Shown piece after piece: positions 1-64,000 of a DNA stretch of 64,000 nt; position 1 is the stretch's first letter, and every line of letters starts with the position of its first letter. The notes beneath the pieces are model-generated. The model was not told where the DNA came from, did no database searches, and was given only the letters and a program-made list of their open reading frames with translations. The stretch is from an uncultured Bacteroidota bacterium (GTDB lineage Bacteria > Bacteroidota > Bacteroidia > Bacteroidales > P3): NCBI GenBank assembly GCA_902800395.1, contig CADCEC010000004.1, forward strand, positions 124,001 to 188,000, written 5' to 3'. The translations under genes were made by a program, and so were the position numbers.

Positions 1-1
1 G

Positions 2-2770
2 CTTAATATGCCTGGCTGCTACCGCGATGTGAAAGACACGACTTGTGTCGCCATGTTCAAGATTAAGGACCTTGAGGACGCTAAGGACCTTATGGACATG
101 CCTACCTACGCCATCGCTTGGACTACCACTCCCTGGACGCTGCCTTCGAACACTGCCCTCTGCGTGGGTCCCAATATCGACTATGTCACCATCGAGACCA
201 CCCATCCCTACAAGGAGACGCCCTGCCGCATCATCATGGCCAAGGCTCTGGTGGGTTCGATGTTCCCCGAGGGTAAGTCGCCCGAATACAAGATTGTCGG
301 CGAGTGCAAGGGTAAAGACCTTGAGGGTCTGCACTATGAGCAACTTATCCCCTGGGTGAAACCTACCGAGGTGAGCGATAAGGGTTCGTTCCGCATCATC
401 CTTGGCGACTACGTGACCACCGAGGATGGTACCGGTATCGTGCATATCGCCCCCACCTTCGGTGCCGACGACGCCCGTGTGGCCAAGAAGGCCGGCATCG
501 GCGACCTGCTGTTCTTCGACCGCGACGGCAAGCAGCTGCCCATGGTCGACAAGCAGGGCCGCTTCGCCCCCGTCGAGGATCTCGACCCCGAATGGGTGAA
601 GGCCAATGTGAATGTTGAAGAATACAGCAAGTATGCCGGCAAGTTTGTCAAGAACGCCTACGACCCCACCAAGGGCGAGAAGGACATGAGCCTCGACGTG
701 GAGTTGGTCATCATGCTCAAGGAGCAGGGCAAGCTCTTCAAGAGCGAGAAGCACACGCACAGCTACCCTCACTGCTGGCGTACCGACAAGCCCGTCCTCT
801 ATTACCCCCTCGACAGCTGGTTCATCCGCACCACGGCCCTCAAGGAGCGCATGATAGAACTCAACAAGACCATCAACTGGAAGCCCGAAGCCACCGGCAG
901 CGGCCGCTTCGGCAACTGGCTGGAGAATATCGTCGACTGGAATCTCAGCCGCAGCCGCTACTGGGGCACCCCGCTGCCCATCTGGCGCACCGAGGACGGC
1001 AAGGAGGAGAAGTGCATCGGCAGCGTGAAGGAGCTGAGCGCCGAAATCGAGAAGGCCGTCAAGGCCGGTCTCATGACCTCGAATCCCTATGCTGGCGACT
1101 ACAAGGACTTTGACCTCCATCGTCCCTATATCGACAACGTCATTCTGGTCAGCGATAGCGGCAAGCCCATGCGCCGTGAGCCGGACCTCATCGACGTGTG
1201 GTTCGACAGTGGCGCTATGCCTTACGCCCAGATACACTACATGGGCGGCGAGCTGAAGCCCACCGAGTTCCCGGCCGACTTCATCGCCGAGGGCGTCGAC
1301 CAGACCCGCGGCTGGTTCTACACGCTCCACGCCATCGGCACCATGTGCTTCGACAGCGTGGCGTTCAAAAATGTCATCTCCAACGGCCTGGTGCTCGACA
1401 AGAACGGCAACAAGATGTCGAAGCGCCTCGGCAATGCCGTCGACCCCTTCGAGACCCTCGGCAAGTACGGCCCCGACGCCACCCGCTGGTATATGATTAC
1501 CAACAGTCAGCCGTGGGACAACCTGAAGTTCGACGTCGAGGGTGTCGACGAGGTGCGCCGCAAACTCTTCGGCACGCTGTACAACACCTACAGCTTCTTC
1601 GCCCTCTATGCCAACCTCGACGGCTTCGACTACAGCCAGAAGGACCTCGACATCAAGGAGCGTCCCGAGATTGACCGCTGGATACTCTCCGAGCTCAACA
1701 CGCTGGTGAAGACCGTCGGCGACGCCATGGAGGACTACGAGCCTACCCGCGCCGGCCGCGCCATCGGCACCTTCGTGGATGCCTACCTCAGCAACTGGTA
1801 CGTGCGTCTCTGCCGTCGTCGCTTCTGGAAGGGCGAGATGACCGCCGACAAGGTCAGCGCCTACCAGACGCTCTACACCTGCCTCGAGACCCTCAGCCGC
1901 CTTATGGCCCCCATCGCCCCCTTCTTCAGCGAGAGGATGTTCCTCGACCTCAACGCCGTCACCAAGCGCTACGATGTCGAGTCCGTCCATCACCTCGGCT
2001 TCCCCGAATACCACGCCGAGATGGTCGACAAGGCCCTCGAGGAGCGCATGCAGCTGGCCCAGAAGGTCTGCTCTATGGTCCTCGGCCTGCGCAAGAAGAG
2101 CAACCTCCGCGTGCGTCAGCCGCTGCAGAAGATTGTCATCCCGGTGCGCGACGAGAACATGAAGGCCCAGATCGAGAAGGTGCAGCACCTCATCTGCTCC
2201 GAGCTCAACGTCAAGGAGATTGAGTTCCTCGCCGCCGACAACGACCTGCTGGTGAAGAAAATCAAGCCCAACTTCAAGACCCTCGGCCCGCGCTACGGCA
2301 AGGTGATGAAAGCCCTCGGTGCCGCCATCATGGCCTTCAGCCAGCAGCAGATCAACGCCCTCGAGGCCGACGGCCGCTGTGTGGTCAGCGTCGAAGGTCA
2401 GGATTGCGAAGTGCTGCTGAGCGACGTGGAAATCGCCACGCAGGACATCCCCGGCTGGGTGGTGGCCAACGACGGCAACCTCACCGTGGCCCTCGACATA
2501 CAGCTCACCCCCGAGCTCATCAACGAAGGCATCGCCCGCGAGCTGGTGAACCGCATCCAAAACATCCGCAAGGAACAGTTCGACGTCACCGACCGCATCG
2601 TCGTCGAGCTGCAGAGCGGCGAGTGGGACAGCGCCATCAACGCCCACCGCGACTACATCTGCACCGAGACCCTCTGCACCAGCCTCACCCTCGTCCCCTC
2701 CGTGGAAGGCGGCACCCCCATCGAGCTCCTCGACGGGCAGAACACGATGATTAAGATAGCGAAAGCTTAA
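2..2770 (+). CDS. ileS: isoleucyl-tRNA synthetase, 5' truncated by window edge
   Basis: Class I aminoacyl-tRNA synthetase that charges tRNA-Ile in the cytoplasm. The frame is open to the first bases of the window, so the N-terminus with the HIGH motif lies outside. The editing (CP1) domain motif WTTTPWTLPSNTA is near nt 118-156 and the KMSKRLGN catalytic loop is at about 1412-1435; an anticodon-binding and C-terminal region follows. About 920 residues are visible, fitting the long IleS form (over 1,000 aa) of Bacteroidetes. Near nt 61-97 it carries a short KDLEDAKDL stretch whose DNA resembles the GGACCTTAA micro-repeat found elsewhere in the window. The stop overlaps the next start by one base (TAATG), so the M20 peptidase is probably co-transcribed. 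Confidence 0.97.
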   Translation, partial: LNMPGCYRDVKDTTCVAMFKIKDLEDAKDLMDMPTYAIAWTTTPWTLPSNTALCVGPNIDYVTIETTHPYKETPCRIIMAKALVGSMFPEGKSPEYKIVGECKGKDLEGLHYEQLIPWVKPTEVSDKGSFRIILGDYVTTEDGTGIVHIAPTFGADDARVAKKAGIGDLLFFDRDGKQLPMVDKQGRFAPVEDLDPEWVKANVNVEEYSKYAGKFVKNAYDPTKGEKDMSLDVELVIMLKEQGKLFKSEKHTHSYPHCWRTDKPVLYYPLDSWFIRTTALKERMIELNKTINWKPEATGSGRFGNWLENIVDWNLSRSRYWGTPLPIWRTEDGKEEKCIGSVKELSAEIEKAVKAGLMTSNPYAGDYKDFDLHRPYIDNVILVSDSGKPMRREPDLIDVWFDSGAMPYAQIHYMGGELKPTEFPADFIAEGVDQTRGWFYTLHAIGTMCFDSVAFKNVISNGLVLDKNGNKMSKRLGNAVDPFETLGKYGPDATRWYMITNSQPWDNLKFDVEGVDEVRRKLFGTLYNTYSFFALYANLDGFDYSQKDLDIKERPEIDRWILSELNTLVKTVGDAMEDYEPTRAGRAIGTFVDAYLSNWYVRLCRRRFWKGEMTADKVSAYQTLYTCLETLSRLMAPIAPFFSERMFLDLNAVTKRYDVESVHHLGFPEYHAEMVDKALEERMQLAQKVCSMVLGLRKKSNLRVRQPLQKIVIPVRDENMKAQIEKVQHLICSELNVKEIEFLAADNDLLVKKIKPNFKTLGPRYGKVMKALGAAIMAFSQQQINALEADGRCVVSVEGQDCEVLLSDVEIATQDIPGWVVANDGNLTVALDIQLTPELINEGIARELVNRIQNIRKEQFDVTDRIVVELQSGEWDSAINAHRDYICTETLCTSLTLVPSVEGGTPIELLDGQNTMIKIAKA
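61..97 (+). repeat. micro-repeat tract (GGACCTTAAG-like) inside ileS
   Basis: Degenerate direct repeats of AAGGACCTTGAGGAC type encode KDLEDAKDL at the start of the visible editing domain. The same unit, inverted, occurs at 46020-46056 and 58945-58985. Confidence 0.45.
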
Positions 2771-4056
2771 TGGAAAACCTGATAGATAGAATCAAGCAGC
2801 TGGCGCATGCACAGCGCGAGGAGGTGATAGAGTGGCGGCGCTGGATGCACCGGCACCCCGACCTCTCGCAGGAGGAGTACGGCACCATGGAGTTCGTGGC
2901 CGAACGGCTGCGTGCCATGGGGCTGGACCCCAAGACGGGGATTGGCAAGACGGGCGTGATGGCGATGCTGGAAGGTAGGGGCGTACCCCCGTGTACGCCC
3001 ACAGAAATCAATGCATCTGGCAAGGGCGTACACGGGGGTACGCCCCTACAAGGAGATAAGGAGATAAGACAATACTGCGTCGCTTTGCGTTCCGACTATG
3101 ACGCCCTGCCTATCACCGAGTGCACGGGTCTGCCTTTCGCCAGCGAGAAACCTGGCGTGATGCATGCCTGCGGGCACGACATGCACACCTGCTCGCTACT
3201 CGGCGCCATCAAGATTCTCATACAACTGAAAGACCAGTTCAGCGGCACGCTGATGTTCATCTTCGAGCCGTCGGAGGAGAAATACCCCGGCGGCGCCCGC
3301 ATGATGATGGAGGACGGCCTCTTCGACGACATCATGCCCAACGAGATTTACTCCTTCCACTGCCTGCCGGAGATGGACTTCGGCAAAGTGGGCATGCGCA
3401 AAGGCAAGTATATGGCCTCGACCGACGAGCTCTACTGGACCGTCAAAGGCCTCGGCGGCCACGGCGCCACGCCGCACCTCAGCGTCGACCCCATCGTGGT
3501 GGCCAGCCATATCGTCATCGCCCTGCAGCAGGTGGTCAGCCGCAACGCCGCCCCCATGATGCCCACGGTGCTCACTATTGGCAAGATTCAGGAGGTGGGC
3601 GGCCGCACCAACATCATCCCCGACACGGTGAAGATGGAGGGCATCATCCGCACCTTCGACGAGAAGTGGCGCCTCGAGGCTCACGAGAAGATTCGCAAGA
3701 TAAGCACCGGCGTGGCCGAAGCCATGGGCGCCGAGTGCGACCTCTTCATCGACTACGGCTATCCCTACGTCTTCAACGACGACGCCTGCACGCAGCAGGT
3801 GCACGACAACGCCTGCGCCTTCCTCGGTGAGGAGAACGTCGAATGGCTCGACCTCCGCATGACGGCCGAAGACTTCGCCTTCTTCGCGCAGAAGATACCG
3901 GCCTGCTACTTCCGTATCGGCATCCACGAGCCTGGCACCCCCTTCAGCAACCTGCACCGTCCCAACCTCATGGTCGACGAGCGCAGCCTCGAGCTGGCCA
4001 ACGGCCTCATCGCCTACAACGCGCTGATGGCGCTGAATAATAGGATAAAACAATAA
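2770..4056 (+). CDS. M20 family metallopeptidase / amidohydrolase
   Basis: Zinc-dependent amidohydrolase of the M20D type (N-acyl-amino-acid or hippurate hydrolase group), probably cytoplasmic. Visible motifs are the metal-binding HACGHDMHT (about nt 3160-3190), the catalytic EPSEE stretch (about 3265), GGHGATPH in the dimerisation domain (about 3450) and TAEDFAFF near the C-terminus. The protein is 428 aa, longer than the usual 390-400. The surplus is an in-frame insertion (about residues 69-102) made of a perfect 26-bp inverted repeat followed by a GGAGATAA micro-repeat; on either side the conserved sequence (GVMAMLEG, then VALRSDYDALPITE) continues. Whether the insertion is tolerated as a surface loop is unknown. 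It overlaps ileS by one base and abuts the MATE gene. Confidence 0.93.
   Translation: MENLIDRIKQLAHAQREEVIEWRRWMHRHPDLSQEEYGTMEFVAERLRAMGLDPKTGIGKTGVMAMLEGRGVPPCTPTEINASGKGVHGGTPLQGDKEIRQYCVALRSDYDALPITECTGLPFASEKPGVMHACGHDMHTCSLLGAIKILIQLKDQFSGTLMFIFEPSEEKYPGGARMMMEDGLFDDIMPNEIYSFHCLPEMDFGKVGMRKGKYMASTDELYWTVKGLGGHGATPHLSVDPIVVASHIVIALQQVVSRNAAPMMPTVLTIGKIQEVGGRTNIIPDTVKMEGIIRTFDEKWRLEAHEKIRKISTGVAEAMGAECDLFIDYGYPYVFNDDACTQQVHDNACAFLGEENVEWLDLRMTAEDFAFFAQKIPACYFRIGIHEPGTPFSNLHRPNLMVDERSLELANGLIAYNALMALNNRIKQ
2975..3049. repeat. perfect 26-bp inverted repeat (REP-like palindrome) inside the M20 gene
   Basis: Arm 2975-3000 begins GTAGGGGCGTACCCCCGTGT and is exactly complementary to arm 3024-3049, with a 23-bp loop. 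The length keeps the reading frame. GTAGGGGCG...CGCCCCTAC ends resemble REP-type dispersed palindromes. Confidence 0.9.
3050..3074 (+). repeat. 25-bp dispersed repeat, copy 1
   Basis: AAGGAGATAAGGAGATAAGA followed by CAATA. The identical 25 bp recurs at 35803-35827 at the end of another gene. It directly follows the palindrome, as if both arrived together. Confidence 0.85.
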
Positions 4057-5484
4057 ATGGACAACGATATTCGCGAACTGGAAACCAAGCCCATGGGCAA
4101 GCTCCTCTGGCAGTATGCGCTGCCGGCGGTGGCTAGCCAGGTGGTGACCTCCATATATAATATTGTCGACCGTATCTTCCTGGGGAACAGTCCCGACGAC
4201 GGCAAGATGCTGCTGGCGGCCCTGACCATCACCTTCCCGCTGATGAACATCATCCATGCTTTCGGCTCGCTGGTGGGTGCCGGTTCGGGAGCCCGCATGA
4301 GTATTGTGCTGGGCCGCAAGGATGTGCGGTGGGCAGAGAAAATACTGGGTAACAGTATGCTCCTCACTTTCCTGTTCGGTTTCATCTTTGTGGTGGGAGG
4401 CTATCTCTGGATGCATCCCATCATCAACCTCTTCGCCGATGGCGCCTCGCAGCCGGTGATTGATGCCGCCTGCGAGTACATGTACATCGTCCTCCCCGGC
4501 ATGTTCCTCTTGACGGTGACTTACAATCTTGTAGGTCTTATCCGCTCGTCGGGCTACCCGATGAAGGGTATGTGGATTATGGTGGGCGGTGCGGCATTGA
4601 ACATCCTGCTCGACTTCATCTTTATCAGCGAGATGGGGTGGGGTATGAAGGGTGCAGCCTGGGCTACGACCCTCTCGATGGGCGCGTCGGCCACCGTAGC
4701 GGTGCTCCACTTTGTGCAGCCCAAGTCGTTCATCCGCTTCAAACGCCACGCTTGGGCCCCCAAGTTCTATATCTTCCGTAATATCCTAGCTATCGGCATC
4801 AGTCCCTTCTCGATGAATGTGGCGGCTTTCGCCGTGGTGGCGGTGCTGAACCGTCAGCTGATAGCCTATGGTGGCGACGACGCGATGACGGTATACGGCG
4901 CAGCCAACTCTTACATGGGCTTGATATTCATGGTGCTGCTGGGACTCTGTCAGGCTATGCAACCTATTGCGGGTTACAACTACGGCGCCCGCCGCAACGA
5001 CCGTCTGCGGCAGGTGTATATCCTCACGATGAATGTCTGTGTCATCATCGGTATCATTGGTGCCGCGTCGGCGCTCATCTTCCCGCGCACCATCATCGGC
5101 TTCTTCAACTCCGAGCCCGAAATTCTCGACATGGGTGCGCCAGCCTTGCGCTACCTGATGGTTTTCTGTCCGCTGATAGCCTTCACGGTCACCAATTCGC
5201 AACTCTTCCAGAGCATCGACCAGCCCTGGATAGCCATCGTCACGAGCCTCTCGCGTCAGGTCATCTTCCTCATCCCGCTGTCGCTCATCTTCCCGGGCAT
5301 TGTCTACGATATCACCGGCGACGGCGTCACGGGAGTGTGGCAGGCCTGTGCCATCTGCGATGTGTTGGGTGCCCTATTGTCACTGGTTTTGCTGCTGACC
5401 CACCGACAGGTCTTCCGCATGGACTATGTCCCGAAGGAACGTCGTCCGCGAAAGGAACTTGGCCCCAAAGAAAATGAAAAGTGA
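4057..5484 (+). CDS. MATE family efflux transporter
   Basis: Twelve-helix inner-membrane antiporter of the multidrug and toxin extrusion family (DinF/NorM-like). The N-terminal segment with LLWQYALPAVASQVV and DRIFLGN is typical of helix 1 in MATE proteins, and two homologous halves follow, with a basic cytoplasmic tail (KERRPRK). At 475 aa it is of normal length. It starts immediately after the M20 stop and its own stop overlaps the murB GTG start (GTGA), so the four genes from ileS to murB look like one transcription unit. Substrate cannot be told from sequence. Confidence 0.93.
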   Translation: MDNDIRELETKPMGKLLWQYALPAVASQVVTSIYNIVDRIFLGNSPDDGKMLLAALTITFPLMNIIHAFGSLVGAGSGARMSIVLGRKDVRWAEKILGNSMLLTFLFGFIFVVGGYLWMHPIINLFADGASQPVIDAACEYMYIVLPGMFLLTVTYNLVGLIRSSGYPMKGMWIMVGGAALNILLDFIFISEMGWGMKGAAWATTLSMGASATVAVLHFVQPKSFIRFKRHAWAPKFYIFRNILAIGISPFSMNVAAFAVVAVLNRQLIAYGGDDAMTVYGAANSYMGLIFMVLLGLCQAMQPIAGYNYGARRNDRLRQVYILTMNVCVIIGIIGAASALIFPRTIIGFFNSEPEILDMGAPALRYLMVFCPLIAFTVTNSQLFQSIDQPWIAIVTSLSRQVIFLIPLSLIFPGIVYDITGDGVTGVWQACAICDVLGALLSLVLLLTHRQVFRMDYVPKERRPRKELGPKENEK

Positions 5485-6458
5485 AAGTTTTTGAGAACAT
5501 ATCATTAAAGCCCTATAATACCTTCGGCATCGACGTGAAAGCCAGAAGGGTGGTGGTGTTGGAGCCCGGCGACGATTTAAGTGGAAAGTGGAAAGTGGAA
5601 AGTGGAAAGTGTCTGGTGATTGGCGCTGGAAGCAATATGGTGTTTACCAAGGACTACGAGGGCACCGTCATTACGTTGTCTAAAACCTTTCACCTTTCAC
5701 CTTTCACCTCTCACCTTGTCACCGCGTGGGGAGGAATGGTGATGGATGACCTCATCCAGTGGACCCTCGACCACGGGCTTTACGGTCTCGAGAACCTCTC
5801 GGCTATTCCCGGCACCGTGGGAGCCTCTGCGGTGCAGAATGTGGGCGCCTATGGTGCTGAAGCGAAAGACTTTATCGAGAGAGTCGAGGCTTACGACCTG
5901 CAGGAACGCCGCCATTGCACCTTCAGCAATGCCGACTGCCACTTCGCCTACCGCGACTCCTTCTTCAAGCACCATCCCGGACGTTACCTCATCCTCCGCG
6001 TCACCTACCGCCTGAGCCGCGAGTTTGTCCCCAACCTCAGCTACAAAGCCCTTGAAGGCTTGCCGCACGACACCGCCCAGCAGCTTCGCGAGGCCATCAC
6101 AGAGGTGCGCTGGAACAAACTCCCGCGTCCCGAGGAACACGGCTCCGCTGGCAGCTTTTTTAAAAACCCCGTCGTCGACGAATCCACCTACCTACGCCTT
6201 AAAGCTGAATATCCCGACATGCCCGACGCCCACAGATCAGACAATGGTTATAAGCTTTCGGCGGGCTGGCTCATTGACCGTGCCGGATGGAAAGGTCGCA
6301 CGCAGGGTAGGGCAGGGGTCTGGCCCAAGAACGCCCTCGTCCTATACAATGCTGACGGCTGCTCCGGTGACGAAGTCCGCGCCCTCGCCGCCGCCATACA
6401 ACAAGATGTGAAACAGAAATTTGGCGTCGCCCTCGACCCCGAAGCGATTATAATCTAA
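5481..6458 (+). CDS. murB: UDP-N-acetylenolpyruvoylglucosamine reductase
   Basis: FAD- and NADPH-dependent reductase that makes UDP-N-acetylmuramate for peptidoglycan. Visible are the N-terminal NTFGIDVKAR, the FAD-site GAGSNMVF, GTVGASAVQNVGAYG, the catalytic-serine motif AGSFFKNP, and the C-terminal AGVWPKNALVLYN. The start is GTG at 5481, overlapping the MATE stop by four bases; the sequence MKVFENISLKPYNTF aligns naturally from there. Two micro-repeat tracts interrupt conserved sequence in frame: (GTGGAAA)n at 5581-5611, encoding SGKWKVESGK, and its inverted counterpart (CTTTCAC)n at 5686-5715, encoding FHLSPFTSHL. The two tracts are reverse complements, so the mRNA could pair here. Confidence 0.95.
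   Translation: MKVFENISLKPYNTFGIDVKARRVVVLEPGDDLSGKWKVESGKCLVIGAGSNMVFTKDYEGTVITLSKTFHLSPFTSHLVTAWGGMVMDDLIQWTLDHGLYGLENLSAIPGTVGASAVQNVGAYGAEAKDFIERVEAYDLQERRHCTFSNADCHFAYRDSFFKHHPGRYLILRVTYRLSREFVPNLSYKALEGLPHDTAQQLREAITEVRWNKLPRPEEHGSAGSFFKNPVVDESTYLRLKAEYPDMPDAHRSDNGYKLSAGWLIDRAGWKGRTQGRAGVWPKNALVLYNADGCSGDEVRALAAAIQQDVKQKFGVALDPEAIII
5581..5611 (+). repeat. heptamer micro-repeat (GTGGAAA)n in murB
   Basis: About four tandem GTGGAAA units with 7-bp period, in frame, placed between the conserved N-terminus and the FAD loop. The same tract is found at 51511-51540 in tolC and, degenerate, at 25897-25930 in mfd. Confidence 0.9.
5686..5715 (+). repeat. heptamer micro-repeat (CTTTCAC)n in murB
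   Basis: Four near-perfect CTTTCAC units, the reverse complement of the tract at 5581-5611 (GTGAAAG versus GTGGAAA units differ by one base). It lies in frame after the conserved VITLSK strand. Confidence 0.85.
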
Positions 6459-6478
6459 CGACAACGGTTAATATTAAA

Positions 6479-7071
6479 ACGACAACAGAGACAACGCAGA
6501 CAACGACGAAACGCCAACATGGCGTTTCGTAAGGATGGAGAAAACAGGTTTCGTTATGATGGATATTGCTAAATACAAAGATGAGTGTTACGATGTGATG
6601 GGTGCCATTTACAATGTGAAGAAAGAATTGGGGCCAGGTTTGAATGAAAAGATATATCAGGAGGGGTTGGCTATGGAACTGTCTTTGCAAAAGATACCCT
6701 TTGAAAGGGAATTTGCGGTGCATCCTGTTTATCGTGGAAAGCAGATGGAGTCAATCTTCTTTTTGGATTTCTTTTGTAAGGGAAGTATCATTGTGGAATT
6801 GAAATCGGTTTCTGCTCTCAATAAAGAGCATCGTGCACAGTTATATAATTACATGCATTTGGTAAAGCCGATGGTAGGTATTTTGGTGAATTTTGCTCCA
6901 TTATACGCAGAAATTGAACGTTATTATTATGATAAGGATTTGGACTTGATAGTCAATTCTGATGGCAAAAAACTAAGGAACAGATATGATGACAACATAG
7001 AATTTCATAGTATCCGTTAAGGAAAACGCATGTTGCGTTTTCCCTGTTGTCTGCATTGTCTATGTTGTCGT
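6479..7071. mobile_element. TIR-bounded element carrying a GxxExxY gene
   Basis: Left end 6479-6504 begins ACGACAACAGAGACAACGCA; the right end 7046-7071, read on the minus strand, begins ACGACAACATAGACAATGCA; 24 of 26 positions match. Just inside each end is a hairpin: CGAAACGCC/GGCGTTTCG at 6507-6529 and GGAAAACGCA/TGCGTTTTCC at 7021-7043. Extra ACGACAA copies lie just outside both ends (about 6457 and 7091). The only gene within is GxxExxY; there is no recognisable transposase. Gene-less relatives are at 9177-9294 and 43003-43090. Mobility is inferred. Confidence 0.7.
6535..7020 (+). CDS. GxxExxY protein, PD-(D/E)XK nuclease-like fold
   Basis: A 161-aa protein carrying the family signature GLNEKIY (GxxExxY) and a PD-(D/E)XK-like core: FFLDFF with an Asp, then IIVELKSV giving the E-x-K. 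The family is common in Bacteroidetes and Planctomycetes; its function is not established to my knowledge. Base composition is clearly more AT-rich than murB and the 7110 gene on either side, suggesting transfer. It lies exactly between two hairpin-plus-TIR ends, so it is either the cargo or the motor of that element. Start could be ATG 6535 or a later Met (6556 or 6559, MMDIAKYKDE), which would fit the family's usual N-terminus better. No partner gene is adjacent. Confidence 0.9.
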   Translation: MEKTGFVMMDIAKYKDECYDVMGAIYNVKKELGPGLNEKIYQEGLAMELSLQKIPFEREFAVHPVYRGKQMESIFFLDFFCKGSIIVELKSVSALNKEHRAQLYNYMHLVKPMVGILVNFAPLYAEIERYYYDKDLDLIVNSDGKKLRNRYDDNIEFHSIR

Positions 7072-7109
7072 AAAAATAAAGTTATTATTGTCGTAAAATT
7101 AAAGTAGTT

Positions 7110-7718
7110 ATGGATAATATTGAGAAGTTTTGGCAGTGGTTTGTGGACCACAATGAGGAACTGGTCGCTATGGGCGACCTCGAAGAGAAAGATCGCGAGC
7201 AGCTGGAGAACGCCCTGCAGTACCAGCTGACGAAATACTGCGACGGCCTCACCTACGAGATAGGCGACGCCACCGCCAACGGCCGCACCCTCACCTTCAC
7301 CGCCGAGGGCGACACCGACCTCTTCCGCTATGTGGTGGAACTCGTCGACAACGCCCCCGACCTCGACTGGTGGGAGTTCATCGCCTTCAAACAGCCCATG
7401 GGCACCGAACTCAAGGTGCGCTTCGACAAGCTCCTCTTCGACACCCGCAAGATGTACTTCCAACAGCTTGAATGTGAGGAAGAACCCGAGATGCTAGGAT
7501 TACGCATCGCCGTCGAGGACGGCCAGCGGCAGGACGAGGATTTCCAGGTGGGCGTCTATGTGACCCTCGAAGCCCTCCTCGGCGAGTTCGACTGCGCCAC
7601 CCTCATCGGCTATATGGAGACCGTCCCCGTGCCCGAGGAACCATTTAAGAGCGGCTTCCAGCCGTTGGACGACCTGCCCAAGTTCGTCGAGTGGTTCAAG
7701 GCCAAACGCGACGAGTAA
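7110..7718 (+). CDS. hypothetical acidic protein, 202 aa
   Basis: No family recognised. It begins MDNIEKFWQWFVDHNEEL and is rich in Asp and Glu, with WWEFIAFKQPMGTELKVRF in the middle and a C-terminal LPKFVEWFKAKRDE. No signal peptide or membrane segment, so cytoplasmic. The Trp-rich opening and closing helices are similar to each other (IEKFWQWF and FVEWFK). It follows the GxxExxY element by about 40 bp and is separated from purA by a heptamer tract and a promoter, so it is probably a single-gene unit. Codon use is GC-rich like the housekeeping neighbours, so it is likely native. Confidence 0.8.
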   Translation: MDNIEKFWQWFVDHNEELVAMGDLEEKDREQLENALQYQLTKYCDGLTYEIGDATANGRTLTFTAEGDTDLFRYVVELVDNAPDLDWWEFIAFKQPMGTELKVRFDKLLFDTRKMYFQQLECEEEPEMLGLRIAVEDGQRQDEDFQVGVYVTLEALLGEFDCATLIGYMETVPVPEEPFKSGFQPLDDLPKFVEWFKAKRDE

Positions 7719-7744
7719 CCTAACGAAAAAAAGTTTTTTAAACG

Positions 7745-7779
7745 ACTTTTTTCACTTTTCACTTTTCACTTTTCACTTT
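7745..7779 (+). repeat. heptamer micro-repeat (TTTTCAC)n upstream of purA
   Basis: Four to five tandem TTTTCAC units directly upstream of the purA promoter, covering the -33 region. Copy-number change here would move upstream sequence relative to the promoter. Confidence 0.85.
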
Positions 7780-7784
7780 TTTCG

Positions 7785-7792
7785 TATCTTTG
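7785..7792 (+). promoter_or_regulatory. purA promoter core, TATCTTTG
   Basis: Matches the Bacteroidetes -7 consensus TAnnTTTG, about 65 bp before the purA start. Confidence 0.7.
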
Positions 7793-7856
7793 CATTTTGT
7801 GTCGGTGTGTGATTGTGAGGGCGAGATGAGTTTTATTTATTGATTATAAAGTATAT

Positions 7857-9149
7857 ATGACAAAGATAGATGTTCTCTTAGGTCTCCAGTGGGGCGATGA
7901 AGGCAAGGGTAAGATTGTCGACGTGCTCACTCCGAACTATGATGTGGTGGCCCGTTTCCAGGGTGGTCCCAATGCCGGCCACACCCTCGAGTTCAATGGC
8001 ATGAAGCATGTGCTGCATATCATCCCCAGCGGTATCTTCCATAAGGACAAAATCAACCTCATCGGCAACGGCGTGCTTATCGAGCCCCGCATCTTCCGTC
8101 AGGAGATTGAGGGTATCGCGGAGAAGGGTGTCGACGCTACGAAGAATCTCTTTATCAGCAAGAAGGCTCACCTGATACTGCCCTCCCACCGCATGATGGA
8201 TGCCGCCAACGAGCAGGCCAAGGGTAACAGCAAGATTGGCTCCACCCTCAAGGGTATCGGTCCTGCCTATACCGACAAGATTGCCCGTACGGGCCTCCGC
8301 GTGGGCGATATCATGACTGCCGACTTCATCGAGCGCTACGGCCAGCTCAAGCGTCAGCACCTGATGATGGCGCATGCCATGGGCTTCGATGTCGACAGCT
8401 TCCGCATCGACAATATGCCCCTTAGCGAGTACGAGAAGGTGTGGATGGAGAGTCTAGCCACCTTGAAGCGCTTCCGCTTCGTCAACAGCGAATACTTCAT
8501 CAACCAGTGCCTCCGCGAGGATAAGAAAGTCCTTGCCGAGGGTGCACAGGCCATGATGCTCGACATCGACTTCGGCACCTATCCTTTCGTCACCTCCTCC
8601 AACACCATCACCGCTGGCGTCTGCACCGGCCTCGGTGTGGCCCCCTCGACCATCGGCAAGGTGATGGGCATCACCAAGGCCTACTGCACCCGTGTGGGTG
8701 CCGGTCCCTTCCCCACGCAGCTCGACGATGAGATTGGTCAGAAACTCTGCGAGTTGGGCCACGAATACGGCGCCACCACCGGCCGTCCGCGCCGCTGCGG
8801 TTGGATCGACCTCCCGGCACTGCGCTACGCCTGCATGATCAACGGCGTCACCGAGCTCTACGTCACCAAACCCGACGTGATGAACGACTTCGAGACCGTC
8901 TGCATGTGCAGCCACTATGACATTGAGGGTCAGCGCACCGACGAGATACCCTTCGAGTACAACACCGCCCATATCGACCCCGTGCTTACCCCCTTTGAGG
9001 GCTGGAAGCAGAGCCTGCAGGGCATCGACAGCTACGAGAAACTCCCCGAGAAACTCCGCACCTTCCTCGCCGCCATCGAGGAGCAGACGGGCGTCAGGAT
9101 TGCCGCCGTCAGCATCAGCCCCGACCGCAAAGACGTGCTATTCAAATAA
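7857..9149 (+). CDS. purA: adenylosuccinate synthetase
   Basis: Makes adenylosuccinate from IMP, aspartate and GTP, the first committed step to AMP. The N-terminal LGLQWGDEGKGK phosphate loop is intact, followed by GPNAGHTL, KGIGPAYTDKIARTG and the C-terminal TGRPRRCGWIDLPALRYA. At 430 aa it is of family length. It has its own TAnnTTTG promoter and is followed by a gene-less TIR element, so it appears monocistronic. Confidence 0.98.
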   Translation: MTKIDVLLGLQWGDEGKGKIVDVLTPNYDVVARFQGGPNAGHTLEFNGMKHVLHIIPSGIFHKDKINLIGNGVLIEPRIFRQEIEGIAEKGVDATKNLFISKKAHLILPSHRMMDAANEQAKGNSKIGSTLKGIGPAYTDKIARTGLRVGDIMTADFIERYGQLKRQHLMMAHAMGFDVDSFRIDNMPLSEYEKVWMESLATLKRFRFVNSEYFINQCLREDKKVLAEGAQAMMLDIDFGTYPFVTSSNTITAGVCTGLGVAPSTIGKVMGITKAYCTRVGAGPFPTQLDDEIGQKLCELGHEYGATTGRPRRCGWIDLPALRYACMINGVTELYVTKPDVMNDFETVCMCSHYDIEGQRTDEIPFEYNTAHIDPVLTPFEGWKQSLQGIDSYEKLPEKLRTFLAAIEEQTGVRIAAVSISPDRKDVLFK

Positions 9150-9176
9150 CATAACTACAACATAATGTTAAATTTA

Positions 9177-9294
9177 ACGACAACAGAGACAACAATGACA
9201 ACTTTCCCAGCGCACCAAACGCTGGGATGGCTGCCGCAGTCCGAAAAAACGCATGTCGCGTTTTTCATGTTGTCTTCGTTGTCTAGGTTGTCGT
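9177..9294. mobile_element. gene-less TIR element related to the GxxExxY element
   Basis: Left end 9177-9202 begins ACGACAACAGAGACAACAAT; the right end 9269-9294 on the minus strand begins ACGACAACCTAGACAACGAA; 22 of 26 positions match. Two internal hairpins, TCCCAGCG/CGCTGGGA (about 9204-9226) and AAAAACGC/GCGTTTTT (about 9245-9265), occupy the same places as in the 6479-7071 element. About 118 bp, MITE-like. Confidence 0.7.
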
Positions 9295-9367
9295 GAAAAA
9301 AAACGATAGTTGTCGTTTGATGCAAGAAAACAACAAATCGAGATACTAAACAGAAAAATCACTTGAT

Positions 9368-10411
9368 ATGAAAAAGATATTCGTTGTTTTGCTGATGGCG
9401 TTGCCCTTCGTGGCTGGCGCACAGACCAAAATCAAAGAGACCGCCGTGCCGCGTTCGGTGCTGCTCACCCTTGAGAAGACCTACGACTCCTACAAGGTGC
9501 GCACCTGGTACCAGGCTCCGGGACAGTATATCGCCGATATCCTCATCGACGGACAAGAGGGCCGCAGCTACTTCACCGCCGGCGGCGACTGGCAGTATTC
9601 CTCCTTCCCCGTGAAGTTCGAGGAGTGCCCCACCATGCTCACCAGCTACTTCAACAACAACTACCCCGGCTACCGTGTGAAGACCCTCGACTATATCGAG
9701 GAGATGAGTGGCGACAACTACTACCGCATGATCATCACCAAGCAGGGCATCTCCGACGCCGACTTCGAGATGATTTTCGACACTCGCGGAAAGCTCATGA
9801 AGAGCAACGCGCCCGACCCCGCCGCCGTGAAGCGCGACTACTACACCCATAACAACCCCGACGCCACCGATGACGAGGTGACCAAGGCCACCAAGACCGA
9901 GAGCAGCCGCCATCGCAACCGTCCCGCCCCCAGGGCCGACGAACCCCAGACCGAGGAGTTCCAGCCGCCGCAGGCCGCCGTCGACTACTTCAAGAAGAAC
10001 CTCGAGAAGCGCCTCAAATCCGGTCCCGAATGGATCAACCGTAACGGCCAGTATGCTGTGGCCTACTACACCGACAAGCAGAAGGTCGAGATGGACGCCG
10101 TCTTCGACATCAACAGCGGTGCCCCCATCATGACCGGCAAGGTGCTGCTCAAGGAGCGCTACAACAACACCATCATGAAATACCTGGCCGAGAAATTCAA
10201 CGGCGAGAAATACACCATCGAGAAGATGGTCGTTTACGAGTACAACTCCAAGTACCGCGGAGCCGACGGCAAGAAGCCCAAGCCCTACACCTATGTCGTG
10301 GTGAGCCAGAAAGTTGACGGCAAGAAGAAGTTCGTCCGCATGGAGTTCGACAGCAAGGGCACCTTCCTCAACCTCTTGGCCCAGCCCCTCGACGAGAAAG
10401 ACGTGCAGTAG
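9368..10411 (+). CDS. secreted PepSY-like domain protein
   Basis: A signal peptide (MKKIFVVLLMALPFVAGAQT) precedes a region resembling the PepSY-like fold found in many periplasmic Bacteroidetes proteins: LTLEKTYDSYKVRTWYQAPGQY, then YFNNNYPGYRVKTLDYIEE and DADFEMIFDTRGKLMK. A second related half (VDYFKKNLEKRLKSGPEWI, then VEMDAVFDINSGAPI) follows a Pro/Arg-rich linker. Probably exported to the periplasm or cell surface; ligand unknown. 347 aa. A strong hairpin terminator follows at 10467-10489. Confidence 0.75.
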   Translation: MKKIFVVLLMALPFVAGAQTKIKETAVPRSVLLTLEKTYDSYKVRTWYQAPGQYIADILIDGQEGRSYFTAGGDWQYSSFPVKFEECPTMLTSYFNNNYPGYRVKTLDYIEEMSGDNYYRMIITKQGISDADFEMIFDTRGKLMKSNAPDPAAVKRDYYTHNNPDATDDEVTKATKTESSRHRNRPAPRADEPQTEEFQPPQAAVDYFKKNLEKRLKSGPEWINRNGQYAVAYYTDKQKVEMDAVFDINSGAPIMTGKVLLKERYNNTIMKYLAEKFNGEKYTIEKMVVYEYNSKYRGADGKKPKPYTYVVVSQKVDGKKKFVRMEFDSKGTFLNLLAQPLDEKDVQ

Positions 10412-10466
10412 CAGTTAATAGATAACAGTTAATAGATAATAGTTAACTGGGAGAGAATCAATAAAG

Positions 10467-10489
10467 GAGACGGCCGTTTCGGCCGTCTC
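10467..10489 (+). terminator. hairpin GAGACGGCC/GGCCGTCTC
   Basis: Nine-bp perfect stem with a 5-nt loop downstream of the PepSY-like gene, followed by TTGCTTGTTT. Confidence 0.75.
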
Positions 10490-10572
10490 TTGCTTGTTTC
10501 CGTGTAACTTACTTAATTGGGCCAACATTAGTGTAGGACACTATATAGTAGCTCTTTTGCGCATTTGATACA

Positions 10573-10640
10573 CATTTGTTGTTCGTTTGTTGTTCGATAA
10601 AAAAACGAACAACAAACGAACAACAGACGAACAACAAATG
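10573..10640. repeat. ACAAC-family inverted repeat
   Basis: Arms CATTTGTTGTTCGT (10573-10586) and ACGAACAACAAATG (10627-10640) are perfectly complementary; the interior is more copies of TTTGTTGTTCG and its complement CGAACAACAAA with about 10-bp period. The rest of the 10412-10714 gap holds TTAATAGATAA micro-repeats (10412-10445) and no gene. Confidence 0.8.
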
Positions 10641-10714
10641 AATATATAAGCAAGTTAACATTATCCAAACAGAGGGGCGGAATGAAAATCATTTGGCTAT
10701 TTGGGTATTATTTG

Positions 10715-10722
10715 TATCTTTG
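10715..10722 (+). promoter_or_regulatory. TATCTTTG promoter of the TPR-AraC gene
   Basis: Consensus -7 element; transcription from here excludes the upstream ATG at 10682 and supports a start at 10733 or 10745. Confidence 0.7.
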
Positions 10723-10744
10723 CAAGTCGAAAATGATTGTCAAG

Positions 10745-12361
10745 ATGAGATATAGGATACTGATTATATGTGCTTTGATGGCTCTTGCAGGGTGTACGAG
10801 AAGTCCTAAAACCGACCAGCGGCCGGAGTGGCTGATGCAGGCGGACGAGGACTACAAGCTGGCACAGGATTATGATGGGCAGTGGCAGGTGCGGCTGGCG
10901 GAGATGTACTATCGCAAGGCTTACGAGGCGTTGAAGAAGGCCAACGAGGATGGTTTGTTTCCTCCGGCCGATGACCAATCGTATTCTTGGTTTCTCTATG
11001 GCGACGCGGGCTATCGCTATGCCGTGATGCTCTATCGGCGGGGCGACACCGAGGGGGCGATAGCACTATTGAGCGACATCCTGGCCCACGACATCCGCGA
11101 TGTTGAACGATCGTCGATACTCCAGTTGATGGGTGAATGCCAACTACTTCTCAAACAGTACGATGCAGCGCGCGCGAGCTATACCAAAGCCTTCGAGGTG
11201 AGGAGCCACTGGCACCAAGATGGTAAGATTGATGGTCCTTTCAATATGATGGTGACCTGTTTCGCTATCTATAATTCCTTCATGGAGTTCGGTGAATACG
11301 AAGAGGCCGCGCAGTGGCTGGAACGAATGGAGAAGGAACTCTCGGTCTATGAGCAAAGGACCGATGCCTCGCCCAGAATCATTGAGGAATATAGGGGGTA
11401 TGTGGCGATGAACCGTGCCCGGCTGCTGCTGGCCACGGGTCACGCCCACGAAGCCAACGCTGTTTATGATGCTATCCCCGCCAGCCGCATCTTCACTCCC
11501 TTGGGCATCACCTGGGCTGCCATCTGGCTGTCGGATGCCGGACGCTATGGCGAGTCGGCCGACATGTATGCCCGTCTCGACACCACCTACGCCAGTGTCA
11601 GCAATGTCACGATGACCTTCGACAAGATAAGCGAGTGTCTGGCACCGCGTTACATGGCAGACATGAAGGCGGGACGTACTCAAGAGGCTCTGGCTATCGG
11701 AGCCGACATGGCTGTGGCCATCGACTCGGCCCTTGCCTGGCAGAAACGCAACGATGCCGCCGAGCTGTCGGTCATCTACCAGACCCACGAGAAGGAACTG
11801 GCGTTGGAAGAGTCGAGGACGAAATCCACTATCTATCTGATTATTGCCGTAGGTGCATTGTTGCTACTTTTGCTGACGGGCTATATACTATGGATTGTGC
11901 GCCGCGACAACCGATTGCTGACAGAAAAGAATCAAGTCCTCTATGAGCAGATACAGCAGCGCGAGCAAGCCGAGACCGAAGAGCGCGAGCGGCAGCAGGC
12001 GCAACCCACCGAGACCCTCAGCCAAAGCCAGCAGATCTACCGCCGCCTCTGCGAGCTGATGGAGGACCCCGACGTGTATACCGATGCCGAGTGCAACCAT
12101 GAGACCTTAGCGCAGCTGCTGGGCACCAACCGCACCTACCTCTATGATGCCCTGCGCGAGTGCTCCGACACGACACCGGCCGACTTCATCAACCGCTACC
12201 GCATACGTCATGCCGCCCTGCTGCTTGCCACCACGGACGACCCTGTGGCCCTCGTTGCCGAGCTGTGCGGAATCACCAACAGAAGCACTTTTGCTCGCCT
12301 TTTCCGCGACCATTATTCCATGTCACCCACCGAATACCGTCACGCTGCGAAGGGAAAATAG
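10745..12361 (+). CDS. membrane-anchored TPR sensor with C-terminal AraC-type HTH
   Basis: Starting at ATG 10745, the protein opens with MRYRILIICALMALAGC, a lipoprotein-like signal. TPR-type helical repeats follow (residues ~25-340, e.g. AEMYYRKAYEALKKA, AVMLYRRGDTEGAIALL, ARASYTKAF), then one transmembrane helix (STIYLIIAVGALLLLLLTGY), a coiled coil, and an AraC/XylS DNA-binding domain ending FARLFRDHYSMSPTEYR. Such proteins are common in Bacteroidales and are thought to sense periplasmic signals through the TPR part while binding DNA from the membrane. The targets are not evident; the genes directly downstream (small membrane protein, lipoprotein, protease) are candidates. An upstream ATG at 10682 lies before the promoter and is unlikely. 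Confidence 0.85.
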   Translation: MRYRILIICALMALAGCTRSPKTDQRPEWLMQADEDYKLAQDYDGQWQVRLAEMYYRKAYEALKKANEDGLFPPADDQSYSWFLYGDAGYRYAVMLYRRGDTEGAIALLSDILAHDIRDVERSSILQLMGECQLLLKQYDAARASYTKAFEVRSHWHQDGKIDGPFNMMVTCFAIYNSFMEFGEYEEAAQWLERMEKELSVYEQRTDASPRIIEEYRGYVAMNRARLLLATGHAHEANAVYDAIPASRIFTPLGITWAAIWLSDAGRYGESADMYARLDTTYASVSNVTMTFDKISECLAPRYMADMKAGRTQEALAIGADMAVAIDSALAWQKRNDAAELSVIYQTHEKELALEESRTKSTIYLIIAVGALLLLLLTGYILWIVRRDNRLLTEKNQVLYEQIQQREQAETEERERQQAQPTETLSQSQQIYRRLCELMEDPDVYTDAECNHETLAQLLGTNRTYLYDALRECSDTTPADFINRYRIRHAALLLATTDDPVALVAELCGITNRSTFARLFRDHYSMSPTEYRHAAKGK

Positions 12362-12420
12362 ATATTGTAAATCACTGAAACTTTGTGTTTTGAAAATATG
12401 GCACAAAGTTTTGAAGCCAT

Positions 12421-12444
12421 GGGAAACGCCTTTCGGAGTTTCCC
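12421..12444 (+). terminator. hairpin GGGAAAC/GTTTCCC with T-rich tail
   Basis: Seven-bp stem and 10-nt loop, then TTTATTTTTG; ends the TPR-AraC transcript. Confidence 0.65.
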
Positions 12445-12446
12445 TT

Positions 12447-12454
12447 TATTTTTG
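12447..12454 (+). promoter_or_regulatory. TATTTTTG promoter
   Basis: TAnnTTTG core overlapping the T-tail of the preceding terminator, 25 bp before the small gene at 12479. Confidence 0.6.
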
Positions 12455-12478
12455 CATCCGATTTAAAAGGAATAAAAA

Positions 12479-12652
12479 ATGAATGGCATTACTTTCATCC
12501 TCACAGTGGCATTGGCCGCCGCCTTCGTCCTCCTGGTCGTTGGGCTGGTGGGGGTCATTATATATTATAGGTGTCGCCTGAAGGATAGCCACCGCACCCT
12601 CGCCCGCTTCATCAAGGAGGATGTGCTGTTGCAAGAGAAAACAATTAAATAA
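12479..12652 (+). CDS. small single-pass membrane protein, 57 aa
   Basis: Read directly from the sequence: MNGITFILTVALAAAFVLLV is a strong transmembrane segment, followed by VGLVGVIIYY and a basic soluble tail (RCRLKDSHRTLARFIKED) ending in QEKTIK. It has its own TAnnTTTG promoter, an A-rich leader, and GC-biased third codon positions consistent with real coding. It lies 24 bp before the lipoprotein at 12677 and is likely co-transcribed with it and the protease. No family recognised. Confidence 0.6.
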   Translation: MNGITFILTVALAAAFVLLVVGLVGVIIYYRCRLKDSHRTLARFIKEDVLLQEKTIK

Positions 12653-12676
12653 TTAATAACAATAAAAAATATCACA

Positions 12677-13207
12677 ATGAAAAAAGTAACCTTAATGCTC
12701 GCCCTTGCGGCGACCCTCTTCGCCGCCTGCGGCAAAGACGACGACCACAACACCCCCGAGCAGCCCGCACAGCAAGTGCCCGCCACTGTGTCGATGACGT
12801 ACCACCTCGACGCCACCGATGACATGCTGCAATACCTCGACTACACTGTTATCTATATCGACGGCACCGGCGAGCACGAGGAGGCCGTCACTTCCAACCG
12901 CTGGGAGAAGACTTTTGCCGCCTCCCTCCCCGCCACTTTCACCATCAAGAGACGCCTCCGCGTGAAAGAGGGCATGCACGACGCCCTTGTCGCCGCCGAC
13001 ACTGTCCACATGACCGATGGCTACGGTTACGCCTACCAGATTTTCGACTCTACCGCCACCCCCATCCCTGGCATGAACGACAGCTGGAGCAGAGCCCCGC
13101 TCTCCGGCGCCAGTGGTGCCCGCATCGCCGAGCACTGTGAAGCTGGCAGACTCGACAAAACCTACACCCTTTCCTTTGATATTAACGGCCATTTCACACA
13201 AATGTAA
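12677..13207 (+). CDS. lipoprotein of unknown function, 176 aa
   Basis: Signal peptide MKKVTLMLALAATLFAAC with lipobox AAC, then an acidic GKDDD stretch typical of surface-exported Bacteroidetes lipoproteins. The mature part looks beta-rich (VSMTYHLDATDDMLQYLDYTVIYIDG, TFTIKRRLRVKEG). No family recognised. It sits 6 bp upstream of the double protease, suggesting one operon; a helper or inhibitor role is possible but unproven. Confidence 0.7.
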   Translation: MKKVTLMLALAATLFAACGKDDDHNTPEQPAQQVPATVSMTYHLDATDDMLQYLDYTVIYIDGTGEHEEAVTSNRWEKTFAASLPATFTIKRRLRVKEGMHDALVAADTVHMTDGYGYAYQIFDSTATPIPGMNDSWSRAPLSGASGARIAEHCEAGRLDKTYTLSFDINGHFTQM

Positions 13208-13213
13208 AAAAGC

Positions 13214-16200
13214 ATGAAGAGAGTCTTTACCTTTATTATAATGTTGCTGGCCGTCGTTTCGATGGCTACGGCACAGAAGAGTTTCATGTCGGGCAACAGC
13301 GCCCTGCTGCTGGCCGACCTCCAGACGGGCCGCCTCGACGAGAAACAGGTGGCCGAGCAGTACGGCCTTGTGTATGTCAACGGCGGAGCAAATGTCACCG
13401 CTTTCGCTGAACTCAGTGGCGACGAGAAAGCCCTCGCCGATTATGGCGTGCAGGTGCAGTCGCGCGTCGGCGGCATGCTGACCGTCTGCATCCCGCTGAA
13501 CAACTACGTGGCCTTCGCCCAGTCGGGTCTCTGCTCGTGGCTCGACGTGGGGAGCAAGCCTCAACAGAAACTCGAGAACGCCCGTGCCGAGCTGGGCATC
13601 GACAACATCTACAGCGGCGTCGACCTGCCCCACGGCTACGACGGCACCGGCGTGGTGGTGGGCATCATCGACGGTGGTTTCCAGTACGGACACCCCGCCT
13701 TCTACGACTCGACGGGTACCACCCTCCGCATCAAGCGCGCCTGGATACAGGGCGACACCATCGGCACAGCCCCCGCGGGCTACAGCTACGGCCGTGAACT
13801 CGCCACCGAGAGCGATATACTTGCAGCACAGACCGACAATCCCAGTGGCTTTCACGGCACCCATGTCGCCGGTATCGCCGCCGGCTGCGGTGGTCCCGAC
13901 AGCATAGGCCGCCGTTATCGCGGTATGGCTCCCAATGCCGACATTGTGATGGTGAGTATGGCCTCTCTCCCGGGTATCTACGACGGCATCGCCTACATCC
14001 GCGCCTATGCTGCCTCGGTGGGCAAACCCTGCGTCGTCAACATGAGCCTCGGCACGCACACGGGTCCCCACGACGGCACCTCGTCGCTCGACCGCATGAT
14101 GGATGGCCTCCATGCGCAGTACCCCGAGGGCTTCCTCGTGGTGGGCTCCGCCGGCAACGAGGGCAGCAACAAACTGCACCTCTACAAAGCTTTCACCACC
14201 GCCGACACAATGACATCCACTTTCGTCAACTACAATATCGGTAGGGTAGAGGCCACCATCGACCTCTGGAGCACCGCCAACAGCCCCTTCGCAGTCAGCG
14301 TGGCCGTCATCGACACCGCCTCGGGCGACACCCTGGGCCGCTCTCCGTGGTACAACTCCAGCGCGATGGGGGTCTATGTCGACTCTGTATATCTGGATAA
14401 GACCTATTGCCAGTTTGCCTGCAACGGTACCAACCCCATCAACAACCGTCAGAACATCACCCTGACACTCACCAGCCAGCCCTCCCTCTCCGACACCTAC
14501 CGCGTCGCCCTCTTCCTCAAGAGCACCGCTCAGGCCAATGTCCATGTCTGGAGCGACCGAGTCACCTTCGTCAGCGACGGCCTGCCGGGCATGCTGGAGG
14601 GCAACACCGACTGCACCGTGGGCGAGATTGGCGGCACCGCCAACTCCATCATCACCGTCGGCGCCTACACCACCGCCACCTCGTGGCCATACGTTGGTGG
14701 GGGCAATCTCAGCATGGGCATCGAGGAGCAGGGCAACCTGACCTACTTCTCCTCTCACGGTCCCACCCTCGACCTCCGCACCAAGCCCGACATCTGCGCC
14801 CCCGGCCAGCACATCGTCTCTTCCATCAACCGCTACTGCGACAGTTATGTACACTCCCTCTATTGCTCCGACTATACCCTCTTCAACGGCGACACCGCCT
14901 TCTATGGTGCCGCCCAGGGCACCTCGATGGCGTCGCCTGCCGTGGCCGGCATCATGGCCCTCTGGCTCCAGCAGAACCCGCAGCTGCGCTACGACTCGGC
15001 CCTTGCCCTCATCCGCACCTCCGGCCGCACCGACAGCCTCACCGGCATCCTCCCTGCCAGCGGCAGCAACCTCTGGGGCTGGGGCAAGTTCAATCCCCTC
15101 GCTGGCCTGACTTCCGACCCGACCGACGTCGACAGCAATGCGCTCACCAACCTCGTCATCTTCCTCCGCTTCGCCGACGACGAGGAGATTGACCACTCGT
15201 TCGCCGACATCGACTCGATGTTCAACGGCCGCACCCCCGGCTTCCTGAGCATCTACAACTTCTTCGACGCCCTCTCCTACGGAAAAATCCACTATCGTAC
15301 CGTCTACCCCAACAATATTTTGAACGGCACGATAATATCCTATCAGGACATCATGCCGCGCTGCTACTTCCAGCCCTACGACAGCGTGGAGAATCCTGGT
15401 GGCTACCTCCCCGAGGAGCAGCCCTTTATGGGCGTCTCGATGCGCGAGGCCGAGCTGCTGGGACGTGCCGTCCGCTATGTCGATTCGCTGCATCTGGTCA
15501 ATTCCTCGGTGGTGCTCGACGGCGACGGTGACGGCGACATCGACAACCTCAGCTTCATCGTCAAGGGCGGCACCGGCGAGTGGGCCTCCATCCTCTGGCC
15601 CCACATGGAATACTTCCCCCACGACTCGCTCGGCTACACTGTCACCCTCAACGGCGTGCGGCCCAACACCTTCAATTTCGAGTTCGAGGGTGCCGACCCC
15701 ATACTCTTCAACGCCCTCGTCTTCCGCCACGAGATGGGACACTCGCTCGACATGCCCGACCTCTACCATTACATCAATTACCTCGATCTCGCACAGGCCG
15801 GCAACTGGGATATGATGGACGGCTCCTATGTGATCAACCAGACGGCGGCCATCTACAAGAACAAGGTTCTCCACGTGGCCGACGACCCGATAGAGATTAC
15901 CGTCGACGGCGACTACACGCTGCAAAGCGCGGGTTCCAGCCCCTCGCAGAACTGCTACTACATCCGCTCCGCCATCGACCCCACGCAGTGGTTTGTCTTC
16001 GAGTACCGTCGTCAGGCCGACCTCTTCGAGGATGGCCTCCCCGGCACCGGTCTCATCGTGGCCCGGTGGAACGACACCGTGCCGGCGGGCTACGACGGCA
16101 TGTTCGCCAACGCCTTCTTCGACTTCTACACCCAAGCCAACCAGTACTGGATCTTCCGTCCGGGCAGCGCCATCGACACGGTGCAAGGTGACATCTGGCA

Positions 16201-16555
16201 CGCTCATTTCTGCCAAGCAGAGGGCCGCACCTCCTTCGGTCCCACCACTGACCCGCACCCCTACCTCACCGACGGCACGCCGGAGACCTCCTTCGAAATC
16301 ACCAACATCCAGGAGCACGGCACCGAGCTCACCTTCCACGTCCACTTCCTCGGCACCGAGGGCATCGACGACGTAGAGGATATGGGATATAGGTTATGGG
16401 TTATGAACGGCCGCATTGTGGTTGACGGTACTTCCGACGAGGTGCATATCTTCGACATGGTCGGCCGCGAGGTCCACAACAGCGGTCTCCGCAACGGCGT
16501 CTACCTCGTCAAGGTCGGCGACCGCCCGGCCCGGAAAGTGGTGGTCGTAAAATGA
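13214..16555 (+). CDS. subtilisin (S8) plus M6-type metalloprotease fusion, type IX secreted
   Basis: A 1,113-aa exported protein. Signal peptide MKRVFTFIIMLLAVVSMATAQ; a subtilase domain at about residues 140-630 with all three catalytic motifs (VGIIDGG near 150, HGTHVAGIAAG near 214, GTSMASPAVAG near 570); an M6 (immune inhibitor A-like) domain from about 645 with HEMGHSLDMPDLY (HExxH) near 838 and GNWDMMDGS; and a type IX sorting domain from about 1053 (NGRIVVDG, VHIFDMVGREV, NGVYLVKVG, RPARKVVVVK). Two complete proteases of different mechanism in one chain is uncommon. The last 20 nt of coding DNA nearly repeat the end of the LRR gene. Expected at the cell surface or outside. Confidence 0.92.
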   Translation: MKRVFTFIIMLLAVVSMATAQKSFMSGNSALLLADLQTGRLDEKQVAEQYGLVYVNGGANVTAFAELSGDEKALADYGVQVQSRVGGMLTVCIPLNNYVAFAQSGLCSWLDVGSKPQQKLENARAELGIDNIYSGVDLPHGYDGTGVVVGIIDGGFQYGHPAFYDSTGTTLRIKRAWIQGDTIGTAPAGYSYGRELATESDILAAQTDNPSGFHGTHVAGIAAGCGGPDSIGRRYRGMAPNADIVMVSMASLPGIYDGIAYIRAYAASVGKPCVVNMSLGTHTGPHDGTSSLDRMMDGLHAQYPEGFLVVGSAGNEGSNKLHLYKAFTTADTMTSTFVNYNIGRVEATIDLWSTANSPFAVSVAVIDTASGDTLGRSPWYNSSAMGVYVDSVYLDKTYCQFACNGTNPINNRQNITLTLTSQPSLSDTYRVALFLKSTAQANVHVWSDRVTFVSDGLPGMLEGNTDCTVGEIGGTANSIITVGAYTTATSWPYVGGGNLSMGIEEQGNLTYFSSHGPTLDLRTKPDICAPGQHIVSSINRYCDSYVHSLYCSDYTLFNGDTAFYGAAQGTSMASPAVAGIMALWLQQNPQLRYDSALALIRTSGRTDSLTGILPASGSNLWGWGKFNPLAGLTSDPTDVDSNALTNLVIFLRFADDEEIDHSFADIDSMFNGRTPGFLSIYNFFDALSYGKIHYRTVYPNNILNGTIISYQDIMPRCYFQPYDSVENPGGYLPEEQPFMGVSMREAELLGRAVRYVDSLHLVNSSVVLDGDGDGDIDNLSFIVKGGTGEWASILWPHMEYFPHDSLGYTVTLNGVRPNTFNFEFEGADPILFNALVFRHEMGHSLDMPDLYHYINYLDLAQAGNWDMMDGSYVINQTAAIYKNKVLHVADDPIEITVDGDYTLQSAGSSPSQNCYYIRSAIDPTQWFVFEYRRQADLFEDGLPGTGLIVARWNDTVPAGYDGMFANAFFDFYTQANQYWIFRPGSAIDTVQGDIWHAHFCQAEGRTSFGPTTDPHPYLTDGTPETSFEITNIQEHGTELTFHVHFLGTEGIDDVEDMGYRLWVMNGRIVVDGTSDEVHIFDMVGREVHNSGLRNGVYLVKVGDRPARKVVVVK

Positions 16556-16620
16556 ATCGACGCGCGTCGATTTCGAAACTCACGCGCGTCAGTTTTGAAA
16601 TCGACCACGGTCGATGCCAA

Positions 16621-16713
16621 AAACGATGCCTCGTTTTTGGTGCAGATAAAAACGAGGTTTTTGTCACCTATAAAAACGAGGTTTTTGTTCCCCATAAAAA
16701 CGAGGCATCGTTT
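16621..16713. repeat. inverted repeat with internal AAAAACGAGG tandem units
   Basis: Arms AAACGATGCCTCGTTTTT (16621-16638) and its exact complement (16696-16713) enclose two further TAAAAACGAGGTTTTTGT units. Just upstream, TCGACGCGCGTCGA (16557-16570) is a separate palindrome. The gap 16556-16765 has no convincing gene. Hairpins may end the protease transcript. Confidence 0.75.
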
Positions 16714-16765
16714 CGGGATTCAAATGAGATTTGGCAGAACATACTGAAAATAAGCATATAACGAT

Positions 16766-17446
16766 ATGAAAAAAGCATTTCTTATCCTCGCCATGGCGGC
16801 GATGCTCTTCGCCTCCTGCGATAAGGACAACGATAACGACAGCGACAACTGGGTCGACCTCGGCCTGCCCAGCGGCACGCTGTGGGCCACTTGCAACCTC
16901 GGCGCCGACAGCCCCGAGGGCTACGGCGACTACTTCGCCTGGGGCGAGACCAGCACAAAGGACCTCTACGACTGGAGTACCTATCGCTACTGCACGGCGG
17001 AGGGCGACAGCCTGCTGGCGCTGACGAAGTACAACACCTCGACCAGCTACGGCACGGTGGACGGCCTTACCACTTTGCAGCCCATGGACGATGCCGCCAC
17101 CGCCCGCCTCTCCGGCGCCCGCATGCCGACCCGAGAGGACTGGGAGGAGCTGCTGGCGGGCACCACTGCCGAATGGGCCACGCAGAACGGCGTGGGTGGC
17201 TACCGTCTCACCGCCCCCAACGGCAACAGCCTCTTCCTGCCCGCTGCCGGCAGCAGCAACGGTGCGGAACTGGTAGTCGCCGGCGAGTACGGCTTCTACT
17301 GGTCGGCCTCGCTCTACACCGACAGCCCCGACGACGCATGGAGCTTCAGCTTCCTGCCCGGCGACCATCGCATAGGCAGTTTCGGCTACCGCTCCGACGG
17401 CCAGTCCATCCGCCCCGTGAAAAAACAAATAAATAGCAAGCAATAA
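16766..17446 (+). CDS. lipoprotein with Fibrobacter-type major paralogous (SUMF1/C-type lectin-like) domain
   Basis: Signal MKKAFLILAMAAMLFASC, then DKDNDND and one repeat domain typical of many Bacteroidales surface proteins: WVDLGLPSGTLWATCNLGA, YFAWGET, MPTREDWEELL, NGNSLFLPAAG, YWSASLYTDSPDDAWSFSF and GQSIRPV. These motifs correspond to the Fib_succ_major/DUF1566-like formylglycine-enzyme fold, which here lacks obvious catalytic cysteines and is thought structural or adhesive. 226 aa. It lies 12 bp before the LRR protein and is probably in one operon with it. Confidence 0.8.
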   Translation: MKKAFLILAMAAMLFASCDKDNDNDSDNWVDLGLPSGTLWATCNLGADSPEGYGDYFAWGETSTKDLYDWSTYRYCTAEGDSLLALTKYNTSTSYGTVDGLTTLQPMDDAATARLSGARMPTREDWEELLAGTTAEWATQNGVGGYRLTAPNGNSLFLPAAGSSNGAELVVAGEYGFYWSASLYTDSPDDAWSFSFLPGDHRIGSFGYRSDGQSIRPVKKQINSKQ

Positions 17447-17458
17447 AACCGTATCACA

Positions 17459-19651
17459 ATGAAAAAAGCAGTATTCACATTGGCCATCCTTGCGATGGTG
17501 ACCCTCGGCCTCAGGGCTCAGGATTCCGTTTTCAGCTACACCCACCAGGGCACGACGCTGTATTACATCGTCGACAGCACTGGCGATGCTACCGTGGTGG
17601 CACCGCTGTATCCCAACGTGCACTACAACGCTGACAGCACCGTTGTCGAGACGTGGTGGGGCTACAGCAAGCCACAAGGCGCGGTGACGGTGCCCGACTC
17701 GGTGCCTTTCCTCGGCACCAACCATGCTGTGACCAAGGTGGGCAGCAACGCCTTCCGGCGCTGCGATTCCGTGACGGCCATCACCCTGCCTGCCAGCGTC
17801 ACCACCCTCGGCCGTAACTGCTTCCGTCAATGCTTTAGACTAGCCTCCATTAACATCCCGCAAGGCGTCACCTTGATAGGTTATTCTGCTTTCTCTGACT
17901 GCATCGGCCTGACTTCTGTCGTCATTCCCTCCAGCGTCACCGCCATCGGCGAATGGGCTTTCAGCAGGTGCTATAGCCTCACTTCCGTCGCCATCCCCGA
18001 GGGCGTCACCGAAATCCCTTCTTACTGCTTCTATTACGACAGCCTGCTCACTGTGGTCAACCTCCCCTCGAGCCTGACCACCATCGGCAAACGTTCTTTC
18101 AACAGATGCACCAGTCTCCAATCGATAAACCTCCCCAATGGTCTTACCATTATAGACGACAACGCTTTCGACTACTGCTCCAGTCTTCATTCGATAACCC
18201 TTCCCGCTAGCCTGGACTCCATTGGTATCGCCGCTTTCGGTTGGTGCGAGTCGCTTGAGCAGATAAGCATCCCCGGCGGTGTGAGCACCATCGGCGAGTG
18301 GGCCTTCAACAACTGCCACAGCCTCCAGAGCGTCACCCTTGGCGAGGGCGTGGAGACAATAGGCCAGTGCGCCTTCCGCGAATGCGGCAGCCTCACCAGC
18401 GTCAACTACCCCTCGACGTTGCGGGTGATTGGGGGCTACGCCTTCCAGTACGACACGCTCCTCGCCACCCCGCTCAACCTCCCCGATGGCTTCCGGACGA
18501 TAGGCATTGTGGCCTTTGGTGACTGCAACAGCATTCTCTCCATCAGCCTGCCGGGGACCATGGATTCGATTTCTCCGCAGGTGTTCTGGGGCTGCAAGGG
18601 TCTGCAGAGCGTCACCCTCGGCGAGGGCATCAGGAAGATAGGTGCCAACGCATTTTTCAAATGCCCCAGCTTGACGAGCATCAATTTTCCCTCCTCGTTG
18701 AGAGTCATCGAGGGGGCGGCATTCACCGACGACAGCTCTCTAGCCGTCCCGATCAACCTTCCCGAGGGATTCCTCTCGCTGGGCACCAATGCCTTCCGCA
18801 GCTGTGTCAGCATCCCCTCCGTCAGCCTGCCGGGGACTGTGGATTCGATTCCCCAAGCCGTGTTCCTCGGCTGCACGGGTCTTCAAACTGCCACCCTCGG
18901 CGAGGGCATCAGAATAATCGACAATCATGCATTCTACGGTTGCGACCATCTGCGCCATGTCGATTTTCCCTCCACGCTTGAAGAGGTGGGTAAAATGGTC
19001 TTTGCTTGGTGTGCCGCGCTCGACAGCCTCTTCTTCCCTCCGAGCACGCACCAGTTGGGCTATGCTGCCATCGCCGTATGCGAGAATCTGAAGGCGGTGC
19101 AGTTGCCCGAGGGCTTGGAGGTGATGGATTCCCTGCTGCTTTACGGAACGGGCATCGAGACTCTCATTGTGCCGCCGCACGTCTCCCGCATCGAGTATGC
19201 GGCCCTCGTCCGTTGCCAACATCTCCATAAGGTCGAGCTGCCCGCCGCCGTCACCTATCTCGGCGACAGCCTCTTCTTTGGCGGCACACCTCTCGACACG
19301 CTGATCCTCGGCTGCACAGTGCCTCCCACTTTGGGCAGCGGCGTCTTCAAGCATTACAACACCCTCCTCATCGTCCCCTGCGGCGCCGCCGAAACTTACC
19401 GCCAACACCCCGTTTGGGGGCGCTTCGCCAATATCGAAGAGAACTGCAATGCCATCGATGATGCTGACGCTTCGGCCGTCAACATCTATGCCGCCAACGG
19501 CCGCATCATTGTCGAAGGTGCCGAAGGCGAAACTGTGTACATCTACGACCTTACCGGCCGCAGTGTCTGCAACGACAGCCTCCCCACCGGAGTCTACCTC
19601 GTCAAAGTCAGCAACCGCCCGGCCCGGAAAGTGGTGGTGCTGAATCATTGA
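17459..19651 (+). CDS. BspA-type leucine-rich repeat surface protein with type IX sorting domain
   Basis: Signal peptide (MKKAVFTLAILAMVTLGLRAQ), then about 22 LRR_5 repeats of roughly 23 residues (pattern ...GxxAFxxCxSLTSVxLPxSVTxIG...), for example IGEWAFSRCYSLTSVAIPEG. The C-terminus (residues ~670-730) has the type IX signal NGRIIVEG, VYIYDLTGRSV, GVYLVKVSNRPARKVVV. BspA-like proteins mediate adhesion to host proteins or glycans in oral and gut Bacteroidales. The closing coding DNA (cgcccggcccggaaagtggt) is identical to that of the protease at 13214-16555, pointing to recent shared ancestry or conversion of sorting domains. Confidence 0.93.
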   Translation: MKKAVFTLAILAMVTLGLRAQDSVFSYTHQGTTLYYIVDSTGDATVVAPLYPNVHYNADSTVVETWWGYSKPQGAVTVPDSVPFLGTNHAVTKVGSNAFRRCDSVTAITLPASVTTLGRNCFRQCFRLASINIPQGVTLIGYSAFSDCIGLTSVVIPSSVTAIGEWAFSRCYSLTSVAIPEGVTEIPSYCFYYDSLLTVVNLPSSLTTIGKRSFNRCTSLQSINLPNGLTIIDDNAFDYCSSLHSITLPASLDSIGIAAFGWCESLEQISIPGGVSTIGEWAFNNCHSLQSVTLGEGVETIGQCAFRECGSLTSVNYPSTLRVIGGYAFQYDTLLATPLNLPDGFRTIGIVAFGDCNSILSISLPGTMDSISPQVFWGCKGLQSVTLGEGIRKIGANAFFKCPSLTSINFPSSLRVIEGAAFTDDSSLAVPINLPEGFLSLGTNAFRSCVSIPSVSLPGTVDSIPQAVFLGCTGLQTATLGEGIRIIDNHAFYGCDHLRHVDFPSTLEEVGKMVFAWCAALDSLFFPPSTHQLGYAAIAVCENLKAVQLPEGLEVMDSLLLYGTGIETLIVPPHVSRIEYAALVRCQHLHKVELPAAVTYLGDSLFFGGTPLDTLILGCTVPPTLGSGVFKHYNTLLIVPCGAAETYRQHPVWGRFANIEENCNAIDDADASAVNIYAANGRIIVEGAEGETVYIYDLTGRSVCNDSLPTGVYLVKVSNRPARKVVVLNH

Positions 19652-19658
19652 TATTTGT

Positions 19659-19666
19659 ATCTTTGC
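19659..19666 (+). promoter_or_regulatory. TATCTTTG promoter for the beta-barrel/S41 pair
   Basis: TAnnTTTG core starting 8 bp after the LRR stop; leader of about 55 nt to the ATG at 19723. Confidence 0.7.
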
Positions 19667-19722
19667 AATTCGAAAACAATGTTGATTGTTGTGTAATTAT
19701 TAATTTATTAACTCATTTGTAA

Positions 19723-20388
19723 ATGAATAAACGTATTATTATTCTCTTTGTCCTCCTCCTGAGTATGACGACCGAAGTGGTCAATGCCCAGTGGGCAGTG
19801 GGCATCAAGGGCGGTGTGAACACCACCTCCGTCGACCGTTCCAACGCGGGACGTATCGATGAAAGCTATTCCTCTCTCCGAGGCATCGATTTGGGCATCC
19901 AAGCCCACTACTCTTTCAACGACTGGCTGGCCATTCGTGTCGATTTGGACTATATGACCCGCTCTCATCGCATGGATCGAAATCTCAACATTATCGATAC
20001 CCTTTTCATGGAGTACTCCAACTCCTACCTCATGCTTCCCGTGATGGCCGACTTCTCGTTTGGCGGGAAGAAGCTGCGCGGTCATCTGCTTTGCGGCGGC
20101 TTCGCCGGCTACTGGCTGACGGCTCACCGCAATGGAGTTACTTTTAGCGTGACGGGCTTATATGATACCGACGAAGACCTTGAGTTCAACGACGAGACAC
20201 AACGCCTCACGGCAGGCCTGGCCGCCGGCGTGAGCCTCTCCTACGACATCAATAATTGGCTGGGTGTCAACCTCGACGCTCTCTACTATTACGACCTCGT
20301 CAGCTACCACAAGGGTTACGACCACCTCAACGACCCCCGCTATCTCAGCACTTTAACTATAGACTTGGGTGTTTACTATAAATTCTAA
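19723..20388 (+). CDS. outer-membrane beta-barrel protein (PorT/OMP_b-brl_2 type)
   Basis: 221-aa protein with signal MNKRIIILFVLLLSMTTEVVNAQ and alternating hydrophobic strands ending in an aromatic C-terminus (DLGVYYKF), as expected for an eight-stranded barrel. WAVGIKGGVNTTS and GVSLSYDINNWLGVNLDALYYYDL match the family's beta-signal pattern. Next gene follows after 12 bp. Function unknown; such barrels are frequent companions of envelope operons. Confidence 0.8.
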   Translation: MNKRIIILFVLLLSMTTEVVNAQWAVGIKGGVNTTSVDRSNAGRIDESYSSLRGIDLGIQAHYSFNDWLAIRVDLDYMTRSHRMDRNLNIIDTLFMEYSNSYLMLPVMADFSFGGKKLRGHLLCGGFAGYWLTAHRNGVTFSVTGLYDTDEDLEFNDETQRLTAGLAAGVSLSYDINNWLGVNLDALYYYDLVSYHKGYDHLNDPRYLSTLTIDLGVYYKF

Positions 20389-20400
20389 AATCGAAATGTC

Positions 20401-21684
20401 ATGAAAAGAAATATCATTATTTTGACGCTTGTCGCCTTGTTTTTCACCGGCTGCCGCAAAGAGGCCGACTATTTTCCCTATCTCGGGGAGGAAAGCAATT
20501 TGGCCTACAACTCCTATGCCTCCCAGTTCGACTACCTCTGGAAGTGCATCAGCATGGGTTATGTGTTCTGGGATATCGAAAAAACCGACTGGGACGCTGT
20601 CTACGATGAGCTTATGCCCCAGTTCGAAGCCTTGGATGCAACCTACAAGGCCGGCGGTGACGTGACCCTCGACGACTTGGAGACGCTCTATAACCGTGCT
20701 CTGGGCGGCATGGTCGACCACCACATGACCGTCGTGATAAGGAATATCCACCCCTCTCCCAACGACACCAAGACTTATGCTGCCTTCCGGCCCGGACAAG
20801 CCGAAGTGGCAACGAGGGATTACTTTTTCGAATCGGTTTACGATGAAAAGGTATCGATGCGCGCTTTCCTCGACGGTATCGACGGGCAGTATAGCCTCGC
20901 CGCACATCAGACGGCCACCGTCCTCTCGCCGGCACTCGGTGACAGCGTGACCTATCATTACTGTCTGATCAACCTCCCTGACGGACGCCAGATTCCCTAT
21001 CTGTGGCAGTCGGGTGCTTCGCTCACCAGCATCCTGCCCACTTTGGGCAGCACTGCGGATGCCGCTGCCGCCGCCGCTGTCGTCGACAGTTGGTTTACTG
21101 CCGCCACCACCCTCCCGCGTACGAAGCTGGCTGGAATCATCCTCGACAACAGGGCCAACAGCGGAGGCGAAACGAACGATATCAATCTCATTATCGGCTC
21201 TTTCCTCAACGAAAAAGCCGTGTGGGGGGAGAACCGTACCAAGGAAGGTCCGGGACGTTTTGAGTACACTGCATGGGTTCCCACTTACGTTTTTCCTGAG
21301 AATACCCCTTACCATCGCGACCTCACTACCGAGAATATCCCCTATGTCGTCCTCTGCGACATCAACTCCATCAGCATGGGCGAAATAGAACCCTCCGTTA
21401 TCAAGACGTTGCTGCCCACAAGCTATATCATCGGTGAGCGTACCTGCGGCGCCACAGGGTCGCTCTTGCCCGCCAATAATATTGACCTCACCTATGGTGG
21501 CCCCTTTGGAGACCTCCAAAAGATGAATCACTACGTCTATACCTCTACCATGGAGTGTAAGATTGGCGGTATAAACCGTGAGGGTACCGGTCTGGTCCCC
21601 GACAAGATTGTCAACCGCAAAGACTATGGCGGAAGCTTCAAGCCCCAGCTTGACGAGGCTATACAATACATACAAGGGTATTAA
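20401..21684 (+). CDS. S41 family (C-terminal-processing-like) peptidase, lipoprotein
   Basis: Lipoprotein signal MKRNIIILTLVALFFTGC. An N-terminal helical region (YNSYASQFDYLWKCISMGYVFWDIEKTDWDAVYDEL) typical of Bacteroidetes S41 proteins is followed by the protease core: GIILDNRANSGGETNDINL, LCDINSISMGEIEPS with the candidate nucleophile Ser, and GERTCGATGS. 427 aa. No clear PDZ motif is seen. Probably periplasmic or surface-anchored. A bidirectional hairpin follows. Confidence 0.85.
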   Translation: MKRNIIILTLVALFFTGCRKEADYFPYLGEESNLAYNSYASQFDYLWKCISMGYVFWDIEKTDWDAVYDELMPQFEALDATYKAGGDVTLDDLETLYNRALGGMVDHHMTVVIRNIHPSPNDTKTYAAFRPGQAEVATRDYFFESVYDEKVSMRAFLDGIDGQYSLAAHQTATVLSPALGDSVTYHYCLINLPDGRQIPYLWQSGASLTSILPTLGSTADAAAAAAVVDSWFTAATTLPRTKLAGIILDNRANSGGETNDINLIIGSFLNEKAVWGENRTKEGPGRFEYTAWVPTYVFPENTPYHRDLTTENIPYVVLCDINSISMGEIEPSVIKTLLPTSYIIGERTCGATGSLLPANNIDLTYGGPFGDLQKMNHYVYTSTMECKIGGINREGTGLVPDKIVNRKDYGGSFKPQLDEAIQYIQGY

Positions 21685-21703
21685 ACTTGAGTGAAAGGTA
21701 AAG

Positions 21704-21790
21704 AAAACCCTCATTCCCATATTCTTCTACCATATTTCGACCATTATAATGGTAGAAATATGGTAGAAATATGGTTGAAATGAGGGTTTT
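21704..21790. terminator. bidirectional hairpin built from ATGGTAGAAAT repeats
   Basis: Arms AAAACCCTCATT (21704-21715) and AATGAGGGTTTT (21779-21790) are perfect complements; inner CCAT/ATGG-containing copies of ATGGTAGAAAT extend the stem. It separates convergent genes and touches the last codon of the minus-strand TlpA-like gene. Confidence 0.75.
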
Positions 21791-22904
21791 ATTCACCCTT
21801 CAGGGCTTTCTCCACCTCGTGGACGAGTCTTTCGCCTCGGAAATTGCCGAGGACGGTGCCGTCGCGATCGATGAGGAAGAGCTGCGGGATGGAGGAGAAT
21901 CCGTAGAGTTTGGCGATGCCATTATAGGTGGTGTCCAGCATGTGGGGATAAGGCAGGCTCATGGCGTAGAGCCCCGCCTGATGGTTGTCGGGATAGTCGA
22001 AGGCTCCAACGCCCACAATGACCAGCCCCTGGTCGGCGTATTTCTTGTACAGCGGCTTGAGGTACTCGGTGATTTCCTGCCGGCAGGGGCCGCACCAGGA
22101 GGCCCAGAAGTCCACCACCGCCACATGCCCCTTGATGAGCTTCGACAGGCGGTTGCTTTTCCCTGTGGCATAGTCCAATGCCTCGAAATCCACGAAGTGC
22201 CGTCCCTTGCCCATAGACCGTTGGGCCAGACTTAGCTGATGATTTTCGCTCAGGGGGCGGTAGTTGCGCACCGAAGGCGGTGCGGCGTTGTAGAGCGAGT
22301 CGAGCCGGTTGCGCTGCTCCATGAGGGTGTCGGAATAGTAACGGCCGAACTCGAGGAGACGGCCATAGCATTCCCCCAGGATGTGGGCTCCGGCGAGGTT
22401 GTCGCTGTTGTCGGCATAGATTTGCCAGCTTGTCTCGTAGAAGAGGCTCGAAAGTTCGTCCCAAACGGCACGGTAAGCAATGGAATCTCCGTTGTCCTCG
22501 TATTCGTACTGTTGCCGCTCCAATCGTTTTTCGGGACCCACAAAGCGGTACAGCTGCTCGTTGGTGCGGTTGCCGCTGGCGGTGACATCGGTGAAGTCGA
22601 TGGTCACCTCCATGCCGGGTTCCACCACCACGGGCAAGTGGATGTTGTACAGGTCGGTAATCCAGCCCATGAAGGCGGTGTCGGTATGGCCCCGGAAGGT
22701 GCATTGCCAGTCGTTTACTTCGACGGTATCGAGACCCTTCTGCAGCTGCCAGTTCATTAGCCACACCTGCGCCCCATCCTCCATCTCTATCGGCAGGTTC
22801 TCCATGGTGATGGTGTAATTGTTTTCCTGTGCCTTTACTGGATTTGTCAGCAGCATTGCGCCCAAGGCGAGGGCGGCGAGGGATTTGATGATGTGGTGTT
22901 GCAT
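21789..22904 (-). CDS. TlpA-like thioredoxin-fold protein with DUF4369-type N-terminus
   Basis: Exported disulfide oxidoreductase. From ATG 22904 it starts MQHHIIKSLAALALGAMLL with a signal peptide ending VKAQ; a beta-rich N-terminal domain (DUF4369-like) precedes a helical middle and the thioredoxin domain with VVDFWASWCGPCRQ (CxxC) and the cis-Pro region SSIPQLFLID. 371 aa. An upstream ATG at 22949 overlaps the preceding gene and reads untranslated leader; the conserved AACAC(..)TCCAATATG leader, shared with the preceding gene, supports 22904. Last gene of the sigma-factor operon. Confidence 0.9.
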   Translation of the reverse strand: MQHHIIKSLAALALGAMLLTNPVKAQENNYTITMENLPIEMEDGAQVWLMNWQLQKGLDTVEVNDWQCTFRGHTDTAFMGWITDLYNIHLPVVVEPGMEVTIDFTDVTASGNRTNEQLYRFVGPEKRLERQQYEYEDNGDSIAYRAVWDELSSLFYETSWQIYADNSDNLAGAHILGECYGRLLEFGRYYSDTLMEQRNRLDSLYNAAPPSVRNYRPLSENHQLSLAQRSMGKGRHFVDFEALDYATGKSNRLSKLIKGHVAVVDFWASWCGPCRQEITEYLKPLYKKYADQGLVIVGVGAFDYPDNHQAGLYAMSLPYPHMLDTTYNGIAKLYGFSSIPQLFLIDRDGTVLGNFRGERLVHEVEKALKGE

Positions 22905-22924
22905 ATTAGAGGTGTTTTGGGTAG

Positions 22925-23701
22925 TTAAAATTGCATAGTAAGGCCGCATTCGAGTTCGCAGAGGTGCATTGCGACGGATGTAACCTTGCGGGGAATCATT
23001 GTGGTGGGGGATACCGGGGTGACACTGTAGCGGCCGTTGTCGGCAGGCGAGTAGGACAGCGAGACGAAAGGCTTGAGCGTGAACGCGCCGTAAGGAATCT
23101 CGAACTGGAGGCCGACCACGCCGTAGACATCAATACTGCGGTCGTACTCAATGCCAATGTCGGCGCGGGTGTCCTGCAGGTCGTTGAAACCGATGGTGAC
23201 AGGATTCTCAACAGAGAGGCCGAGGGTGGTCAGCCCCGCTCCGGCGAACAGCTCGAAGCTCGAACCGGCACGCGTCACCCAGCGGAAGTTGGCCGTGACC
23301 GGCACAGCAATGTCGCGATAAACAGAGTTGAGGCTGCCGACTATTCCGTAGGTGCCGTCGGTTACAAAGGAGAGGGTCTGGATGATGTGGCGGTGCTTGT
23401 ATTTCAACTTTGCCTCAATAGACCAGCTGTTGTTGAAGCGGTACTGATAGTCGAAATGGACGGTGAAAAGGGAACTCTGCACGGTGTGGAGGCTGAACTT
23501 GTAGCCGAAGTAGCCCCCATTGGAGAGGTACTGGTTGAAGGAACCCACGTTGTCGAGCAGCGTTGTGCTCACGCCAAAGCCAAACTGGTGTTTCTTTAAG
23601 TCGAAGGTAGGACAGCGATAGTTGCCCTGTGCGCTAGCCGCGCCGATTGACAGAAAGACCATAGCATAGACGGCGAGGAATTTGATGATGTGGTGTGTCA
23701 T
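22925..23701 (-). CDS. outer-membrane beta-barrel protein, 258 aa
   Basis: From ATG 23701: MTHHIIKFLAVYAMVFLSIGAASAQ signal region followed by beta strands with barrel pattern (FGFGVSTTLLDNVGSF, SLFTVHFDYQYRFNNSWSIEAKLKY, VTANFRWVTRAGSSFELFAGAGLTTLG) and a C-terminus MHLCELECGLTMQF. Family not identified. The first residues MxHHIIK and the preceding DNA match the next gene in the operon. Four 22-bp repeats lie upstream. Confidence 0.75.
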   Translation of the reverse strand: MTHHIIKFLAVYAMVFLSIGAASAQGNYRCPTFDLKKHQFGFGVSTTLLDNVGSFNQYLSNGGYFGYKFSLHTVQSSLFTVHFDYQYRFNNSWSIEAKLKYKHRHIIQTLSFVTDGTYGIVGSLNSVYRDIAVPVTANFRWVTRAGSSFELFAGAGLTTLGLSVENPVTIGFNDLQDTRADIGIEYDRSIDVYGVVGLQFEIPYGAFTLKPFVSLSYSPADNGRYSVTPVSPTTMIPRKVTSVAMHLCELECGLTMQF

Positions 23702-23718
23702 ATTGGATGTGTTTTTGA

Positions 23719-23799
23719 TAATGGGTATTATTGTTTGCTGTAATGGGTATTGTTGCGCGCTGTAATGGGTATTATTGCCGACGGTAATGGGTATTGTCA
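23719..23799 (-). repeat. four 22-bp direct repeats
   Basis: TAATGGGTATT(A/G)TT units start at 23719, 23741, 23763 and 23785, exactly 22 bp (two helical turns) apart, in the leader of the minus-strand barrel gene. Confidence 0.9.
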
Positions 23800-23826
23800 C
23801 AAAGCCGCCCGCGCGATGGAGATAGG

Positions 23827-24315
23827 CTATTCTTTGCTAAACCCCTTCCATCCGTACGTTGTTTCAATCTCGATGGAATCGGTGTTGACAAGTCTGATAG
23901 CTGCATTGTTGTACGAGTCATCACCGCCACCGTAAAAGTGTCCTGTATCACCAGCGAATGTATAGGTCGAATGGTAGGTATAATCTCCGTAAAGATGTGG
24001 ACTACCGTCACCATAGGGACCGTCATTGCTTTCGTAAATGCGGATAGAATAGCTGACATTGCTGTCTGTCGCGAAATCGATTTTCACAAAATAAGATTCG
24101 CCCCAATGGCAGATGTGCTCTTCACCGTTGTCGTCAGTCCAGGGCCACTCTCCCTGACGGCCATAGGCTCCGTCCCATTTAGTGCCTTTCAGCACGTTTT
24201 GCTCCTGTGGAGTATTTGGAGTTTCTGTTTTTTCTTTCTCGCAGCCGACGGCAGTCGTCAGCAGCATTGCGCCCGTGGCGAGGACGGTGAAGATTTTGAT
24301 GATGAGGTGTTTCAT
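23827..24315 (-). CDS. lipoprotein, 162 aa
   Basis: Signal MKHLIIKIFTVLATGAMLLTTAVGC with a lipobox, then EKEKTETPN. The mature part is aromatic and Gly/Asp-rich (GYWKGT-like: LKGTKWDGAYGRQGEWPWTD, GDGSPHLYGDYTYHSTYTF), resembling lipocalin-like DUF families but not assignable. Shares the MxHxIIK opening with the two downstream genes. Member of the ECF sigma operon. Confidence 0.7.
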   Translation of the reverse strand: MKHLIIKIFTVLATGAMLLTTAVGCEKEKTETPNTPQEQNVLKGTKWDGAYGRQGEWPWTDDNGEEHICHWGESYFVKIDFATDSNVSYSIRIYESNDGPYGDGSPHLYGDYTYHSTYTFAGDTGHFYGGGDDSYNNAAIRLVNTDSIEIETTYGWKGFSKE

Positions 24316-24366
24316 TGTCTTTATTTTAAAGGTTTGTTTTGTGCTGTGGTATCATCGTTTAGAGGT

Positions 24367-24831
24367 TCACCGGTTGACTTCTTCATAATTGTAGCAAAAG
24401 ACGGCGTGCATTTCGGCGGCGTTGCGGGTGTGGAAGACGGCGAATGTCTTGCTGTCGCAGGAGATGGCGAGGATTTCGGCGTCGGGGGAGTCGCCGAGGA
24501 CGACCTGTGAGTAATCGTGGCGGCTGACCTGACGGGAGAAGACGGCACTGGGGGCGACTTCCTTCAATTCTTCGACAATGTCGGAGAGGGCGAAGTCGGT
24601 GCAGAGTGCCTGCCAGGCGCTGTCGGTGGTGGCTTCGAGGAGGGTGACGTCGATGCGTATGGTGTCATTGACGTGGTAGTTGTGGATATAGCTGGCGGCG
24701 ATGCCGTCGGCATTTTCGTAGCGGAGGTAGAGGTCACTAACATGACGTTGCGGGGCGGTGTATCGCCACACGGCGACACCGACGGCGAGGACTGCCGCCG
24801 CAACAAGGAGTGCTTTGTAACATTTTTTCAT
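24367..24831 (-). CDS. membrane-anchored protein of the sigma-factor operon, 154 aa
   Basis: ATG 24831 overlaps the upstream stop (ATGA). MKKCYKALLVAAAVLAVGVAVW is an N-terminal membrane anchor or signal; the remainder is extracytoplasmic (VSDLYLRYENADGIAASYIHNYHVNDTIRIDVTLLEA, SQVVLGDSPDAEILAISCDSKTFAVFH). No family recognised. Overlap with the putative anti-sigma gene suggests a joint role in sensing or controlling the sigma factor. Confidence 0.7.
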   Translation of the reverse strand: MKKCYKALLVAAAVLAVGVAVWRYTAPQRHVSDLYLRYENADGIAASYIHNYHVNDTIRIDVTLLEATTDSAWQALCTDFALSDIVEELKEVAPSAVFSRQVSRHDYSQVVLGDSPDAEILAISCDSKTFAVFHTRNAAEMHAVFCYNYEEVNR

Positions 24832-25112
24832 ATCTTTGCCATCATTAAGTTCACCTGGGCACAGGCTTCGGAGGTGCAGCACTGGAGGTTGCCGCTGACG
24901 AAGGTGTCGGAGCGGTGGGGGACGAGGAATGAAGCTGCCACCAGGGTCGCCGCCGCAGCGAGGGCGGCTGCGCGTTGCCGCCTCCCGCGGCGGACAGCCC
25001 AGCGGTGGAGGTCGGCATTGTGCTCGGCAGCGAGGGCGGCCACATGTTCGCGGCCGCGGCGGTAGCTCTCGGCGTCGGCTTCAAGGCGTTGCAGTAATTT
25101 TTCTTGGGTCAT
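24828..25112 (-). CDS. putative anti-sigma factor, 94 aa
   Basis: A cytoplasmic charged helix (MTQEKLLQRLEADAESYRRG), a basic linker, one transmembrane helix (AAALAAAATLVAASFLV) and a short outside tail with CCTSEAC. This size and topology, and four-base overlaps with the ECF sigma gene upstream and a membrane protein downstream, are typical of anti-sigma factors, though no zinc-binding HxxxCxxC motif is visible. Confidence 0.6.
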   Translation of the reverse strand: MTQEKLLQRLEADAESYRRGREHVAALAAEHNADLHRWAVRRGRRQRAAALAAAATLVAASFLVPHRSDTFVSGNLQCCTSEACAQVNLMMAKI

Positions 25113-25612
25113 ATCTTGTTGTTGTTTTTCATTTTTGCTATCATGCGGAGACGCATCCGCTGGAAGGAGTCGACACGCATGCCGAGGTGTTCGGCGATTT
25201 CGAGGTCGGTGAGGTCGCGGAGCATCAACGTGAGGGCCAGCCGCTCGCGGTCGTTGAGGCAGGTGGCGAGCTCTTCGATGAGCTCGGCATTGGGGTGGTC
25301 ATCGGGTGCCACAAGGGTGTCGGCCAGGTGCGGGTCGAGGGTCTCGGTCTCGATGTCGGGACGGCGGTTGTAGTGGGAGAGGATGTCGCGGCAGTTCCAG
25401 GCGACCCAAGCGGCCTCCTCGAAGCGCGAGACGTTGGGCCGGAGGGCACCGATGCGCTGCCAGAGGGCCAGATAGCAGTCCTGCACGAGGTCTTCGCACT
25501 GAGCCTCGTTGCCATGTGCGTTGCGCCAGCACAGCAGCCGTATAAGCCCGTGGTGGCGCGTTAACAGGCGGTCCAGCCTGTCATATCCTTTCTTCGGTTT
25601 GTCCTGTTCCAT
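25109..25612 (-). CDS. ECF-type RNA polymerase sigma factor
   Basis: Sigma-70 family, group 4. Region 2 is seen in CEDLVQDCYLALWQRIGALRP and region 4 in LNDRERLALTLMLRDLTDLEIAEHLGMRVDSFQRMRLRMI. From ATG 25612 (MEQDKPKKGYDRLDRLL) it is 167 aa; an upstream ATG at 25651 is in frame but adds a low-complexity lead. First gene of a six-gene minus-strand operon with anti-sigma, membrane protein, lipoprotein, barrel and TlpA-like genes; presumably autoregulated in response to an envelope cue. Confidence 0.88.
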   Translation of the reverse strand: MEQDKPKKGYDRLDRLLTRHHGLIRLLCWRNAHGNEAQCEDLVQDCYLALWQRIGALRPNVSRFEEAAWVAWNCRDILSHYNRRPDIETETLDPHLADTLVAPDDHPNAELIEELATCLNDRERLALTLMLRDLTDLEIAEHLGMRVDSFQRMRLRMIAKMKNNNKI

Positions 25613-25699
25613 GCTCCTTTGGACCCGTGGTGTGTCGGGTGTTCCACCCATAATATAGCCAAAATTTTTGGATTAGCGGACAAAGGAGTAAATTTTTTT

Positions 25700-25770
25700 T
25701 CTTACCTCTTAGTTTTTAGTTCTTACCTCTTAGTTCTTACCTCATAGTTCTTAGTTCTTACCTCTTAGCT
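25700..25770. repeat. TTAGTTCTTACC micro-repeat tract at the 3' end of mfd
   Basis: Tandem CTTAGTTCTTACCT units, similar to 40738-40815. The tract runs into mfd and supplies its last codons (LRGKN then stop). Confidence 0.8.
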
Positions 25771-28700
25771 CAGTAAGCACGTCGATGGCGGCGGTGATGG
25801 ACTGGACGTTCTCGACGGAGAGAGTGAGCCGGTCGGGGGTCTCCTTGAGTCGTGCGGTGCGAGGGTGCGCCTGGGCAAACTGGATTATTTTTTCAAGTGG
25901 AGAGTGGAAAGTGGAAAGTGGAGAGTTGAGGAATGAGGAACTGAGGTGCAGCACCATGCGGTCCTGCTTGAGGACTATCTTCTCGATGCCGAACTCCTTG
26001 GCCATGCGGCGCAGGGTGATGGTGCGGATGAGTTCGAGGGCGCAGGGCGGCACAGGTCCGAAGCGGTCCTCCAAATGCTCACGGTAGGTGTCGAGCTCTT
26101 CCTCGGTGGAGAGCTCATTTAATTCCTTATATAAGAGCAGACGCTCGGAGACGGAGGTGACGTAGTCGTCGGGCAGTAGCACCTCGAGGTCGGTCTCGAT
26201 GGTGCACTCCTTGACATACTCCTTGTTCTCCTCGGCCTCGGCGGCGAAGAGGTCGGCGAAGTCGCTCTCCTTCAGCTCCTCGATGGCTTCGTTGAGGATC
26301 TTGTGGTACATGTCGTAGCCTATCTCGGAGATGAAGCCGCTCTGTTCGGCACCGAGGATGTTGCCGGCGCCGCGGATGTCGAGGTCGCGCATGGCGATGT
26401 TGAATCCGGAGCCTATGGAGGAGAACTCCTCGATGGCTTTGAGGCGCCGCTGGGCGTCGGGGGTGAGGGTGAGGTAGGAGGGGATGAGGAGGTAGCAGAA
26501 AGCCTTGCGGTTGGAACGTCCCACGCGGCCGCGCATCTGGTGCAGGTCGGAGAGGCCGAACTGCTGCGCGTTGTTGATAATCATGGTGTTGGCGTTCGGT
26601 ATGTCGAGGCCGTTCTCCACGATGGAGGTGGCCACAAGCACGTCGATGTCGCCCTCGAGGAAGCGCATGAGGGTCTCCTCGGCATCCTTACCCTCCATTC
26701 TGCCGTGGGCCATAGCCACGCGGGCGTCGGGCACGAGGCGCTGCACCAATCCCGCCATCTCGGGCAGGTTCTCCACACGGTTGGAGATGAAGAAGGTCTG
26801 GCCGCCGCGGTCCATCTCGTACATGATGGCGTCGCGGATAAGCTCCTCATTGAAGTCGGAGAGTTCCGTCTCGATGGGCTGGCGGTTGGGCGGTGGGGTC
26901 TGGATGACGCTGAGGTCGCGGGCACCCATGAGGGAGAACTGCAGGGTGCGTGGGATGGGTGTGGCGGTGAGGGTGAGGCAGTCGACGTTGGCCTTCAGCT
27001 GCTTGAGTTTCTCCTTGGCGCTGACGCCGAACTTCTGCTCCTCGTCGATGATGAGGAGTCCGAGGTCTTTGAACTTCAGCTGTTTGTTGGTGATGGCGTG
27101 GGTGCCGATGAGGATGTCTATCTTGCCCTCTTCGGTGTCTTTGTATATCTGGTTCTTCTCCTTGGTGGTGCGGAAGCGGTTGAGGTAGTCGACGCGCACG
27201 GGCATGCCCTTGAGGCGTTCGCGGAAGGTGTTGTAGTGTTGGAAGGCGAGGATGGTGTTGGGTACGAGGACGGCCACCTGCTTGTCGTCGCAGCAGGCTT
27301 TGAAGGCGGCGCGGATGGCCACCTCGGTCTTGCCGAAGCCCACGTCGCCGCAGATGAGGCGGTCCATGGGGGCGCGCATCTCCATGTCGTGCTTTACGGC
27401 CACAGTGGCCTTGAGCTGGTCGGGGGTGTCCTCATAGATGAACGAGGCCTCGAGTTGCTCCTGCATCGAGCAGTCCTCGCTGAAGGCGAAGCCCTGCGAA
27501 GCTTTGCGCTTGGCGTAGAGGGCGATGAGGTCTTTGGCGATATCCTTGACCTGCTTCTTGGTTTTGGCTTTGAGCACCTGCCAGGTGTTGGAGCCCAGCC
27601 GGTTGAGGGTGGGGGCTTCGCCCTCGCGTCCCACGTAGCGGGAGATTTTGTGGAGGCCGTGGATGGAGATGTAGAGCACGTCGCCGCCCTTGTAGATGAG
27701 GCGGATAAGCTCCTGACTCTTGCCGTTGTTGGTCACCTTCTCGAGGCCCGAGAAGCGGCCGACGCCGTAGTCGATATGGGTGACGAAGTCGCCGGGCTTC
27801 AGCTCGAAAAGCTCCTTGAGGGTCAGCGCCTCGTGGGTGGAGCGGAGGTCTTTGACGGTGTATTTGTGGTAGCGGTCGAAGATTTCGTGGTCGGTGTAGC
27901 AGAGGACCTTGGTGTCGTGGTCGACGAAACCGTGGGAGATATTAATATTAAGGAGTGAAAGGGAGTGAAAGGGAGTGAAAGGGAGTGAAGAGACATTACC
28001 ATCGGGCGCTGCTAGGATTTTCTCTAGACGTTTCTGTTGGCTCTCGCCAGAGACGGTGATAATCAGTTTGTAGCCTTCGTCTTCATGTTGGCGCAGGTTT
28101 TCCTGCAGCATGTCGAACTGCTTGTTGAAGGCGGGTTGGGGATCGCTGTGGTGCTCGATGCGGTCGGCCTGCGAGAAGTAGTGGCTGTTGCCGTATTCTA
28201 TGATCTTGCAGTCGAGGAGTTTATGGAGGAATTCGTTGGCGGAGCAGCTCATCTCCTCGGGCTTGGGAAGGTCGCCGGCCACGGGATGTTCTTTGTCGGC
28301 CAAGCGGTCGGAGTAGGCTTTGCGGGTATCTGCCAGCAGCTTCTCCATCTGCTCCGCCGCCATCATCAGGCTCTGCGTCCAGACGACGTCGTCGCTGGAG
28401 AAATATTCCATCAGCGAGACCCTTTTCTCGGAGTGCTCGGAGAACTCGGAGTTCTCGGAGTGCTCAGATAATCCACTAAAGTTCGGCACAATGTCGATGC
28501 GGTCCATCTGCTTGACGCTGAGCTGGCTGACTGTGTCGTAGGTGCGGAGGGAGTCGACTTCGTCGTCGAAGAACTCGATGCGGAAGGGCAGGTCGGAGGC
28601 GTAGGAGTAGACGTCGACGATGCCGCCGCGCACCGCGTACTGGCCAGGCTCCACGACGAAGTCCTCGCGCTCGAAGCCCATCTCCTGCAGACGCTCCACG

Positions 28701-29191
28701 GCCTCCCACATGTCGAGCTTTTGTCCGCGGGCGATGCGGAAGGTGTTGGCGCGGAAGGTGTTGGAGGAGACGACCTTCTCGCTCAGCGCGTCGGCGTAGG
28801 AGACCACGATGAGGGGCTCTGCGCCGCTGAGGGCTTTCACCACCTCGTTGCGCATCAGCAGGTTGGCATTCTCCGTCTGGTCGGGGTCGTAATGGTAGGC
28901 CTTGCGGTAGGAGGTCGGGAAGAGCATCACGCTCCTTATCTCCTTATCTCCTTCCACCTTATCTTCTTTTAATAGCGCTTCTATGTCGTTCTGCAGATAG
29001 TAGGCCTCCTCCTTGCTGGCGGCGATGACGAGCTGGCTGACGGTAGGCATCTGCTGAGCCAACGCTGCGATGGCCACGGAGGGCAGCGACCCCGTGAGTC
29101 CGTCGACATGCACCCGCGCCTTTGATGAAGAAAGGTGGTTTGAAATATTTTTGATGAAAGGGCTATCTTTGTATAGATCAGTGAGTATCAT
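25751..29191 (-). CDS. mfd: transcription-repair coupling factor
   Basis: DNA translocase that removes stalled RNA polymerase and recruits UvrA. UvrB-like N-terminal domain, RNA-polymerase-interacting CarD-like domain (KPGDFVTHIDYGVGRFSGLE), helicase core with GDVGFGKTE (Walker A, ~residue 612) and DEEQKFGV, and the C-terminal TRCF domain. Start ATG 29191 (MILTDLYKDSPF) is just downstream of a promoter at 29218-29225; an upstream ATG at 29266 precedes it. Four micro-repeat inserts lie in frame: KVEGDKEIR (28930-28960), SEHSENSEFSEHSEK (28427-28468), SLPFTPFHSLSLL (27951-27990) and NSPLSTFHSPLEK (25897-25940). 1,146 aa. uvrA lies 3 kb away on the other strand. Confidence 0.97.
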   Translation of the reverse strand: MILTDLYKDSPFIKNISNHLSSSKARVHVDGLTGSLPSVAIAALAQQMPTVSQLVIAASKEEAYYLQNDIEALLKEDKVEGDKEIRSVMLFPTSYRKAYHYDPDQTENANLLMRNEVVKALSGAEPLIVVSYADALSEKVVSSNTFRANTFRIARGQKLDMWEAVERLQEMGFEREDFVVEPGQYAVRGGIVDVYSYASDLPFRIEFFDDEVDSLRTYDTVSQLSVKQMDRIDIVPNFSGLSEHSENSEFSEHSEKRVSLMEYFSSDDVVWTQSLMMAAEQMEKLLADTRKAYSDRLADKEHPVAGDLPKPEEMSCSANEFLHKLLDCKIIEYGNSHYFSQADRIEHHSDPQPAFNKQFDMLQENLRQHEDEGYKLIITVSGESQQKRLEKILAAPDGNVSSLPFTPFHSLSLLNINISHGFVDHDTKVLCYTDHEIFDRYHKYTVKDLRSTHEALTLKELFELKPGDFVTHIDYGVGRFSGLEKVTNNGKSQELIRLIYKGGDVLYISIHGLHKISRYVGREGEAPTLNRLGSNTWQVLKAKTKKQVKDIAKDLIALYAKRKASQGFAFSEDCSMQEQLEASFIYEDTPDQLKATVAVKHDMEMRAPMDRLICGDVGFGKTEVAIRAAFKACCDDKQVAVLVPNTILAFQHYNTFRERLKGMPVRVDYLNRFRTTKEKNQIYKDTEEGKIDILIGTHAITNKQLKFKDLGLLIIDEEQKFGVSAKEKLKQLKANVDCLTLTATPIPRTLQFSLMGARDLSVIQTPPPNRQPIETELSDFNEELIRDAIMYEMDRGGQTFFISNRVENLPEMAGLVQRLVPDARVAMAHGRMEGKDAEETLMRFLEGDIDVLVATSIVENGLDIPNANTMIINNAQQFGLSDLHQMRGRVGRSNRKAFCYLLIPSYLTLTPDAQRRLKAIEEFSSIGSGFNIAMRDLDIRGAGNILGAEQSGFISEIGYDMYHKILNEAIEELKESDFADLFAAEAEENKEYVKECTIETDLEVLLPDDYVTSVSERLLLYKELNELSTEEELDTYREHLEDRFGPVPPCALELIRTITLRRMAKEFGIEKIVLKQDRMVLHLSSSFLNSPLSTFHSPLEKIIQFAQAHPRTARLKETPDRLTLSVENVQSITAAIDVLTELRGKN
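25897..25940 (-). repeat. GTGGAAA micro-repeat insert in mfd
   Basis: Degenerate GTGGAGA/GTGGAAA heptamers; in frame, near the C-terminal TRCF domain. Confidence 0.8.
27951..27990 (-). repeat. GTGAAAGGGA micro-repeat insert in mfd
   Basis: Four tandem 10-bp units; in frame between the N-terminal and RID domains. Confidence 0.85.
28427..28468 (-). repeat. CTCGGAGTG micro-repeat insert in mfd
   Basis: Tandem 9-bp units encoding SEHSENSEFSEHSE in the N-terminal region. Confidence 0.85.
28930..28960 (-). repeat. GGAGATAA micro-repeat insert in mfd
   Basis: Inverse orientation of the AAGGAGATAA unit found at 3050, 32925 and 35791; encodes EGDKEIR. Confidence 0.8.
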
Positions 29192-29217
29192 AGAAGGTAG
29201 ACATTGAATTGACGTTG

Positions 29218-29225
29218 CAAATATA
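29218..29225 (-). promoter_or_regulatory. mfd promoter core, TATATTTG
   Basis: TAnnTTTG on the minus strand, 27 bp upstream of the chosen start. Confidence 0.65.
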
Positions 29226-29318
29226 CGAAAAATAAGTTGACTCAATATAATATTTCTTGCGTACACGCGTTATAGAACAATTAATAGATAAGAGATAATA
29301 GATAATAGTTGAAATTAC

Positions 29319-30866
29319 ATGAAGACATCGATTCTTTGGGCGGATGACGAGATTGAATTGCTGAAGCCTCATATTCTGTTTCTTGAGGAGAAGGGCTGCG
29401 AGGTGTTGGGGGTGCAGTCGGGCCGCGACGCACTGGATGTGCTGGAGGAGCAGCAGCCGGATATCGTGTTCCTGGACGAGCAGATGCCGGGTCTCAGCGG
29501 CATCGACACGCTGGGTCGCATCAAGGAGAAATGGCCCCAGCTGCCGGTGGTGATGATCACCAAGAGCGAGGAGGAGGGCGTGATGGAGGATGCGCTGGGT
29601 GGCAAAATCAGCGACTACCTTATCAAGCCGGTGAATCCCAACCAGATATGGCTCACGGTGAAGAAGCATACGGAACTGAAGCGCCTGCAGAGCGAGCACT
29701 CGACGATGAACTACCAGCAGCAGTTCCGCGAGATAGGCATGCAGTTGCAGGGCCTGATGGATGCCAACGAATGGATGGAGGTGTACAAACGCTTGGTGTA
29801 CTGGGAGCTGGAACTCTCGGGGACCGAGGACGACAATATCCACGACATCTTCCTCTCGCAGAAGAAGGAGGCCAACCAGCAGTTCTGCCGCTTCTACGAG
29901 CGCAACTACGTCGACTGGCTCGGCGGCAGCGTGGAGAAGCCCTTGCTGTCGCCCACGGTGCTGCAGGAGCGGATGTTTCCCCTGCTGAAGGAGGACAAGC
30001 CGACGTTCCTCATCGTGATAGACAACTTCCGCTACGACCAGTGGAAGATGGTGCAGCCGCTGGTGGAGCAATACCTGCGCACGGAGCGCGACGACCTCTA
30101 CTACACCATCGTGCCCACGACGACGCAGTTTGCTCGCAATGCCATGTTTGCAGGCCTGATGCCCAGCGAGATAGAGCGGAAGTACCCGCAGTACTGGGTG
30201 AACGAGGACGAGGAGGGCTGGAAGAACCAGTACGAGGACGAACTGCTGGAGGAGAACCTGCGGCGCCACGGACTGAATATCAAGCACACGTACAACAAGG
30301 TGCTCAATGCCCAGTATGGCCACAAGCTGGTGGAGCGCGTGCCGGAGTTGCTGCGCAACAGGCTGAACGTGATTATCTACAACTTCATTGATATGCTCTC
30401 GCATGCCCGTACGGACAGCGACATCGTGCGCGAATTGGCGGTGGACGAGAAGGCCTACCGCAGCCTCACGCTGTCGTGGATGGAGCATTCGCCGCTGCTG
30501 GAGATACTGAAGGCGGTGAGCGAGAAGGACGTGAACGTCATCATCACCACCGACCACGGGAGTGTGCGCATCGACCACCCGGTGAAGGTGAAGGGCGACA
30601 AGGGCATCAGTGTGAACCTGCGCTACAAGCAGGGGCGCCTGCTGGATTATAACCCCAAGGAGGTCTTCGAGGTGAAAGACCCGGCGAAGATCTTCCTGCC
30701 GCGCCGCCATGTGACGAGTCCCTACATCTTCTGCATGGACAGCGACTTCTTCGCCTACCCGAATAACTACAACGAGTATGTGCGCTACTACAACGGCACC
30801 TTCCAGCACGGCGGCGTGTCGATGGAGGAGGTGCTGGTGCCGTTTGTGAAGCTAGGGAAGAGGTAG
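29319..30866 (+). CDS. porX: type IX secretion regulator PorX (response regulator plus PglZ domain)
   Basis: 515 aa. Receiver domain (residues 1-120) with acidic pocket WADDE, phospho-acceptor VFLDEQMPG and VVMITKS; a helical linker; and a PglZ alkaline-phosphatase-superfamily domain with VIDNFRYDQWK, the VPTTTQFARNAMFAG nucleophile region and TTDHGSVRID metal ligands. This architecture is that of PorX, which with the kinase PorY and sigma factor SigP controls type IX secretion genes in Porphyromonas; its PglZ domain acts as a metal-dependent phosphodiesterase. It fits the two type IX cargo genes in this window. Divergent from mfd; TTAATAGATAA micro-repeats precede it. Confidence 0.93.
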   Translation: MKTSILWADDEIELLKPHILFLEEKGCEVLGVQSGRDALDVLEEQQPDIVFLDEQMPGLSGIDTLGRIKEKWPQLPVVMITKSEEEGVMEDALGGKISDYLIKPVNPNQIWLTVKKHTELKRLQSEHSTMNYQQQFREIGMQLQGLMDANEWMEVYKRLVYWELELSGTEDDNIHDIFLSQKKEANQQFCRFYERNYVDWLGGSVEKPLLSPTVLQERMFPLLKEDKPTFLIVIDNFRYDQWKMVQPLVEQYLRTERDDLYYTIVPTTTQFARNAMFAGLMPSEIERKYPQYWVNEDEEGWKNQYEDELLEENLRRHGLNIKHTYNKVLNAQYGHKLVERVPELLRNRLNVIIYNFIDMLSHARTDSDIVRELAVDEKAYRSLTLSWMEHSPLLEILKAVSEKDVNVIITTDHGSVRIDHPVKVKGDKGISVNLRYKQGRLLDYNPKEVFEVKDPAKIFLPRRHVTSPYIFCMDSDFFAYPNNYNEYVRYYNGTFQHGGVSMEEVLVPFVKLGKR

Positions 30867-30867
30867 G

Positions 30868-30955
30868 GGTAATGGTTAACGGTTAAAGGTTAATGAATGG
30901 TTATAGGTTATTGGTTATAGGTTATCGAATGGTTAACGGTTAAAGGTTAATGATA
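30868..30955. repeat. GGTTAACGGTTAAAGG micro-repeat tract
   Basis: Tandem GGTTAACGGTTAAAGGTTAATGA and GGTTATAGGTTAT units fill the gap between porX and the next gene; related tracts at 32470-32500 and 50685-50725. Confidence 0.85.
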
Positions 30956-30973
30956 ATTGAAATTATAAGTGAT

Positions 30974-32470
30974 ATGAAAAAGTTTTTTTTGTTGGGGCTA
31001 GTAGGACTCATGAGTCTTATGAGCAATGTGGCACAGGGACAGAGGGAGTTGTCGCTGATTGGAGAGGAGAGCAAGAAGGTGGAGGCGGACATGATGATGA
31101 ACGCCCGTTACCTAGGTTCGCTCGAAGGGCTGGATATCTGGCTTACGAAGAGTGACGAGGGTGTGAAAGGTCTCGCCAACAAACGCGACTGGCATGTGGT
31201 GAAGTTCGGCGACGAGCTGGTGCTCATGGAACGTGCCGACTTGCCTCTGACCGACCACTGCCGGGTGCTGGGCGCCGTGGGCTTTGAGCAGAATGCCAGT
31301 GGCATCCACAAGGCCTCGGTGCTGCTGGTAGACAGTAGCGCCCGCGGAAAGACGACCATCTTGCGCGCCAAGTTGAAGACCGACCCCTTGAGTCTCGAGG
31401 GTATGGATACTGTGGACAACTACACCTACGGCCGCAAGGACCTTTGCAAAGTGTGGGGTGCGGTGTCGCCCAACGGCAGATACCTCGCCGTGCTGACGAT
31501 AGTGCAGTATAAGGAGCGCAAGGATTATATCTCGGTGACGAAGGTGTTTGACGAGAACCTCAATGTGGTGTGGGCGAAAGACTATGCCGTAGGCGCCACG
31601 GAGGCCCTCTATGTGGACGATAACGGGACGGTGTATACCATGGGCTTGGAGCGCACCAGCAACGGCATGTGCATACTGACGAACGTGATGGATCAAGCGG
31701 GTGCCAACAGCTACCGTACCGATAAGCAGTGTGATCCCATCCACGACATGCAGATTGCTAACGTGATAGGTGGTAAGGTGCTCTGCTTGGGACTCGTCAC
31801 TATGACAACGGCCGACCCCGACGAGGATGTGACGAGCGGCGTGGTGACCATGGTGTTCGACCGCGATTCGGGGAGCATGCAGAGCTTCAAGATGCGCTTC
31901 TTCCAGAACGAGGACAAGAACATCTTCCTGAACAAGAATACCAAGAAGGTGCAGCGCGAGCAGGATATGCCGATGATTGCGCCGCTGGGTTGCATCCGCA
32001 TGCCTTACGGCACGGTGGTGGCTTCGGGACACCGTCACCATCTCCGCTATGTGAACGCCAACGGCACGGTGACCGATACTTATTACGGTCGCGGTATCCA
32101 TCTGATAGCCTTCGACACGCTGGGCAATGTGAAGTGGGTACGCAACCTCAGACGCAATGACAAGACCGATATTGCCGACGAAATGCTGGAACTGCAGATG
32201 TTCGCCGTGGGCGACAAGGCCTATGTGCTGAAGAACGAGGATGTTGACGACCCAGAGGAATATGTTATCACCGAGGAGGCCGATGAATATGAGGTGGGTG
32301 ACAAGTCGAATCTGGTGCTCTACGAGCTTTCGGCCGACGGCGAGGTGTCGAAGACATTCCTTGAGCGGAAGACGAAGCATGCGCTTGCCAGCATGGGACA
32401 CCGTATGGACGGCAGTTGGGTGCTGCTCTCGTTCCGCGGCAGCAAGTGCCGGATGGCTGTATTGAAGTGA
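30974..32470 (+). CDS. secreted protein of unknown function, 498 aa
   Basis: From ATG 30974: MKKFFLLGLVGLMSLMSNVAQGQ signal peptide, whose core is encoded by a GGCTAGTAGGACTCATGAG micro-repeat. The mature protein shows repeated beta-propeller-like blades (SPNGRYLAVLTIVQY, VWAKDYAVGATEALYVDDNGTVYTMGLE, HLIAFDTLGNVKWVRNLRRND). No catalytic motif. A GTG/ATG start at 30950 is upstream in frame but would hide the signal. Likely periplasmic or exported; not related to the flanking repair genes by function. Confidence 0.75.
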   Translation: MKKFFLLGLVGLMSLMSNVAQGQRELSLIGEESKKVEADMMMNARYLGSLEGLDIWLTKSDEGVKGLANKRDWHVVKFGDELVLMERADLPLTDHCRVLGAVGFEQNASGIHKASVLLVDSSARGKTTILRAKLKTDPLSLEGMDTVDNYTYGRKDLCKVWGAVSPNGRYLAVLTIVQYKERKDYISVTKVFDENLNVVWAKDYAVGATEALYVDDNGTVYTMGLERTSNGMCILTNVMDQAGANSYRTDKQCDPIHDMQIANVIGGKVLCLGLVTMTTADPDEDVTSGVVTMVFDRDSGSMQSFKMRFFQNEDKNIFLNKNTKKVQREQDMPMIAPLGCIRMPYGTVVASGHRHHLRYVNANGTVTDTYYGRGIHLIAFDTLGNVKWVRNLRRNDKTDIADEMLELQMFAVGDKAYVLKNEDVDDPEEYVITEEADEYEVGDKSNLVLYELSADGEVSKTFLERKTKHALASMGHRMDGSWVLLSFRGSKCRMAVLK

Positions 32471-32505
32471 TAACGGTTAACGGTTAAAGAAAGGTTAAAG
32501 GCTTT

Positions 32506-35301
32506 TTGGATAAGATTTTCATAAAAGGGGCGCGGGCGAACAACCTGAAGAATATCGATGTAGAGATTCCGCAGGGCAAGCTGGTGGTGGTCACCGGCTT
32601 GAGCGGCAGTGGCAAGTCGTCGCTGGCATTCGACACCCTTTTTGCCGAAGGGCAGCGCCGCTATGTGGAGAGCATGAGCTCCTACGCCCGCCAGTTCCTT
32701 GGCCGCATGACGAAACCCGAGGTGGATTATATCCTCGGCCTCTCGCCAGCGGTGGCCATCGAGCAGAAGGTCAACACCTCCAATCCCCGCTCCACCGTGG
32801 GCACCAGCACCGAGATTTACGAATACCTGAAGTTGATGTTCGCCCGCATTGGCCGCACCTTCTCACCCGTGAGTGGCACAGAGGTGAAGCGGCATTCTGT
32901 GAGCGATGTGGTGGATTATATTATAGGAGGTAAGGAGACAGGAGATAAGGAGATAGGGGGTAAGGTGTTGATTATGGCACCGTTGGAGGACAGCAAGGAG
33001 CGTCCGCTGCGGACGCAACTCGACATCCTGCACCAGGAAGGCTACCAGCGTGTGATGGTGAAAGGTACGGTGATGCGCATCGAGGACATCGACAATGTGG
33101 AGCTCGACAATGAGGTCTACCTCGTCATCGACCGTGTGACGGTGGACCCCAACGACGACGAGATGAAAGCCAGGGTGGGGGAGAGTGTGCAGGCCGCCTT
33201 CTTCGAAGGGCGCGGCTCGTGCCGCATCGCCGTGGTCGGCGGTTCGGTTGCCGACTTCAGCAACCGCTTCGAGGCCGACGGCATCACCTTTGAGAAGCCC
33301 AATCCCAACTTTTTCTCCTTCAACAACCCCTATGGCGCCTGCCCCACCTGTCAGGGCTACGGCAGCGTCATCGGCATCGACGAGAACCTCGTGGTGCCCA
33401 ACAAGAACAGAAGCATCTACGATAACGCCGTGGTGTGCTGGAACGGTGACAAGATGCAGGATGTGAAGCGCGAGTTCATCCGTCACGCTGCGGTGATAGA
33501 CTTCCCCATACACAAGCCCTACTACGAGCTGACTCCCGAGCAGAAGGATATCCTTTGGCACGGCGACGGCACGTGGGACGGCATCGACGGCTTCTTCCGC
33601 TGGGTGGAGAGCCAGAGCTACAAGATACAGTATCGTGTGATGCTGGCACGCTACCGTGGCCGCACCGTATGTCCCGAGTGCAAGGGACGCCGTCTCCGCA
33701 GGGATGCGGAATATGTGAAGGTCGACGGACGCAGCATCAGCGAACTCACGGAGATGCCGGTGTCGAAGCTGGTGACGTGGTTCAGCGACATCGAGAGTCG
33801 CCTCACACCCCACGAGTGTGCCGTCACCGAGCGCCTCCTCACCGAAATCAAGCACCGGCTGGGATATCTCGTCGATGTAGGCCTCGGATACCTCACCCTT
33901 AACCGACTGAGCAACAGCCTCAGCGGCGGTGAGAGTCAGCGCATCAATCTGGCCACCTCGCTGGGTAGCTCGCTGGTGGGCTCGATGTACATCCTCGACG
34001 AGCCCTCCATAGGTCTCCATTCGCGCGATACCGGCCAACTCATCAATGTTCTCAAACGTCTGCGCGACCTAGGCAACACCGTCATCGTTGTGGAGCACGA
34101 CGAGGATATCATCCGTGCTGCCGACTGGCTTATCGATATCGGTCCCGGTGCCGGTCGACTCGGTGGCGAGGTGGTCTACAGCGGTGATCTTAAAGTCCTT
34201 AATGATACTAAGAGTCTAAAAGCTCCTAAAAACAGCCTCACCCTCGATTACCTGCAGGGGCGTCGCAGCATTGCCGTTCCCAAAAGCCGTCGTCGCTGGC
34301 GCGACCGCATTTCCATCCACGGAGCCTATTGCAACAACCTCAAGCATATCGATGTCGACATCCCCCTGGGAGTGCTGACGGTGGTCACCGGTGTGAGCGG
34401 CAGCGGCAAGACGAGCCTCATCCGCCGTGTGCTCTACGATGTTTTGCAGCATCGTTTCGACGGCACCTCCGACTATGTGGGCAGCTGTGTGGCGATGGAC
34501 GGCGACGTGCCGCGCATCTCGGCCGTCGAGATGGTCGACCAAAACCCCATCGGACGCTCCTCGCGCAGCAACCCCGCCACCTATATGAAGGTCTTCGACG
34601 AGGTGCGAGCCCTCTATGCCAAGCAGCCGCTGGCAAAGAGTCGCGGCTACAAGGCCGGCTTCTTCTCCTTCAATGTCGAAGGGGGCCGCTGCGAGACCTG
34701 CCAGGGTGAGGGTCAGGTCACTGTGAGCATGCAGTTTATGAGCGACGTGCACCTCGTCTGCGACGAGTGTCACGGGAGCCGCTACAAAGACGAAGCCCTC
34801 GAGGTGCTCTATAAAGGGAAGAATATCAGCGAGATTCTCGATATGACCGTCGACCAGGCCCTTGAGTTCTTCGACAGCGACGAGACGCGCTCCATCTACA
34901 CCCGACTGAAGCCGTTGCAGGATGTAGGACTTGGATACCTGATGCTTGGGCAGTCCTCCAGCTCGCTCTCTGGCGGCGAATGCCAGCGTATCAAGTTGGC
35001 CTCCTACCTCGTCAAGGGTGAGGGGGAGCAGCCCATGCTGTTTATTTTTGACGAACCTTCCACGGGACTACATTTCCACGATATCCAGAAGCTCCTTGCG
35101 GCGTTCGACCGCCTCATCGAGCGCGGCCACACCATCGTTGTTATCGAGCATCACCACGACATCATCAAGGTGGCCGACTGGATTATCGACATGGGTCCCG
35201 AAGGTGGTGACGAAGGCGGCAATGTGGTCTTCGCCGGCACTCCCGAGAACCTCCTCAAGTGCAAAGAATCCTATACCGCAAAATACCTGAAATTGAAATG
35301 A
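32506..35301 (+). CDS. uvrA: excinuclease ABC subunit A
   Basis: DNA-damage sensor ATPase of nucleotide excision repair. Two ABC modules: [22 protein letters not shown] with LSGGESQRI, and [15 protein letters not shown] with [15 protein letters not shown]; zinc motifs [19 protein letters not shown] and CETCQGEG. It appears to start with TTG at 32506 ([17 protein letters not shown]), the usual UvrA opening; no ATG is available nearby. 931 aa. Two micro-repeat inserts are in frame: [13 protein letters not shown] (32925-32966) and [14 protein letters not shown] (34191-34230). Its stop overlaps the next start (ATGA). With mfd nearby the locus holds two transcription-coupled repair genes. Confidence 0.97.
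32925..32966 (+). repeat. GGAGATAA micro-repeat insert in uvrA
   Basis: AGGAGGTAAGGAGACAGGAG ATAAGGAGATAG-type units, in frame, in the first signature-domain region. Confidence 0.85.
34191..34230 (+). repeat. AAAGTCCTTAATGAT-type micro-repeat insert in uvrA
   Basis: Degenerate AAGTCCTTAA/ACTAAGAGTCTAAAAG units between the two ABC modules. Confidence 0.6.
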
Positions 35302-35828
35302 ATAGTTTTGAAATTGAGATTAAGAAAATTCGCCGTTATTCGCAGACGGGCCTCTGGGGCTCTGTAGCGGTGGTAATCCTCGCCTCGTTCTTCCTGTATG
35401 TCAGTCCGGTGCGCTTCATGCAGACCGAGCATACCGCCCGTTGGATGCTTATCGCCGGCAGCGTCCTCGCCGTGTTGGCGGTGAGTATGGCGTTGCTGAC
35501 CATCCGCAAGCAGATTCCGCGTCTGCGGCAGGCCGAGAGTATCGAAGAGAAGGTCACGGGATATGTGTCACATATCCGCTCGCTCTACCTCACCATGCTC
35601 GCCGTAGTGGTCATCATATGCCTCTTCATGGTGCTCTCCAACCAGAATGTGCTGCTTATGCTCGCCCTGATTTCCGTGCTCACCCTCTTTCTGGCTTATC
35701 CCAATATCTACCGCATCAAGGTGGAACTGGGCCTCACCGACGAGGAAATGAAGCAACTCTTCGGCGACCGTTATATCTGCGAGGAGAGTGGAGATAAGGA
35801 GGAAGGAGATAAGGAGATAAGACAATAG
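35298..35828 (+). CDS. membrane protein, 176 aa
   Basis: ATG 35298 overlaps the uvrA stop. Four hydrophobic segments are visible in two pairs: SVAVVILASFFLYVSP with WMLIAGSVLAVLAVSMALL, and LYLTMLAVVVIICLFMVL with VLLMLALISVLTLFLAYP. No family recognised. The C-terminal tail (EESGDKEEGDKEIRQ) is wholly encoded by the GGAGATAA micro-repeat, which also contributes the stop codon, so the native end has probably been replaced. Translationally coupled to uvrA and mnmE. Confidence 0.8.
   Translation: MNSFEIEIKKIRRYSQTGLWGSVAVVILASFFLYVSPVRFMQTEHTARWMLIAGSVLAVLAVSMALLTIRKQIPRLRQAESIEEKVTGYVSHIRSLYLTMLAVVVIICLFMVLSNQNVLLMLALISVLTLFLAYPNIYRIKVELGLTDEEMKQLFGDRYICEESGDKEEGDKEIRQ
35791..35827 (+). repeat. 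GGAGATAA tract, with 25-bp dispersed repeat copy 2
   Basis: Positions 35803-35827 are identical to 3050-3074. The tract forms the C-terminal codons and stop of the membrane-protein gene. Confidence 0.9.
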
Positions 35829-35830
35829 TG

Positions 35831-37147
35831 ATGGATATGCTGAGCAGTGATACCATAGTGGCCATCTCCACCCCTCATGGGATGGGAGGCATCGCTGTAA
35901 TCCGTATTTCGGGTCCTGATGCGTTGCCACTTTCGCTGCGCCATCTGTCGGTTGATAGTTTGACGGAGAGAAAAGCTACTTACTGTCGATTCGACGATAT
36001 TGACGATATCGTTGCTATATTTTACACGAAAGGTTACACGGGCGAACCTACCGTGGAACTCTCCTGCCACGGGTCTCTCTATGTCCAACAGGCGATGCTG
36101 CAGGCTCTTGTTGACGATGGTGCCCGACTCGCCGAACCCGGCGAATTCACGCGCCGCGCTTTTCTTAACGGTCGTCTCAACCTCTCGCAGGCAGAAGCTG
36201 TGGCGGACCTTATCGACTCTGTGACTCCCGTCCAGCACCACCTGGCCGTCAGTCAGTTGCGAGGTGGCTATGCACGGACTCTCAAAGACTTGCGTCAGCA
36301 GCTCCTCGACCTTACCTCGCTTCTCGAGCTCGAATTAGACTTCTCTCAGGAGGATGTAGAGTTCGCCGACCGCACCCAACTGCGAAAAATACTTTCTTCT
36401 TTACATTTTCAACTTTCCACTTTACTCTCATCTTTCCGCATGGGTAATGCCCTCAAACGAGGCATCCCAGTAGCCATTGTTGGGCGACCCAATGCCGGCA
36501 AGTCGTCGCTTCTCAACGCTTTGTTGGGCGACGACCGCGCCATTGTCTCCGACATTCCAGGCACCACACGAGACACTATCGAGGAGACCCTTACCCTCGA
36601 CGGTATCACCTTCCGTTTTATCGACACCGCTGGTCTTCGCCATAGCGATGACACCGTCGAGGCTCTCGGCATCAATCGCACCCGCAAGGCCATTGCCGAT
36701 GCCTACCTGGTCCTCTACGTCCACGACTCCACCACCCCTTGGCAGGAGCCCGACCTCGACCTCACCGATAAGCATGTTATTGTTGTACAAAATAAATCCG
36801 ACCTTTCCCAACACGCCTTAGCTAATCCTCAATTATCAATTATCAATATTTCTGCGAAGACCGGTACGGGTCTTCCAGAACTCCGTGCCGCTATGCTCGC
36901 CGCTGTCCGCGGCGAGATGCCTGACGAAAGCAATGTGCTCCTCTCCAATGTCCGCCACTATGAGGCGATGCAGCGTGTGCAACAGGCCCTCGACAATGTC
37001 CGATGTGGGCTCGAAGACGGCACTCCTGCCGACCTTGTGGCCGTTGACCTTCGGGATGCTCTCTACCATTTGGGCACTATCACCGGTGAGGTGACCTCCG
37101 ACGAGGTGCTGGGAAATATCTTTGGCCGATTCTGCGTGGGTAAATAA
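35831..37147 (+). CDS. mnmE: tRNA modification GTPase
   Basis: With MnmG installs 5-carboxymethylaminomethyl groups on wobble uridine of tRNA. N-terminal tetrahydrofolate-binding domain (IVAISTPHGMGGIAVIRISG, ELSCHGSLYVQQAML, EPGEFTRRAFLNGRLNLSQAEAVADLI), G domain with GRPNAGKSSLLNALLG, DIPGTTRD, DTAG and NKSD, and the invariant C-terminus FGRFCVGK. 438 aa. GTG 35828 just upstream is an alternative start. Micro-repeat inserts: LSSLHFQLSTLLSS (36392-36430), between helical and G domains, and NPQLSIINIS (36828-36850) beside the NKSD loop. Confidence 0.96.
   Translation: MDMLSSDTIVAISTPHGMGGIAVIRISGPDALPLSLRHLSVDSLTERKATYCRFDDIDDIVAIFYTKGYTGEPTVELSCHGSLYVQQAMLQALVDDGARLAEPGEFTRRAFLNGRLNLSQAEAVADLIDSVTPVQHHLAVSQLRGGYARTLKDLRQQLLDLTSLLELELDFSQEDVEFADRTQLRKILSSLHFQLSTLLSSFRMGNALKRGIPVAIVGRPNAGKSSLLNALLGDDRAIVSDIPGTTRDTIEETLTLDGITFRFIDTAGLRHSDDTVEALGINRTRKAIADAYLVLYVHDSTTPWQEPDLDLTDKHVIVVQNKSDLSQHALANPQLSIINISAKTGTGLPELRAAMLAAVRGEMPDESNVLLSNVRHYEAMQRVQQALDNVRCGLEDGTPADLVAVDLRDALYHLGTITGEVTSDEVLGNIFGRFCVGK
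36392..36430 (+). repeat. AACTTTCC micro-repeat insert in mnmE
   Basis: TTTACATTTTCAACTTTCCA-type degenerate heptamers, in frame; same family as 51557-51590 in tolC. Confidence 0.75.
36828..36850 (+). repeat. TCAATTATCAATTATCAAT micro-repeat in mnmE
   Basis: Eight-bp period AATTATCA units in frame next to the NKSD motif. Confidence 0.7.
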
Positions 37148-37253
37148 AAAACAATAGTGATAACAGAATGACCTTATAATTATAAATAATGTTAAAGTTT
37201 GACCCAAAAAACGACCTTCGCCGTCTTTATAATATAGACTAATAATGTTCACA

Positions 37254-38675
37254 ATGAAAAAACACCTCCTGTTAATACTGCTTCTCACCCTGCCGATGTT
37301 CGCTTTCGGTGCCAAGAAGGATGGCTACAAGATAACCTTCAAGGTTGATGGTAACAGCGATACCATGATGTATATGGGCTATTACCACGCCCAGAACCGC
37401 TATATCTGCGACTCGGCCGTCAACAATGGAAAGGGTAAGTTTGTCTTCGAGGGCAAGGAAGACCTCCATCCCGGACTCTACTACTTCACCAACAATCGTG
37501 ACCGTTTCGTCGAGTTTGTCGTCTATCGCGAACCCCACCGTTTCACACTCAGCACTGACAACGAGAACTGGATGCTCCGCATGACCGTCAAGGACTCGCG
37601 CGAAAATGAACAGTTCTTCAATTTCAAACGTGCCGAAGAAGTCTACTACCAGGAAATGGACGAAGCCAGCCATACTGTCGACTCCCTTGTTTTCCGCAAC
37701 GAGTACCTCCCACGCTATAGACATACACTTGATAGCCTCAGAGTCAGCTTTGTTCGGAAAAACCCTGATTGCATGCTCTCGCGAATGATGCTCTCCACCA
37801 AAGATCCTGATGTTCCGGAGACTCACCCCGACGGTACCCCTATGACAAAATCTGAGCGACGCGATTGGTACATGGAGCATTTCTTCGACAATATGCCTTT
37901 CGACGACGATTTTATTATCCGCACTCCCAAACCGGTATTCTACGACCGTGTTATGGAGTTCGTTGGCAATATGGAGAAAATTCAGATGACTCCCGAACTG
38001 ATTTGTCCGCTTCTTGACAGCATCATCGACCGTTCCGAGTCTGCCCGTGAGGTCTACCGCTGGCTTATCCTCAACCTCACCAACCACTATCTCCAGAGCC
38101 GCATCATGGTCTACGACGAAGTCTATGTCCATCTTGTCCTCCGCTATTTCGCTACCGGTAAGGTTCCTGGCGTGGAACCGTCGCTCATCGACGAGCAGGT
38201 CGAACAGGCTACCAAATGGGAACGCCTCCTTGTGGGAAAGGTGGCTCCCGAACTCATCCTTTTCGATACGCTACGCTACGCACATTCGCTCCATCACATG
38301 CCTGGTCGCTACACGTTGCTCCTCTTTTGGAGCCCCACCTGCGGTCACTGTCGCGATATCATCCCTGCCGTCTACAAGGTCTATGAGCAGTATGCTGATT
38401 CGCTGAACATCAGTGCTTTTGCCATTCTTACAGAACCTGATGACGGAACCATCGTCAAGTGGAAGAAATTCCTGGCTGACCACCATATGACGCACTCTCG
38501 ATGGGTCAACCTTAACGGTGGCGAGGCCAATGTTGACTGGCGCCAGGTCTACGACATCCAAACCACGCCGCAGATATACCTCATCGACAACAAGGATCAT
38601 AAGTTCCTTGCTAAGAAACTCAACGCCTCCATCCTCGAGAATATTCTTAAGGTACTGATGAATAAAAAGGAATGA
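37254..38675 (+). CDS. thioredoxin-fold protein with DUF5106-type domain
   Basis: Exported protein of 473 aa from ATG 37254 (MKKHLLLILLLTLPMFAFGA signal). N-terminal beta-rich DUF4369-like part (YKITFKVDGNSDTMMYMGYY), a long helical DUF5106-like middle, and a C-terminal thioredoxin domain with FWSPTCGHCRDIIP (CxxC = CGHC) and QTTPQIYLIDNK (cis-Pro). Likely a periplasmic thiol-disulfide enzyme of the TlpA/ResA group. It precedes the M3 peptidase by 19 bp and is probably co-transcribed. Confidence 0.85.
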   Translation: MKKHLLLILLLTLPMFAFGAKKDGYKITFKVDGNSDTMMYMGYYHAQNRYICDSAVNNGKGKFVFEGKEDLHPGLYYFTNNRDRFVEFVVYREPHRFTLSTDNENWMLRMTVKDSRENEQFFNFKRAEEVYYQEMDEASHTVDSLVFRNEYLPRYRHTLDSLRVSFVRKNPDCMLSRMMLSTKDPDVPETHPDGTPMTKSERRDWYMEHFFDNMPFDDDFIIRTPKPVFYDRVMEFVGNMEKIQMTPELICPLLDSIIDRSESAREVYRWLILNLTNHYLQSRIMVYDEVYVHLVLRYFATGKVPGVEPSLIDEQVEQATKWERLLVGKVAPELILFDTLRYAHSLHHMPGRYTLLLFWSPTCGHCRDIIPAVYKVYEQYADSLNISAFAILTEPDDGTIVKWKKFLADHHMTHSRWVNLNGGEANVDWRQVYDIQTTPQIYLIDNKDHKFLAKKLNASILENILKVLMNKKE

Positions 38676-38694
38676 AAATTAAAAAATATACATT

Positions 38695-40731
38695 ATGAAA
38701 CACAAATTATCGATTCTCATGGCTGCGGCTACGTTGTTCGCCGCCGGCTGCCAAAACAAACAATCAGACATGAATGACACTGTAAATCCGTTCTTCTCCG
38801 AGTGGAACACCCCCTACAACATCCCCGATTTCTCGCGCATCAAGACTGAGCATTACATGCCTGCCTTCGAGGAAGGTATCCGTCAGCAGAAAGCCGAAAT
38901 CGATGCTATCGTGAATAACCCCGAAGCCCCTACGTTTGAGAATACCATCCTCGCTTACGAGTATAGTGGTCAACTGCTTAGGGAGGTTGGTTCTATTTTC
39001 TTCAACCTCTCCGAGTGTGAGAATAATGAGGAGATGGAAGCCATCGAAGAAAAGGTGACGCCCATGCTCGCCGCCCATGGTGACGACATCGCCCTCAATG
39101 CCAAGCTCTTTGAGCGCATCAAGGCCGTCTATGACCAGCGCGAGAACCTCAACCTTAACCCCGAGCAGGCTCGTCTCCTCGAGGAGACCTACAAAGGCTT
39201 CGTCCGCAGCGGTGCCAATGTCCCTGCCGACAAGCAGACCCGCTTCCGCGAGCTCAACGAGCAGATAGCCAGTCTCACCATGCGTTTTGCACAGAACGTA
39301 CTGAAAGCCACTAACGATTACAAGAAAGTGCTTCCCAACGGAGACACCCTCACCCTTGATATGCCCACATGGGAGCCCTTCATGCAGACTTGCGCCGACC
39401 GCAAGCTTCGCGAAGAAGTTTGGCACGCCTTTACCGACAGGTGCAAGAGTGGCAAGTTCGACAATACCAAGATTATCGACACCCTCGTGAATCTCCGCCT
39501 CGAGCGCGCCAATATCCTCGGCTTCCCCACCCATGCTGACTGGGTCCTCGACGACTGCCTGGCCAAGACCCCAGCCAACGTCTACAAGTGTCTCCTCGAC
39601 ATCTGGACTCCCGCCCTCAAGGTTGCCAAGCAGGAGCGCGACCAATATCAGAAGATGCTCGAGAAAGACGAGCCCGGTGCCAAGTTGCAACCTTGGGATT
39701 GGCGCTACTACAGCGAGAAACTCCGTGCTGAGAAGTATGCCCTCGACGATGCCGCCGTGCGCCCCTACTTCTGCCTCGACAGTGTCCGCGAAGGTGCTTT
39801 CATGGTAGCCAACAAACTCTACGGCATTACTTTCACCGAGCGTCCCGACCTGCCCACCTATGACAAAGAAGCCCGCTGCTTCGAGGTGAAGGACGGCGAC
39901 CGTACCATCGGCATCCTCTATATGGACTTCCATCCCCGTGCCTCCAAGCGCAGCGGCGCCTGGATGACAGAATTCCGCGGCCAGCATCGTAATCAGAATG
40001 GTGAGAACATTATTCCCATCATCCAGGTGGTCTGTAATTTCACCAAACCTACGGCCGATAAGCCGTCGCTGCTGAACTTCGATGAGAGTGAAACCCTCTT
40101 CCATGAATTCGGCCACGCCCTCCACGGCTTGCTGAGCAAGTGCACCTACCCCTCGTTGGCTGGTACCAACGTGCCGCGCGACTTTGTCGAGCTGCCCTCA
40201 CAGGTGATGGAGAACTGGTGCCGCCACCCGCAGGTGATGAAGATGTACGCCAAGCACTACAAGACCGGCGAAGCCATCCCCGACGAGCTCATCAAGAAGA
40301 TTGAGGCCGCCGCTACCTACGGCCAGGGCTTCATGACCACCGAACTCCTTGCCGCTTCGCTGCTCGATATGGACTACTACAGCATCAAGCAGAAACAGCA
40401 TATCGACCCGCTGGCTTTCGAGGAGCAGGCTATGAACAAGATTGGACTTATTCCCGAGATTATCAGCCGCTATCGCAGCCCCTACTTCCAGCATATCTTT
40501 ACCACGGGTTACGATGCCGGCTATTATAGCTACACCTGGACGGCCATCCTCGATGCCGACGCCTTCGAGGCCTTTGCCGAGAGTGGTGACCTCTTCAATC
40601 CCGAGCTGGCCAAGAAGTTCCGCCACCTCCTCGAGAGTGGCAACACCGTCGAACCCATGGACCTCTACCGCGCTTTCCGCGGCAAAGACCCCAGTCCCAA
40701 AGCTCTCCTGAAACGCAAGGGAATGCTCTGA
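38695..40731 (+). CDS. dcp: M3 family metallopeptidase (peptidyl-dipeptidase Dcp-like), lipoprotein
   Basis: Zinc oligopeptidase of 678 aa. Lipoprotein signal MKHKLSILMAAATLFAAGC, the N-terminal helical channel domain (NPFFSEWNTPYNIPDFSRI), the HEFGHALHGLLSK zinc-binding motif near nt 40100 and the M3 substrate loop YAGYYSYTW-like DAGYYSYTWTAILDADAFEAF. Removes C-terminal dipeptides, here probably in the periplasm, feeding peptide nutrition. Followed by a terminator. Confidence 0.93.
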   Translation: MKHKLSILMAAATLFAAGCQNKQSDMNDTVNPFFSEWNTPYNIPDFSRIKTEHYMPAFEEGIRQQKAEIDAIVNNPEAPTFENTILAYEYSGQLLREVGSIFFNLSECENNEEMEAIEEKVTPMLAAHGDDIALNAKLFERIKAVYDQRENLNLNPEQARLLEETYKGFVRSGANVPADKQTRFRELNEQIASLTMRFAQNVLKATNDYKKVLPNGDTLTLDMPTWEPFMQTCADRKLREEVWHAFTDRCKSGKFDNTKIIDTLVNLRLERANILGFPTHADWVLDDCLAKTPANVYKCLLDIWTPALKVAKQERDQYQKMLEKDEPGAKLQPWDWRYYSEKLRAEKYALDDAAVRPYFCLDSVREGAFMVANKLYGITFTERPDLPTYDKEARCFEVKDGDRTIGILYMDFHPRASKRSGAWMTEFRGQHRNQNGENIIPIIQVVCNFTKPTADKPSLLNFDESETLFHEFGHALHGLLSKCTYPSLAGTNVPRDFVELPSQVMENWCRHPQVMKMYAKHYKTGEAIPDELIKKIEAAATYGQGFMTTELLAASLLDMDYYSIKQKQHIDPLAFEEQAMNKIGLIPEIISRYRSPYFQHIFTTGYDAGYYSYTWTAILDADAFEAFAESGDLFNPELAKKFRHLLESGNTVEPMDLYRAFRGKDPSPKALLKRKGML

Positions 40732-40737
40732 TTGAAC

Positions 40738-40815
40738 TAAGAGGTGTGAACTAAGAACTAAGAAAGGGCTGACGCAACCAAATGTGTCAGCCCTCTTAGT
40801 TCTTACTTCTTGGTT
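40738..40815. terminator. bidirectional terminator flanked by inverted CTAAGAACTAAG micro-repeats
   Basis: Core stem AGGGCTGAC/GTCAGCCCT (40765-40773 and 40786-40794), flanked by AACTAAGAACTAAGAA on the left and CTTAGTTCTTACTTCTT on the right. Lies between convergent genes. Confidence 0.8.
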
Positions 40816-40821
40816 TTTGCC

Positions 40822-42210
40822 TCAAATCTGCTGTATTACAGCAGCGGCTAGCTCGTTGGCTCGCGCTTCGTTAGCGGCTTCGCTATAGATGCGGATGATG
40901 GGTTCGGTGTTGCTCTTGCGCAGATGCACCCAGCCGTCGGCAAAGTCAATCTTCACACCGTCGATGGTCGTCACCTTCTCCACGGCGGCATCGCTCTTAT
41001 AAAAGGCTGCTACTTTGGCTAGCAGAGCGTCGACATCTATATCGGGCGTCAGGTCCTTGCGGTTTTTGGAGATGATATATTCGGGATAGGTCTTGCGGAG
41101 TTCGCTGACTTTCATGCCGCGCTTGGCTAGGAGCGTGAGGAAGAGAGCCACGCCTACCAGAGCGTCGCGCCCGTAGTGCAGGGCGGGGTATATGACGCCA
41201 CCGTTACCTTCGCCGCCGATAACGGCTCCGGTCTGACGCATCAGAGTGGTGACGTTTACCTCACCCACAGCGGCAGCATTGTATTCGCAGCCGGCATAGC
41301 GACGCGTTACATCGCGCAGAGCGCGGCTAGAAGATAGGTTACTGACGGTGTTACCCGGTGTATGTTGCAGCACGTAGTCGGCTACGCTCACCAGCGTGTA
41401 CTCCTCGCCAAACATTTCGCCGGTTTCGCACACCAGTGCGAGACGGTCCACGTCGGGATCGACCACGATACCCAGGTCGCAGTGGTTCTGGCGAACGCAG
41501 TCGCTGATTTGTGTCAGGTTCTGCGGGATGGGTTCAGGGTTGTGGGCGAAATGACCTGTGGGTTCGCAGTTGAGCTCCACGACGTTCTGCACGCCGAGCC
41601 GGCGTAGCAGTCGCGGGATGGCGAGACCGCCGGTGGAGTTCACGGCGTCTACGGCCACTTTAAAGTTGGCCTTCTTGATAGCCTCTACGTCAACGAGTTC
41701 CAGGCCGAGCACACGCTCGATATGGCGGTCAATCCAGTCTTCCTCGATGGTTTCCAGACCTAGGTCGTCGACCTCAGCGTAGTTCACTTCGCCGCTTTCG
41801 GCCAGACGCAGCACCTCTTTGCCTTCAGCATCGCTAATGAATTCGCCCTTGTTGTTAAGCAGTTTCAGAGCGTTCCAATGCTTGGGGTTGTGGCTGGCGG
41901 TGATGATGATGCCGCCGTCGCAATGGCCGTCGATAACGGTCATCTCAGTCGTCGGCGTCGTGGAGAGACCTGTCTCCAACACGTCGACTCCCATACCCTG
42001 CAAGGTGCCCACCACGAGGCGGTCCACCATGGCGCCACTCAAACGGGCATCGCGTCCCACCGCCAACTTCAGCCGCCGTCCGGGGTTGGCTCCTTTGAGG
42101 AAAGTAGCGAAAGCGGAAGTGAATTTCACGACGTCGAGGGGAGTGAGACCTTCGCCTGCGGGACCGCCGATGGTACCGCGGATTCCCGAAATGGATTTGA
42201 TAAGAGACAT
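40822..42210 (-). CDS. glmM: phosphoglucosamine mutase
   Basis: Converts glucosamine-6-phosphate to glucosamine-1-phosphate for UDP-GlcNAc synthesis. Alpha-D-phosphohexomutase family: ISGIRGTIGG at the N-terminus, the active-site phosphoserine loop ITASHNPKHWNALKLL, the metal loop VDPDVDRLALVCE, GGEGNGGVIYP for substrate choice, and the phosphate-binding RKSNTEPIIRIYSEA. 462 aa. Phosphomannomutase activity cannot be excluded by sequence alone. Confidence 0.9.
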   Translation of the reverse strand: MSLIKSISGIRGTIGGPAGEGLTPLDVVKFTSAFATFLKGANPGRRLKLAVGRDARLSGAMVDRLVVGTLQGMGVDVLETGLSTTPTTEMTVIDGHCDGGIIITASHNPKHWNALKLLNNKGEFISDAEGKEVLRLAESGEVNYAEVDDLGLETIEEDWIDRHIERVLGLELVDVEAIKKANFKVAVDAVNSTGGLAIPRLLRRLGVQNVVELNCEPTGHFAHNPEPIPQNLTQISDCVRQNHCDLGIVVDPDVDRLALVCETGEMFGEEYTLVSVADYVLQHTPGNTVSNLSSSRALRDVTRRYAGCEYNAAAVGEVNVTTLMRQTGAVIGGEGNGGVIYPALHYGRDALVGVALFLTLLAKRGMKVSELRKTYPEYIISKNRKDLTPDIDVDALLAKVAAFYKSDAAVEKVTTIDGVKIDFADGWVHLRKSNTEPIIRIYSEAANEARANELAAAVIQQI

Positions 42211-42347
42211 ATGTTTTTCTGTTTTAGTACTTTGTTGGTTTTTTTACGCGCATTATTATGCGCTAACGCATAAATCTCTTTTTTATTGTCTTTAAATAGA
42301 ATCTTTCTTGTGGTCAAATTTTTTTTTACCAGTTTCAAAAAAAGTTG

Positions 42348-42355
42348 TATCTTTG
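42348..42355 (+). promoter_or_regulatory. rpsP promoter core, TATCTTTG
   Basis: TAnnTTTG consensus with upstream TTTCAAAAAAAG; 53 bp before the start. Confidence 0.75.
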
Positions 42356-42408
42356 CAGTCTGTTATTTAAACAGTAAAAACATTTAATTAATTTAAAAAC
42401 AAACAGTT

Positions 42409-42975
42409 ATGCCAGCAAGAATTAGACTTCAGCGTCATGGTAAAAAGAATCAGCCTTTCTACCACATCGTTGTTGCGGATGGTCGTGCACCTCGAGATGG
42501 AAAATTTATCGAGAAGCTTGGCACCTACAATCCGTTGACCAACCCCGCCACCATCGACCTCAATTTCGACCGTGCCGTCGAATGGGTGAAGAATGGTGCT
42601 CAGCCCAGCGATACCGTGCGTCGCATCCTCAGCTATAAAGGCGTCCTGCTCCGTCGTCACCTCCAGATTGGTGTCGAGAAGGGTGCCATCAGCCAGGAGA
42701 CCGCCGATGTGCGTTTCAACGAGTGGCTGCAGGCCAAAGAGGCTAAGATAAACAGCAAGCGCAGCGACGTGGAGAACGACGCCCGCAACACCAAGAAGGC
42801 TCGTCTCGAGGCCGAGAAGAAGGCCAACGAGGCTAAGGCTGCTGCCGTCGCCGCCAAGCGTCAGGCTGCCGCCGAGGCTGAGGCTGCCGCTAAGGCTGAG
42901 GCCGAAGCTGCTGCCGCCGCCGAGAATGCCGAGGGCGAAGCTGCCGCTGAGACCGAGGCTCCCGCCGAGGCTTAA
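42409..42975 (+). CDS. rpsP: 30S ribosomal protein S16 with long Ala/Glu tail
   Basis: Assembly protein of the small subunit. The conserved core is residues 1-85 (MPARIRLQRHGKKNQPFYHI, GKFIEKLGTYNP, RAVEWVKNGAQPSDTVRRIL). A further ~100 residues form a charged, Ala/Glu/Lys-rich helix, as in many Bacteroidetes S16 proteins. 188 aa. A remnant TIR element follows, then rimM with its own promoter. Confidence 0.97.
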   Translation: MPARIRLQRHGKKNQPFYHIVVADGRAPRDGKFIEKLGTYNPLTNPATIDLNFDRAVEWVKNGAQPSDTVRRILSYKGVLLRRHLQIGVEKGAISQETADVRFNEWLQAKEAKINSKRSDVENDARNTKKARLEAEKKANEAKAAAVAAKRQAAAEAEAAAKAEAEAAAAAENAEGEAAAETEAPAEA

Positions 42976-43002
42976 TCTTAACGACAAGGGCTCTTTTGTT
43001 TA

Positions 43003-43090
43003 ACGACAACAGAGACAACAAAGACAAAGGAGAAACGCAACATGCGTTTCTCCTTTTTTCGACATCTAGTTTGATGTTCTCTGTTGTCGT
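43003..43090. mobile_element. short TIR/hairpin element, third relative of the GxxExxY element
   Basis: Left end at 43003 begins ACGACAACAGAGACAACAAA; right end at 43090, read on minus, begins ACGACAACAGAGA and then decays. Central hairpin GGAGAAACGCA/TGCGTTTCTCC (43029-43053) has the same AACGC(A)..TGCGTT core as the other two copies. An outer ACGACAA lies at 42980. May double as the rpsP terminator. Confidence 0.65.
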
Positions 43091-43106
43091 TGATACAATA
43101 AAAAAG

Positions 43107-43114
43107 TATTTTTG
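43107..43114 (+). promoter_or_regulatory. rimM promoter core, TATTTTTG
   Basis: TAnnTTTG element 13 bp before the ATG, giving a very short leader. Confidence 0.6.
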
Positions 43115-43127
43115 CCGTTAATAAAAC

Positions 43128-43667
43128 ATGAATATAGAAGAATGTTTTTATTTGGGTAAGGTGACCAAGCCGTGGGGCGTGAAGGGCCAGGTGGTGCTGT
43201 TCCTCGATGTGGATGCACCGGAGGATTACGCAGAGCTCGACTCCGCCTTTGTGGAGGTGAAGGGCAAACTGGTGCCATATTTCTTTCATGTCGACCAACT
43301 CAACGGCAACAAGGCTATCGTAACCTTCGAGGAGATCTCCGCTGAGCAAGCGGCAGCACTCTGTGGCCATTCGCTATATTTGCCGCTGGATTTGCTGCCA
43401 AAACTGGAGGGTAATAAGTTTTACTTCCACGAAGTGGTGGGTTTCAGTGTGATAGACAGTGAGAAAGGCAATATTGGTACCCTCGCACAGGTCATCGATT
43501 ACCCCGCACAGCCGCTCTTCCAAGTGATGAAAAACGAGGTGGAGATACTTATCCCAGTTATCGATGAGGTGATTGATAAGGTGGACCGCGAGAAAAAAAC
43601 ACTCTATATTACAGCACCTAAAGGGCTGATTGATTTGTATCTTGAGAATATCAACACCGAGTGTTGA
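43128..43667 (+). CDS. rimM: 16S rRNA processing protein RimM
   Basis: Ribosome maturation factor that helps assemble the 30S head and binds S19. N-terminal barrel with FYLGKVTKPWGVKGQVVLFLD and C-terminal PRC-barrel with FHEVVGFSVIDSEKGNIGTLAQVIDYPAQPLFQVM and EVLIPV-like EILIPVIDEVI. 179 aa. Adjacent to rpsP, the usual partner. Confidence 0.95.
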   Translation: MNIEECFYLGKVTKPWGVKGQVVLFLDVDAPEDYAELDSAFVEVKGKLVPYFFHVDQLNGNKAIVTFEEISAEQAAALCGHSLYLPLDLLPKLEGNKFYFHEVVGFSVIDSEKGNIGTLAQVIDYPAQPLFQVMKNEVEILIPVIDEVIDKVDREKKTLYITAPKGLIDLYLENINTEC

Positions 43668-43699
43668 AATGTTTTTCCCGTCAGTTCGGGGAAAATACC

Positions 43700-43707
43700 T
43701 ATTTTTG
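43700..43707 (+). promoter_or_regulatory. TATTTTTG promoter of the DksA-like gene
   Basis: TAnnTTTG core 23 bp before the start. Confidence 0.6.
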
Positions 43708-43730
43708 CACTCAGAAAAAAACGAGAAACC

Positions 43731-44132
43731 ATGAAAGCGAAAGCCAAACCCCAGGAGAAGAACCGCTACTCCCCCGAGGAATTGCAGGAATTTAAGGAGC
43801 TGATTCTCGCCAAGATAGCCAAAGCTGAGAAGGATTTGGAGATGTTGCAGCAGGCTGTTGCCGGCAGCGAGAATGATGTGACTGACACTGCCCCCACCTT
43901 CAAGACCCTCGAAGAGGGCAGCAATGTGTTGCTGAAAGAAGAAAACCAGAAACTCGCCGCCCGTCAGCAGAAGTTCATTCGCGACCTCCGCGCCGCCCTT
44001 ATCCGCATCGAGAACGGCACCTACGGCATCTGCCAGGCCACGGGCCAGCTTATTCCCAAAGAGCGTCTGATGATTGTTCCCCACGCCACAATGACCGTGG
44101 AGGCCAAAGAGGCCAGCAAGAAGAGGAAATAA
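43731..44132 (+). CDS. DksA/TraR-like protein with degenerate zinc finger
   Basis: 133 aa. A coiled-coil N-terminal half (EELQEFKELILAKIAKAEKDLEML) and the family's C-terminal signature YGICQATGQLIPKERLMIVPHAT. Of the four cysteines normally binding zinc only one is left (in YGIC), as in many Bacteroidetes homologues. DksA-type proteins bind the RNA polymerase secondary channel in the stringent response; here the fold may be stabilised without zinc. Followed by a hairpin terminator. Confidence 0.88.
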   Translation: MKAKAKPQEKNRYSPEELQEFKELILAKIAKAEKDLEMLQQAVAGSENDVTDTAPTFKTLEEGSNVLLKEENQKLAARQQKFIRDLRAALIRIENGTYGICQATGQLIPKERLMIVPHATMTVEAKEASKKRK

Positions 44133-44175
44133 TACATTTCACCTAATCATATATATTACCACTTTGACAATGTTG

Positions 44176-44201
44176 GAACCGCTCTTTCATTAGGGCGGTT
44201 C
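44176..44201 (+). terminator. hairpin GAACCGC/GCGGTTC
   Basis: Seven-bp stem with 12-nt loop followed by TCTTGTAAAA, downstream of the DksA-like gene. Confidence 0.65.
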
Positions 44202-44223
44202 TCTTGTAAAAAGGTTATTGGTT

Positions 44224-44757
44224 ATGGATCGTAAGTTATTAAAAAAGGGTCTAATAGGGTTAATGACTCTAATAGGTCTAATGGGTAATGTGTGGGCGCA
44301 GGAGGTTGTTGAGGATACGGTGGTGGCGGTCAGGATACCCAAAGGGCTCATTGACGATATGCTAGCCACCAACGAGAAGTTGCAACTGCCTGTGGCGGTG
44401 GTGCGCTTTGCTGTCGACGACGATGAACTGGACAACAATGCACTTCGACAGCTGAACCAGATGGTGACACAGATGGAGATGACGGATAAGGATGCGGAGT
44501 TTTATATTATCGCTTCAGCCGACGATGCCAACGAATCGCAGAGGCACAACCGCAAGCTCTGCAGGAATCGCAGTCGGGAGGTGTATGAGGCTTTGACGGA
44601 AGATTTCGGTGTCGCCAAAAACCGACTGAAGGAGCTCCCTGACGGCGGATTCTCAGAATACGAACATCAGTACAGCGAGCGGATGGTGCTTATTATCCGG
44701 CACACTCCTGAGACAGAGGAGGTTCTGCAGAGATGGATTCCCACCTTTAACAATTAA
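44224..44757 (+). CDS. exported protein with OmpA-like fold
   Basis: 177 aa from ATG 44224. Signal peptide MDRKLLKKGLIGLMTLIGLMGNVWAQ is encoded largely by the GGTCTAATAGG micro-repeat (44247-44289). The C-terminal half resembles a divergent OmpA/MotB peptidoglycan-binding domain: LDNNALRQLNQMVTQM, FYIIASADDANESQRHNRKLCRNRSREVYEALTED, RLKELPDGG. Probably periplasmic. Converges with the ABC ATPase, overlapping its end by 4 bp. Confidence 0.7.
   Translation: MDRKLLKKGLIGLMTLIGLMGNVWAQEVVEDTVVAVRIPKGLIDDMLATNEKLQLPVAVVRFAVDDDELDNNALRQLNQMVTQMEMTDKDAEFYIIASADDANESQRHNRKLCRNRSREVYEALTEDFGVAKNRLKELPDGGFSEYEHQYSERMVLIIRHTPETEEVLQRWIPTFNN
44247..44289 (+). repeat. GGTCTAATAGG micro-repeat encoding a signal peptide core
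   Basis: GGGTCTAATAGGGTTAATGA CTCTAATAGGTCTAATGGG-type tract; related, inverted, at 45535-45572 and more degenerate at 30994-31030. Confidence 0.75.
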
Positions 44758-46412
44758 CCAATCCGCGGAATGGCTTCGATAAGGGTTCGGGTATAGTCGG
44801 TCTGTGGATTAGCGAAGATATCGTCGGGAGTGCCGCTCTCGACGATTTTTCCTTTTTGCATCACCATGATACGGTCGGAGAGGAATTTCACAACGCTGAG
44901 GTCGTGGGTGATGAAAAGGTAGGTGTAGTGGTACTGGCGCTTAAGGTCGTTGAGGAGGTTGAGCACCTGTGCCTGTACGCTGACATCAAGGGCGGAGACA
45001 CTTTCGTCACACACCACCAACTCGGGCTGCAGGATTAGGGCGCGGGCAATGCAGACGCGTTGCCGCTGGCCGCCGCTGAGCTCGTGCGGATAGCGATTGT
45101 ACCAGTCGGGATTGAGGCCGACCTGCTGCATGAGTTCGAGTGTGCGGCGGCGTTCGCCGCCGCCGTGAACCTTCAAAGGTTCACTTATCGCATCGCCAAT
45201 GGTAATCCTTGGATTCAGCGAGGAGTAGGGGTCCTGGAAGATAATCTGCAGCTTGGGACGCAGGGCGCGCATCTGGCGGCGGGAGAGACTATCGAGACTC
45301 TGGCCGCGGTAGAGGATGGTGCCGTCGCTGTGGTCGATGAGCCGCAGCAGGGCGCGACCGAGAGTTGTTTTTCCACAGCCGCTCTCACCGACTAGACCCA
45401 GTGTCTCGCCCTCCATAATGTCGAAACTGATGCCGTCGACGCCTTTAAGTGTCTGCAGTGGCTTACCGAAGAGGCTCTTTTTCAAGGTGTAGGTGACATC
45501 GAGGTTGCGAACCGAAATGAGGGGCTTGCTTGTTGGACCTATAGGGTCAATAGGGCTAGGTCTAATGGGTTCTTGGGCACCATTCAAGAATTCTTCCACC
45601 GTCGGCAGCCGTTCCGGGCGGCTGTCGAGGGGCGGGCGGCAAGCGAGAAGCCCTTGGGTGTAGGGCTCTTTAGGATGGTGCAGGATGTCGTAGGCAGGCC
45701 CTTGCTCGACGACATGGCCGCGATACATCACTAGGATATCGTCGGCAATTTGACTGATGACCCCTAGGTCATGGGTGATGAAGATGATGCTGATGCCGTG
45801 TTTCTGCTGCAGCGAGCGCAACAAGTCGAGGATGGTCTTCTGTACGGTGACGTCGAGGGCTGTGGTGGGTTCGTCGGCGATGAGGATATCTGGGTTGTTG
45901 ACGAGAGCCATCGCAATCATCACGCGCTGCTTCTGTCCACCGCTGATCTCGTGGGGATAACTGTCGAAAATCTTCTCGGGGCGGGGGAGGAGCACCTCCT
46001 TGAAAAGTTCGATAACGCGGTCCTTGAGGTCTTTAGAGTCCTTAAGGTCCTTAGGGAGGTGCGCACGGAGCATCTCCATCACCTGTGCGCCGCATTTCTG
46101 TACGGGGTTGAGGGAGGTCATGGGCTCCTGGAAAATCATCGCGATGCGACGGCCGCGGATGTCGCGGAATTGCTCCTCGGTGAGGGTGAGGAGCTCTGTG
46201 CCGTCGAGTTTGGCACTACCGCTGACGGTGGCGTTTCTGGGCAGCAATCCCATGAGGGCCAGAGAGCTGACACTCTTGCCGCTGCCACTCTCGCCCACGA
46301 TGCCGAGTGTCTTCCCGCGCTCGAGGCTCAGATTCAGATTCTCCACCACCGTACGTCCGTCGAAAGCCACAGACAGGTCCTGTATCTCGAGTATATTGTT
46401 CTCTTGATTCAC
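44754..46412 (-). CDS. double-NBD ABC ATPase of the peptide/nickel (Dpp/Opp) type
   Basis: Two complete nucleotide-binding domains in one 552-aa chain. NBD1: [20 protein letters not shown]-loop [38 protein letters not shown]2: [55 protein letters not shown]. Each ends with the oligopeptide-type tail (GxPxDIxxxPxxxYTxxLL). Such fused ATPases (GsiA/YejF-like) energise oligopeptide importers, but no permease or binding protein lies next to it. Micro-repeat inserts: [14 protein letters not shown] (46020-46056) in NBD1 and the linker [14 protein letters not shown] (45535-45572). Confidence 0.93.
45535..45572 (-). repeat. GGTCTAATAGG micro-repeat in the ABC linker
   Basis: GGACCTATAGGGTCAATAGG-type units coding for the inter-domain linker. 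Confidence 0.7.
46020..46056 (-). repeat. GGTCCTTAAG micro-repeat in NBD1 of the ABC ATPase
   Basis: Tandem 9-bp TCTTTAGAG/TCCTTAAGG units encode [11 protein letters not shown]; nearly the same as 58945-58985. Confidence 0.85.
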
Positions 46413-46475
46413 GTTTCTGATAACGTAAAAAAAAAAGAAAAAGTATATTTTCCCCTATGGAATAAAAAAAAGTTG

Positions 46476-46483
46476 TATTTTTG
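46476..46483 (+). promoter_or_regulatory. RND operon promoter core, TATTTTTG
   Basis: TAnnTTTG 37 bp before the adaptor start. Confidence 0.7.
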
Positions 46484-46520
46484 CACTTTAATTCAATGAA
46501 CAAAAAATAAAGGTTAAGAT

Positions 46521-47546
46521 ATGAAGAAATATTCTATTCCCTTTCTGTTAAGCATCTTTATTTTGGCCTCCTGTGGAGAGGGTGAAAAAAACAAAAGCGG
46601 CTGGAGCGACAGCATCGTCGTGGACGCCCTCATCGTTGCCAGCGGAGACAACGCCGGCCAGCGCGACTATGTTGGAGTCATCGGTTCCGAGGTGGAAGTG
46701 GACCTGAGTTTCACCCTCGGTGGCACCCTCACCAAAGTGGCTGTAAGCAACGGCCAGAAAGTGCATAAAGAACAGGTGATAGCCGAGGTTGACGGCACTA
46801 CGGTCAACAGCCTCCATAGCACCGCCCTTGCCACCCTGCGCCAGGCGGAGGATGCCTATAACCGTATGAAGAATGTACATGCGGAAGGCGGCATCAGCGA
46901 TGTGCGCTGGATACAGATGGAGACAGATCTTGAGAAGGCCCGTCAGGCCGAGGTAGCCTCCCGCAAGCGTGTGGCAGATTGTGTCATCAAGGCACCCTTC
47001 GACGGTGTGGTGGCGTGCAAGAACCATCATGTGGGCGAGGAGATGAAACCCCTCGAACCCTTTGCCCGTATACTTGACATGCGGCGTCTCCGTGTCGGAT
47101 TCTCAGTTCCGGAGCAGGAGGTAGGGCTCCTCCCTGTTGGCACTACTATTACCGCCACCATCCCAGCCCTCGACGACCGGGAACTGACTCTCAAGGTCAC
47201 CGACAAGAGTCTTATCGCCAACCCCATGGGACATACTTATAAAGTCTATGCCACCATTGCTTCAGGCAATGTCGAAGGGCTTCTGCCCGATATGGTGGCT
47301 AAGGTGCATGCGACGCTTAGCGCCAAAGCGGGTATCGTCGTTCCCTCCGAGTGCGTCAGCGTAATGCCCGAAGGGACGGTGGTGTGGGTTGTGGAAGGAG
47401 GTAAAGCCACTCACCGGCTTATCACCGTGGGTGACTTTATCCGCAATGGCGTGGTGGTCGAATCAGGCCTCAATACCGGCGACACCGTGGTTACCCTTGG
47501 TCAGCAAAAGCTCTACAACGGAGCGAAGGTGAAAATTAGAAAATAG
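46521..47546 (+). CDS. RND efflux periplasmic adaptor, lipoprotein
   Basis: Membrane-fusion protein of a tripartite pump. Lipoprotein signal MKKYSIPFLLSIFILASC; lipoyl-like hairpin domain with VAVSNGQKVHKEQVIAEVD and VIKAPFDGVVACKNHHVGEEM; beta-barrel VGFSVPEQEVGLLPVG; membrane-proximal end VVTLGQQKLYNGAKVKIRK. 341 aa. 6 bp before the permease. Confidence 0.93.
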   Translation: MKKYSIPFLLSIFILASCGEGEKNKSGWSDSIVVDALIVASGDNAGQRDYVGVIGSEVEVDLSFTLGGTLTKVAVSNGQKVHKEQVIAEVDGTTVNSLHSTALATLRQAEDAYNRMKNVHAEGGISDVRWIQMETDLEKARQAEVASRKRVADCVIKAPFDGVVACKNHHVGEEMKPLEPFARILDMRRLRVGFSVPEQEVGLLPVGTTITATIPALDDRELTLKVTDKSLIANPMGHTYKVYATIASGNVEGLLPDMVAKVHATLSAKAGIVVPSECVSVMPEGTVVWVVEGGKATHRLITVGDFIRNGVVVESGLNTGDTVVTLGQQKLYNGAKVKIRK

Positions 47547-47552
47547 CAGAAT

Positions 47553-50500
47553 ATGGCGCGAAGAAAAACCAATATGATAGAAGGGGCGATGCGCAGCTTC
47601 CCCATCTTGGCACTGACGCTGATAGCGGTGGTGTTGATAGGCTTTTATGCGTTGCCTCACCTGAAAAAGAATGAGTTTCCCGATGTCACCATCCGCCAAG
47701 GTGTGGTGGCTGTGGTCTATCCTGGCGCCACCGCCGAGGAGATAGAGGAGCAGGTGGCTTCGAAGGTAGAGGACTACCTCTTCACCTTCAACGAGGTCGA
47801 CAAGACGAAGACCTACTCCTACAGCAAGAACGGCATGCTGTATGTCTTTGTCTCCATGGTGCATACCGATGGCGACACGAAAGTTACCTGGTCGCGCATC
47901 AGGGAGGGCATGACGTTGTTCCGCATCACCGAACTGCCGCAGGGTGTGGTGGCGACAGCGGTTATCGACGACTTCGGCAACTCGTCGTCGCTGCTCTTGG
48001 CTATGGAGAGCGACGAACGCTCGCCACGCGAGCTCGAGGATGCCTCAAAAAAGCTTTCTGACCGGCTGAGAGAGATACCGGAACTGGGTAAAATCAGCAT
48101 CGTCGGCGACCAGAAAGAGGAGATTGCCGTTCACATGGACCCGATGAAGCTGACGCAGTATGCCATTTCGCCCACCCTCGTGTCGGCCGAGCTGGCCGCT
48201 CAGGGCATCCGCACGGTCTCTGGCAAACTGGTTAATGACGATGGTCACGCTATGGTGCATGTCTCCATACCCTTCGGAAGCCTCTACAACATCAGCGACA
48301 TGATTGTCTTCGCCGACCCCCTTACGGGACAGACCATCCGTCTGCGCGATGTGGCTACCCTCGAGGCACACTACCCGGAGAATACACCCCACATCAGATA
48401 CAGCGACTCCACCACCCACGGCCACCGCTGCATCATGCTCTCGCTCGAGATGCGTAGCGGCAACAACGTGGTGGAATTTGGCGAGGATGTGGAGGATATT
48501 ATTGCCAAGTTTGAGCAGGAGTTGCCTCCCGATATCCATATCCACCGCATCACCGACCAGCCACAGGTGGTCGACGGCTCTGTCCGCTCGTTCCTGAAAG
48601 ATCTCATCGAGGCCATCCTCGTGGTTATCCTAGTGATGCTGATGCTCTTCCCCCTGCGTACGGCCATTGTTAGCTCCACATCGGTGCCCATCTGCATCGC
48701 CGCCACCATTGGCATCATGTATTTTATTGGCTTCGAGCTCAACACCGTCACCCTCGCCGCCCTCATCGTCGTCTTGGGTATGATAGTGGACGATTCGGTG
48801 GTGGTCATCGACGGATACATAGACCTGTTAAAGGTTGGTCATTCGCGATGGTACTCGGCCGCCGTCTCCACGTCGCGACTGGCTGTCTCAATGCTTTTCG
48901 CAACGGCTTCCATCGCCTTGATGTTCTTCCCCACGTTGCCTATCTTCGAGGGAACCTTCCTTGGCGACTTCATCAAACTCTTCCCTTGGACAATCCTCAT
49001 TGCGTTGACTTGTAGCTTCCTTTATGCCGTGCTGGTCATTCCCTATATGTCGGCCAACCTCATCAAGGCCTCCAATGCCAACAAGAAGACAAGGTTCGAG
49101 AAAATCCAGGAGAAGTTCTTCAACGGTTTGCAGCATGGATACGAGAAGCTCCTCAGACTCTGCTTCCGCCATAAGAGGACCACCCTCGCCGTGGGTGTCG
49201 CTTCCGTGGTGCTGGCAGTGGTCTTTGCCCTTTCCATTAATATCCAGATTCTCCCCAAAGCCGAGCGCGACAGCTTCGCCATCGAGATGTACCTCGATGC
49301 CTCCGCATCGGTGAAAGAGACTTCGGCGGCTGCCGACTCGCTGGAGAAGATACTCCTCGCCGACCCGCGCATCACCAGCGTCACCTCCTTTATCGGCATG
49401 TCGTCGCCGCGTTTCCATATCACCTACGCTCCGCAACTGCCTTCCGACAACTACGCCCAGTTCGTCGTCAAAACCACGTCCGACGATGCCACCAAGGAGG
49501 TTATCAGGGAATTCGCTCAACGCTACGAGAATATCCTGCCCAATGTGCAGATACGCTTCAAGCAGCTCGACTACCAGATGGCTACCTCGCCCATCGAGAT
49601 ATACCTCAAGGGCGACGACTACGACAAGCTGGCCGTAGTGCGCGACACGCTCCTCAATATCATGAAGAACAACCCCAAACTCTTCTTTGTCCACTCTGAC
49701 TTCGATGAGACCGAGGAAATGGTCGACGTGGTGCTCAAACCCGAGATGGCCTCGCCCCTGGGCATCACCCAGTCGACGCTCTCCATCTACCTCTCCAGTG
49801 CCCTTTCCGGCACCCAGCTCACCTCTCTCTGGCAGAACGACTACAACATTCCCATCAAGGTCTACAGCGATGGAGCACAGGATCTCGACTATGGCTCCCT
49901 GGGCGACCTCCTGGTGCCTTGTGTCACTCCGGGTATGTGGGTGCCGTTGCGTCAGGTGGCAGACATTGTGCCGCGTTTCCATCACAACAATATGCCGCAC
50001 CGCAACGGTCTCCGCTGCATCACCGTCTCGGCCGATGCTACCGCCGATGCCGGCCAGATGAAGGAACTCCTCGCCATCGGCGACCAACTCGACAAGATGG
50101 ACCTCCCCGAAGGTGTCACTTGGGAATATGGAGGCGTGGTGGCTTTCACCAACGAAATACTGCCGCAGCTCATCATGGCTGTGATTGCCGCCCTCTTCGT
50201 CATGTTCATCGTCCTTATCATCCACTATGGCAAGATAGGCATCTCGGTGCTCTCCATCTCGATGGCGGTGCTCTGCTTCTTCGGAACAGCCTTTGGCCTC
50301 TGGCTCTTCGACCTCGACTTCTCGATGACCGCCACTTTGGGTGTGATATCGCTTGTGGGCATCATCGTGCGCAATGCCATCATCATGTACGACTATGTGG
50401 CTGAACTCCGCGCCAAAGAACAGATGTCCATCGCCGACGCAGCCTTCCATGCGGGCCTGCGCCGCATGCGTCCTATCTTCCTTACCTCCGCCACTACGGC

Positions 50501-50681
50501 CCTCGGCGTCATCCCCATGATTACCGCCGGCACCCTCCTCTGGATGCCCATGGGCGTCGTCGTCTGCTTCGGTACCCTCTTCACCCTCCCGCTCGTCATC
50601 ACCATCCTGCCGGTGGCCTATTGTGTGGCCTTCGAGAAGAAGGGCACCAACAACCGACCCATCAGAATCGCTGGGAAGTAG
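47553..50681 (+). CDS. RND family efflux permease
   Basis: Inner-membrane proton-driven pump of the AcrB/MdtB group, 1,042 aa. N-terminal helix with ALTLIAVVLIGFYALPHLKKNEFPDV, the porter region PGATAEEIEEQVASKVEDYLF, helix 4 with GMIVDDSVVVIDGYIDL (the proton-relay Asp pair), the second half with helix FGLWLFDLDFSMTATLGVISLVGIIVRNAIIMYDY, and GLRRMRPIFLTSATTALGVIPM. Substrate unknown. Forms one operon with the adaptor and the TolC-like gene. Confidence 0.95.
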   Translation: MARRKTNMIEGAMRSFPILALTLIAVVLIGFYALPHLKKNEFPDVTIRQGVVAVVYPGATAEEIEEQVASKVEDYLFTFNEVDKTKTYSYSKNGMLYVFVSMVHTDGDTKVTWSRIREGMTLFRITELPQGVVATAVIDDFGNSSSLLLAMESDERSPRELEDASKKLSDRLREIPELGKISIVGDQKEEIAVHMDPMKLTQYAISPTLVSAELAAQGIRTVSGKLVNDDGHAMVHVSIPFGSLYNISDMIVFADPLTGQTIRLRDVATLEAHYPENTPHIRYSDSTTHGHRCIMLSLEMRSGNNVVEFGEDVEDIIAKFEQELPPDIHIHRITDQPQVVDGSVRSFLKDLIEAILVVILVMLMLFPLRTAIVSSTSVPICIAATIGIMYFIGFELNTVTLAALIVVLGMIVDDSVVVIDGYIDLLKVGHSRWYSAAVSTSRLAVSMLFATASIALMFFPTLPIFEGTFLGDFIKLFPWTILIALTCSFLYAVLVIPYMSANLIKASNANKKTRFEKIQEKFFNGLQHGYEKLLRLCFRHKRTTLAVGVASVVLAVVFALSINIQILPKAERDSFAIEMYLDASASVKETSAAADSLEKILLADPRITSVTSFIGMSSPRFHITYAPQLPSDNYAQFVVKTTSDDATKEVIREFAQRYENILPNVQIRFKQLDYQMATSPIEIYLKGDDYDKLAVVRDTLLNIMKNNPKLFFVHSDFDETEEMVDVVLKPEMASPLGITQSTLSIYLSSALSGTQLTSLWQNDYNIPIKVYSDGAQDLDYGSLGDLLVPCVTPGMWVPLRQVADIVPRFHHNNMPHRNGLRCITVSADATADAGQMKELLAIGDQLDKMDLPEGVTWEYGGVVAFTNEILPQLIMAVIAALFVMFIVLIIHYGKIGISVLSISMAVLCFFGTAFGLWLFDLDFSMTATLGVISLVGIIVRNAIIMYDYVAELRAKEQMSIADAAFHAGLRRMRPIFLTSATTALGVIPMITAGTLLWMPMGVVVCFGTLFTLPLVITILPVAYCVAFEKKGTNNRPIRIAGK

Positions 50682-50731
50682 GTGACGGTTAATGGTTAAC
50701 GAATTAACGTTATAACGTAATAACGAGAAAG

Positions 50732-52138
50732 ATGAAACACAACACAATATATAAGAGATTGTTTTGCACCAGCCTCTTGGTTCTTAGTGCTTGCTTCTTA
50801 GTTCCGGTGTCCGCTCAGACGCTGACGCTCGACAGCTGCCTCTCGCTGGCCCGTCAGCACAATGCTGATATCCGCAATTCGCGGCTCGCCGTGCAGAAAG
50901 CGCAGGCTGTCAAGGATCAAGTCTACACCAAATACTTCCCCAATGTTTCGCTCCGTGCCTTGGGTTATTATGCCGCACAGCCGATGATTGACTTTGGTGT
51001 CGACGACATCAGTTCGAACGATATGCGAGAGTTGTTGGAAGCTATCTACGAAGCGCTCTCCGACGAGACGGATGTCAGCAATCGCTTGAACCTGATGAAG
51101 AAAGGTGCCGGCGGTTCCATCGTCCTCGCCCAGCCCATCTACATGGGTGGCCGCATCGCCAACGGCAACCGCTTGGCCGACCTCGGCGTCGAAGCTGCCG
51201 GCTTGCAGGCAGAAGTGAAGGTGCGCGACGTGCTCGAACAGGTGGAGTCCTCTTATTACCTCGTTGTCGGTCTCAAAGAAAAGTCGGCCACCGTCGATGC
51301 TGCCCTCGAACTTATCGACTCCCTTTCTCACACCGTCAATTCGGCCCTCGCCAACGGTTTGGCTACCAAGGCCGATGCCCTTCAGGTGGAACTCAAGCGC
51401 AACGAAATCAAAGCCCAGCAGCAACAACTCAACTCCGGCATCCGTCTGGCGCGTCGTCTCCTCTGCATCCAGATAGGCATCGACTATTCCGACAACCTCG
51501 ACTTTGGAACGGAAAGTGGAAAGTGGAAAGTGGAAAGTGATGCCGATGCAAAAAATCTTTCAACTTTCAACTTTCAACTTTCAACTTCCACCCGTCCTGA
51601 GCGTCGCCTTCTCGATCTCAATCTCCGCGCTCAGGAGCTCCAAAAAGAGTTGACCCGCGGTGAAGCGCTGCCCCAGCTGGCGCTCGTTGGCGTCGGATTC
51701 TACGGAAACCTCATCCGTTCCAACGCTACGGCCAATGCCGTCGCTTTGCTCTCGCTCACCGTCCCCCTCACCGACTGGTGGGAGACCTCGCACAAGATAC
51801 GTGAGCACAACCTCCGCATCGAGGAGGCCCGCACCATGCAGGAAGACTACAACAAAAAGATGTCCCTCGAGGAGGAAAAAGCCTACAGCGATATGGTCGA
51901 TGCCGCTATGCTTATCCGCAGCGACTCTGCGGCTCTCGACCTCGCGCGCGAGAACCACCGTCTGGCTACCCTCAACTACTCTGCGGGTGCCAATACACTC
52001 AACGACGTGCTACAGGCACAGACGCTCCTCCTGCAGGCACAGAATGCCCTCACCGACCGACGTATCGCCTATCTCATCGCACGTCGTCGGCTGCAGGATC
52101 TCACTTCTCAATCTTCTCCCACAGAACGCTCTCGCTGA
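50732..52138 (+). CDS. TolC family outer-membrane efflux channel
   Basis: 468 aa. The signal peptide (FCTSLLVLSACFLVPVSAQ) is encoded across a CTTGGTTCTTAGTGCTTG micro-repeat. The coiled-coil repeats of OEP proteins follow (LTLDSCLSLARQHNADIRNSRLAVQKAQ and LDLNLRAQELQKELTRGEALPQLALVGVGFYG). Two inserts in frame lie between the repeats: (GGAAAGT)n at 51511-51540, encoding ESGKWKVES, and (CAACTTT)n at 51557-51590, encoding LSTFNFQLSTST; they are near reverse complements. The last 38 bp overlap the convergent DUF2147 gene. Confidence 0.92.
   Translation: MKHNTIYKRLFCTSLLVLSACFLVPVSAQTLTLDSCLSLARQHNADIRNSRLAVQKAQAVKDQVYTKYFPNVSLRALGYYAAQPMIDFGVDDISSNDMRELLEAIYEALSDETDVSNRLNLMKKGAGGSIVLAQPIYMGGRIANGNRLADLGVEAAGLQAEVKVRDVLEQVESSYYLVVGLKEKSATVDAALELIDSLSHTVNSALANGLATKADALQVELKRNEIKAQQQQLNSGIRLARRLLCIQIGIDYSDNLDFGTESGKWKVESDADAKNLSTFNFQLSTSTRPERRLLDLNLRAQELQKELTRGEALPQLALVGVGFYGNLIRSNATANAVALLSLTVPLTDWWETSHKIREHNLRIEEARTMQEDYNKKMSLEEEKAYSDMVDAAMLIRSDSAALDLARENHRLATLNYSAGANTLNDVLQAQTLLLQAQNALTDRRIAYLIARRRLQDLTSQSSPTERSR
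51511..51590 (+). repeat. paired GGAAAGT and CAACTTT heptamer tracts in tolC
   Basis: About four GGAAAGT units (51511-51540), a 16-bp spacer, then four to five CAACTTT units (51557-51590). Antiparallel tracts as in murB; between the two OEP halves. Confidence 0.88.
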
Positions 52139-52562
52139 TGAGCAGCACTGAACCGCTGATTTCCAGTTTGCCGTCCTCTTTGAATTCGGCAGTCATCTTG
52201 GCACGCATGCCGCGCTGCGGATCGTAAATCTTGGTGCCGTCCCAGCGATGCTTCTTGGCGTTATATTTCAGGCCGCTGAAGAGCACTATCTGGTCGCAGG
52301 GGACATTGCGCAGCGACTCGTCGGGGTTCTTGGTGTCGAGGCGCTTGTTGCCGTTGGCATCGTTGGGGTTCTCCATCCAGATGATCTGTCCCTGGTAGGT
52401 GCCGTCGTCCAACTTCACGATGGTCGCTTTGAAAGCGTCTCCATTCTGTAAACCTTGGTAGGTACCGACGATGTTGTCGCCAGCGTTGTTCAGCGCACTC
52501 TGAGCCATCAGGCCGGTGAATGCAAACATGGTGATTACCAGTGTGGTGAAAAGCTTTTTCAT
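52101..52562 (-). CDS. DUF2147 family secreted protein
   Basis: From ATG 52562: MKKLFTTLVITMFAFTGLMAQ signal, then the family's IVGTYQGLQNGDAFKATIVKLDDGTYQGQIIWM, LDTKNPDESLRNVP and YDPQRGMRAKMTAEFKEDGKLEISGSVLL. 153 aa. Function of DUF2147 proteins is unknown; a small beta-barrel fold is expected. An ATG at 52601 lies within the promoter region and is not used. Convergent overlap with tolC. Confidence 0.88.
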   Translation of the reverse strand: MKKLFTTLVITMFAFTGLMAQSALNNAGDNIVGTYQGLQNGDAFKATIVKLDDGTYQGQIIWMENPNDANGNKRLDTKNPDESLRNVPCDQIVLFSGLKYNAKKHRWDGTKIYDPQRGMRAKMTAEFKEDGKLEISGSVLLISESVLWEKIEK

Positions 52563-52588
52563 TCTTGTATGTTTTTTAGTTAACGCTG

Positions 52589-52596
52589 CAAAAATA
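52589..52596 (-). promoter_or_regulatory. TATTTTTG promoter of the DUF2147 gene
   Basis: TAnnTTTG on the minus strand, 27 bp upstream of the start. Confidence 0.65.
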
Positions 52597-52677
52597 CACA
52601 AAATCCTCCAATAAAAATCCGTGCCGGAAAAATATTTTTCCCTCCCCCTGCACTTCTACCAAATAAACCATATATTC

Positions 52678-52752
52678 GCTTGTTGTCCGCTTGTTGTCCG
52701 CTTGTTGTTCGCTTGTTGTCCGCTTTTAAAGCGGACAACAAGCGAACAACAA
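52678..52752. repeat. CGCTTGTTGTC tandem units ending in a perfect 25-bp inverted repeat
   Basis: Four 10-bp CTTGTTGTCCG units, then arms 52702-52726 (starts TTGTTGTTCGCTTGTTGTCC) and 52728-52752, exactly complementary around a single T. The stretch 52602-52863 has no gene. Confidence 0.9.
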
Positions 52753-52863
52753 CTGAAGATGAATCGAAAAAAATAGTAAGAGTGAGCGTGCTGTGATTTA
52801 TTCGGGGAGAAAAGCAGCACGGCCATCCTAAAAAAATAATTTTGCTGATTCAAAAAAAATACG

Positions 52864-52871
52864 TACCTTTG
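52864..52871 (+). promoter_or_regulatory. TACCTTTG promoter
   Basis: TAnnTTTG followed by GCAGCGTGAAA; the same box and leader recur at 53217. Confidence 0.65.
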
Positions 52872-52893
52872 CAGCGTGAAAAACAATGTAAAT

Positions 52894-53112
52894 ATGACAC
52901 CTAAACCATATAATACAGAGGATCAGTCCATGCCAGTAGCGGCAGAACCCGCGACTGTTTATAGGAAAATGGAAGGCAATGACGAAAGGATTATTTCCAC
53001 ATTCCACTCCCATGAAGCCAACGGAAACACTGCTGGGCGTATGAGTGTGGATGAGTATTTTGATGAGTTGTGGTCCATGTATCTGAAGAAACGTGAGAAC
53101 CTACGAGCCTGA
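52894..53112 (+). CDS. putative type II antitoxin, 72 aa
   Basis: From ATG 52894 (MTPKPYNTEDQSMP). The C-terminal motif MSVDEYFDELWSMYLKK resembles the toxin-wrapping tail of Bacteroidales antitoxins of the Phd/ParD-like kind. GTG 52876 upstream is in frame but falls too close to the promoter. Immediately after the stop, in the same frame, is a remnant that looks like the end of a RelE/ParE toxin, which supports the assignment. AT-rich. Confidence 0.5.
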   Translation: MTPKPYNTEDQSMPVAAEPATVYRKMEGNDERIISTFHSHEANGNTAGRMSVDEYFDELWSMYLKKRENLRA

Positions 53113-53208
53113 GTGTCGCACAACAAACGATGGGTTTATATCTTTCATATCGAGAATGACACAGTGGTGATTGATAGAATAAAAGCAGCGAAACTGATTA
53201 AAAGATAG
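53113..53208 (+). pseudogene. C-terminal remnant of a RelE/ParE-type toxin
   Basis: Translating directly after the antitoxin stop gives KRWVYIFHIENDTVVIDRI then KAAKLIKR and a stop. This matches the closing beta-strands of ParE/RelE toxins (YxIFYRIEDDxVxILRI pattern). The N-terminal two thirds and a start codon are missing. Assignment is by pattern only. Confidence 0.4.
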
Positions 53209-53216
53209 AAATAGTG

Positions 53217-53224
53217 TATCTTTG
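53217..53224 (+). promoter_or_regulatory. TATCTTTG promoter, duplicate of 52864
   Basis: CTTTGCAGCGTGAAA is shared with 52867-52881. It drives no evident gene for 350 bp: the stretch 53225-53579 holds only short frames without convincing coding character. Confidence 0.5.
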
Positions 53225-53579
53225 CAGCGTGAAATTGATAAAATGATGATGACATAAAACGTAGAAATAGACAAAGACATATTGAGCTTGACGCTCTTGT
53301 TTCCTTTGAGTAAACGGTCTGGAAAATCATTTACATCTGTGTGGAAATAAGATTGCGGATAGTTCACGCGATGGCGTGGATTCTTTCCCCACTTATTTAC
53401 ACAAAGGTAATTCCAGACCACCTTCTCAAAGAATAAGTGACATTTATAACGAAAGGATTTGCGCCTTTCTTTATGCCCTTATCCTAACATCGGCTTCCAG
53501 CTTAATAGTCGGGATCCGAAATGTTTTTAACCTTTATAAAACTGAAGAGGCGACAGGATAAAACTGCCAAAACAACAAT

Positions 53580-53948
53580 ATGAAAACAAAAAGATTGATA
53601 GTACTACTATTTGCGACAACGGCCATTCTCCTTACAGCCTGCACGAAAGAGAAGGAATACAATGTACCTGTACCAAATATCCTTGGCACCTGGGTAGATG
53701 ATGACGGGTCTGGCGTAGTCGTTTCGTGGACTTTCAAATCAAACAAAACGGGCAATGAGCATTTGATTGTTTCCTACAATGGTGTTACGCTCCGCGACTA
53801 TACGATAAACTTTACCTATTCCCAACATGAGAATTATGTTGATTTCAAAAACGACAATAAAGAATGGACATATGATGTAACGGTGACGGGAAATCACATG
53901 AGACTTGGAAATGCTGAAGATGGATATTTTGAATTAACCAAACAATAA
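53580..53948 (+). CDS. lipoprotein, 122 aa, lipocalin-like
   Basis: Signal MKTKRLIVLLFATTAILLTAC, then TKEKEYNVPVPNILGTWVDDDG and beta-strands (VVSWTFKSNKTGNEHLIVSY, DFKNDNKEWTYDVTVTGNHMRL) as in lipocalin-like Bacteroidetes proteins. Function unknown. First of three AT-rich lipoprotein genes in a row. Confidence 0.7.
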   Translation: MKTKRLIVLLFATTAILLTACTKEKEYNVPVPNILGTWVDDDGSGVVVSWTFKSNKTGNEHLIVSYNGVTLRDYTINFTYSQHENYVDFKNDNKEWTYDVTVTGNHMRLGNAEDGYFELTKQ

Positions 53949-54031
53949 ACAACATGGAAAAAAACATTTATGTGCAAGAAATCGCACGCACAACATGGTA
54001 CCATACATCTGGACCGATAAGACCACGCCGT

Positions 54032-54649
54032 ATGTCTTCAGGGTCAAGCAAAAGAGGCTATAGCACAATAATTCTCATTGTTGCAATATTCTCCGTCTTC
54101 GGGTTGGTTGCTTGCAACGGAGGTGAAAATGCATCACAAGAGCCTATTGCTCCGTCCGAACAGGTAAATGTTGACTCTCTTGCTGTGGCATTACATGAAG
54201 TTGATAGTATTCTTAATAGCGGTCAGCTTGCGCACCTGGACGTGTATGAAATCGGCAAAATAAAAAATGTGTCGGTGAGTGTGCAAAAGGCGACAGCAGG
54301 TGATTGGGAAACAATATGGATTAATTTTCGCAAAGATTGCGGTGGCGAGTACTATTATTCTTGGGAAGATGCCAGATTACTTTATGACGAATGCCAATAC
54401 TTCATCAATGCCATCAACACCATTCATTCCAATAGAGAAAGAATTGTTGACCATGAAGAAAGGTATGCATATATGACGAAAGATGACATCCGAATATTTG
54501 CCTATGCAAAGAGTGGAAACGCATGGACAGTTGAATTAAGTGTTGACTATCACAAACAGAACTCAACTATTACGCTAAACAGCAGTGATGTTGAGGGCTT
54601 GATAAACCTCATTCAAAAAGCACAGGTAAAAGTCAACGAAATCAAATAA
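54032..54649 (+). CDS. lipoprotein, 205 aa
   Basis: Choosing ATG 54032 gives MSSGSSKRGYSTIILIVAIF SVFGLVAC-type lipoprotein signal with lipobox LVAC; an upstream ATG at 53954, 5 bp after the previous stop, would add 26 residues and may be the true coupled start. The mature part is helical (VNVDSLAVALHEVDSILNSG, DARLLYDECQYFINAINTIHSN). No family recognised. Confidence 0.6.
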   Translation: MSSGSSKRGYSTIILIVAIFSVFGLVACNGGENASQEPIAPSEQVNVDSLAVALHEVDSILNSGQLAHLDVYEIGKIKNVSVSVQKATAGDWETIWINFRKDCGGEYYYSWEDARLLYDECQYFINAINTIHSNRERIVDHEERYAYMTKDDIRIFAYAKSGNAWTVELSVDYHKQNSTITLNSSDVEGLINLIQKAQVKVNEIK

Positions 54650-54660
54650 ACACGACCAAA

Positions 54661-55368
54661 ATGAAAAGAACGAGTTTAATCTTATTTTTTAGTTTAGGGT
54701 TAACCCTTTTATGCGGATGCACAAAGAACGAGGATAATGAGACATTGAACATTCCAAGTTCTTGCACCATTTATTATGGCGATAAATACCAACTCAACTC
54801 ATATCAAGAGTGGAAGAGTTCAAAACCATTCATTGCTACTGTTGATGGAAGTGGGACAATTGTTGCCAATCATGCAGGTGGTTGTACCGTATCATGTTCA
54901 AAAGGAAGTTGTACAGTCAACGTAATTCCGACAAAGACTCTGTATAACGAGCCATTATGCGAGACAAATTTGACTCCCAATAAAATAACCAACAAGTTTG
55001 GGACGCCAGATTACTGGAGTGATGATTACATGGTATACAGGACGGGATTATCTTCCACCCCGTATATCTATTATGCATTTGAATCATCAGGAAGCCATCG
55101 CTTCAAGGGCGCATCTGTTGTGGTCAAGAAAACACTATTGAATGACCTGTGTGAGCATTTAAACCAGCGTTATGCTCGACAAGATGCCAGCTATTACATT
55201 TGGGCAGATGAATATGTAAACAATGCTAATGAAATTACGAAATACGTGGGTATCCGTGAAGATGGTGGCATTGGCGGCGGTGCTATGATACCATTGATTG
55301 GCCCAAATAATACAAGCATGTGGTATACGGAGTACTACAGGGTAACTTATGAACCTGCAAATTATTAA
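54661..55368 (+). CDS. lipoprotein with Ig-like N-terminal domain, 235 aa
   Basis: Signal MKRTSLILFFSLGLTLLCGC. Residues ~30-95 look like a bacterial Ig-like (Big_2) domain: YYGDKYQLNSYQEWKSSKPF, ATVDGSGTIVANHAGGCTV. The remainder (FGTPDYWSDDYMVYR, YYIWADEYVNNANEITKYVGIRED) is not recognised. 11 bp after the previous gene, so co-transcribed. AT-rich like its neighbours. Confidence 0.68.
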   Translation: MKRTSLILFFSLGLTLLCGCTKNEDNETLNIPSSCTIYYGDKYQLNSYQEWKSSKPFIATVDGSGTIVANHAGGCTVSCSKGSCTVNVIPTKTLYNEPLCETNLTPNKITNKFGTPDYWSDDYMVYRTGLSSTPYIYYAFESSGSHRFKGASVVVKKTLLNDLCEHLNQRYARQDASYYIWADEYVNNANEITKYVGIREDGGIGGGAMIPLIGPNNTSMWYTEYYRVTYEPANY

Positions 55369-55425
55369 TCCAACAAACGTCATGCAATTACAAAAAGAAT
55401 AGTTTAATCCACAAATAATATAGCT

Positions 55426-55635
55426 ATGGACATAGATAAACAAATAAAAGAGGTTGAACTGCACGGTCAAGTTCAAATGATAGAGGGACATTGCAGAGCA
55501 TTGTATCGTATCACCGACGGAAAACAGGAAGTGACGGAAGGCACAATAGAAGCCATACATGACATCTGCAAACAAATGCTCGACAAAATCGAGAGGTATT
55601 ACACTATGGAAGCCGAATTGCGGAAGATGTCGTGA
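55426..55635 (+). CDS. small helical protein, 69 aa
   Basis: MDIDKQIKEVELHGQVQMIE opens a charged, helical protein with heptad-like spacing (ALYRITDGKQEVTEGTIEAI, MLDKIERYYTMEAELRKMS). No signal peptide. Family unknown. It precedes the tandem-repeat array. Confidence 0.55.
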   Translation: MDIDKQIKEVELHGQVQMIEGHCRALYRITDGKQEVTEGTIEAIHDICKQMLDKIERYYTMEAELRKMS

Positions 55636-55667
55636 GGGATGCACTTACAACGTTTAAGTCATCACCT

Positions 55668-55824
55668 GATGTAAAGGCATGTCAGATTTGATGTAAAGGC
55701 ACATGACACTCTGGTGTAAAGGCACGTCAGGTTTGATGTAAAGGCACATGACACTCTGATGTAAAGGCGCGTCAGATTCGATGTAAAGGCACATGACACT
55801 CTGATGTAAAGGCACACCATTTTG
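55668..55824. repeat. tandem array, seven half-units in a 45-bp higher-order repeat
   Basis: GATGTAAAGGCA starts at 55668, 55690, 55713, 55735, 55758, 55780 and 55803, i.e. alternating 22 and 23 bp. Alternate half-units end in CATGACACTCTG or CGTCAGRTTY. No spacers, so not a CRISPR. Confidence 0.9.
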
Positions 55825-55831
55825 TGGAGGA

Positions 55832-55909
55832 TTACTTCACCTCCTCGTAGTCGACGTCGGTGACATTGTCGTTGGGGTTGCCACCTTGCTGACCTGCGCC
55901 AGCGTTTTG
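55832..55909 (-). pseudogene. orphan dnaK 3'-end fragment
   Basis: On the minus strand the last 25 codons read QNAGAGQQGGNPNDNVTDVD then YEEVK and stop. This mirrors the end of the intact dnaK at 56978 ([26 protein letters not shown]) but differs enough in DNA to be a separate allele or homologue, not a fresh copy. The 26 bp next to the stop match with only two differences. Nothing upstream of codon -25 is preserved. Confidence 0.75.
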
Positions 55910-55933
55910 TAATAATGCGAGACAAAATTGCAT

Positions 55934-55980
55934 AAAATAGTGGAAGCGCATCCTTTATTAGTATGCGCTTCCACTATTTT
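55934..55980. terminator. perfect 18-bp hairpin terminator
   Basis: AAAATAGTGGAAGCGCAT (55934-55951), 11-nt loop, exact complement (55963-55980). It ends the minus-strand toxin-antitoxin cassette; the last base of the stem is in the stop codon of the small basic gene. Confidence 0.85.
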
Positions 55981-56219
55981 CATTTGCGCGTTAACATGAC
56001 TCTTAACTCTCCGTCAACGTGCCAGTAGGCTTTGCCGTCGCCTCCGAGGTCGTACTGATTCGTTAACTCACGCTGCAAGAGCGGTAGCCGGTCGTACTTC
56101 GCGTTTTGAATCATTGTCCGTTCCCGACGACGGAAGCGTCGGTGGCTCTTAGCTTTTCCTCTCTTCTGCGAACAGGCAACCCATGTGCCTGCGCAAGTTT
56201 TCTTTCTGCTTTTTCCCAT
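55980..56219 (-). CDS. small Arg-rich protein, 79 aa
   Basis: From ATG 56219: MGKSRKKTCAGTWVACSQKR, followed by GKAKSHRRFRRRER, and a more conserved-looking end QNAKYDRLPLLQRELTNQYDLGGDGKAYW. Strongly basic, likely nucleic-acid binding. An upstream ATG at 56276 is possible. No family name known to me, but the Cys/Arg pattern and GGDGKxYW end look like a real gene. Third gene in the cassette between the dnaK-tail fragment and dnaK. Confidence 0.55.
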   Translation of the reverse strand: MGKSRKKTCAGTWVACSQKRGKAKSHRRFRRRERTMIQNAKYDRLPLLQRELTNQYDLGGDGKAYWHVDGELRVMLTRK

Positions 56220-56309
56220 TGTGCCTTGAATGTTATGGACGGTTGCAAACTCTTGCTCCGCCGTCCGGTTGAACATTACAAGACCGGGGCTTCTTCGATT
56301 GTTGTCATA

Positions 56310-56657
56310 TCAGTTTTCATTTCTTTTTTCAATTTCTTTTACCAACTGACGGAGATAGGTGTCAGAAACGTTGCCGATTTCAGACTTGTCATAAATGGAC
56401 ATCAGCGTGATATTAACATCACTCTCCGTCTGCTGCACATTGTATGTGATAACCCTCGCACCACCACTTTTACCCTTGCCCTTTGAGGCAATGGCCATAC
56501 GGTGCTTATAGGTGTTGCCACCCAGCGGGGTGCCGCTGAAAGGATTGCGCTCCAATTCGTCGAGGAAGGTGTTGTAGTCGTCGACAAATGAGCGGTATTT
56601 CTTGGCCAATGCCTTGGCGCGCCGCTCGAACTCGGGCAGGTATTCAAATGTGACCAT
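56310..56657 (-). CDS. RelE/ParE-superfamily toxin-like protein
   Basis: 115 aa. FEYLPEFERRAKALAKKYRSF and LERNPFSGTPLGGNTYKHRMA, then KGKGKSGGARVITYNVQQTESDVNITLMSIYDKSE, follow the RelE/HigB-type fold (helical hairpin, then strands with a central Arg). The start ATG shares a base with the antitoxin stop (TAATG). Expected to be an mRNA interferase, but catalytic residues were not checked by alignment. Confidence 0.78.
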   Translation of the reverse strand: MVTFEYLPEFERRAKALAKKYRSFVDDYNTFLDELERNPFSGTPLGGNTYKHRMAIASKGKGKSGGARVITYNVQQTESDVNITLMSIYDKSEIGNVSDTYLRQLVKEIEKRNEN

Positions 56658-56860
56658 TACGCAAAAAGGTTTCTTGCGTTTTTGCGGGCCTTGCCGGCAT
56701 ACAACTCATCGAAAGCCGTAGTTAGGCTTTCTTTCACCATCTTGGACTGCGCTTCCTTGGTGTCAGGCTCTGCCTCTTTCGCGCCCAAAGTGAACAGCAC
56801 CTGAATCAGCTGTTTGATTGCGCTGTTTCGTCCGTCATATTCCAATGTGATTGTCGCCAT
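56657..56860 (-). CDS. cognate antitoxin-like protein, 67 aa
   Basis: From ATG 56860 (MATITLEYDGRNSAIKQLIQ). The protein has a short strand, a helix and a tail EAQSKMVKESLTTAFDELYAGKARKNA, as expected for a small antitoxin; it overlaps the toxin start by one base. Common annotation for this size in Bacteroidales is simply hypothetical, so the role rests on operon order. Confidence 0.68.
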   Translation of the reverse strand: MATITLEYDGRNSAIKQLIQVLFTLGAKEAEPDTKEAQSKMVKESLTTAFDELYAGKARKNARNLFA

Positions 56861-56925
56861 AATATTTTTTTTTATTTTTCTGCTACTATAACGCACTTAT
56901 TGTTATTTTATTGTGCCGATTATAA

Positions 56926-56957
56926 AAAGAGGTGCAATCAAATGGTTGCACCTCTTT
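56926..56957. terminator. perfect 12-bp hairpin terminator after dnaK
   Basis: AAAGAGGTGCAA / TTGCACCTCTTT with an 8-nt loop; A-rich before and T-rich after on the minus strand. Confidence 0.85.
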
Positions 56958-56977
56958 ACTGTTGGTTAGACTCTATC

Positions 56978-58912
56978 TTATTTCACCTCCTCGAAGTCGA
57001 CGTCTTGGACGTTCGGATCTGAGCCGTTGCCACTTTGCTGGCCAGCGTTGGGGTTGCCGCCCATGTTGTTGGGGTCAAAACCCTGTCCGGGGTTCTGTCC
57101 GCCGGCTTGCTGCTGGGCTTTGTACATGTCCTCGCTGGCGGCCTGCCAGGCGGCGTTGATCTTGGCCATGGCGGCGTCGATCTGCTGGACGTTGCGGGCG
57201 CTGTGGGCGGCCTTCAACTCGTTCAAAGCACTCTCGATGGCGTTCTTCTTGTCGGCGGGAATCTTGTCACCGTAGTCCTTGAGGTTCTTCTCGCTCTGGA
57301 AGATCATGCCATCGGCATTGTTTATCTTCTCCACCTCTTCCTTGGCTTTCTTGTCGGCGTCGGCGTGGGCCTCGGCTTCGGCTTTCATGCGCTTGATCTC
57401 GTCTTCGCTCAAGCCGCTGCTAGCCTCGATGCGGATGTTCTGGCTCTTGCCGGTGGCCTTGTCGAGGGCACTGACGTTGAGGATGCCGTTGGCGTCAATG
57501 TCGAAGGTGACCTCAATCTGAGGCACTCCACGCGGTGCTGGCGGGATGCCGGCCAGGTGGAAGCGGCCGATGGTCTTGTTGTCGTTGGCCATGGGGCGCT
57601 CGCCCTGCAGCACGTGGATCTCCACCTCGGGCTGGTTGTCGGCAGCGGTGCTGAAGACCTGGCTCTTCTTGGTGGGGATGGTGGTGTTGGCGTCGATGAG
57701 CTTGGTCATCACTCCGCCGAGGGTCTCGATGCCGAGCGACAGCGGAGTGACATCGAGCAGCAGCACGTCCTTCACCTCGCCGGTGAGCACACCTCCCTGG
57801 ATGGCGGCGCCGATGGCGACCACCTCGTCGGGGTTGACGCCCTTGCTGGGCACCTTGCCGAAGAACTCTTCAACCTTCTTCTGCACAGCGGGGATACGGC
57901 TGGAGCCGCCGACGAGGATGACCTCGTTGATGTCGCTGTTGCTGAGGCCAGCGTCGCGCATGGCCAGGCGGCAGGGTTCGATGGTGGCGCGAATCAGGTC
58001 GTCGCAGAGCTGCTCGAACTTGGCGCGGGTGAGTTTCATCACCAGGTGCTGCGGCACGCCGTCGGCCACGGTGATGTAAGGCAGGTTGATTTCGGTCTCC
58101 ATCGAGCTGGAGAGCTCAATCTTGGCCTTCTCGGCAGCCTCTTTCAGGCGCTGCATGGCCATGGGGTCCTTGCGGAGGTCGATGCCCTTGTCGCTCTGGA
58201 AGCTGTCGGCCATCCAGTTGATAATCTTGCGGTCAAAGTCGTCGCCGCCAAGGTGCGTGTTGCCGTTGGTGCTCTTCACCTCGAAGACACCGTCGCCGAG
58301 ATTCAGAATCGAGATATCGAACGTGCCGCCACCGAGGTCGAACACTGCCACGTTCATATCCTGGGCCTTCTTGTCGAGGCCGTAGGCGAGGGCGGCAGCG
58401 GTAGGCTCGTTGACGATACGGCGCACCTTCAGACCTGCAATCTCGCCGGCCTCCTTGGTGGCCTGACGCTGGCTGTCGTTGAAGTAGGCGGGGACGGTGA
58501 TGACGGCCTCCGTCACCTCGGTGCCGAGGTAGTCTTCGGCGGTCTTCTTCATCTTCTGCAGCACGATGGCGCTGATTTCCTGCGGGGTGTACTGACGACC
58601 GTTGATGTCGACGCAGGGGGTGTTGTTGTTGCCGCGCACCACCTTGTAGGGCACAGCCTCAATCTCCTTGGTCACCTGGTCGTAGGTCTCGCCCATGAAG
58701 CGCTTGATGCTGTAGACGGTGTTGTGGGGGTTGGTGATGGCCTGACGCTTGGCGGGGTCGCCCACCTTGCGGTCGCCATTCTCGAGGAAGCCCACCACCG
58801 AGGGGGTGGTGCGGTTGCCCTCGCTGTTAGCGATAACTACGGGTTCGTTACCTTCCATGACGCTGACACAGCTGTTAGTTGTGCCGAGGTCGATTCCAAT
58901 GATTTTTGCCAT
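56978..58912 (-). CDS. dnaK: chaperone DnaK (Hsp70)
   Basis: ATP-dependent protein-folding chaperone, 644 aa. [19 protein letters not shown], the ATPase signatures [14 protein letters not shown] and [14 protein letters not shown], substrate domain [20 protein letters not shown], and acidic tail [13 protein letters not shown]. No dnaJ or grpE is adjacent. Downstream (leftwards) lie a terminator, a toxin-antitoxin cassette and a second, orphan dnaK tail, suggesting insertion at this 3' end. Confidence 0.98.
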
Positions 58913-58944
58913 AATATTGTTCCTTTCTTTTTTGTTTTCTGTTT

Positions 58945-58985
58945 TTAGGGTCCTTAAGGTCCTTAGAGTCTTTAAGGTCTTAAGG
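58945..58985. repeat. GGTCCTTAAG micro-repeat upstream of dnaK
   Basis: TTAGGGTCCTTAAGGTCCTT and AGAGTCTTTAAGGTCTTAAGG, 9-bp period; matches the tract inside the ABC ATPase. Confidence 0.85.
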
Positions 58986-59069
58986 CGACACCCTTTCTAT
59001 AACAATATCCGTGCCAATGCCGAAACACTGACACGGATACTGACAAAATGGCAGTTGGAGGTCGTGACA

Positions 59070-60296
59070 CTAGTGTCGTGCGCGATACAATCCCCACAGA
59101 TATTCGGTCAGGGCGTCGAATACTTTGGGGGTGCCACCTTCAGGGGCACGAAAGGTGTGGTATTCGCCTCCCAGGATGTATTCCAACATGTAGTCTGCGC
59201 CGTCGATGACATAGATACCGTTTATCTCGTCGGGCAGATGGGCGGCAAGGAAGATGTCAAACAGACGACGCACCTCGGCCAGCTCGCTGTCGTTGAGGTC
59301 GAACTCGTCGCTGGCCTCCAGCTTCATCTCTTTGAGGGGTATTCCATAGGCTTTGTTGACAAACAGGCGGCGGCCCTCCAGGCGCAGCACGATGACATAG
59401 CCCCAAGGACTCCATACCATATAGCGTAGCGTACCCTCGGTGGCAACAGGGCAGCAGAGGCTTGGCTCGCCCAATTCAGGATACACATTGTTGAGGAAAT
59501 CGTCAAGCCACTTTCGCCGCTCCATCAAGGTCATCAGGTCCACCGTTGTGTCTGCCAGCGAAGCCTCGTTGTAGGGAAGTGGACGGTACATCACCTTAGG
59601 TTGTTTGGGCTTGCGCACTTTAGGCTCGCCACGGAGACCCAGATGGCGATGCAACTGAAAGATGGCGGGATAGAGCCACGGAGTCTTCTTGCTATCGTAG
59701 GCCATCACGGCGTAATGGTAGGCACTGTCGGCGGCATGGGGAAAGGTGCGCCACGACGGTATGGGGAAAACCCAGTCGGCATAGTAAAGTCTCGCCAACT
59801 CCAGGGCATGCGGTTCGTCGTCAATGAGGTAAGAACGGCCTTCATCATACCAGTGCGTATCCCTCGCCATGGGGTTAACGCTAAGGACATCCACCTCGGC
59901 GCGCAGCGCACTGTCGCCCTTGTCGCGATTCCAGCAGTATGCTCTGGGTCTGCTGTTCATCTGTCGCAGCACTAGCGAGTCTATGGTCATGTCTTCGTTG
60001 ATGGTGAAGACTGGATAGTCGTAGCTGTCTAACCCAATGTCGTGCAAAATCAGGTAACAGCGTGCCCCACGGGCGATGCCGGTGAAGCAGACGGTACCAT
60101 CAGTGGTGTCGATGTGATCAGGACGTGGCATATAGCGGGCCGTGTCCTCGCCCTCCACTATCATCTGCGGACCGCCCAGCATACCGCTCGTCGAATAGCC
60201 GCCAGGGAGGAAAATCCGCGCCCGGAACGTCACCTGCCCGTGCAGACACAACGTCGACAGCATCAAAGCTGCAAATAAGAATAGGCGCTGTTTCAT
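59070..60296 (-). CDS. secreted protein of unknown function, 408 aa
   Basis: Signal peptide MKQRLFLFAALMLSTLCLHGQ. The N-terminal part reads like a carboxypeptidase-regulatory-like beta domain (FRARIFLPGGYSTSG, GTVCFTGIARGARCYLILHD); the rest is helical and aromatic with no known motif (LYYADWVFPIPSWRTFPHAADSAYHYAVMAYD, LCCPVATEGTLRYMVWSPWGYVIVLRLEGRRL). Probably periplasmic. Lies downstream of the Omp85-like gene on the same strand with a 72-bp gap. Confidence 0.75.
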   Translation of the reverse strand: MKQRLFLFAALMLSTLCLHGQVTFRARIFLPGGYSTSGMLGGPQMIVEGEDTARYMPRPDHIDTTDGTVCFTGIARGARCYLILHDIGLDSYDYPVFTINEDMTIDSLVLRQMNSRPRAYCWNRDKGDSALRAEVDVLSVNPMARDTHWYDEGRSYLIDDEPHALELARLYYADWVFPIPSWRTFPHAADSAYHYAVMAYDSKKTPWLYPAIFQLHRHLGLRGEPKVRKPKQPKVMYRPLPYNEASLADTTVDLMTLMERRKWLDDFLNNVYPELGEPSLCCPVATEGTLRYMVWSPWGYVIVLRLEGRRLFVNKAYGIPLKEMKLEASDEFDLNDSELAEVRRLFDIFLAAHLPDEINGIYVIDGADYMLEYILGGEYHTFRAPEGGTPKVFDALTEYLWGLYRARH

Positions 60297-60368
60297 AACC
60301 GGATTGTTAATTGAACGTTTTTTTCTCCTTATTTATTGTTATCCATCCGCTCCTCCATACCCTTTTTT

Positions 60369-61703
60369 CTAGAAGACATAGTTGACGCCGGCGTCGAACC
60401 AAATGCCGCCGCCGAGGGCGGGGTCGAAACTGTGGGCGAATTCCAGCGAGAGGATGAAGTTTTCGTTCCAAGCCAGTTTGAAGCCTAATCCTGCGGCGGT
60501 GGCTATACCCTGCGTCTTGCGGCGCAGCATCTCCTCATCCTGCCCGAAGGCCGCCGCCTGCCGGTCGAGGCGGTAGGGCTGCGTGACGATGCCGAAGTCG
60601 AAGAAGGGATTCACGGCGGTGTAGAAATACTGGTTCAGGAAGGTGAACTTGAAGAGCTTGATGCGCAGCTCGACGTTGGCCCACGCCACGCCGTCGGCCA
60701 CGATGCGGTTCTCGAAGAGGCCGCGCATGGTCTTCGCGCTGCCCAAGCCTTCGGTGAGCATGGTGTGGGGCACCAGCATGGGGATAATCTGCTGCATATA
60801 GAACGGCACGTCGCCCGCGAGGGTGCCTGTATAGGCCAGACGATAGGCGAAGACGGGGTCGCCGGCGGCGATGAAGCCCACGGGGATGCGAAGGAAATGT
60901 GAGAAGTAGGCGCAGAACTTCAGGTAGTTGTAGCCGCCCGAGGCAAGACCTCCGTTGAGGAACACCTCGGCCAGCAGGCCTCGGTTGGGCGCCGCCTCGA
61001 TGTCGCGCGTGTCGTACACCAGGCCCGCGCGGGCCTCCAGCACATTGCCTCCCGTGGCCTCGTCGGAGGAGATAAGGCCGGAGGTGACATAGTCGTGGTA
61101 GAGGGAGGGGGTGGGTATCGGCACTCGATACTCGAGGGTGTCGTAGTCGCCGATGTTATAGTGCGAGAAGGTGAGGCCGCCGGCGACCTTGAGGGTGGGG
61201 GAGAGGTCGCGCTGGAAGTTGGCGAAAGCCTGCAGGAAGCGGCGGTCGAGGTAGTAGTGATTCTTGGTGTCGAGCACCTCGTCGTAGGGCTGCGCGGCAC
61301 CGTTGAAGCCGTAGAAGAAAGCCAGCGGGTCAATCATATAGAGCGCCGAGAGGGTCATGCGCCAATGTGGGATGAGGTATTTCGAGTCGTAGGTGGCGTA
61401 GAAGCGCGAGCGCCCGCCGGTGAAGTGCGACGCTTCGGCGGTGAACTTATGCAGCGGCTCGGGGTAGGTGCTGCCGTCGCCGTAGTAGAAGAGGCTGCCG
61501 AAGAGGCCGTACTGGAAGCCCAGGGTGTTGGAGAGCGATATCGTCGGGAAAGCCCCCACGGACCATCCGCGGACCACCTCCTCGCGGGTGCTGTCGGTTG
61601 TCTGCGCGAAAGTCGAAGTGCCGAGTGCCAAGTCAAAAGAGAAAAGTGCGATGACGCAGACAATCTTCCGAATCCAAAGTGTTGATGGATATTTGTTTAT
61701 CAT
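60369..61703 (-). CDS. Omp85/BamA-superfamily outer-membrane protein
   Basis: 444-aa protein: signal (IRKIVCVIALFSFDLALGTSTFAQ) and an outer-membrane barrel without POTRA domains. The EGLGSAKTMRGLFENRIVADG stretch matches the conserved (G)xxTxRGY-like strand/L6 motif of bacterial surface antigen proteins, ARAGLVYDTRDIEAAPNRGLLAEV is the typical D-x-R-D strand, and the C-terminus ends in Phe (GGIWFDAGVNYVF). A POTRA-less protein of this length resembles patatin-associated or TamA-like barrels. Function unknown. Confidence 0.82.
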   Translation of the reverse strand: MINKYPSTLWIRKIVCVIALFSFDLALGTSTFAQTTDSTREEVVRGWSVGAFPTISLSNTLGFQYGLFGSLFYYGDGSTYPEPLHKFTAEASHFTGGRSRFYATYDSKYLIPHWRMTLSALYMIDPLAFFYGFNGAAQPYDEVLDTKNHYYLDRRFLQAFANFQRDLSPTLKVAGGLTFSHYNIGDYDTLEYRVPIPTPSLYHDYVTSGLISSDEATGGNVLEARAGLVYDTRDIEAAPNRGLLAEVFLNGGLASGGYNYLKFCAYFSHFLRIPVGFIAAGDPVFAYRLAYTGTLAGDVPFYMQQIIPMLVPHTMLTEGLGSAKTMRGLFENRIVADGVAWANVELRIKLFKFTFLNQYFYTAVNPFFDFGIVTQPYRLDRQAAAFGQDEEMLRRKTQGIATAAGLGFKLAWNENFILSLEFAHSFDPALGGGIWFDAGVNYVF

Positions 61704-61728
61704 ATTTAGATGAGTGAGTTTCTTTCTG

Positions 61729-61736
61729 CAAAGATA
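61729..61736 (-). promoter_or_regulatory. TATCTTTG promoter of the Omp85-like gene
   Basis: TAnnTTTG core on the minus strand, 26 bp upstream of the start. Confidence 0.7.
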
Positions 61737-61762
61737 CGTTTTTTTTTGTCAATACAGATACT

Positions 61763-61862
61763 TTATCCCTTCCTCCGTTGTCCCGGCGTGACCCCGAACA
61801 CTCCAGAAGCCAATCTCCGCTCCACCAAGAACCGTCGCGGACAGACTTCCTCCACCATTTAC
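61763..61862 (-). pseudogene. possible relic of an AraC-family C-terminus
   Basis: On the minus strand, VCPRRFLVERRL is followed by ASGVFGVTPGQRRKG and a stop, resembling the last helix and FGVTPxxYRKG end of AraC regulators. No upstream HTH remains. The rest of 61737-62465 contains micro-repeats (TTATCTATTTATCTATTAAC near 62067-62091; TTCATTCTTCACTCTTCATT at 62150-62181) and no convincing gene. Confidence 0.35.
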
Positions 61863-62149
61863 ATCCCGCTGTATCTCACAAGCACACGACAGGTTCTTTG
61901 ATTTCCTTTAGTTTATCTGCAATTTCATTCACCTGTTTCCTTTTCCACCCCAGTCCGCTAGTGAAAAACATTGTTCGTTTTGTTTGTATGTCTCTTAGTT
62001 GTATCACTGTTACCTTATGGAAAAGGAAGGGCGCTCGAATCACCCAACCTTCTTCTGATATTCATCTGTTATCTATTTATCTATTAACTTTCTTCCTTCC
62101 TCGCCCATCCCGAGGGCAAGGGGTAGCCTCCCCCGACTGCGCCAGCCGA

Positions 62150-62181
62150 ATTCTTCATTCTTCACTCTTCATTCTTCATTA
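62150..62181. repeat. TTCATTCTTCACTC micro-repeat tract
   Basis: Period of about 7 bp (TTCATTC/TTCACTC), noncoding. Confidence 0.75.
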
Positions 62182-62465
62182 GTTTCCTCTTCCTCTCCTC
62201 CGCCCGATAGACAACGCTGTCATCATAAGCAACGCACCTGGTATCATGGTTCAGGTTGCCGTGCCGATGCGCGCCGCCACGCCGGTAGCCCTGCCGCCGG
62301 TGAAAACGAAGGGGTGAAACCGCATGGTTTCTGTGCAGTTCGGCAGGGTGGTTTTATGTGCTATTGTGGACAATCGTTATTTATTGTTTTATGTCCCTTT
62401 CTTGTTTTTTTGAAAATAAAGCTGTGTCTAACATTAGAGGGCACCTTATATCCTTATTCCATCTA

Positions 62466-63005
62466 TTAATCTCTGTTAGTTGTTACTTTATGAATGTACC
62501 AATCTCTTGCGATGGGTTCCATGTTCGCCCAATTAACAATATGACGATTAAATAGAATAGAATCTATCTGAAACAGCGTGAAAATTGTATCGTAATCGTT
62601 ATTGTGGAAATCCATTCTTGCAAACATAAAATGTCCACAGCTATCCCTGTTATAATAGTATTCAATATTGGAATTAAGCACATCTGCCATTGTGGACAAG
62701 TCTTTGAATAAAGAACAAGCAATTTTATATGAGCTGTCATATCGAGTTGGAGGATATAATGTCAAAATAAGATTGTCTCCATATTTGCTGTCTATATATC
62801 CAATGATTGAATCAAGTTCCGTATTTACTAGAATATACTTGTTTTCTCGAATGGTGATATTCCATCCGCAATATTTTCTATTATCAATTAAACAATCACT
62901 ATTAATAACAGATTCTACAGATGGAAGAGGTTGTTTTTTAGGAGAACAGCTGCATACTACAATTAAAAGACCGTATAAATACAAGTAATATGATTTTTTC
63001 TTCAT
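62466..63005 (-). CDS. lipoprotein, candidate immunity protein for the RHS tip
   Basis: 179 aa: MKKKSYYLYLYGLLIVVCSC lipoprotein signal, then a mature domain (CLIDNRKYCGWNITIRENKYILVNTELDSIIGYI, MADVLNSNIEYYYNRDSCGHFMFARMDF) with no known family. Its ATG overlaps the stop of the RHS gene (ATGA), so it is translated together with it. This tight effector-first, lipoprotein-second order is typical of polymorphic toxin immunity genes. AT-rich. Confidence 0.65.
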   Translation of the reverse strand: MKKKSYYLYLYGLLIVVCSCSPKKQPLPSVESVINSDCLIDNRKYCGWNITIRENKYILVNTELDSIIGYIDSKYGDNLILTLYPPTRYDSSYKIACSLFKDLSTMADVLNSNIEYYYNRDSCGHFMFARMDFHNNDYDTIFTLFQIDSILFNRHIVNWANMEPIARDWYIHKVTTNRD

Positions 63006-63973
63006 CTTTTTCTAGATTGTTTAACACTATAATAATAACCTAGTTTAATTGACAGCTGGTCATCTCTTGAGTCAAATTCCCCATGACTCCATAATGCATG
63101 AAGATTTGAACCAATAATGATATCTTGAATGTTAATTCCCATTTTATGCATTGCTGCACCCCATAGAAAATTGCCCATATTGGAGGCGTTGTGTGCATAT
63201 TTTTTCCCAGGAACCATCGGGATATATAGCGTATTGTCATTCCATTTCCCGTTGGTTCTATTTATATAGTCAAAATCCAAACGGCCACCATCACTTTCTT
63301 TAAGTGCATAACCAATTCTCGGGAAGAAATAATCATCAAGGGCACCGGATTTTTTTAACTGGAAAATAATTTCTTTTTGCCAAATTAGCTTAATACGGTA
63401 TATAGGAGACACTTCCTCTGCAGGGCAATTCCTGCTATGAGAAAGTCTCTCTTTGAATATAATATCCATCTCCTCTTCCGAGCCACGCCGACAACAACGG
63501 TCTGCATCCTGTTGACATGCAAATTCAAAATCGAATCTTTTATTTCCTTTTTTATCCAATACTCGTCCTATAGGTTTCCCAACAGCCCTTATTCTGTTTG
63601 AGAAATTACCATCTCCATCAAAAACGATGGTGTCCATCCCGTTAGGGTCAACCAATTTGATGGGATTCCACATGCAGTAATTGTACGGCGAAATGCTGGG
63701 GTACTTATCACTCATCGGGTCAACCAACAACCACCCAGTCATCAGCTCATGATCCATATACCTCGCACCGAAGTATCCGAAGCCGGTCTCTTCGTCTCTT
63801 TCTTTGCCGGTGAAAGAGAAACGGCCAAAATTTTCGGAGACGCTTTGTGTATAAACGTTGGCCGACAATTGGACAGTTGCCTTTTTTTGAAAAAAAGTGT
63901 CAAAAAACGCCTCTTTCACGCCATGATGATTCATTGCGTTTTTCTGTAGCGGGGTATTGCCGACGAGAGACAA
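63002..63973 (-). CDS. RHS repeat-associated core tip with variable C-terminal domain
   Basis: Residues ~45-115 are the RHS core: GRFSFTGKERDEETGFGYFG, ARYMDHELMTGWLLVDPMSD, then YPSISPYNYCMWNPIKLVDPNG. The ~205 residues after the core are a variable domain, ending with NASNMGNFLWGAAMHKMGI and DDQLSIKLGYYYS, which resembles predicted toxin domains of polymorphic systems. An in-frame TAA at 63974-63976 closes the frame, so this is an orphan tip, or the end of a longer gene cut by a stop; the best start is ATG 63934 (TTG 63973 also possible). Followed by a coupled lipoprotein. Confidence 0.8.
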   Translation of the reverse strand: MSLVGNTPLQKNAMNHHGVKEAFFDTFFQKKATVQLSANVYTQSVSENFGRFSFTGKERDEETGFGYFGARYMDHELMTGWLLVDPMSDKYPSISPYNYCMWNPIKLVDPNGMDTIVFDGDGNFSNRIRAVGKPIGRVLDKKGNKRFDFEFACQQDADRCCRRGSEEEMDIIFKERLSHSRNCPAEEVSPIYRIKLIWQKEIIFQLKKSGALDDYFFPRIGYALKESDGGRLDFDYINRTNGKWNDNTLYIPMVPGKKYAHNASNMGNFLWGAAMHKMGINIQDIIIGSNLHALWSHGEFDSRDDQLSIKLGYYYSVKQSRKR

Positions 63974-64000
63974 TTAGAATCGAATCCAATTTCAATTTTT

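Follow-up and report, generated by a model that had tools for sequence, protein, structure and literature searches.

Introduction

Bacterial short tandem repeats are commonly regarded as slippage products or as contingency loci. In short-patch double illegitimate recombination (SPDIR), short patches of a genome are replaced by sequence from other parts of it at sites of microhomology; we know of no repeat preference or four-unit product of this process. The published systems closest to the arrays described here are cited from excerpts of the respective reports. GGGNATC heptameric simple sequence repeats (SSRs) of Xanthomonas and Nostoc, the one unit type studied in that work, are more frequent than expected in non-coding DNA, less frequent than expected in coding DNA, and can form G-quadruplexes (Rehm 2015, PMC4692102). 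TAACTGA direct repeats occur in Beggiatoaceae, cyanobacteria and five Bacteroidetes (MacGregor 2015, PMC4679880). Geobacter metallireducens carries elements of four tandem GGACCGG heptamers at 49 sites within and between genes (PMC2700814), and Rickettsia palindromic elements (RPE), of about 150 bp and with a conserved peptide, lie in frame in unrelated genes (PMC10969869).

We studied a 2.4-Mb Bacteroidales MAG from an uncultured gut bacterium, many named relatives of which come from the rumen. The window is the whole 64-kb stretch of DNA that was analysed, and together with 20 further stretches (400 kb) of the same genome it forms our 464-kb sample.

Results

Short arrays in frame in genes of the window

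The initial annotation had reported micro-repeats in frame inside ileS, M20, murB, mfd (four tracts), uvrA, mnmE, an ABC ATPase gene and tolC, and we saw these in the window by eye (Table 1). Most of its tract list stood; the second tracts placed in uvrA, mnmE and the ABC ATPase gene were not found in the window, and in the mnmE area one array lies in the gene and another in the ORF before it. As it had also stated, unit families are common to several loci and occur in both orientations.

Table 1. Arrays and elements in the 64-kb window
Feature	Position	Strand	Observation
E9, 9-mer element, AAGGACCTT/AAGGACTCT order, in ileS	64..97	+	in frame; weak, 72% matches; E9 also in G002
GGAGATAA x2 + GACAA tail (E8 half-element) in M20 peptidase	3050..3072	+	in frame, tandem tract 3050-3068 with 2.4 copies only; absent from the aligned G023 protein (401 vs 428 aa)
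(AAGTGGA)4.7 in murB	5579..5611	+	in frame
(ACCTTTC)5.4 in murB	5685..5723	+	in frame; ACCTTTC in G002 too
(TTTTCAC)4.6 upstream of 7857 ORF	7749..7780	+	G002: TTTTCAT in every copy
TAATAGA-type array at gene end	10412..10446	+	left edge of segment absent here in G002
CTAAGAA-type array containing mfd stop codon	25699..25768	-	right edge of segment absent here in G002
GTGGAAA-type array in mfd	25896..25946	-	in place of congeners' NPxSPFYxSxxF-like segment (84 -> 90 nt)
(GGAGTGAAAG)3.8 (E10 arm) in mfd	27952..27989	-	G002: AATTGAA units; G001: two-armed E10 element
(CTCGGAGTG)4.3 in mfd	28427..28465	-	in frame
GGAGATAA array (E8, 4 mismatches) in mfd	28932..28968	-	G002, same site: AATGATG inverted array
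GGTTAAN array between porX and next gene	30870..30953	+	gapped in G002
E8 element inserted in uvrA	32925..32965	+	+18 nt vs most aligned congeners; common to G002
E8 with GACAATAG end, 3' end of ORF before mnmE	35782..35826	+	in frame (tract 35782-35821)
(TCAATTA)2.7 in mnmE	36829..36847	+	G002, same site: long CATCACT/CCTCACT array
Inverted TAAGAAC arms around GGGCTGACGC terminator-like hairpin	40745..40815	.	G002: AATTAAG units in both arms
E9 element in ABC ATPase	46019..46053	-	in frame
Further weak tolC tract	50776-50802		in frame
tolC (GGAAAGT)4.1 arm 51511-51539, 17-nt loop, (CTTTCAA)4.4 arm 51557-51587	51511..51587	+	hairpin in frame
E9 copy beside minus-strand gene start	58945..58985	-

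Heptamer arrays across the genome

TRF returned 81 rows for the window. In the 464-kb sample, exact period-7 runs (at least 12 matched bases) numbered 67 compared to 0 in a Markov control, and exact runs of periods 1 to 5 numbered 0. Period 7 was the commonest array period, with 11 arrays in the window and 108 in the 20 stretches (119 in total), which extrapolates to about 400 to 650 genome-wide. Tandem units of about 7 bp are thus present above chance, as in heptameric SSRs; with 65 of the 119 arrays in called ORFs, they are not mainly non-coding, as those SSRs are. Per base, period-7 density is higher between genes (54 arrays in ~36 kb vs 65 in ~428 kb of called genes), genes here being the longest-ORF calls of a simple caller, some of them spurious.

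The pattern GTGGAAAGTGGAAAGTGG gave 42 + 48 matches in the genome compared to 5 with the reversed pattern, and a count by eye assigns them to 54 sites distributed over 17 of the 21 contigs. The 20 stretches were picked after these GTGGAAA sites were known, so that GTGGAAA counts in the sample are enriched: with the window, the stretches make up 19% of the genome and contain 26 of the 54 sites (by eye).

Repeat units that are 5 bp or longer evade mismatch repair. Each array could be an independent birth by polymerase slippage, heptamers slipping best and few words recurring as only those tolerated. The period-7 peak and the absence of periods 1 to 5 agree with this, and the full MutS in our genome, with 91 of the 99 genus genomes above the family cut-off, would be consistent with a repair system that acts on short loops alone. 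Both a heptamer excess and the slippage idea have been published (in the excerpted parts of PMC4692102 and PMC4679880).

Copy number and array length

Lengths in the GTGGAAA family argue against slippage. When runs were joined across mismatches, 10 arrays in the 464-kb sample measured 12 to 20 bp, 0 measured 21 to 24 bp and 38 measured 25 to 46 bp, with a mode of 30 to 31 bp. Exact runs numbered 31 at 12 to 20 bp (21 of them fragments of longer, interrupted arrays), 0 at 21 to 24 bp and 25 at 25 to 34 bp, while runs of 8 to 11 bp were near background frequency. Enriched sampling does not account for the 21-to-24-bp gap.

Median copy numbers were 4.57, 4.12, 3.67 and 4.20 for periods 7, 8, 9 and 10, and the preference for four units seen in heptameric SSRs is found here as well; for periods 12 to 15, copy number was at the detection floor near 2. 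Array ends vary in phase among GTGGAAA copies, and fixed ends are absent for this family. Ten isolated GTGGAAA runs of 12 to 20 bp indicate that intermediates are scarce rather than absent.

A four-unit mode across families would also suit arrays kept for function as RNA-binding, translation or termination sites, with four units as the binding requirement, and a four-unit preference is published for GGGNATC (excerpt of PMC4692102).

Families with shared order, ends and hairpin cores

Several families are defined elements with a common internal order and common ends across unlinked loci. Among 18 loci picked by GGAGATAAGACAA, nine had the 8-7-8 spacing of E8 (reversed control, 0), and it was not seen in the remaining nine. 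E8b has ACTC and not AATC as its first unit (13 of 22 loci with the AATC query, by eye; 15 of 21 with the ACTC query). GACAAATG comes after both E8-type and E10-type units. This non-tandem order, with tails common to unlinked loci, already speaks against slippage for E8. In some loci, the E8 and E10 leaders found at the start of genes terminate in ACAAATG, which favors a function, as do inverted arms that extend terminator-like hairpins.

The clearest family is a hairpin consisting of a four-unit arm, GACAAATGTNNNNNACGNNNCTATTGTC and an inverted arm. With <=3 mismatches allowed, our genome contains 13 copies of its core (control 0); with <=2 allowed, the core occurs in 15 of the 99 genus genomes, our own among them (reversed control 0/99). 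In most copies viewed, the arms have about four units, and the unit varies by copy with the core constant (by eye). Slippage is already opposed for this family by the conserved core with its arms, and we consider it an unlikely origin of the arrays, although it may well add to unit homogeneity within them. Full copies lie in frame in a RarA-like gene (L207) and in Mfd of the congener G001 (L240), that is, as palindromic elements in coding genes in the manner of RPE. Overall, 28 of 181 arrays had an inverted partner (score >=12, <=130 bp) compared to 3 of 181 random positions, and 2 of 181 had a direct partner. The in-frame tolC hairpin has a folding energy of -30.5 kcal/mol (z -5.7). Rfam gave 0 families at the gathering threshold in the window and, for nine loci at E<=1, 33 sub-threshold matches, nearly all to microRNA-type hairpins.

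The conserved core, the inverted arms, the dispersed copies in those 15 genomes and the in-frame full copies would all be accounted for by a non-autonomous transposon or REP-like family (a MITE or RAYT-mobilised REP), the full hairpin being the element and solo arrays being half-elements or decay products. Terminal inverted repeats with dispersed copies, as in MITEs, are found in the GACAA-core family only. However, 153 of the 181 arrays tested are without an inverted partner, arm units vary while the core stays, and inspection by eye of the flanks of core copies showed no target-site duplication. Y1 transposase matches occur in 63 of 99 genus genomes and do not track the arrays, and none was found in AGTGRAR-rich G458 and G484 (both genomes incomplete). 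Our own genome has two Y1 matches, and the one viewed (C12) is flanked by different REP-like hairpins; a Y1 gene linked to REPs matching the elements was thus found neither at C12 nor in G458 and G484. We judge mobilization of this kind improbable, Y1 transposases and reverse transcriptases being the enzyme families covered.

Other candidates were also rejected. Array counts do not track loss of MutS; as the phenotype in the gene correlations they were taken from one degenerate pattern, which does not capture other units, and the comparison was made by eye. MutS1 was over the family cut-off in the 91 genomes mentioned above, G002 and our own included, and three genomes with weak MutS matches only (G021, G446 and G470; 96 to 98% complete) had few to moderate array-word counts. 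Reverse transcriptase as a source of single-stranded DNA was found in 41 of 99 genus genomes, with one in our own and none found in array-rich G002. A G-quadruplex does not serve as a general cause of four units, with TAATAGA- and GCAATCAA-type arrays being without G-tracts.

Insertion, overwriting and unit change between species

Fourteen sites could be matched by eye between our genome and its sister species G002, doubtful matches (window 5579, 43005 and 46019; L147 16160 and 16333) being excluded; the unit differs at eight and is the same at six. The initial annotation had expected clean insertions. This was borne out for 8-mer elements in folC, rimO and uvrA, which are insertions of ~18 to 36 nt. 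In contrast, several 7-mer arrays occupy native sequence of equal length. At L147:16892, found in an orthologue comparison that covered 1 of the 20 stretches, an array overwrites a stretch of the same length in which none of the four relatives examined has a repeat. The replaced site matches the array at 16 to 19 of 30 bases, which ~0.5 to 2% of random windows reach. The site replaced at mfd 1107 matches at 12 to 13 of 36 bases only, and homeology as a requirement for overwriting is therefore unproven. Many arrays are identical, so no single donor can be named for L147:16892.

At some sites the same loop is encoded by unrelated DNA, which the initial annotation had named as counting against its reading: the Mfd peptide NFQLSTFNLSH is present in both L047 and L102, with repeat DNA in L102 only. 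Its other proviso, assembly error, is an unlikely source, since E8 (in uvrA and M20) and E8b (in folC) are at the same place in G002 and other arrays are present in MAGs of other named projects.

Arrays in coding sequence

Stop codons are largely absent from both strands in 39 of the 65 coding period-7 arrays and from the sense strand in a further 23, while only 2 of 54 intergenic arrays are stop-free on both. Three of the four Mfd tracts lie in the least conserved 2.4 to 4.2% of windows and the fourth replaces a more conserved segment, so the claim that tracts always fall between conserved blocks was too strong. GTGGAAA density is similar in genes (38 in ~428 kb) and between them (2 in ~36 kb), a result not expected from random insertion with later purifying selection. 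Unrelated genes contain many of the copies, which run in either direction (GTGGAAA, 25 sense and 13 antisense), and units turn over at the same site between sister species. Both observations argue against arrays being kept for function, which we regard as quite improbable.

Discussion

The initial annotation had proposed active spread followed by selection, and not slippage at one site. Bimodal lengths, the order and ends of E8 and E8b and a hairpin core found across species support the spread, and the stop-free coding arrays support the later selection. We lean toward reading the tracts as copies of very short dispersed elements that belong to several families and were shaped by dispersed copying, unit homogenisation and then selection. 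An element would be about four near-identical units of 7 to 10 bp (30 to 45 bp), alone or as inverted hairpin arms around a short core. A new copy may form when a short patch is copied from an array at another genomic location, possibly by single-strand annealing or template switching where microhomology is met during replication; ~30 to 40 bp could be inserted or overwritten in this way. Units would then stay uniform, and also turn over, through slippage within arrays and template switching from one inverted arm to the other. In coding DNA, the copies left by purifying selection would be stop-free and compatible in length, mostly in variable loops.

More tentatively, a mutational process in this Bacteroidales lineage might place lineage-specific words, four units at a time, at new sites, where they overwrite DNA that already matches in part. 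The arrays would then propagate themselves through the genome in the way of selfish DNA, with no dedicated transposon, and short patches of coding sequence would be rewritten and afterwards sorted by selection.

The arrays behave as dispersed elements in their preferred copy number, their equal-length replacement of coding DNA and their unit swaps between sister species. Should the copying step be confirmed, in-frame protein loops would come from it, as would clusters of substitutions that are easily mistaken for fast point mutation in alignments, and why bacterial arrays favor seven bases and four units would become testable.

The equal-length replacement at L147:16892 may be of the SPDIR kind. 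With GGGNATC repeats, as described in the excerpt of PMC4692102, our arrays share 7-bp units, genome-wide occurrence, a four-unit preference, some inverted pairs and variation in unit and length among close relatives. They differ in comprising many families, several without G-tracts, in having more than half of the sampled period-7 arrays in called ORFs, and in overwriting and defined hairpin cores. TAACTGA repeats, in the part of PMC4679880 used here, are a single unit, chiefly intergenic and mostly just upstream of start codons, whereas ours are intragenic and multi-family. The GGACCGG elements (excerpt of PMC2700814) likewise have four heptamers each, but they are one such family and a predicted regulatory RNA; in-frame tolerance and turnover are features of our arrays. 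Like RPE (excerpt of PMC10969869), palindromic elements lie in frame in unrelated genes, although here the arms are 30 to 45 bp with a changing unit, reaching ~130 bp when paired. Taken together, heptamer arrays and the four-unit preference are already known elsewhere, and the arrays described here are an extreme form of them.

Abundance and distribution of the arrays

The window (G000:C4:124001-188000) belongs to a MAG of 2.41 Mb in 21 contigs. Uncultured Bacteroidales/Bacteroidetes make up its best 80 named PorX relatives, and many of them come from rumen, the gut of other ruminants or horse faeces. We sampled 464 kb of this genome, comprising the window and 20 stretches chosen after the GTGGAAA sites were known. 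Counting exact periodic runs with 12 or more matches, we found 67 at period 7 and 9, 3, 8 and 12 at periods 8, 9, 10 and 11, with none at periods 1 to 5; a Markov control gave none at periods 1 to 17. Among exact runs in sampled congeners, period 11 was the second commonest short-period class. TRF returned 81 rows across the window and 119 period-7 arrays in the sample, 65 of them within called ORFs. By TRF, our stretches have 27 period-7 arrays per 100 kb, a value enriched by the choice of stretches; the density was 8.1 for 45 named loci whose PorX is at least 66% and 5.5 for 35 loci whose PorX is 55-61%.

A search of 393 genomes from the order found one degenerate word, AGTGRAR extended to 18 bases by repetition, in 46 (37 of 206 genera); within the genus, 50 of 99 genomes carried it, our own among them (0 to 139 matches each). 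Our genome had the top count for this word at both levels. Many of the same genomes were matched by the reversed control as well (27 matches in ours), because related words exist there. From the AGTGRAR distribution, the array class is therefore patchy and spread over the order. None of the gene families tested explained this patchiness: by eye, neither MutS, reverse transcriptase nor Y1 transposase tracked the count of one array word.

Locations of additional repeats and neighboring features (L, locus viewed outside the window; G000, own genome; G002, sister species)
Location	Feature	Observation
6481-6505, 9179-9292, 10575-10642, 43005-43105, 52677-52752	Intergenic GACAAC/GTTGTC 9- and 11-mer arrays	Several inverted; some enclose terminator-like hairpins
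10491-25761	Segment of ~15 kb	Absent from G002 between same flanks (31002 to 31033); arrays at both edges
16646-16705	Larger unit, 24 bp	Unlike four-unit micro-arrays
23710-23795	Larger unit, 22 bp	Unlike four-unit micro-arrays
55666-55816	22-23 bp CTGATGTAAAGGCAC... unit, nearly seven copies	AT-rich stretch, 52-56 kb
L156:13200-13900 (G000:C12)	Y1 transposase match	Beside CCCCTG-type REP-like hairpins, unlike the arrays
G000:C1:142710-143267	Reverse transcriptase domain	1003-aa open frame
L179, L180, L187	E8 inside larger repeated module	TTTAAAG/GTTAAAG-type arrays adjoin

Array lengths and defined elements

Exact GTGGAAA runs of 8, 9, 10 and 11 bp (63, 21, 8 and 7) were at background (60, 16, 6 and 3 in a third-order Markov model). 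Among longer runs, 31 measured 12-20 bp and 25 measured 25-34 bp, with 21-24 bp unrepresented and nothing above 34 bp; 30 permuted units together gave no run above 20 bp. Fragments of longer, mismatch-broken arrays accounted for 21 of the 31 runs of 12-20 bp; once mismatches were bridged, 10 arrays spanned 12-20 bp and 38 spanned 25-46 bp (mode, 30-31), leaving 21-24 bp empty. This gap would not be expected from one-step slippage growth. We consider independent slippage an unlikely origin of the arrays. Median copy number was 4.57, 4.12, 3.67, 4.20 and 3.05 at periods 7 to 11; at periods 12-15 it lay near the detection floor, about 2.

Several families have a defined structure. Among 18 loci picked by the 13-base 3' part of E8 (GGAGATAA units), spacing was 8-7-8 in 9 (reversed control, 0), 8-8-8 in 3 within one larger module, 7-8-7 in 2 near-identical loci and 7-7-8 in one, with three loci shorter. 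E8b (GCAATCAA) started with ACTC, not AATC, in 13 of 22 loci by eye with the AATC query and in 15 of 21 with the ACTC query. E9 (AAGGACCTT) is repeated in ileS, the ABC ATPase gene, one intergenic site and elsewhere. A tail, GACAAATG or GACAAT, is common to E8 and E10 (GGGAGTGAAA); GACAAATG followed E8/E10-type units in 11 of 19 cases in the sample (by eye), two of them after a single unit.

This tail is half of a hairpin consisting of an arm, GACAAATGTNNNNNACGNNNCTATTGTC and an inverted arm. The core occurred 13 times in our genome when up to 3 mismatches were allowed (control, 0); with 2 allowed, it was present in 15 of 99 genus genomes, ours among them (control, 0 of 99). In 11 core copies from other species, purine/pyrimidine arms stand on both sides, in most of them about four units each, with differing units. 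In three copies from our genome (L186, L199 and L202) a GAAGTTAAA arm is paired with an arm of a different family. The hairpin at our locus L207 lies within a gene for a RarA-like AAA ATPase (scores under curated cut-offs), keeping the frame; as single-stranded RNA of the given strand, it folds at -85.4 kcal/mol (z, -11.8); the tolC inverted pair folds at -30.5 kcal/mol (z, -5.7). In the congener G001, Mfd contains an in-frame element with two arms. An inverted partner lay within 130 bp of 28 of 181 arrays, a count in which both arms of one hairpin may figure, compared to 3 of 181 random positions; direct partners numbered 2 of 181. Hairpins are a minority, and most arrays tested are solo. Derivation of the arrays from a transposon or REP family appears improbable, to the same degree as slippage.

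Arrays within genes

Tracts occur in ileS, murB, mfd, uvrA, mnmE and genes for an M20 peptidase, an ABC ATPase and a TolC-family protein (score under its curated cut-off). As the initial annotation had claimed, codon views show that coding tracts in the window keep the frame. Its picture of insertion held for the 8-mer elements, which add 18 nt to uvrA relative to most aligned congeners, 27 to folC and 18 to 36 to rimO, according to the site and the relative compared. It did not hold for several 7-mer arrays. At L147:16892, in a TonB-receptor-like gene of one of our stretches, the four relatives compared are non-repetitive and of the RWRVEREAWK kind where ours has KWKVESGKWK, encoded by four GTGGAAA units at unchanged length. 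In the relatives, 16-19 of 30 bases at the replaced site agree with the array, a level reached by about 0.5-2% of random windows, which themselves include arrays; at mfd 1107 only 12-13 of 36 agree. The folC 2652 site is of equal length across all five genomes. The C-terminal Mfd tract stands in place of a segment that the other sequences conserve better (84 to 90 nt), and the remaining three fall among the 2.4-4.2% of windows with the least conservation. An AlphaFold model of modest quality (mean pLDDT, 67; under 50 at 332 of 1171 residues) is weakly supportive, since each of the four array-coded Mfd segments is partly at pLDDT below 50.

Coding period-7 arrays (n = 65) were mostly stop-free on both strands (39) or the sense strand (23), with 3 unclear, and the 54 intergenic ones had stops on both strands (36), one strand (16) or neither (2). 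GTGGAAA arrays were coding in 38 cases and intergenic in 2, the coding fraction of the sample being 0.92. Their density between genes did not exceed that within genes, which counts against a simple filter model. This placement suggests that arrays may settle at similar sequence or that intergenic copies may undergo conversion to stop-rich units. Maintained function, which is compatible with the other readings, we consider doubtful, and slightly more so than slippage.

Turnover and proposed mechanism

IleS of the sister species G002 is 97-98% identical to that of the window. At 14 matched sites with arrays in both genomes (by eye; five doubtful sites excluded), the unit was kept in 6 (ileS, M20, murB 5685, 10412, uvrA and folC 2546) and differed in 8 (7749, mfd 27952, mfd 28932, mnmE, 40748, folC 2371, folC 2652 and rimO 18230). 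Between our genome and G002, TTTTCAC is TTTTCAT in all copies at 7749, and both inverted arms at 40748 are altered together; such joint alteration marks concerted change. The edges of the ~15-kb segment suggest that arrays may act as rearrangement points. Above all three rivals we rank a reading that we hold to be somewhat probable, in which short patches would be copied out of existing arrays and the copies would later undergo homogenization and selection.

Comparison with known systems

Such arrays were absent among the literature matches listed for Bacteroidales or rumen. In the portions of the sources consulted, sets of TAACTGA are described from Beggiatoaceae and five Bacteroidetes (PMC4679880), and palindromic elements lie in frame in Rickettsia (PMC10969869). 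The parts consulted for Geobacter describe four-heptamer elements inside and between genes (PMC2700814), and those for Xanthomonas and Nostoc a heptamer excess with a four-unit preference, slippage being cited as an idea (PMC4692102).
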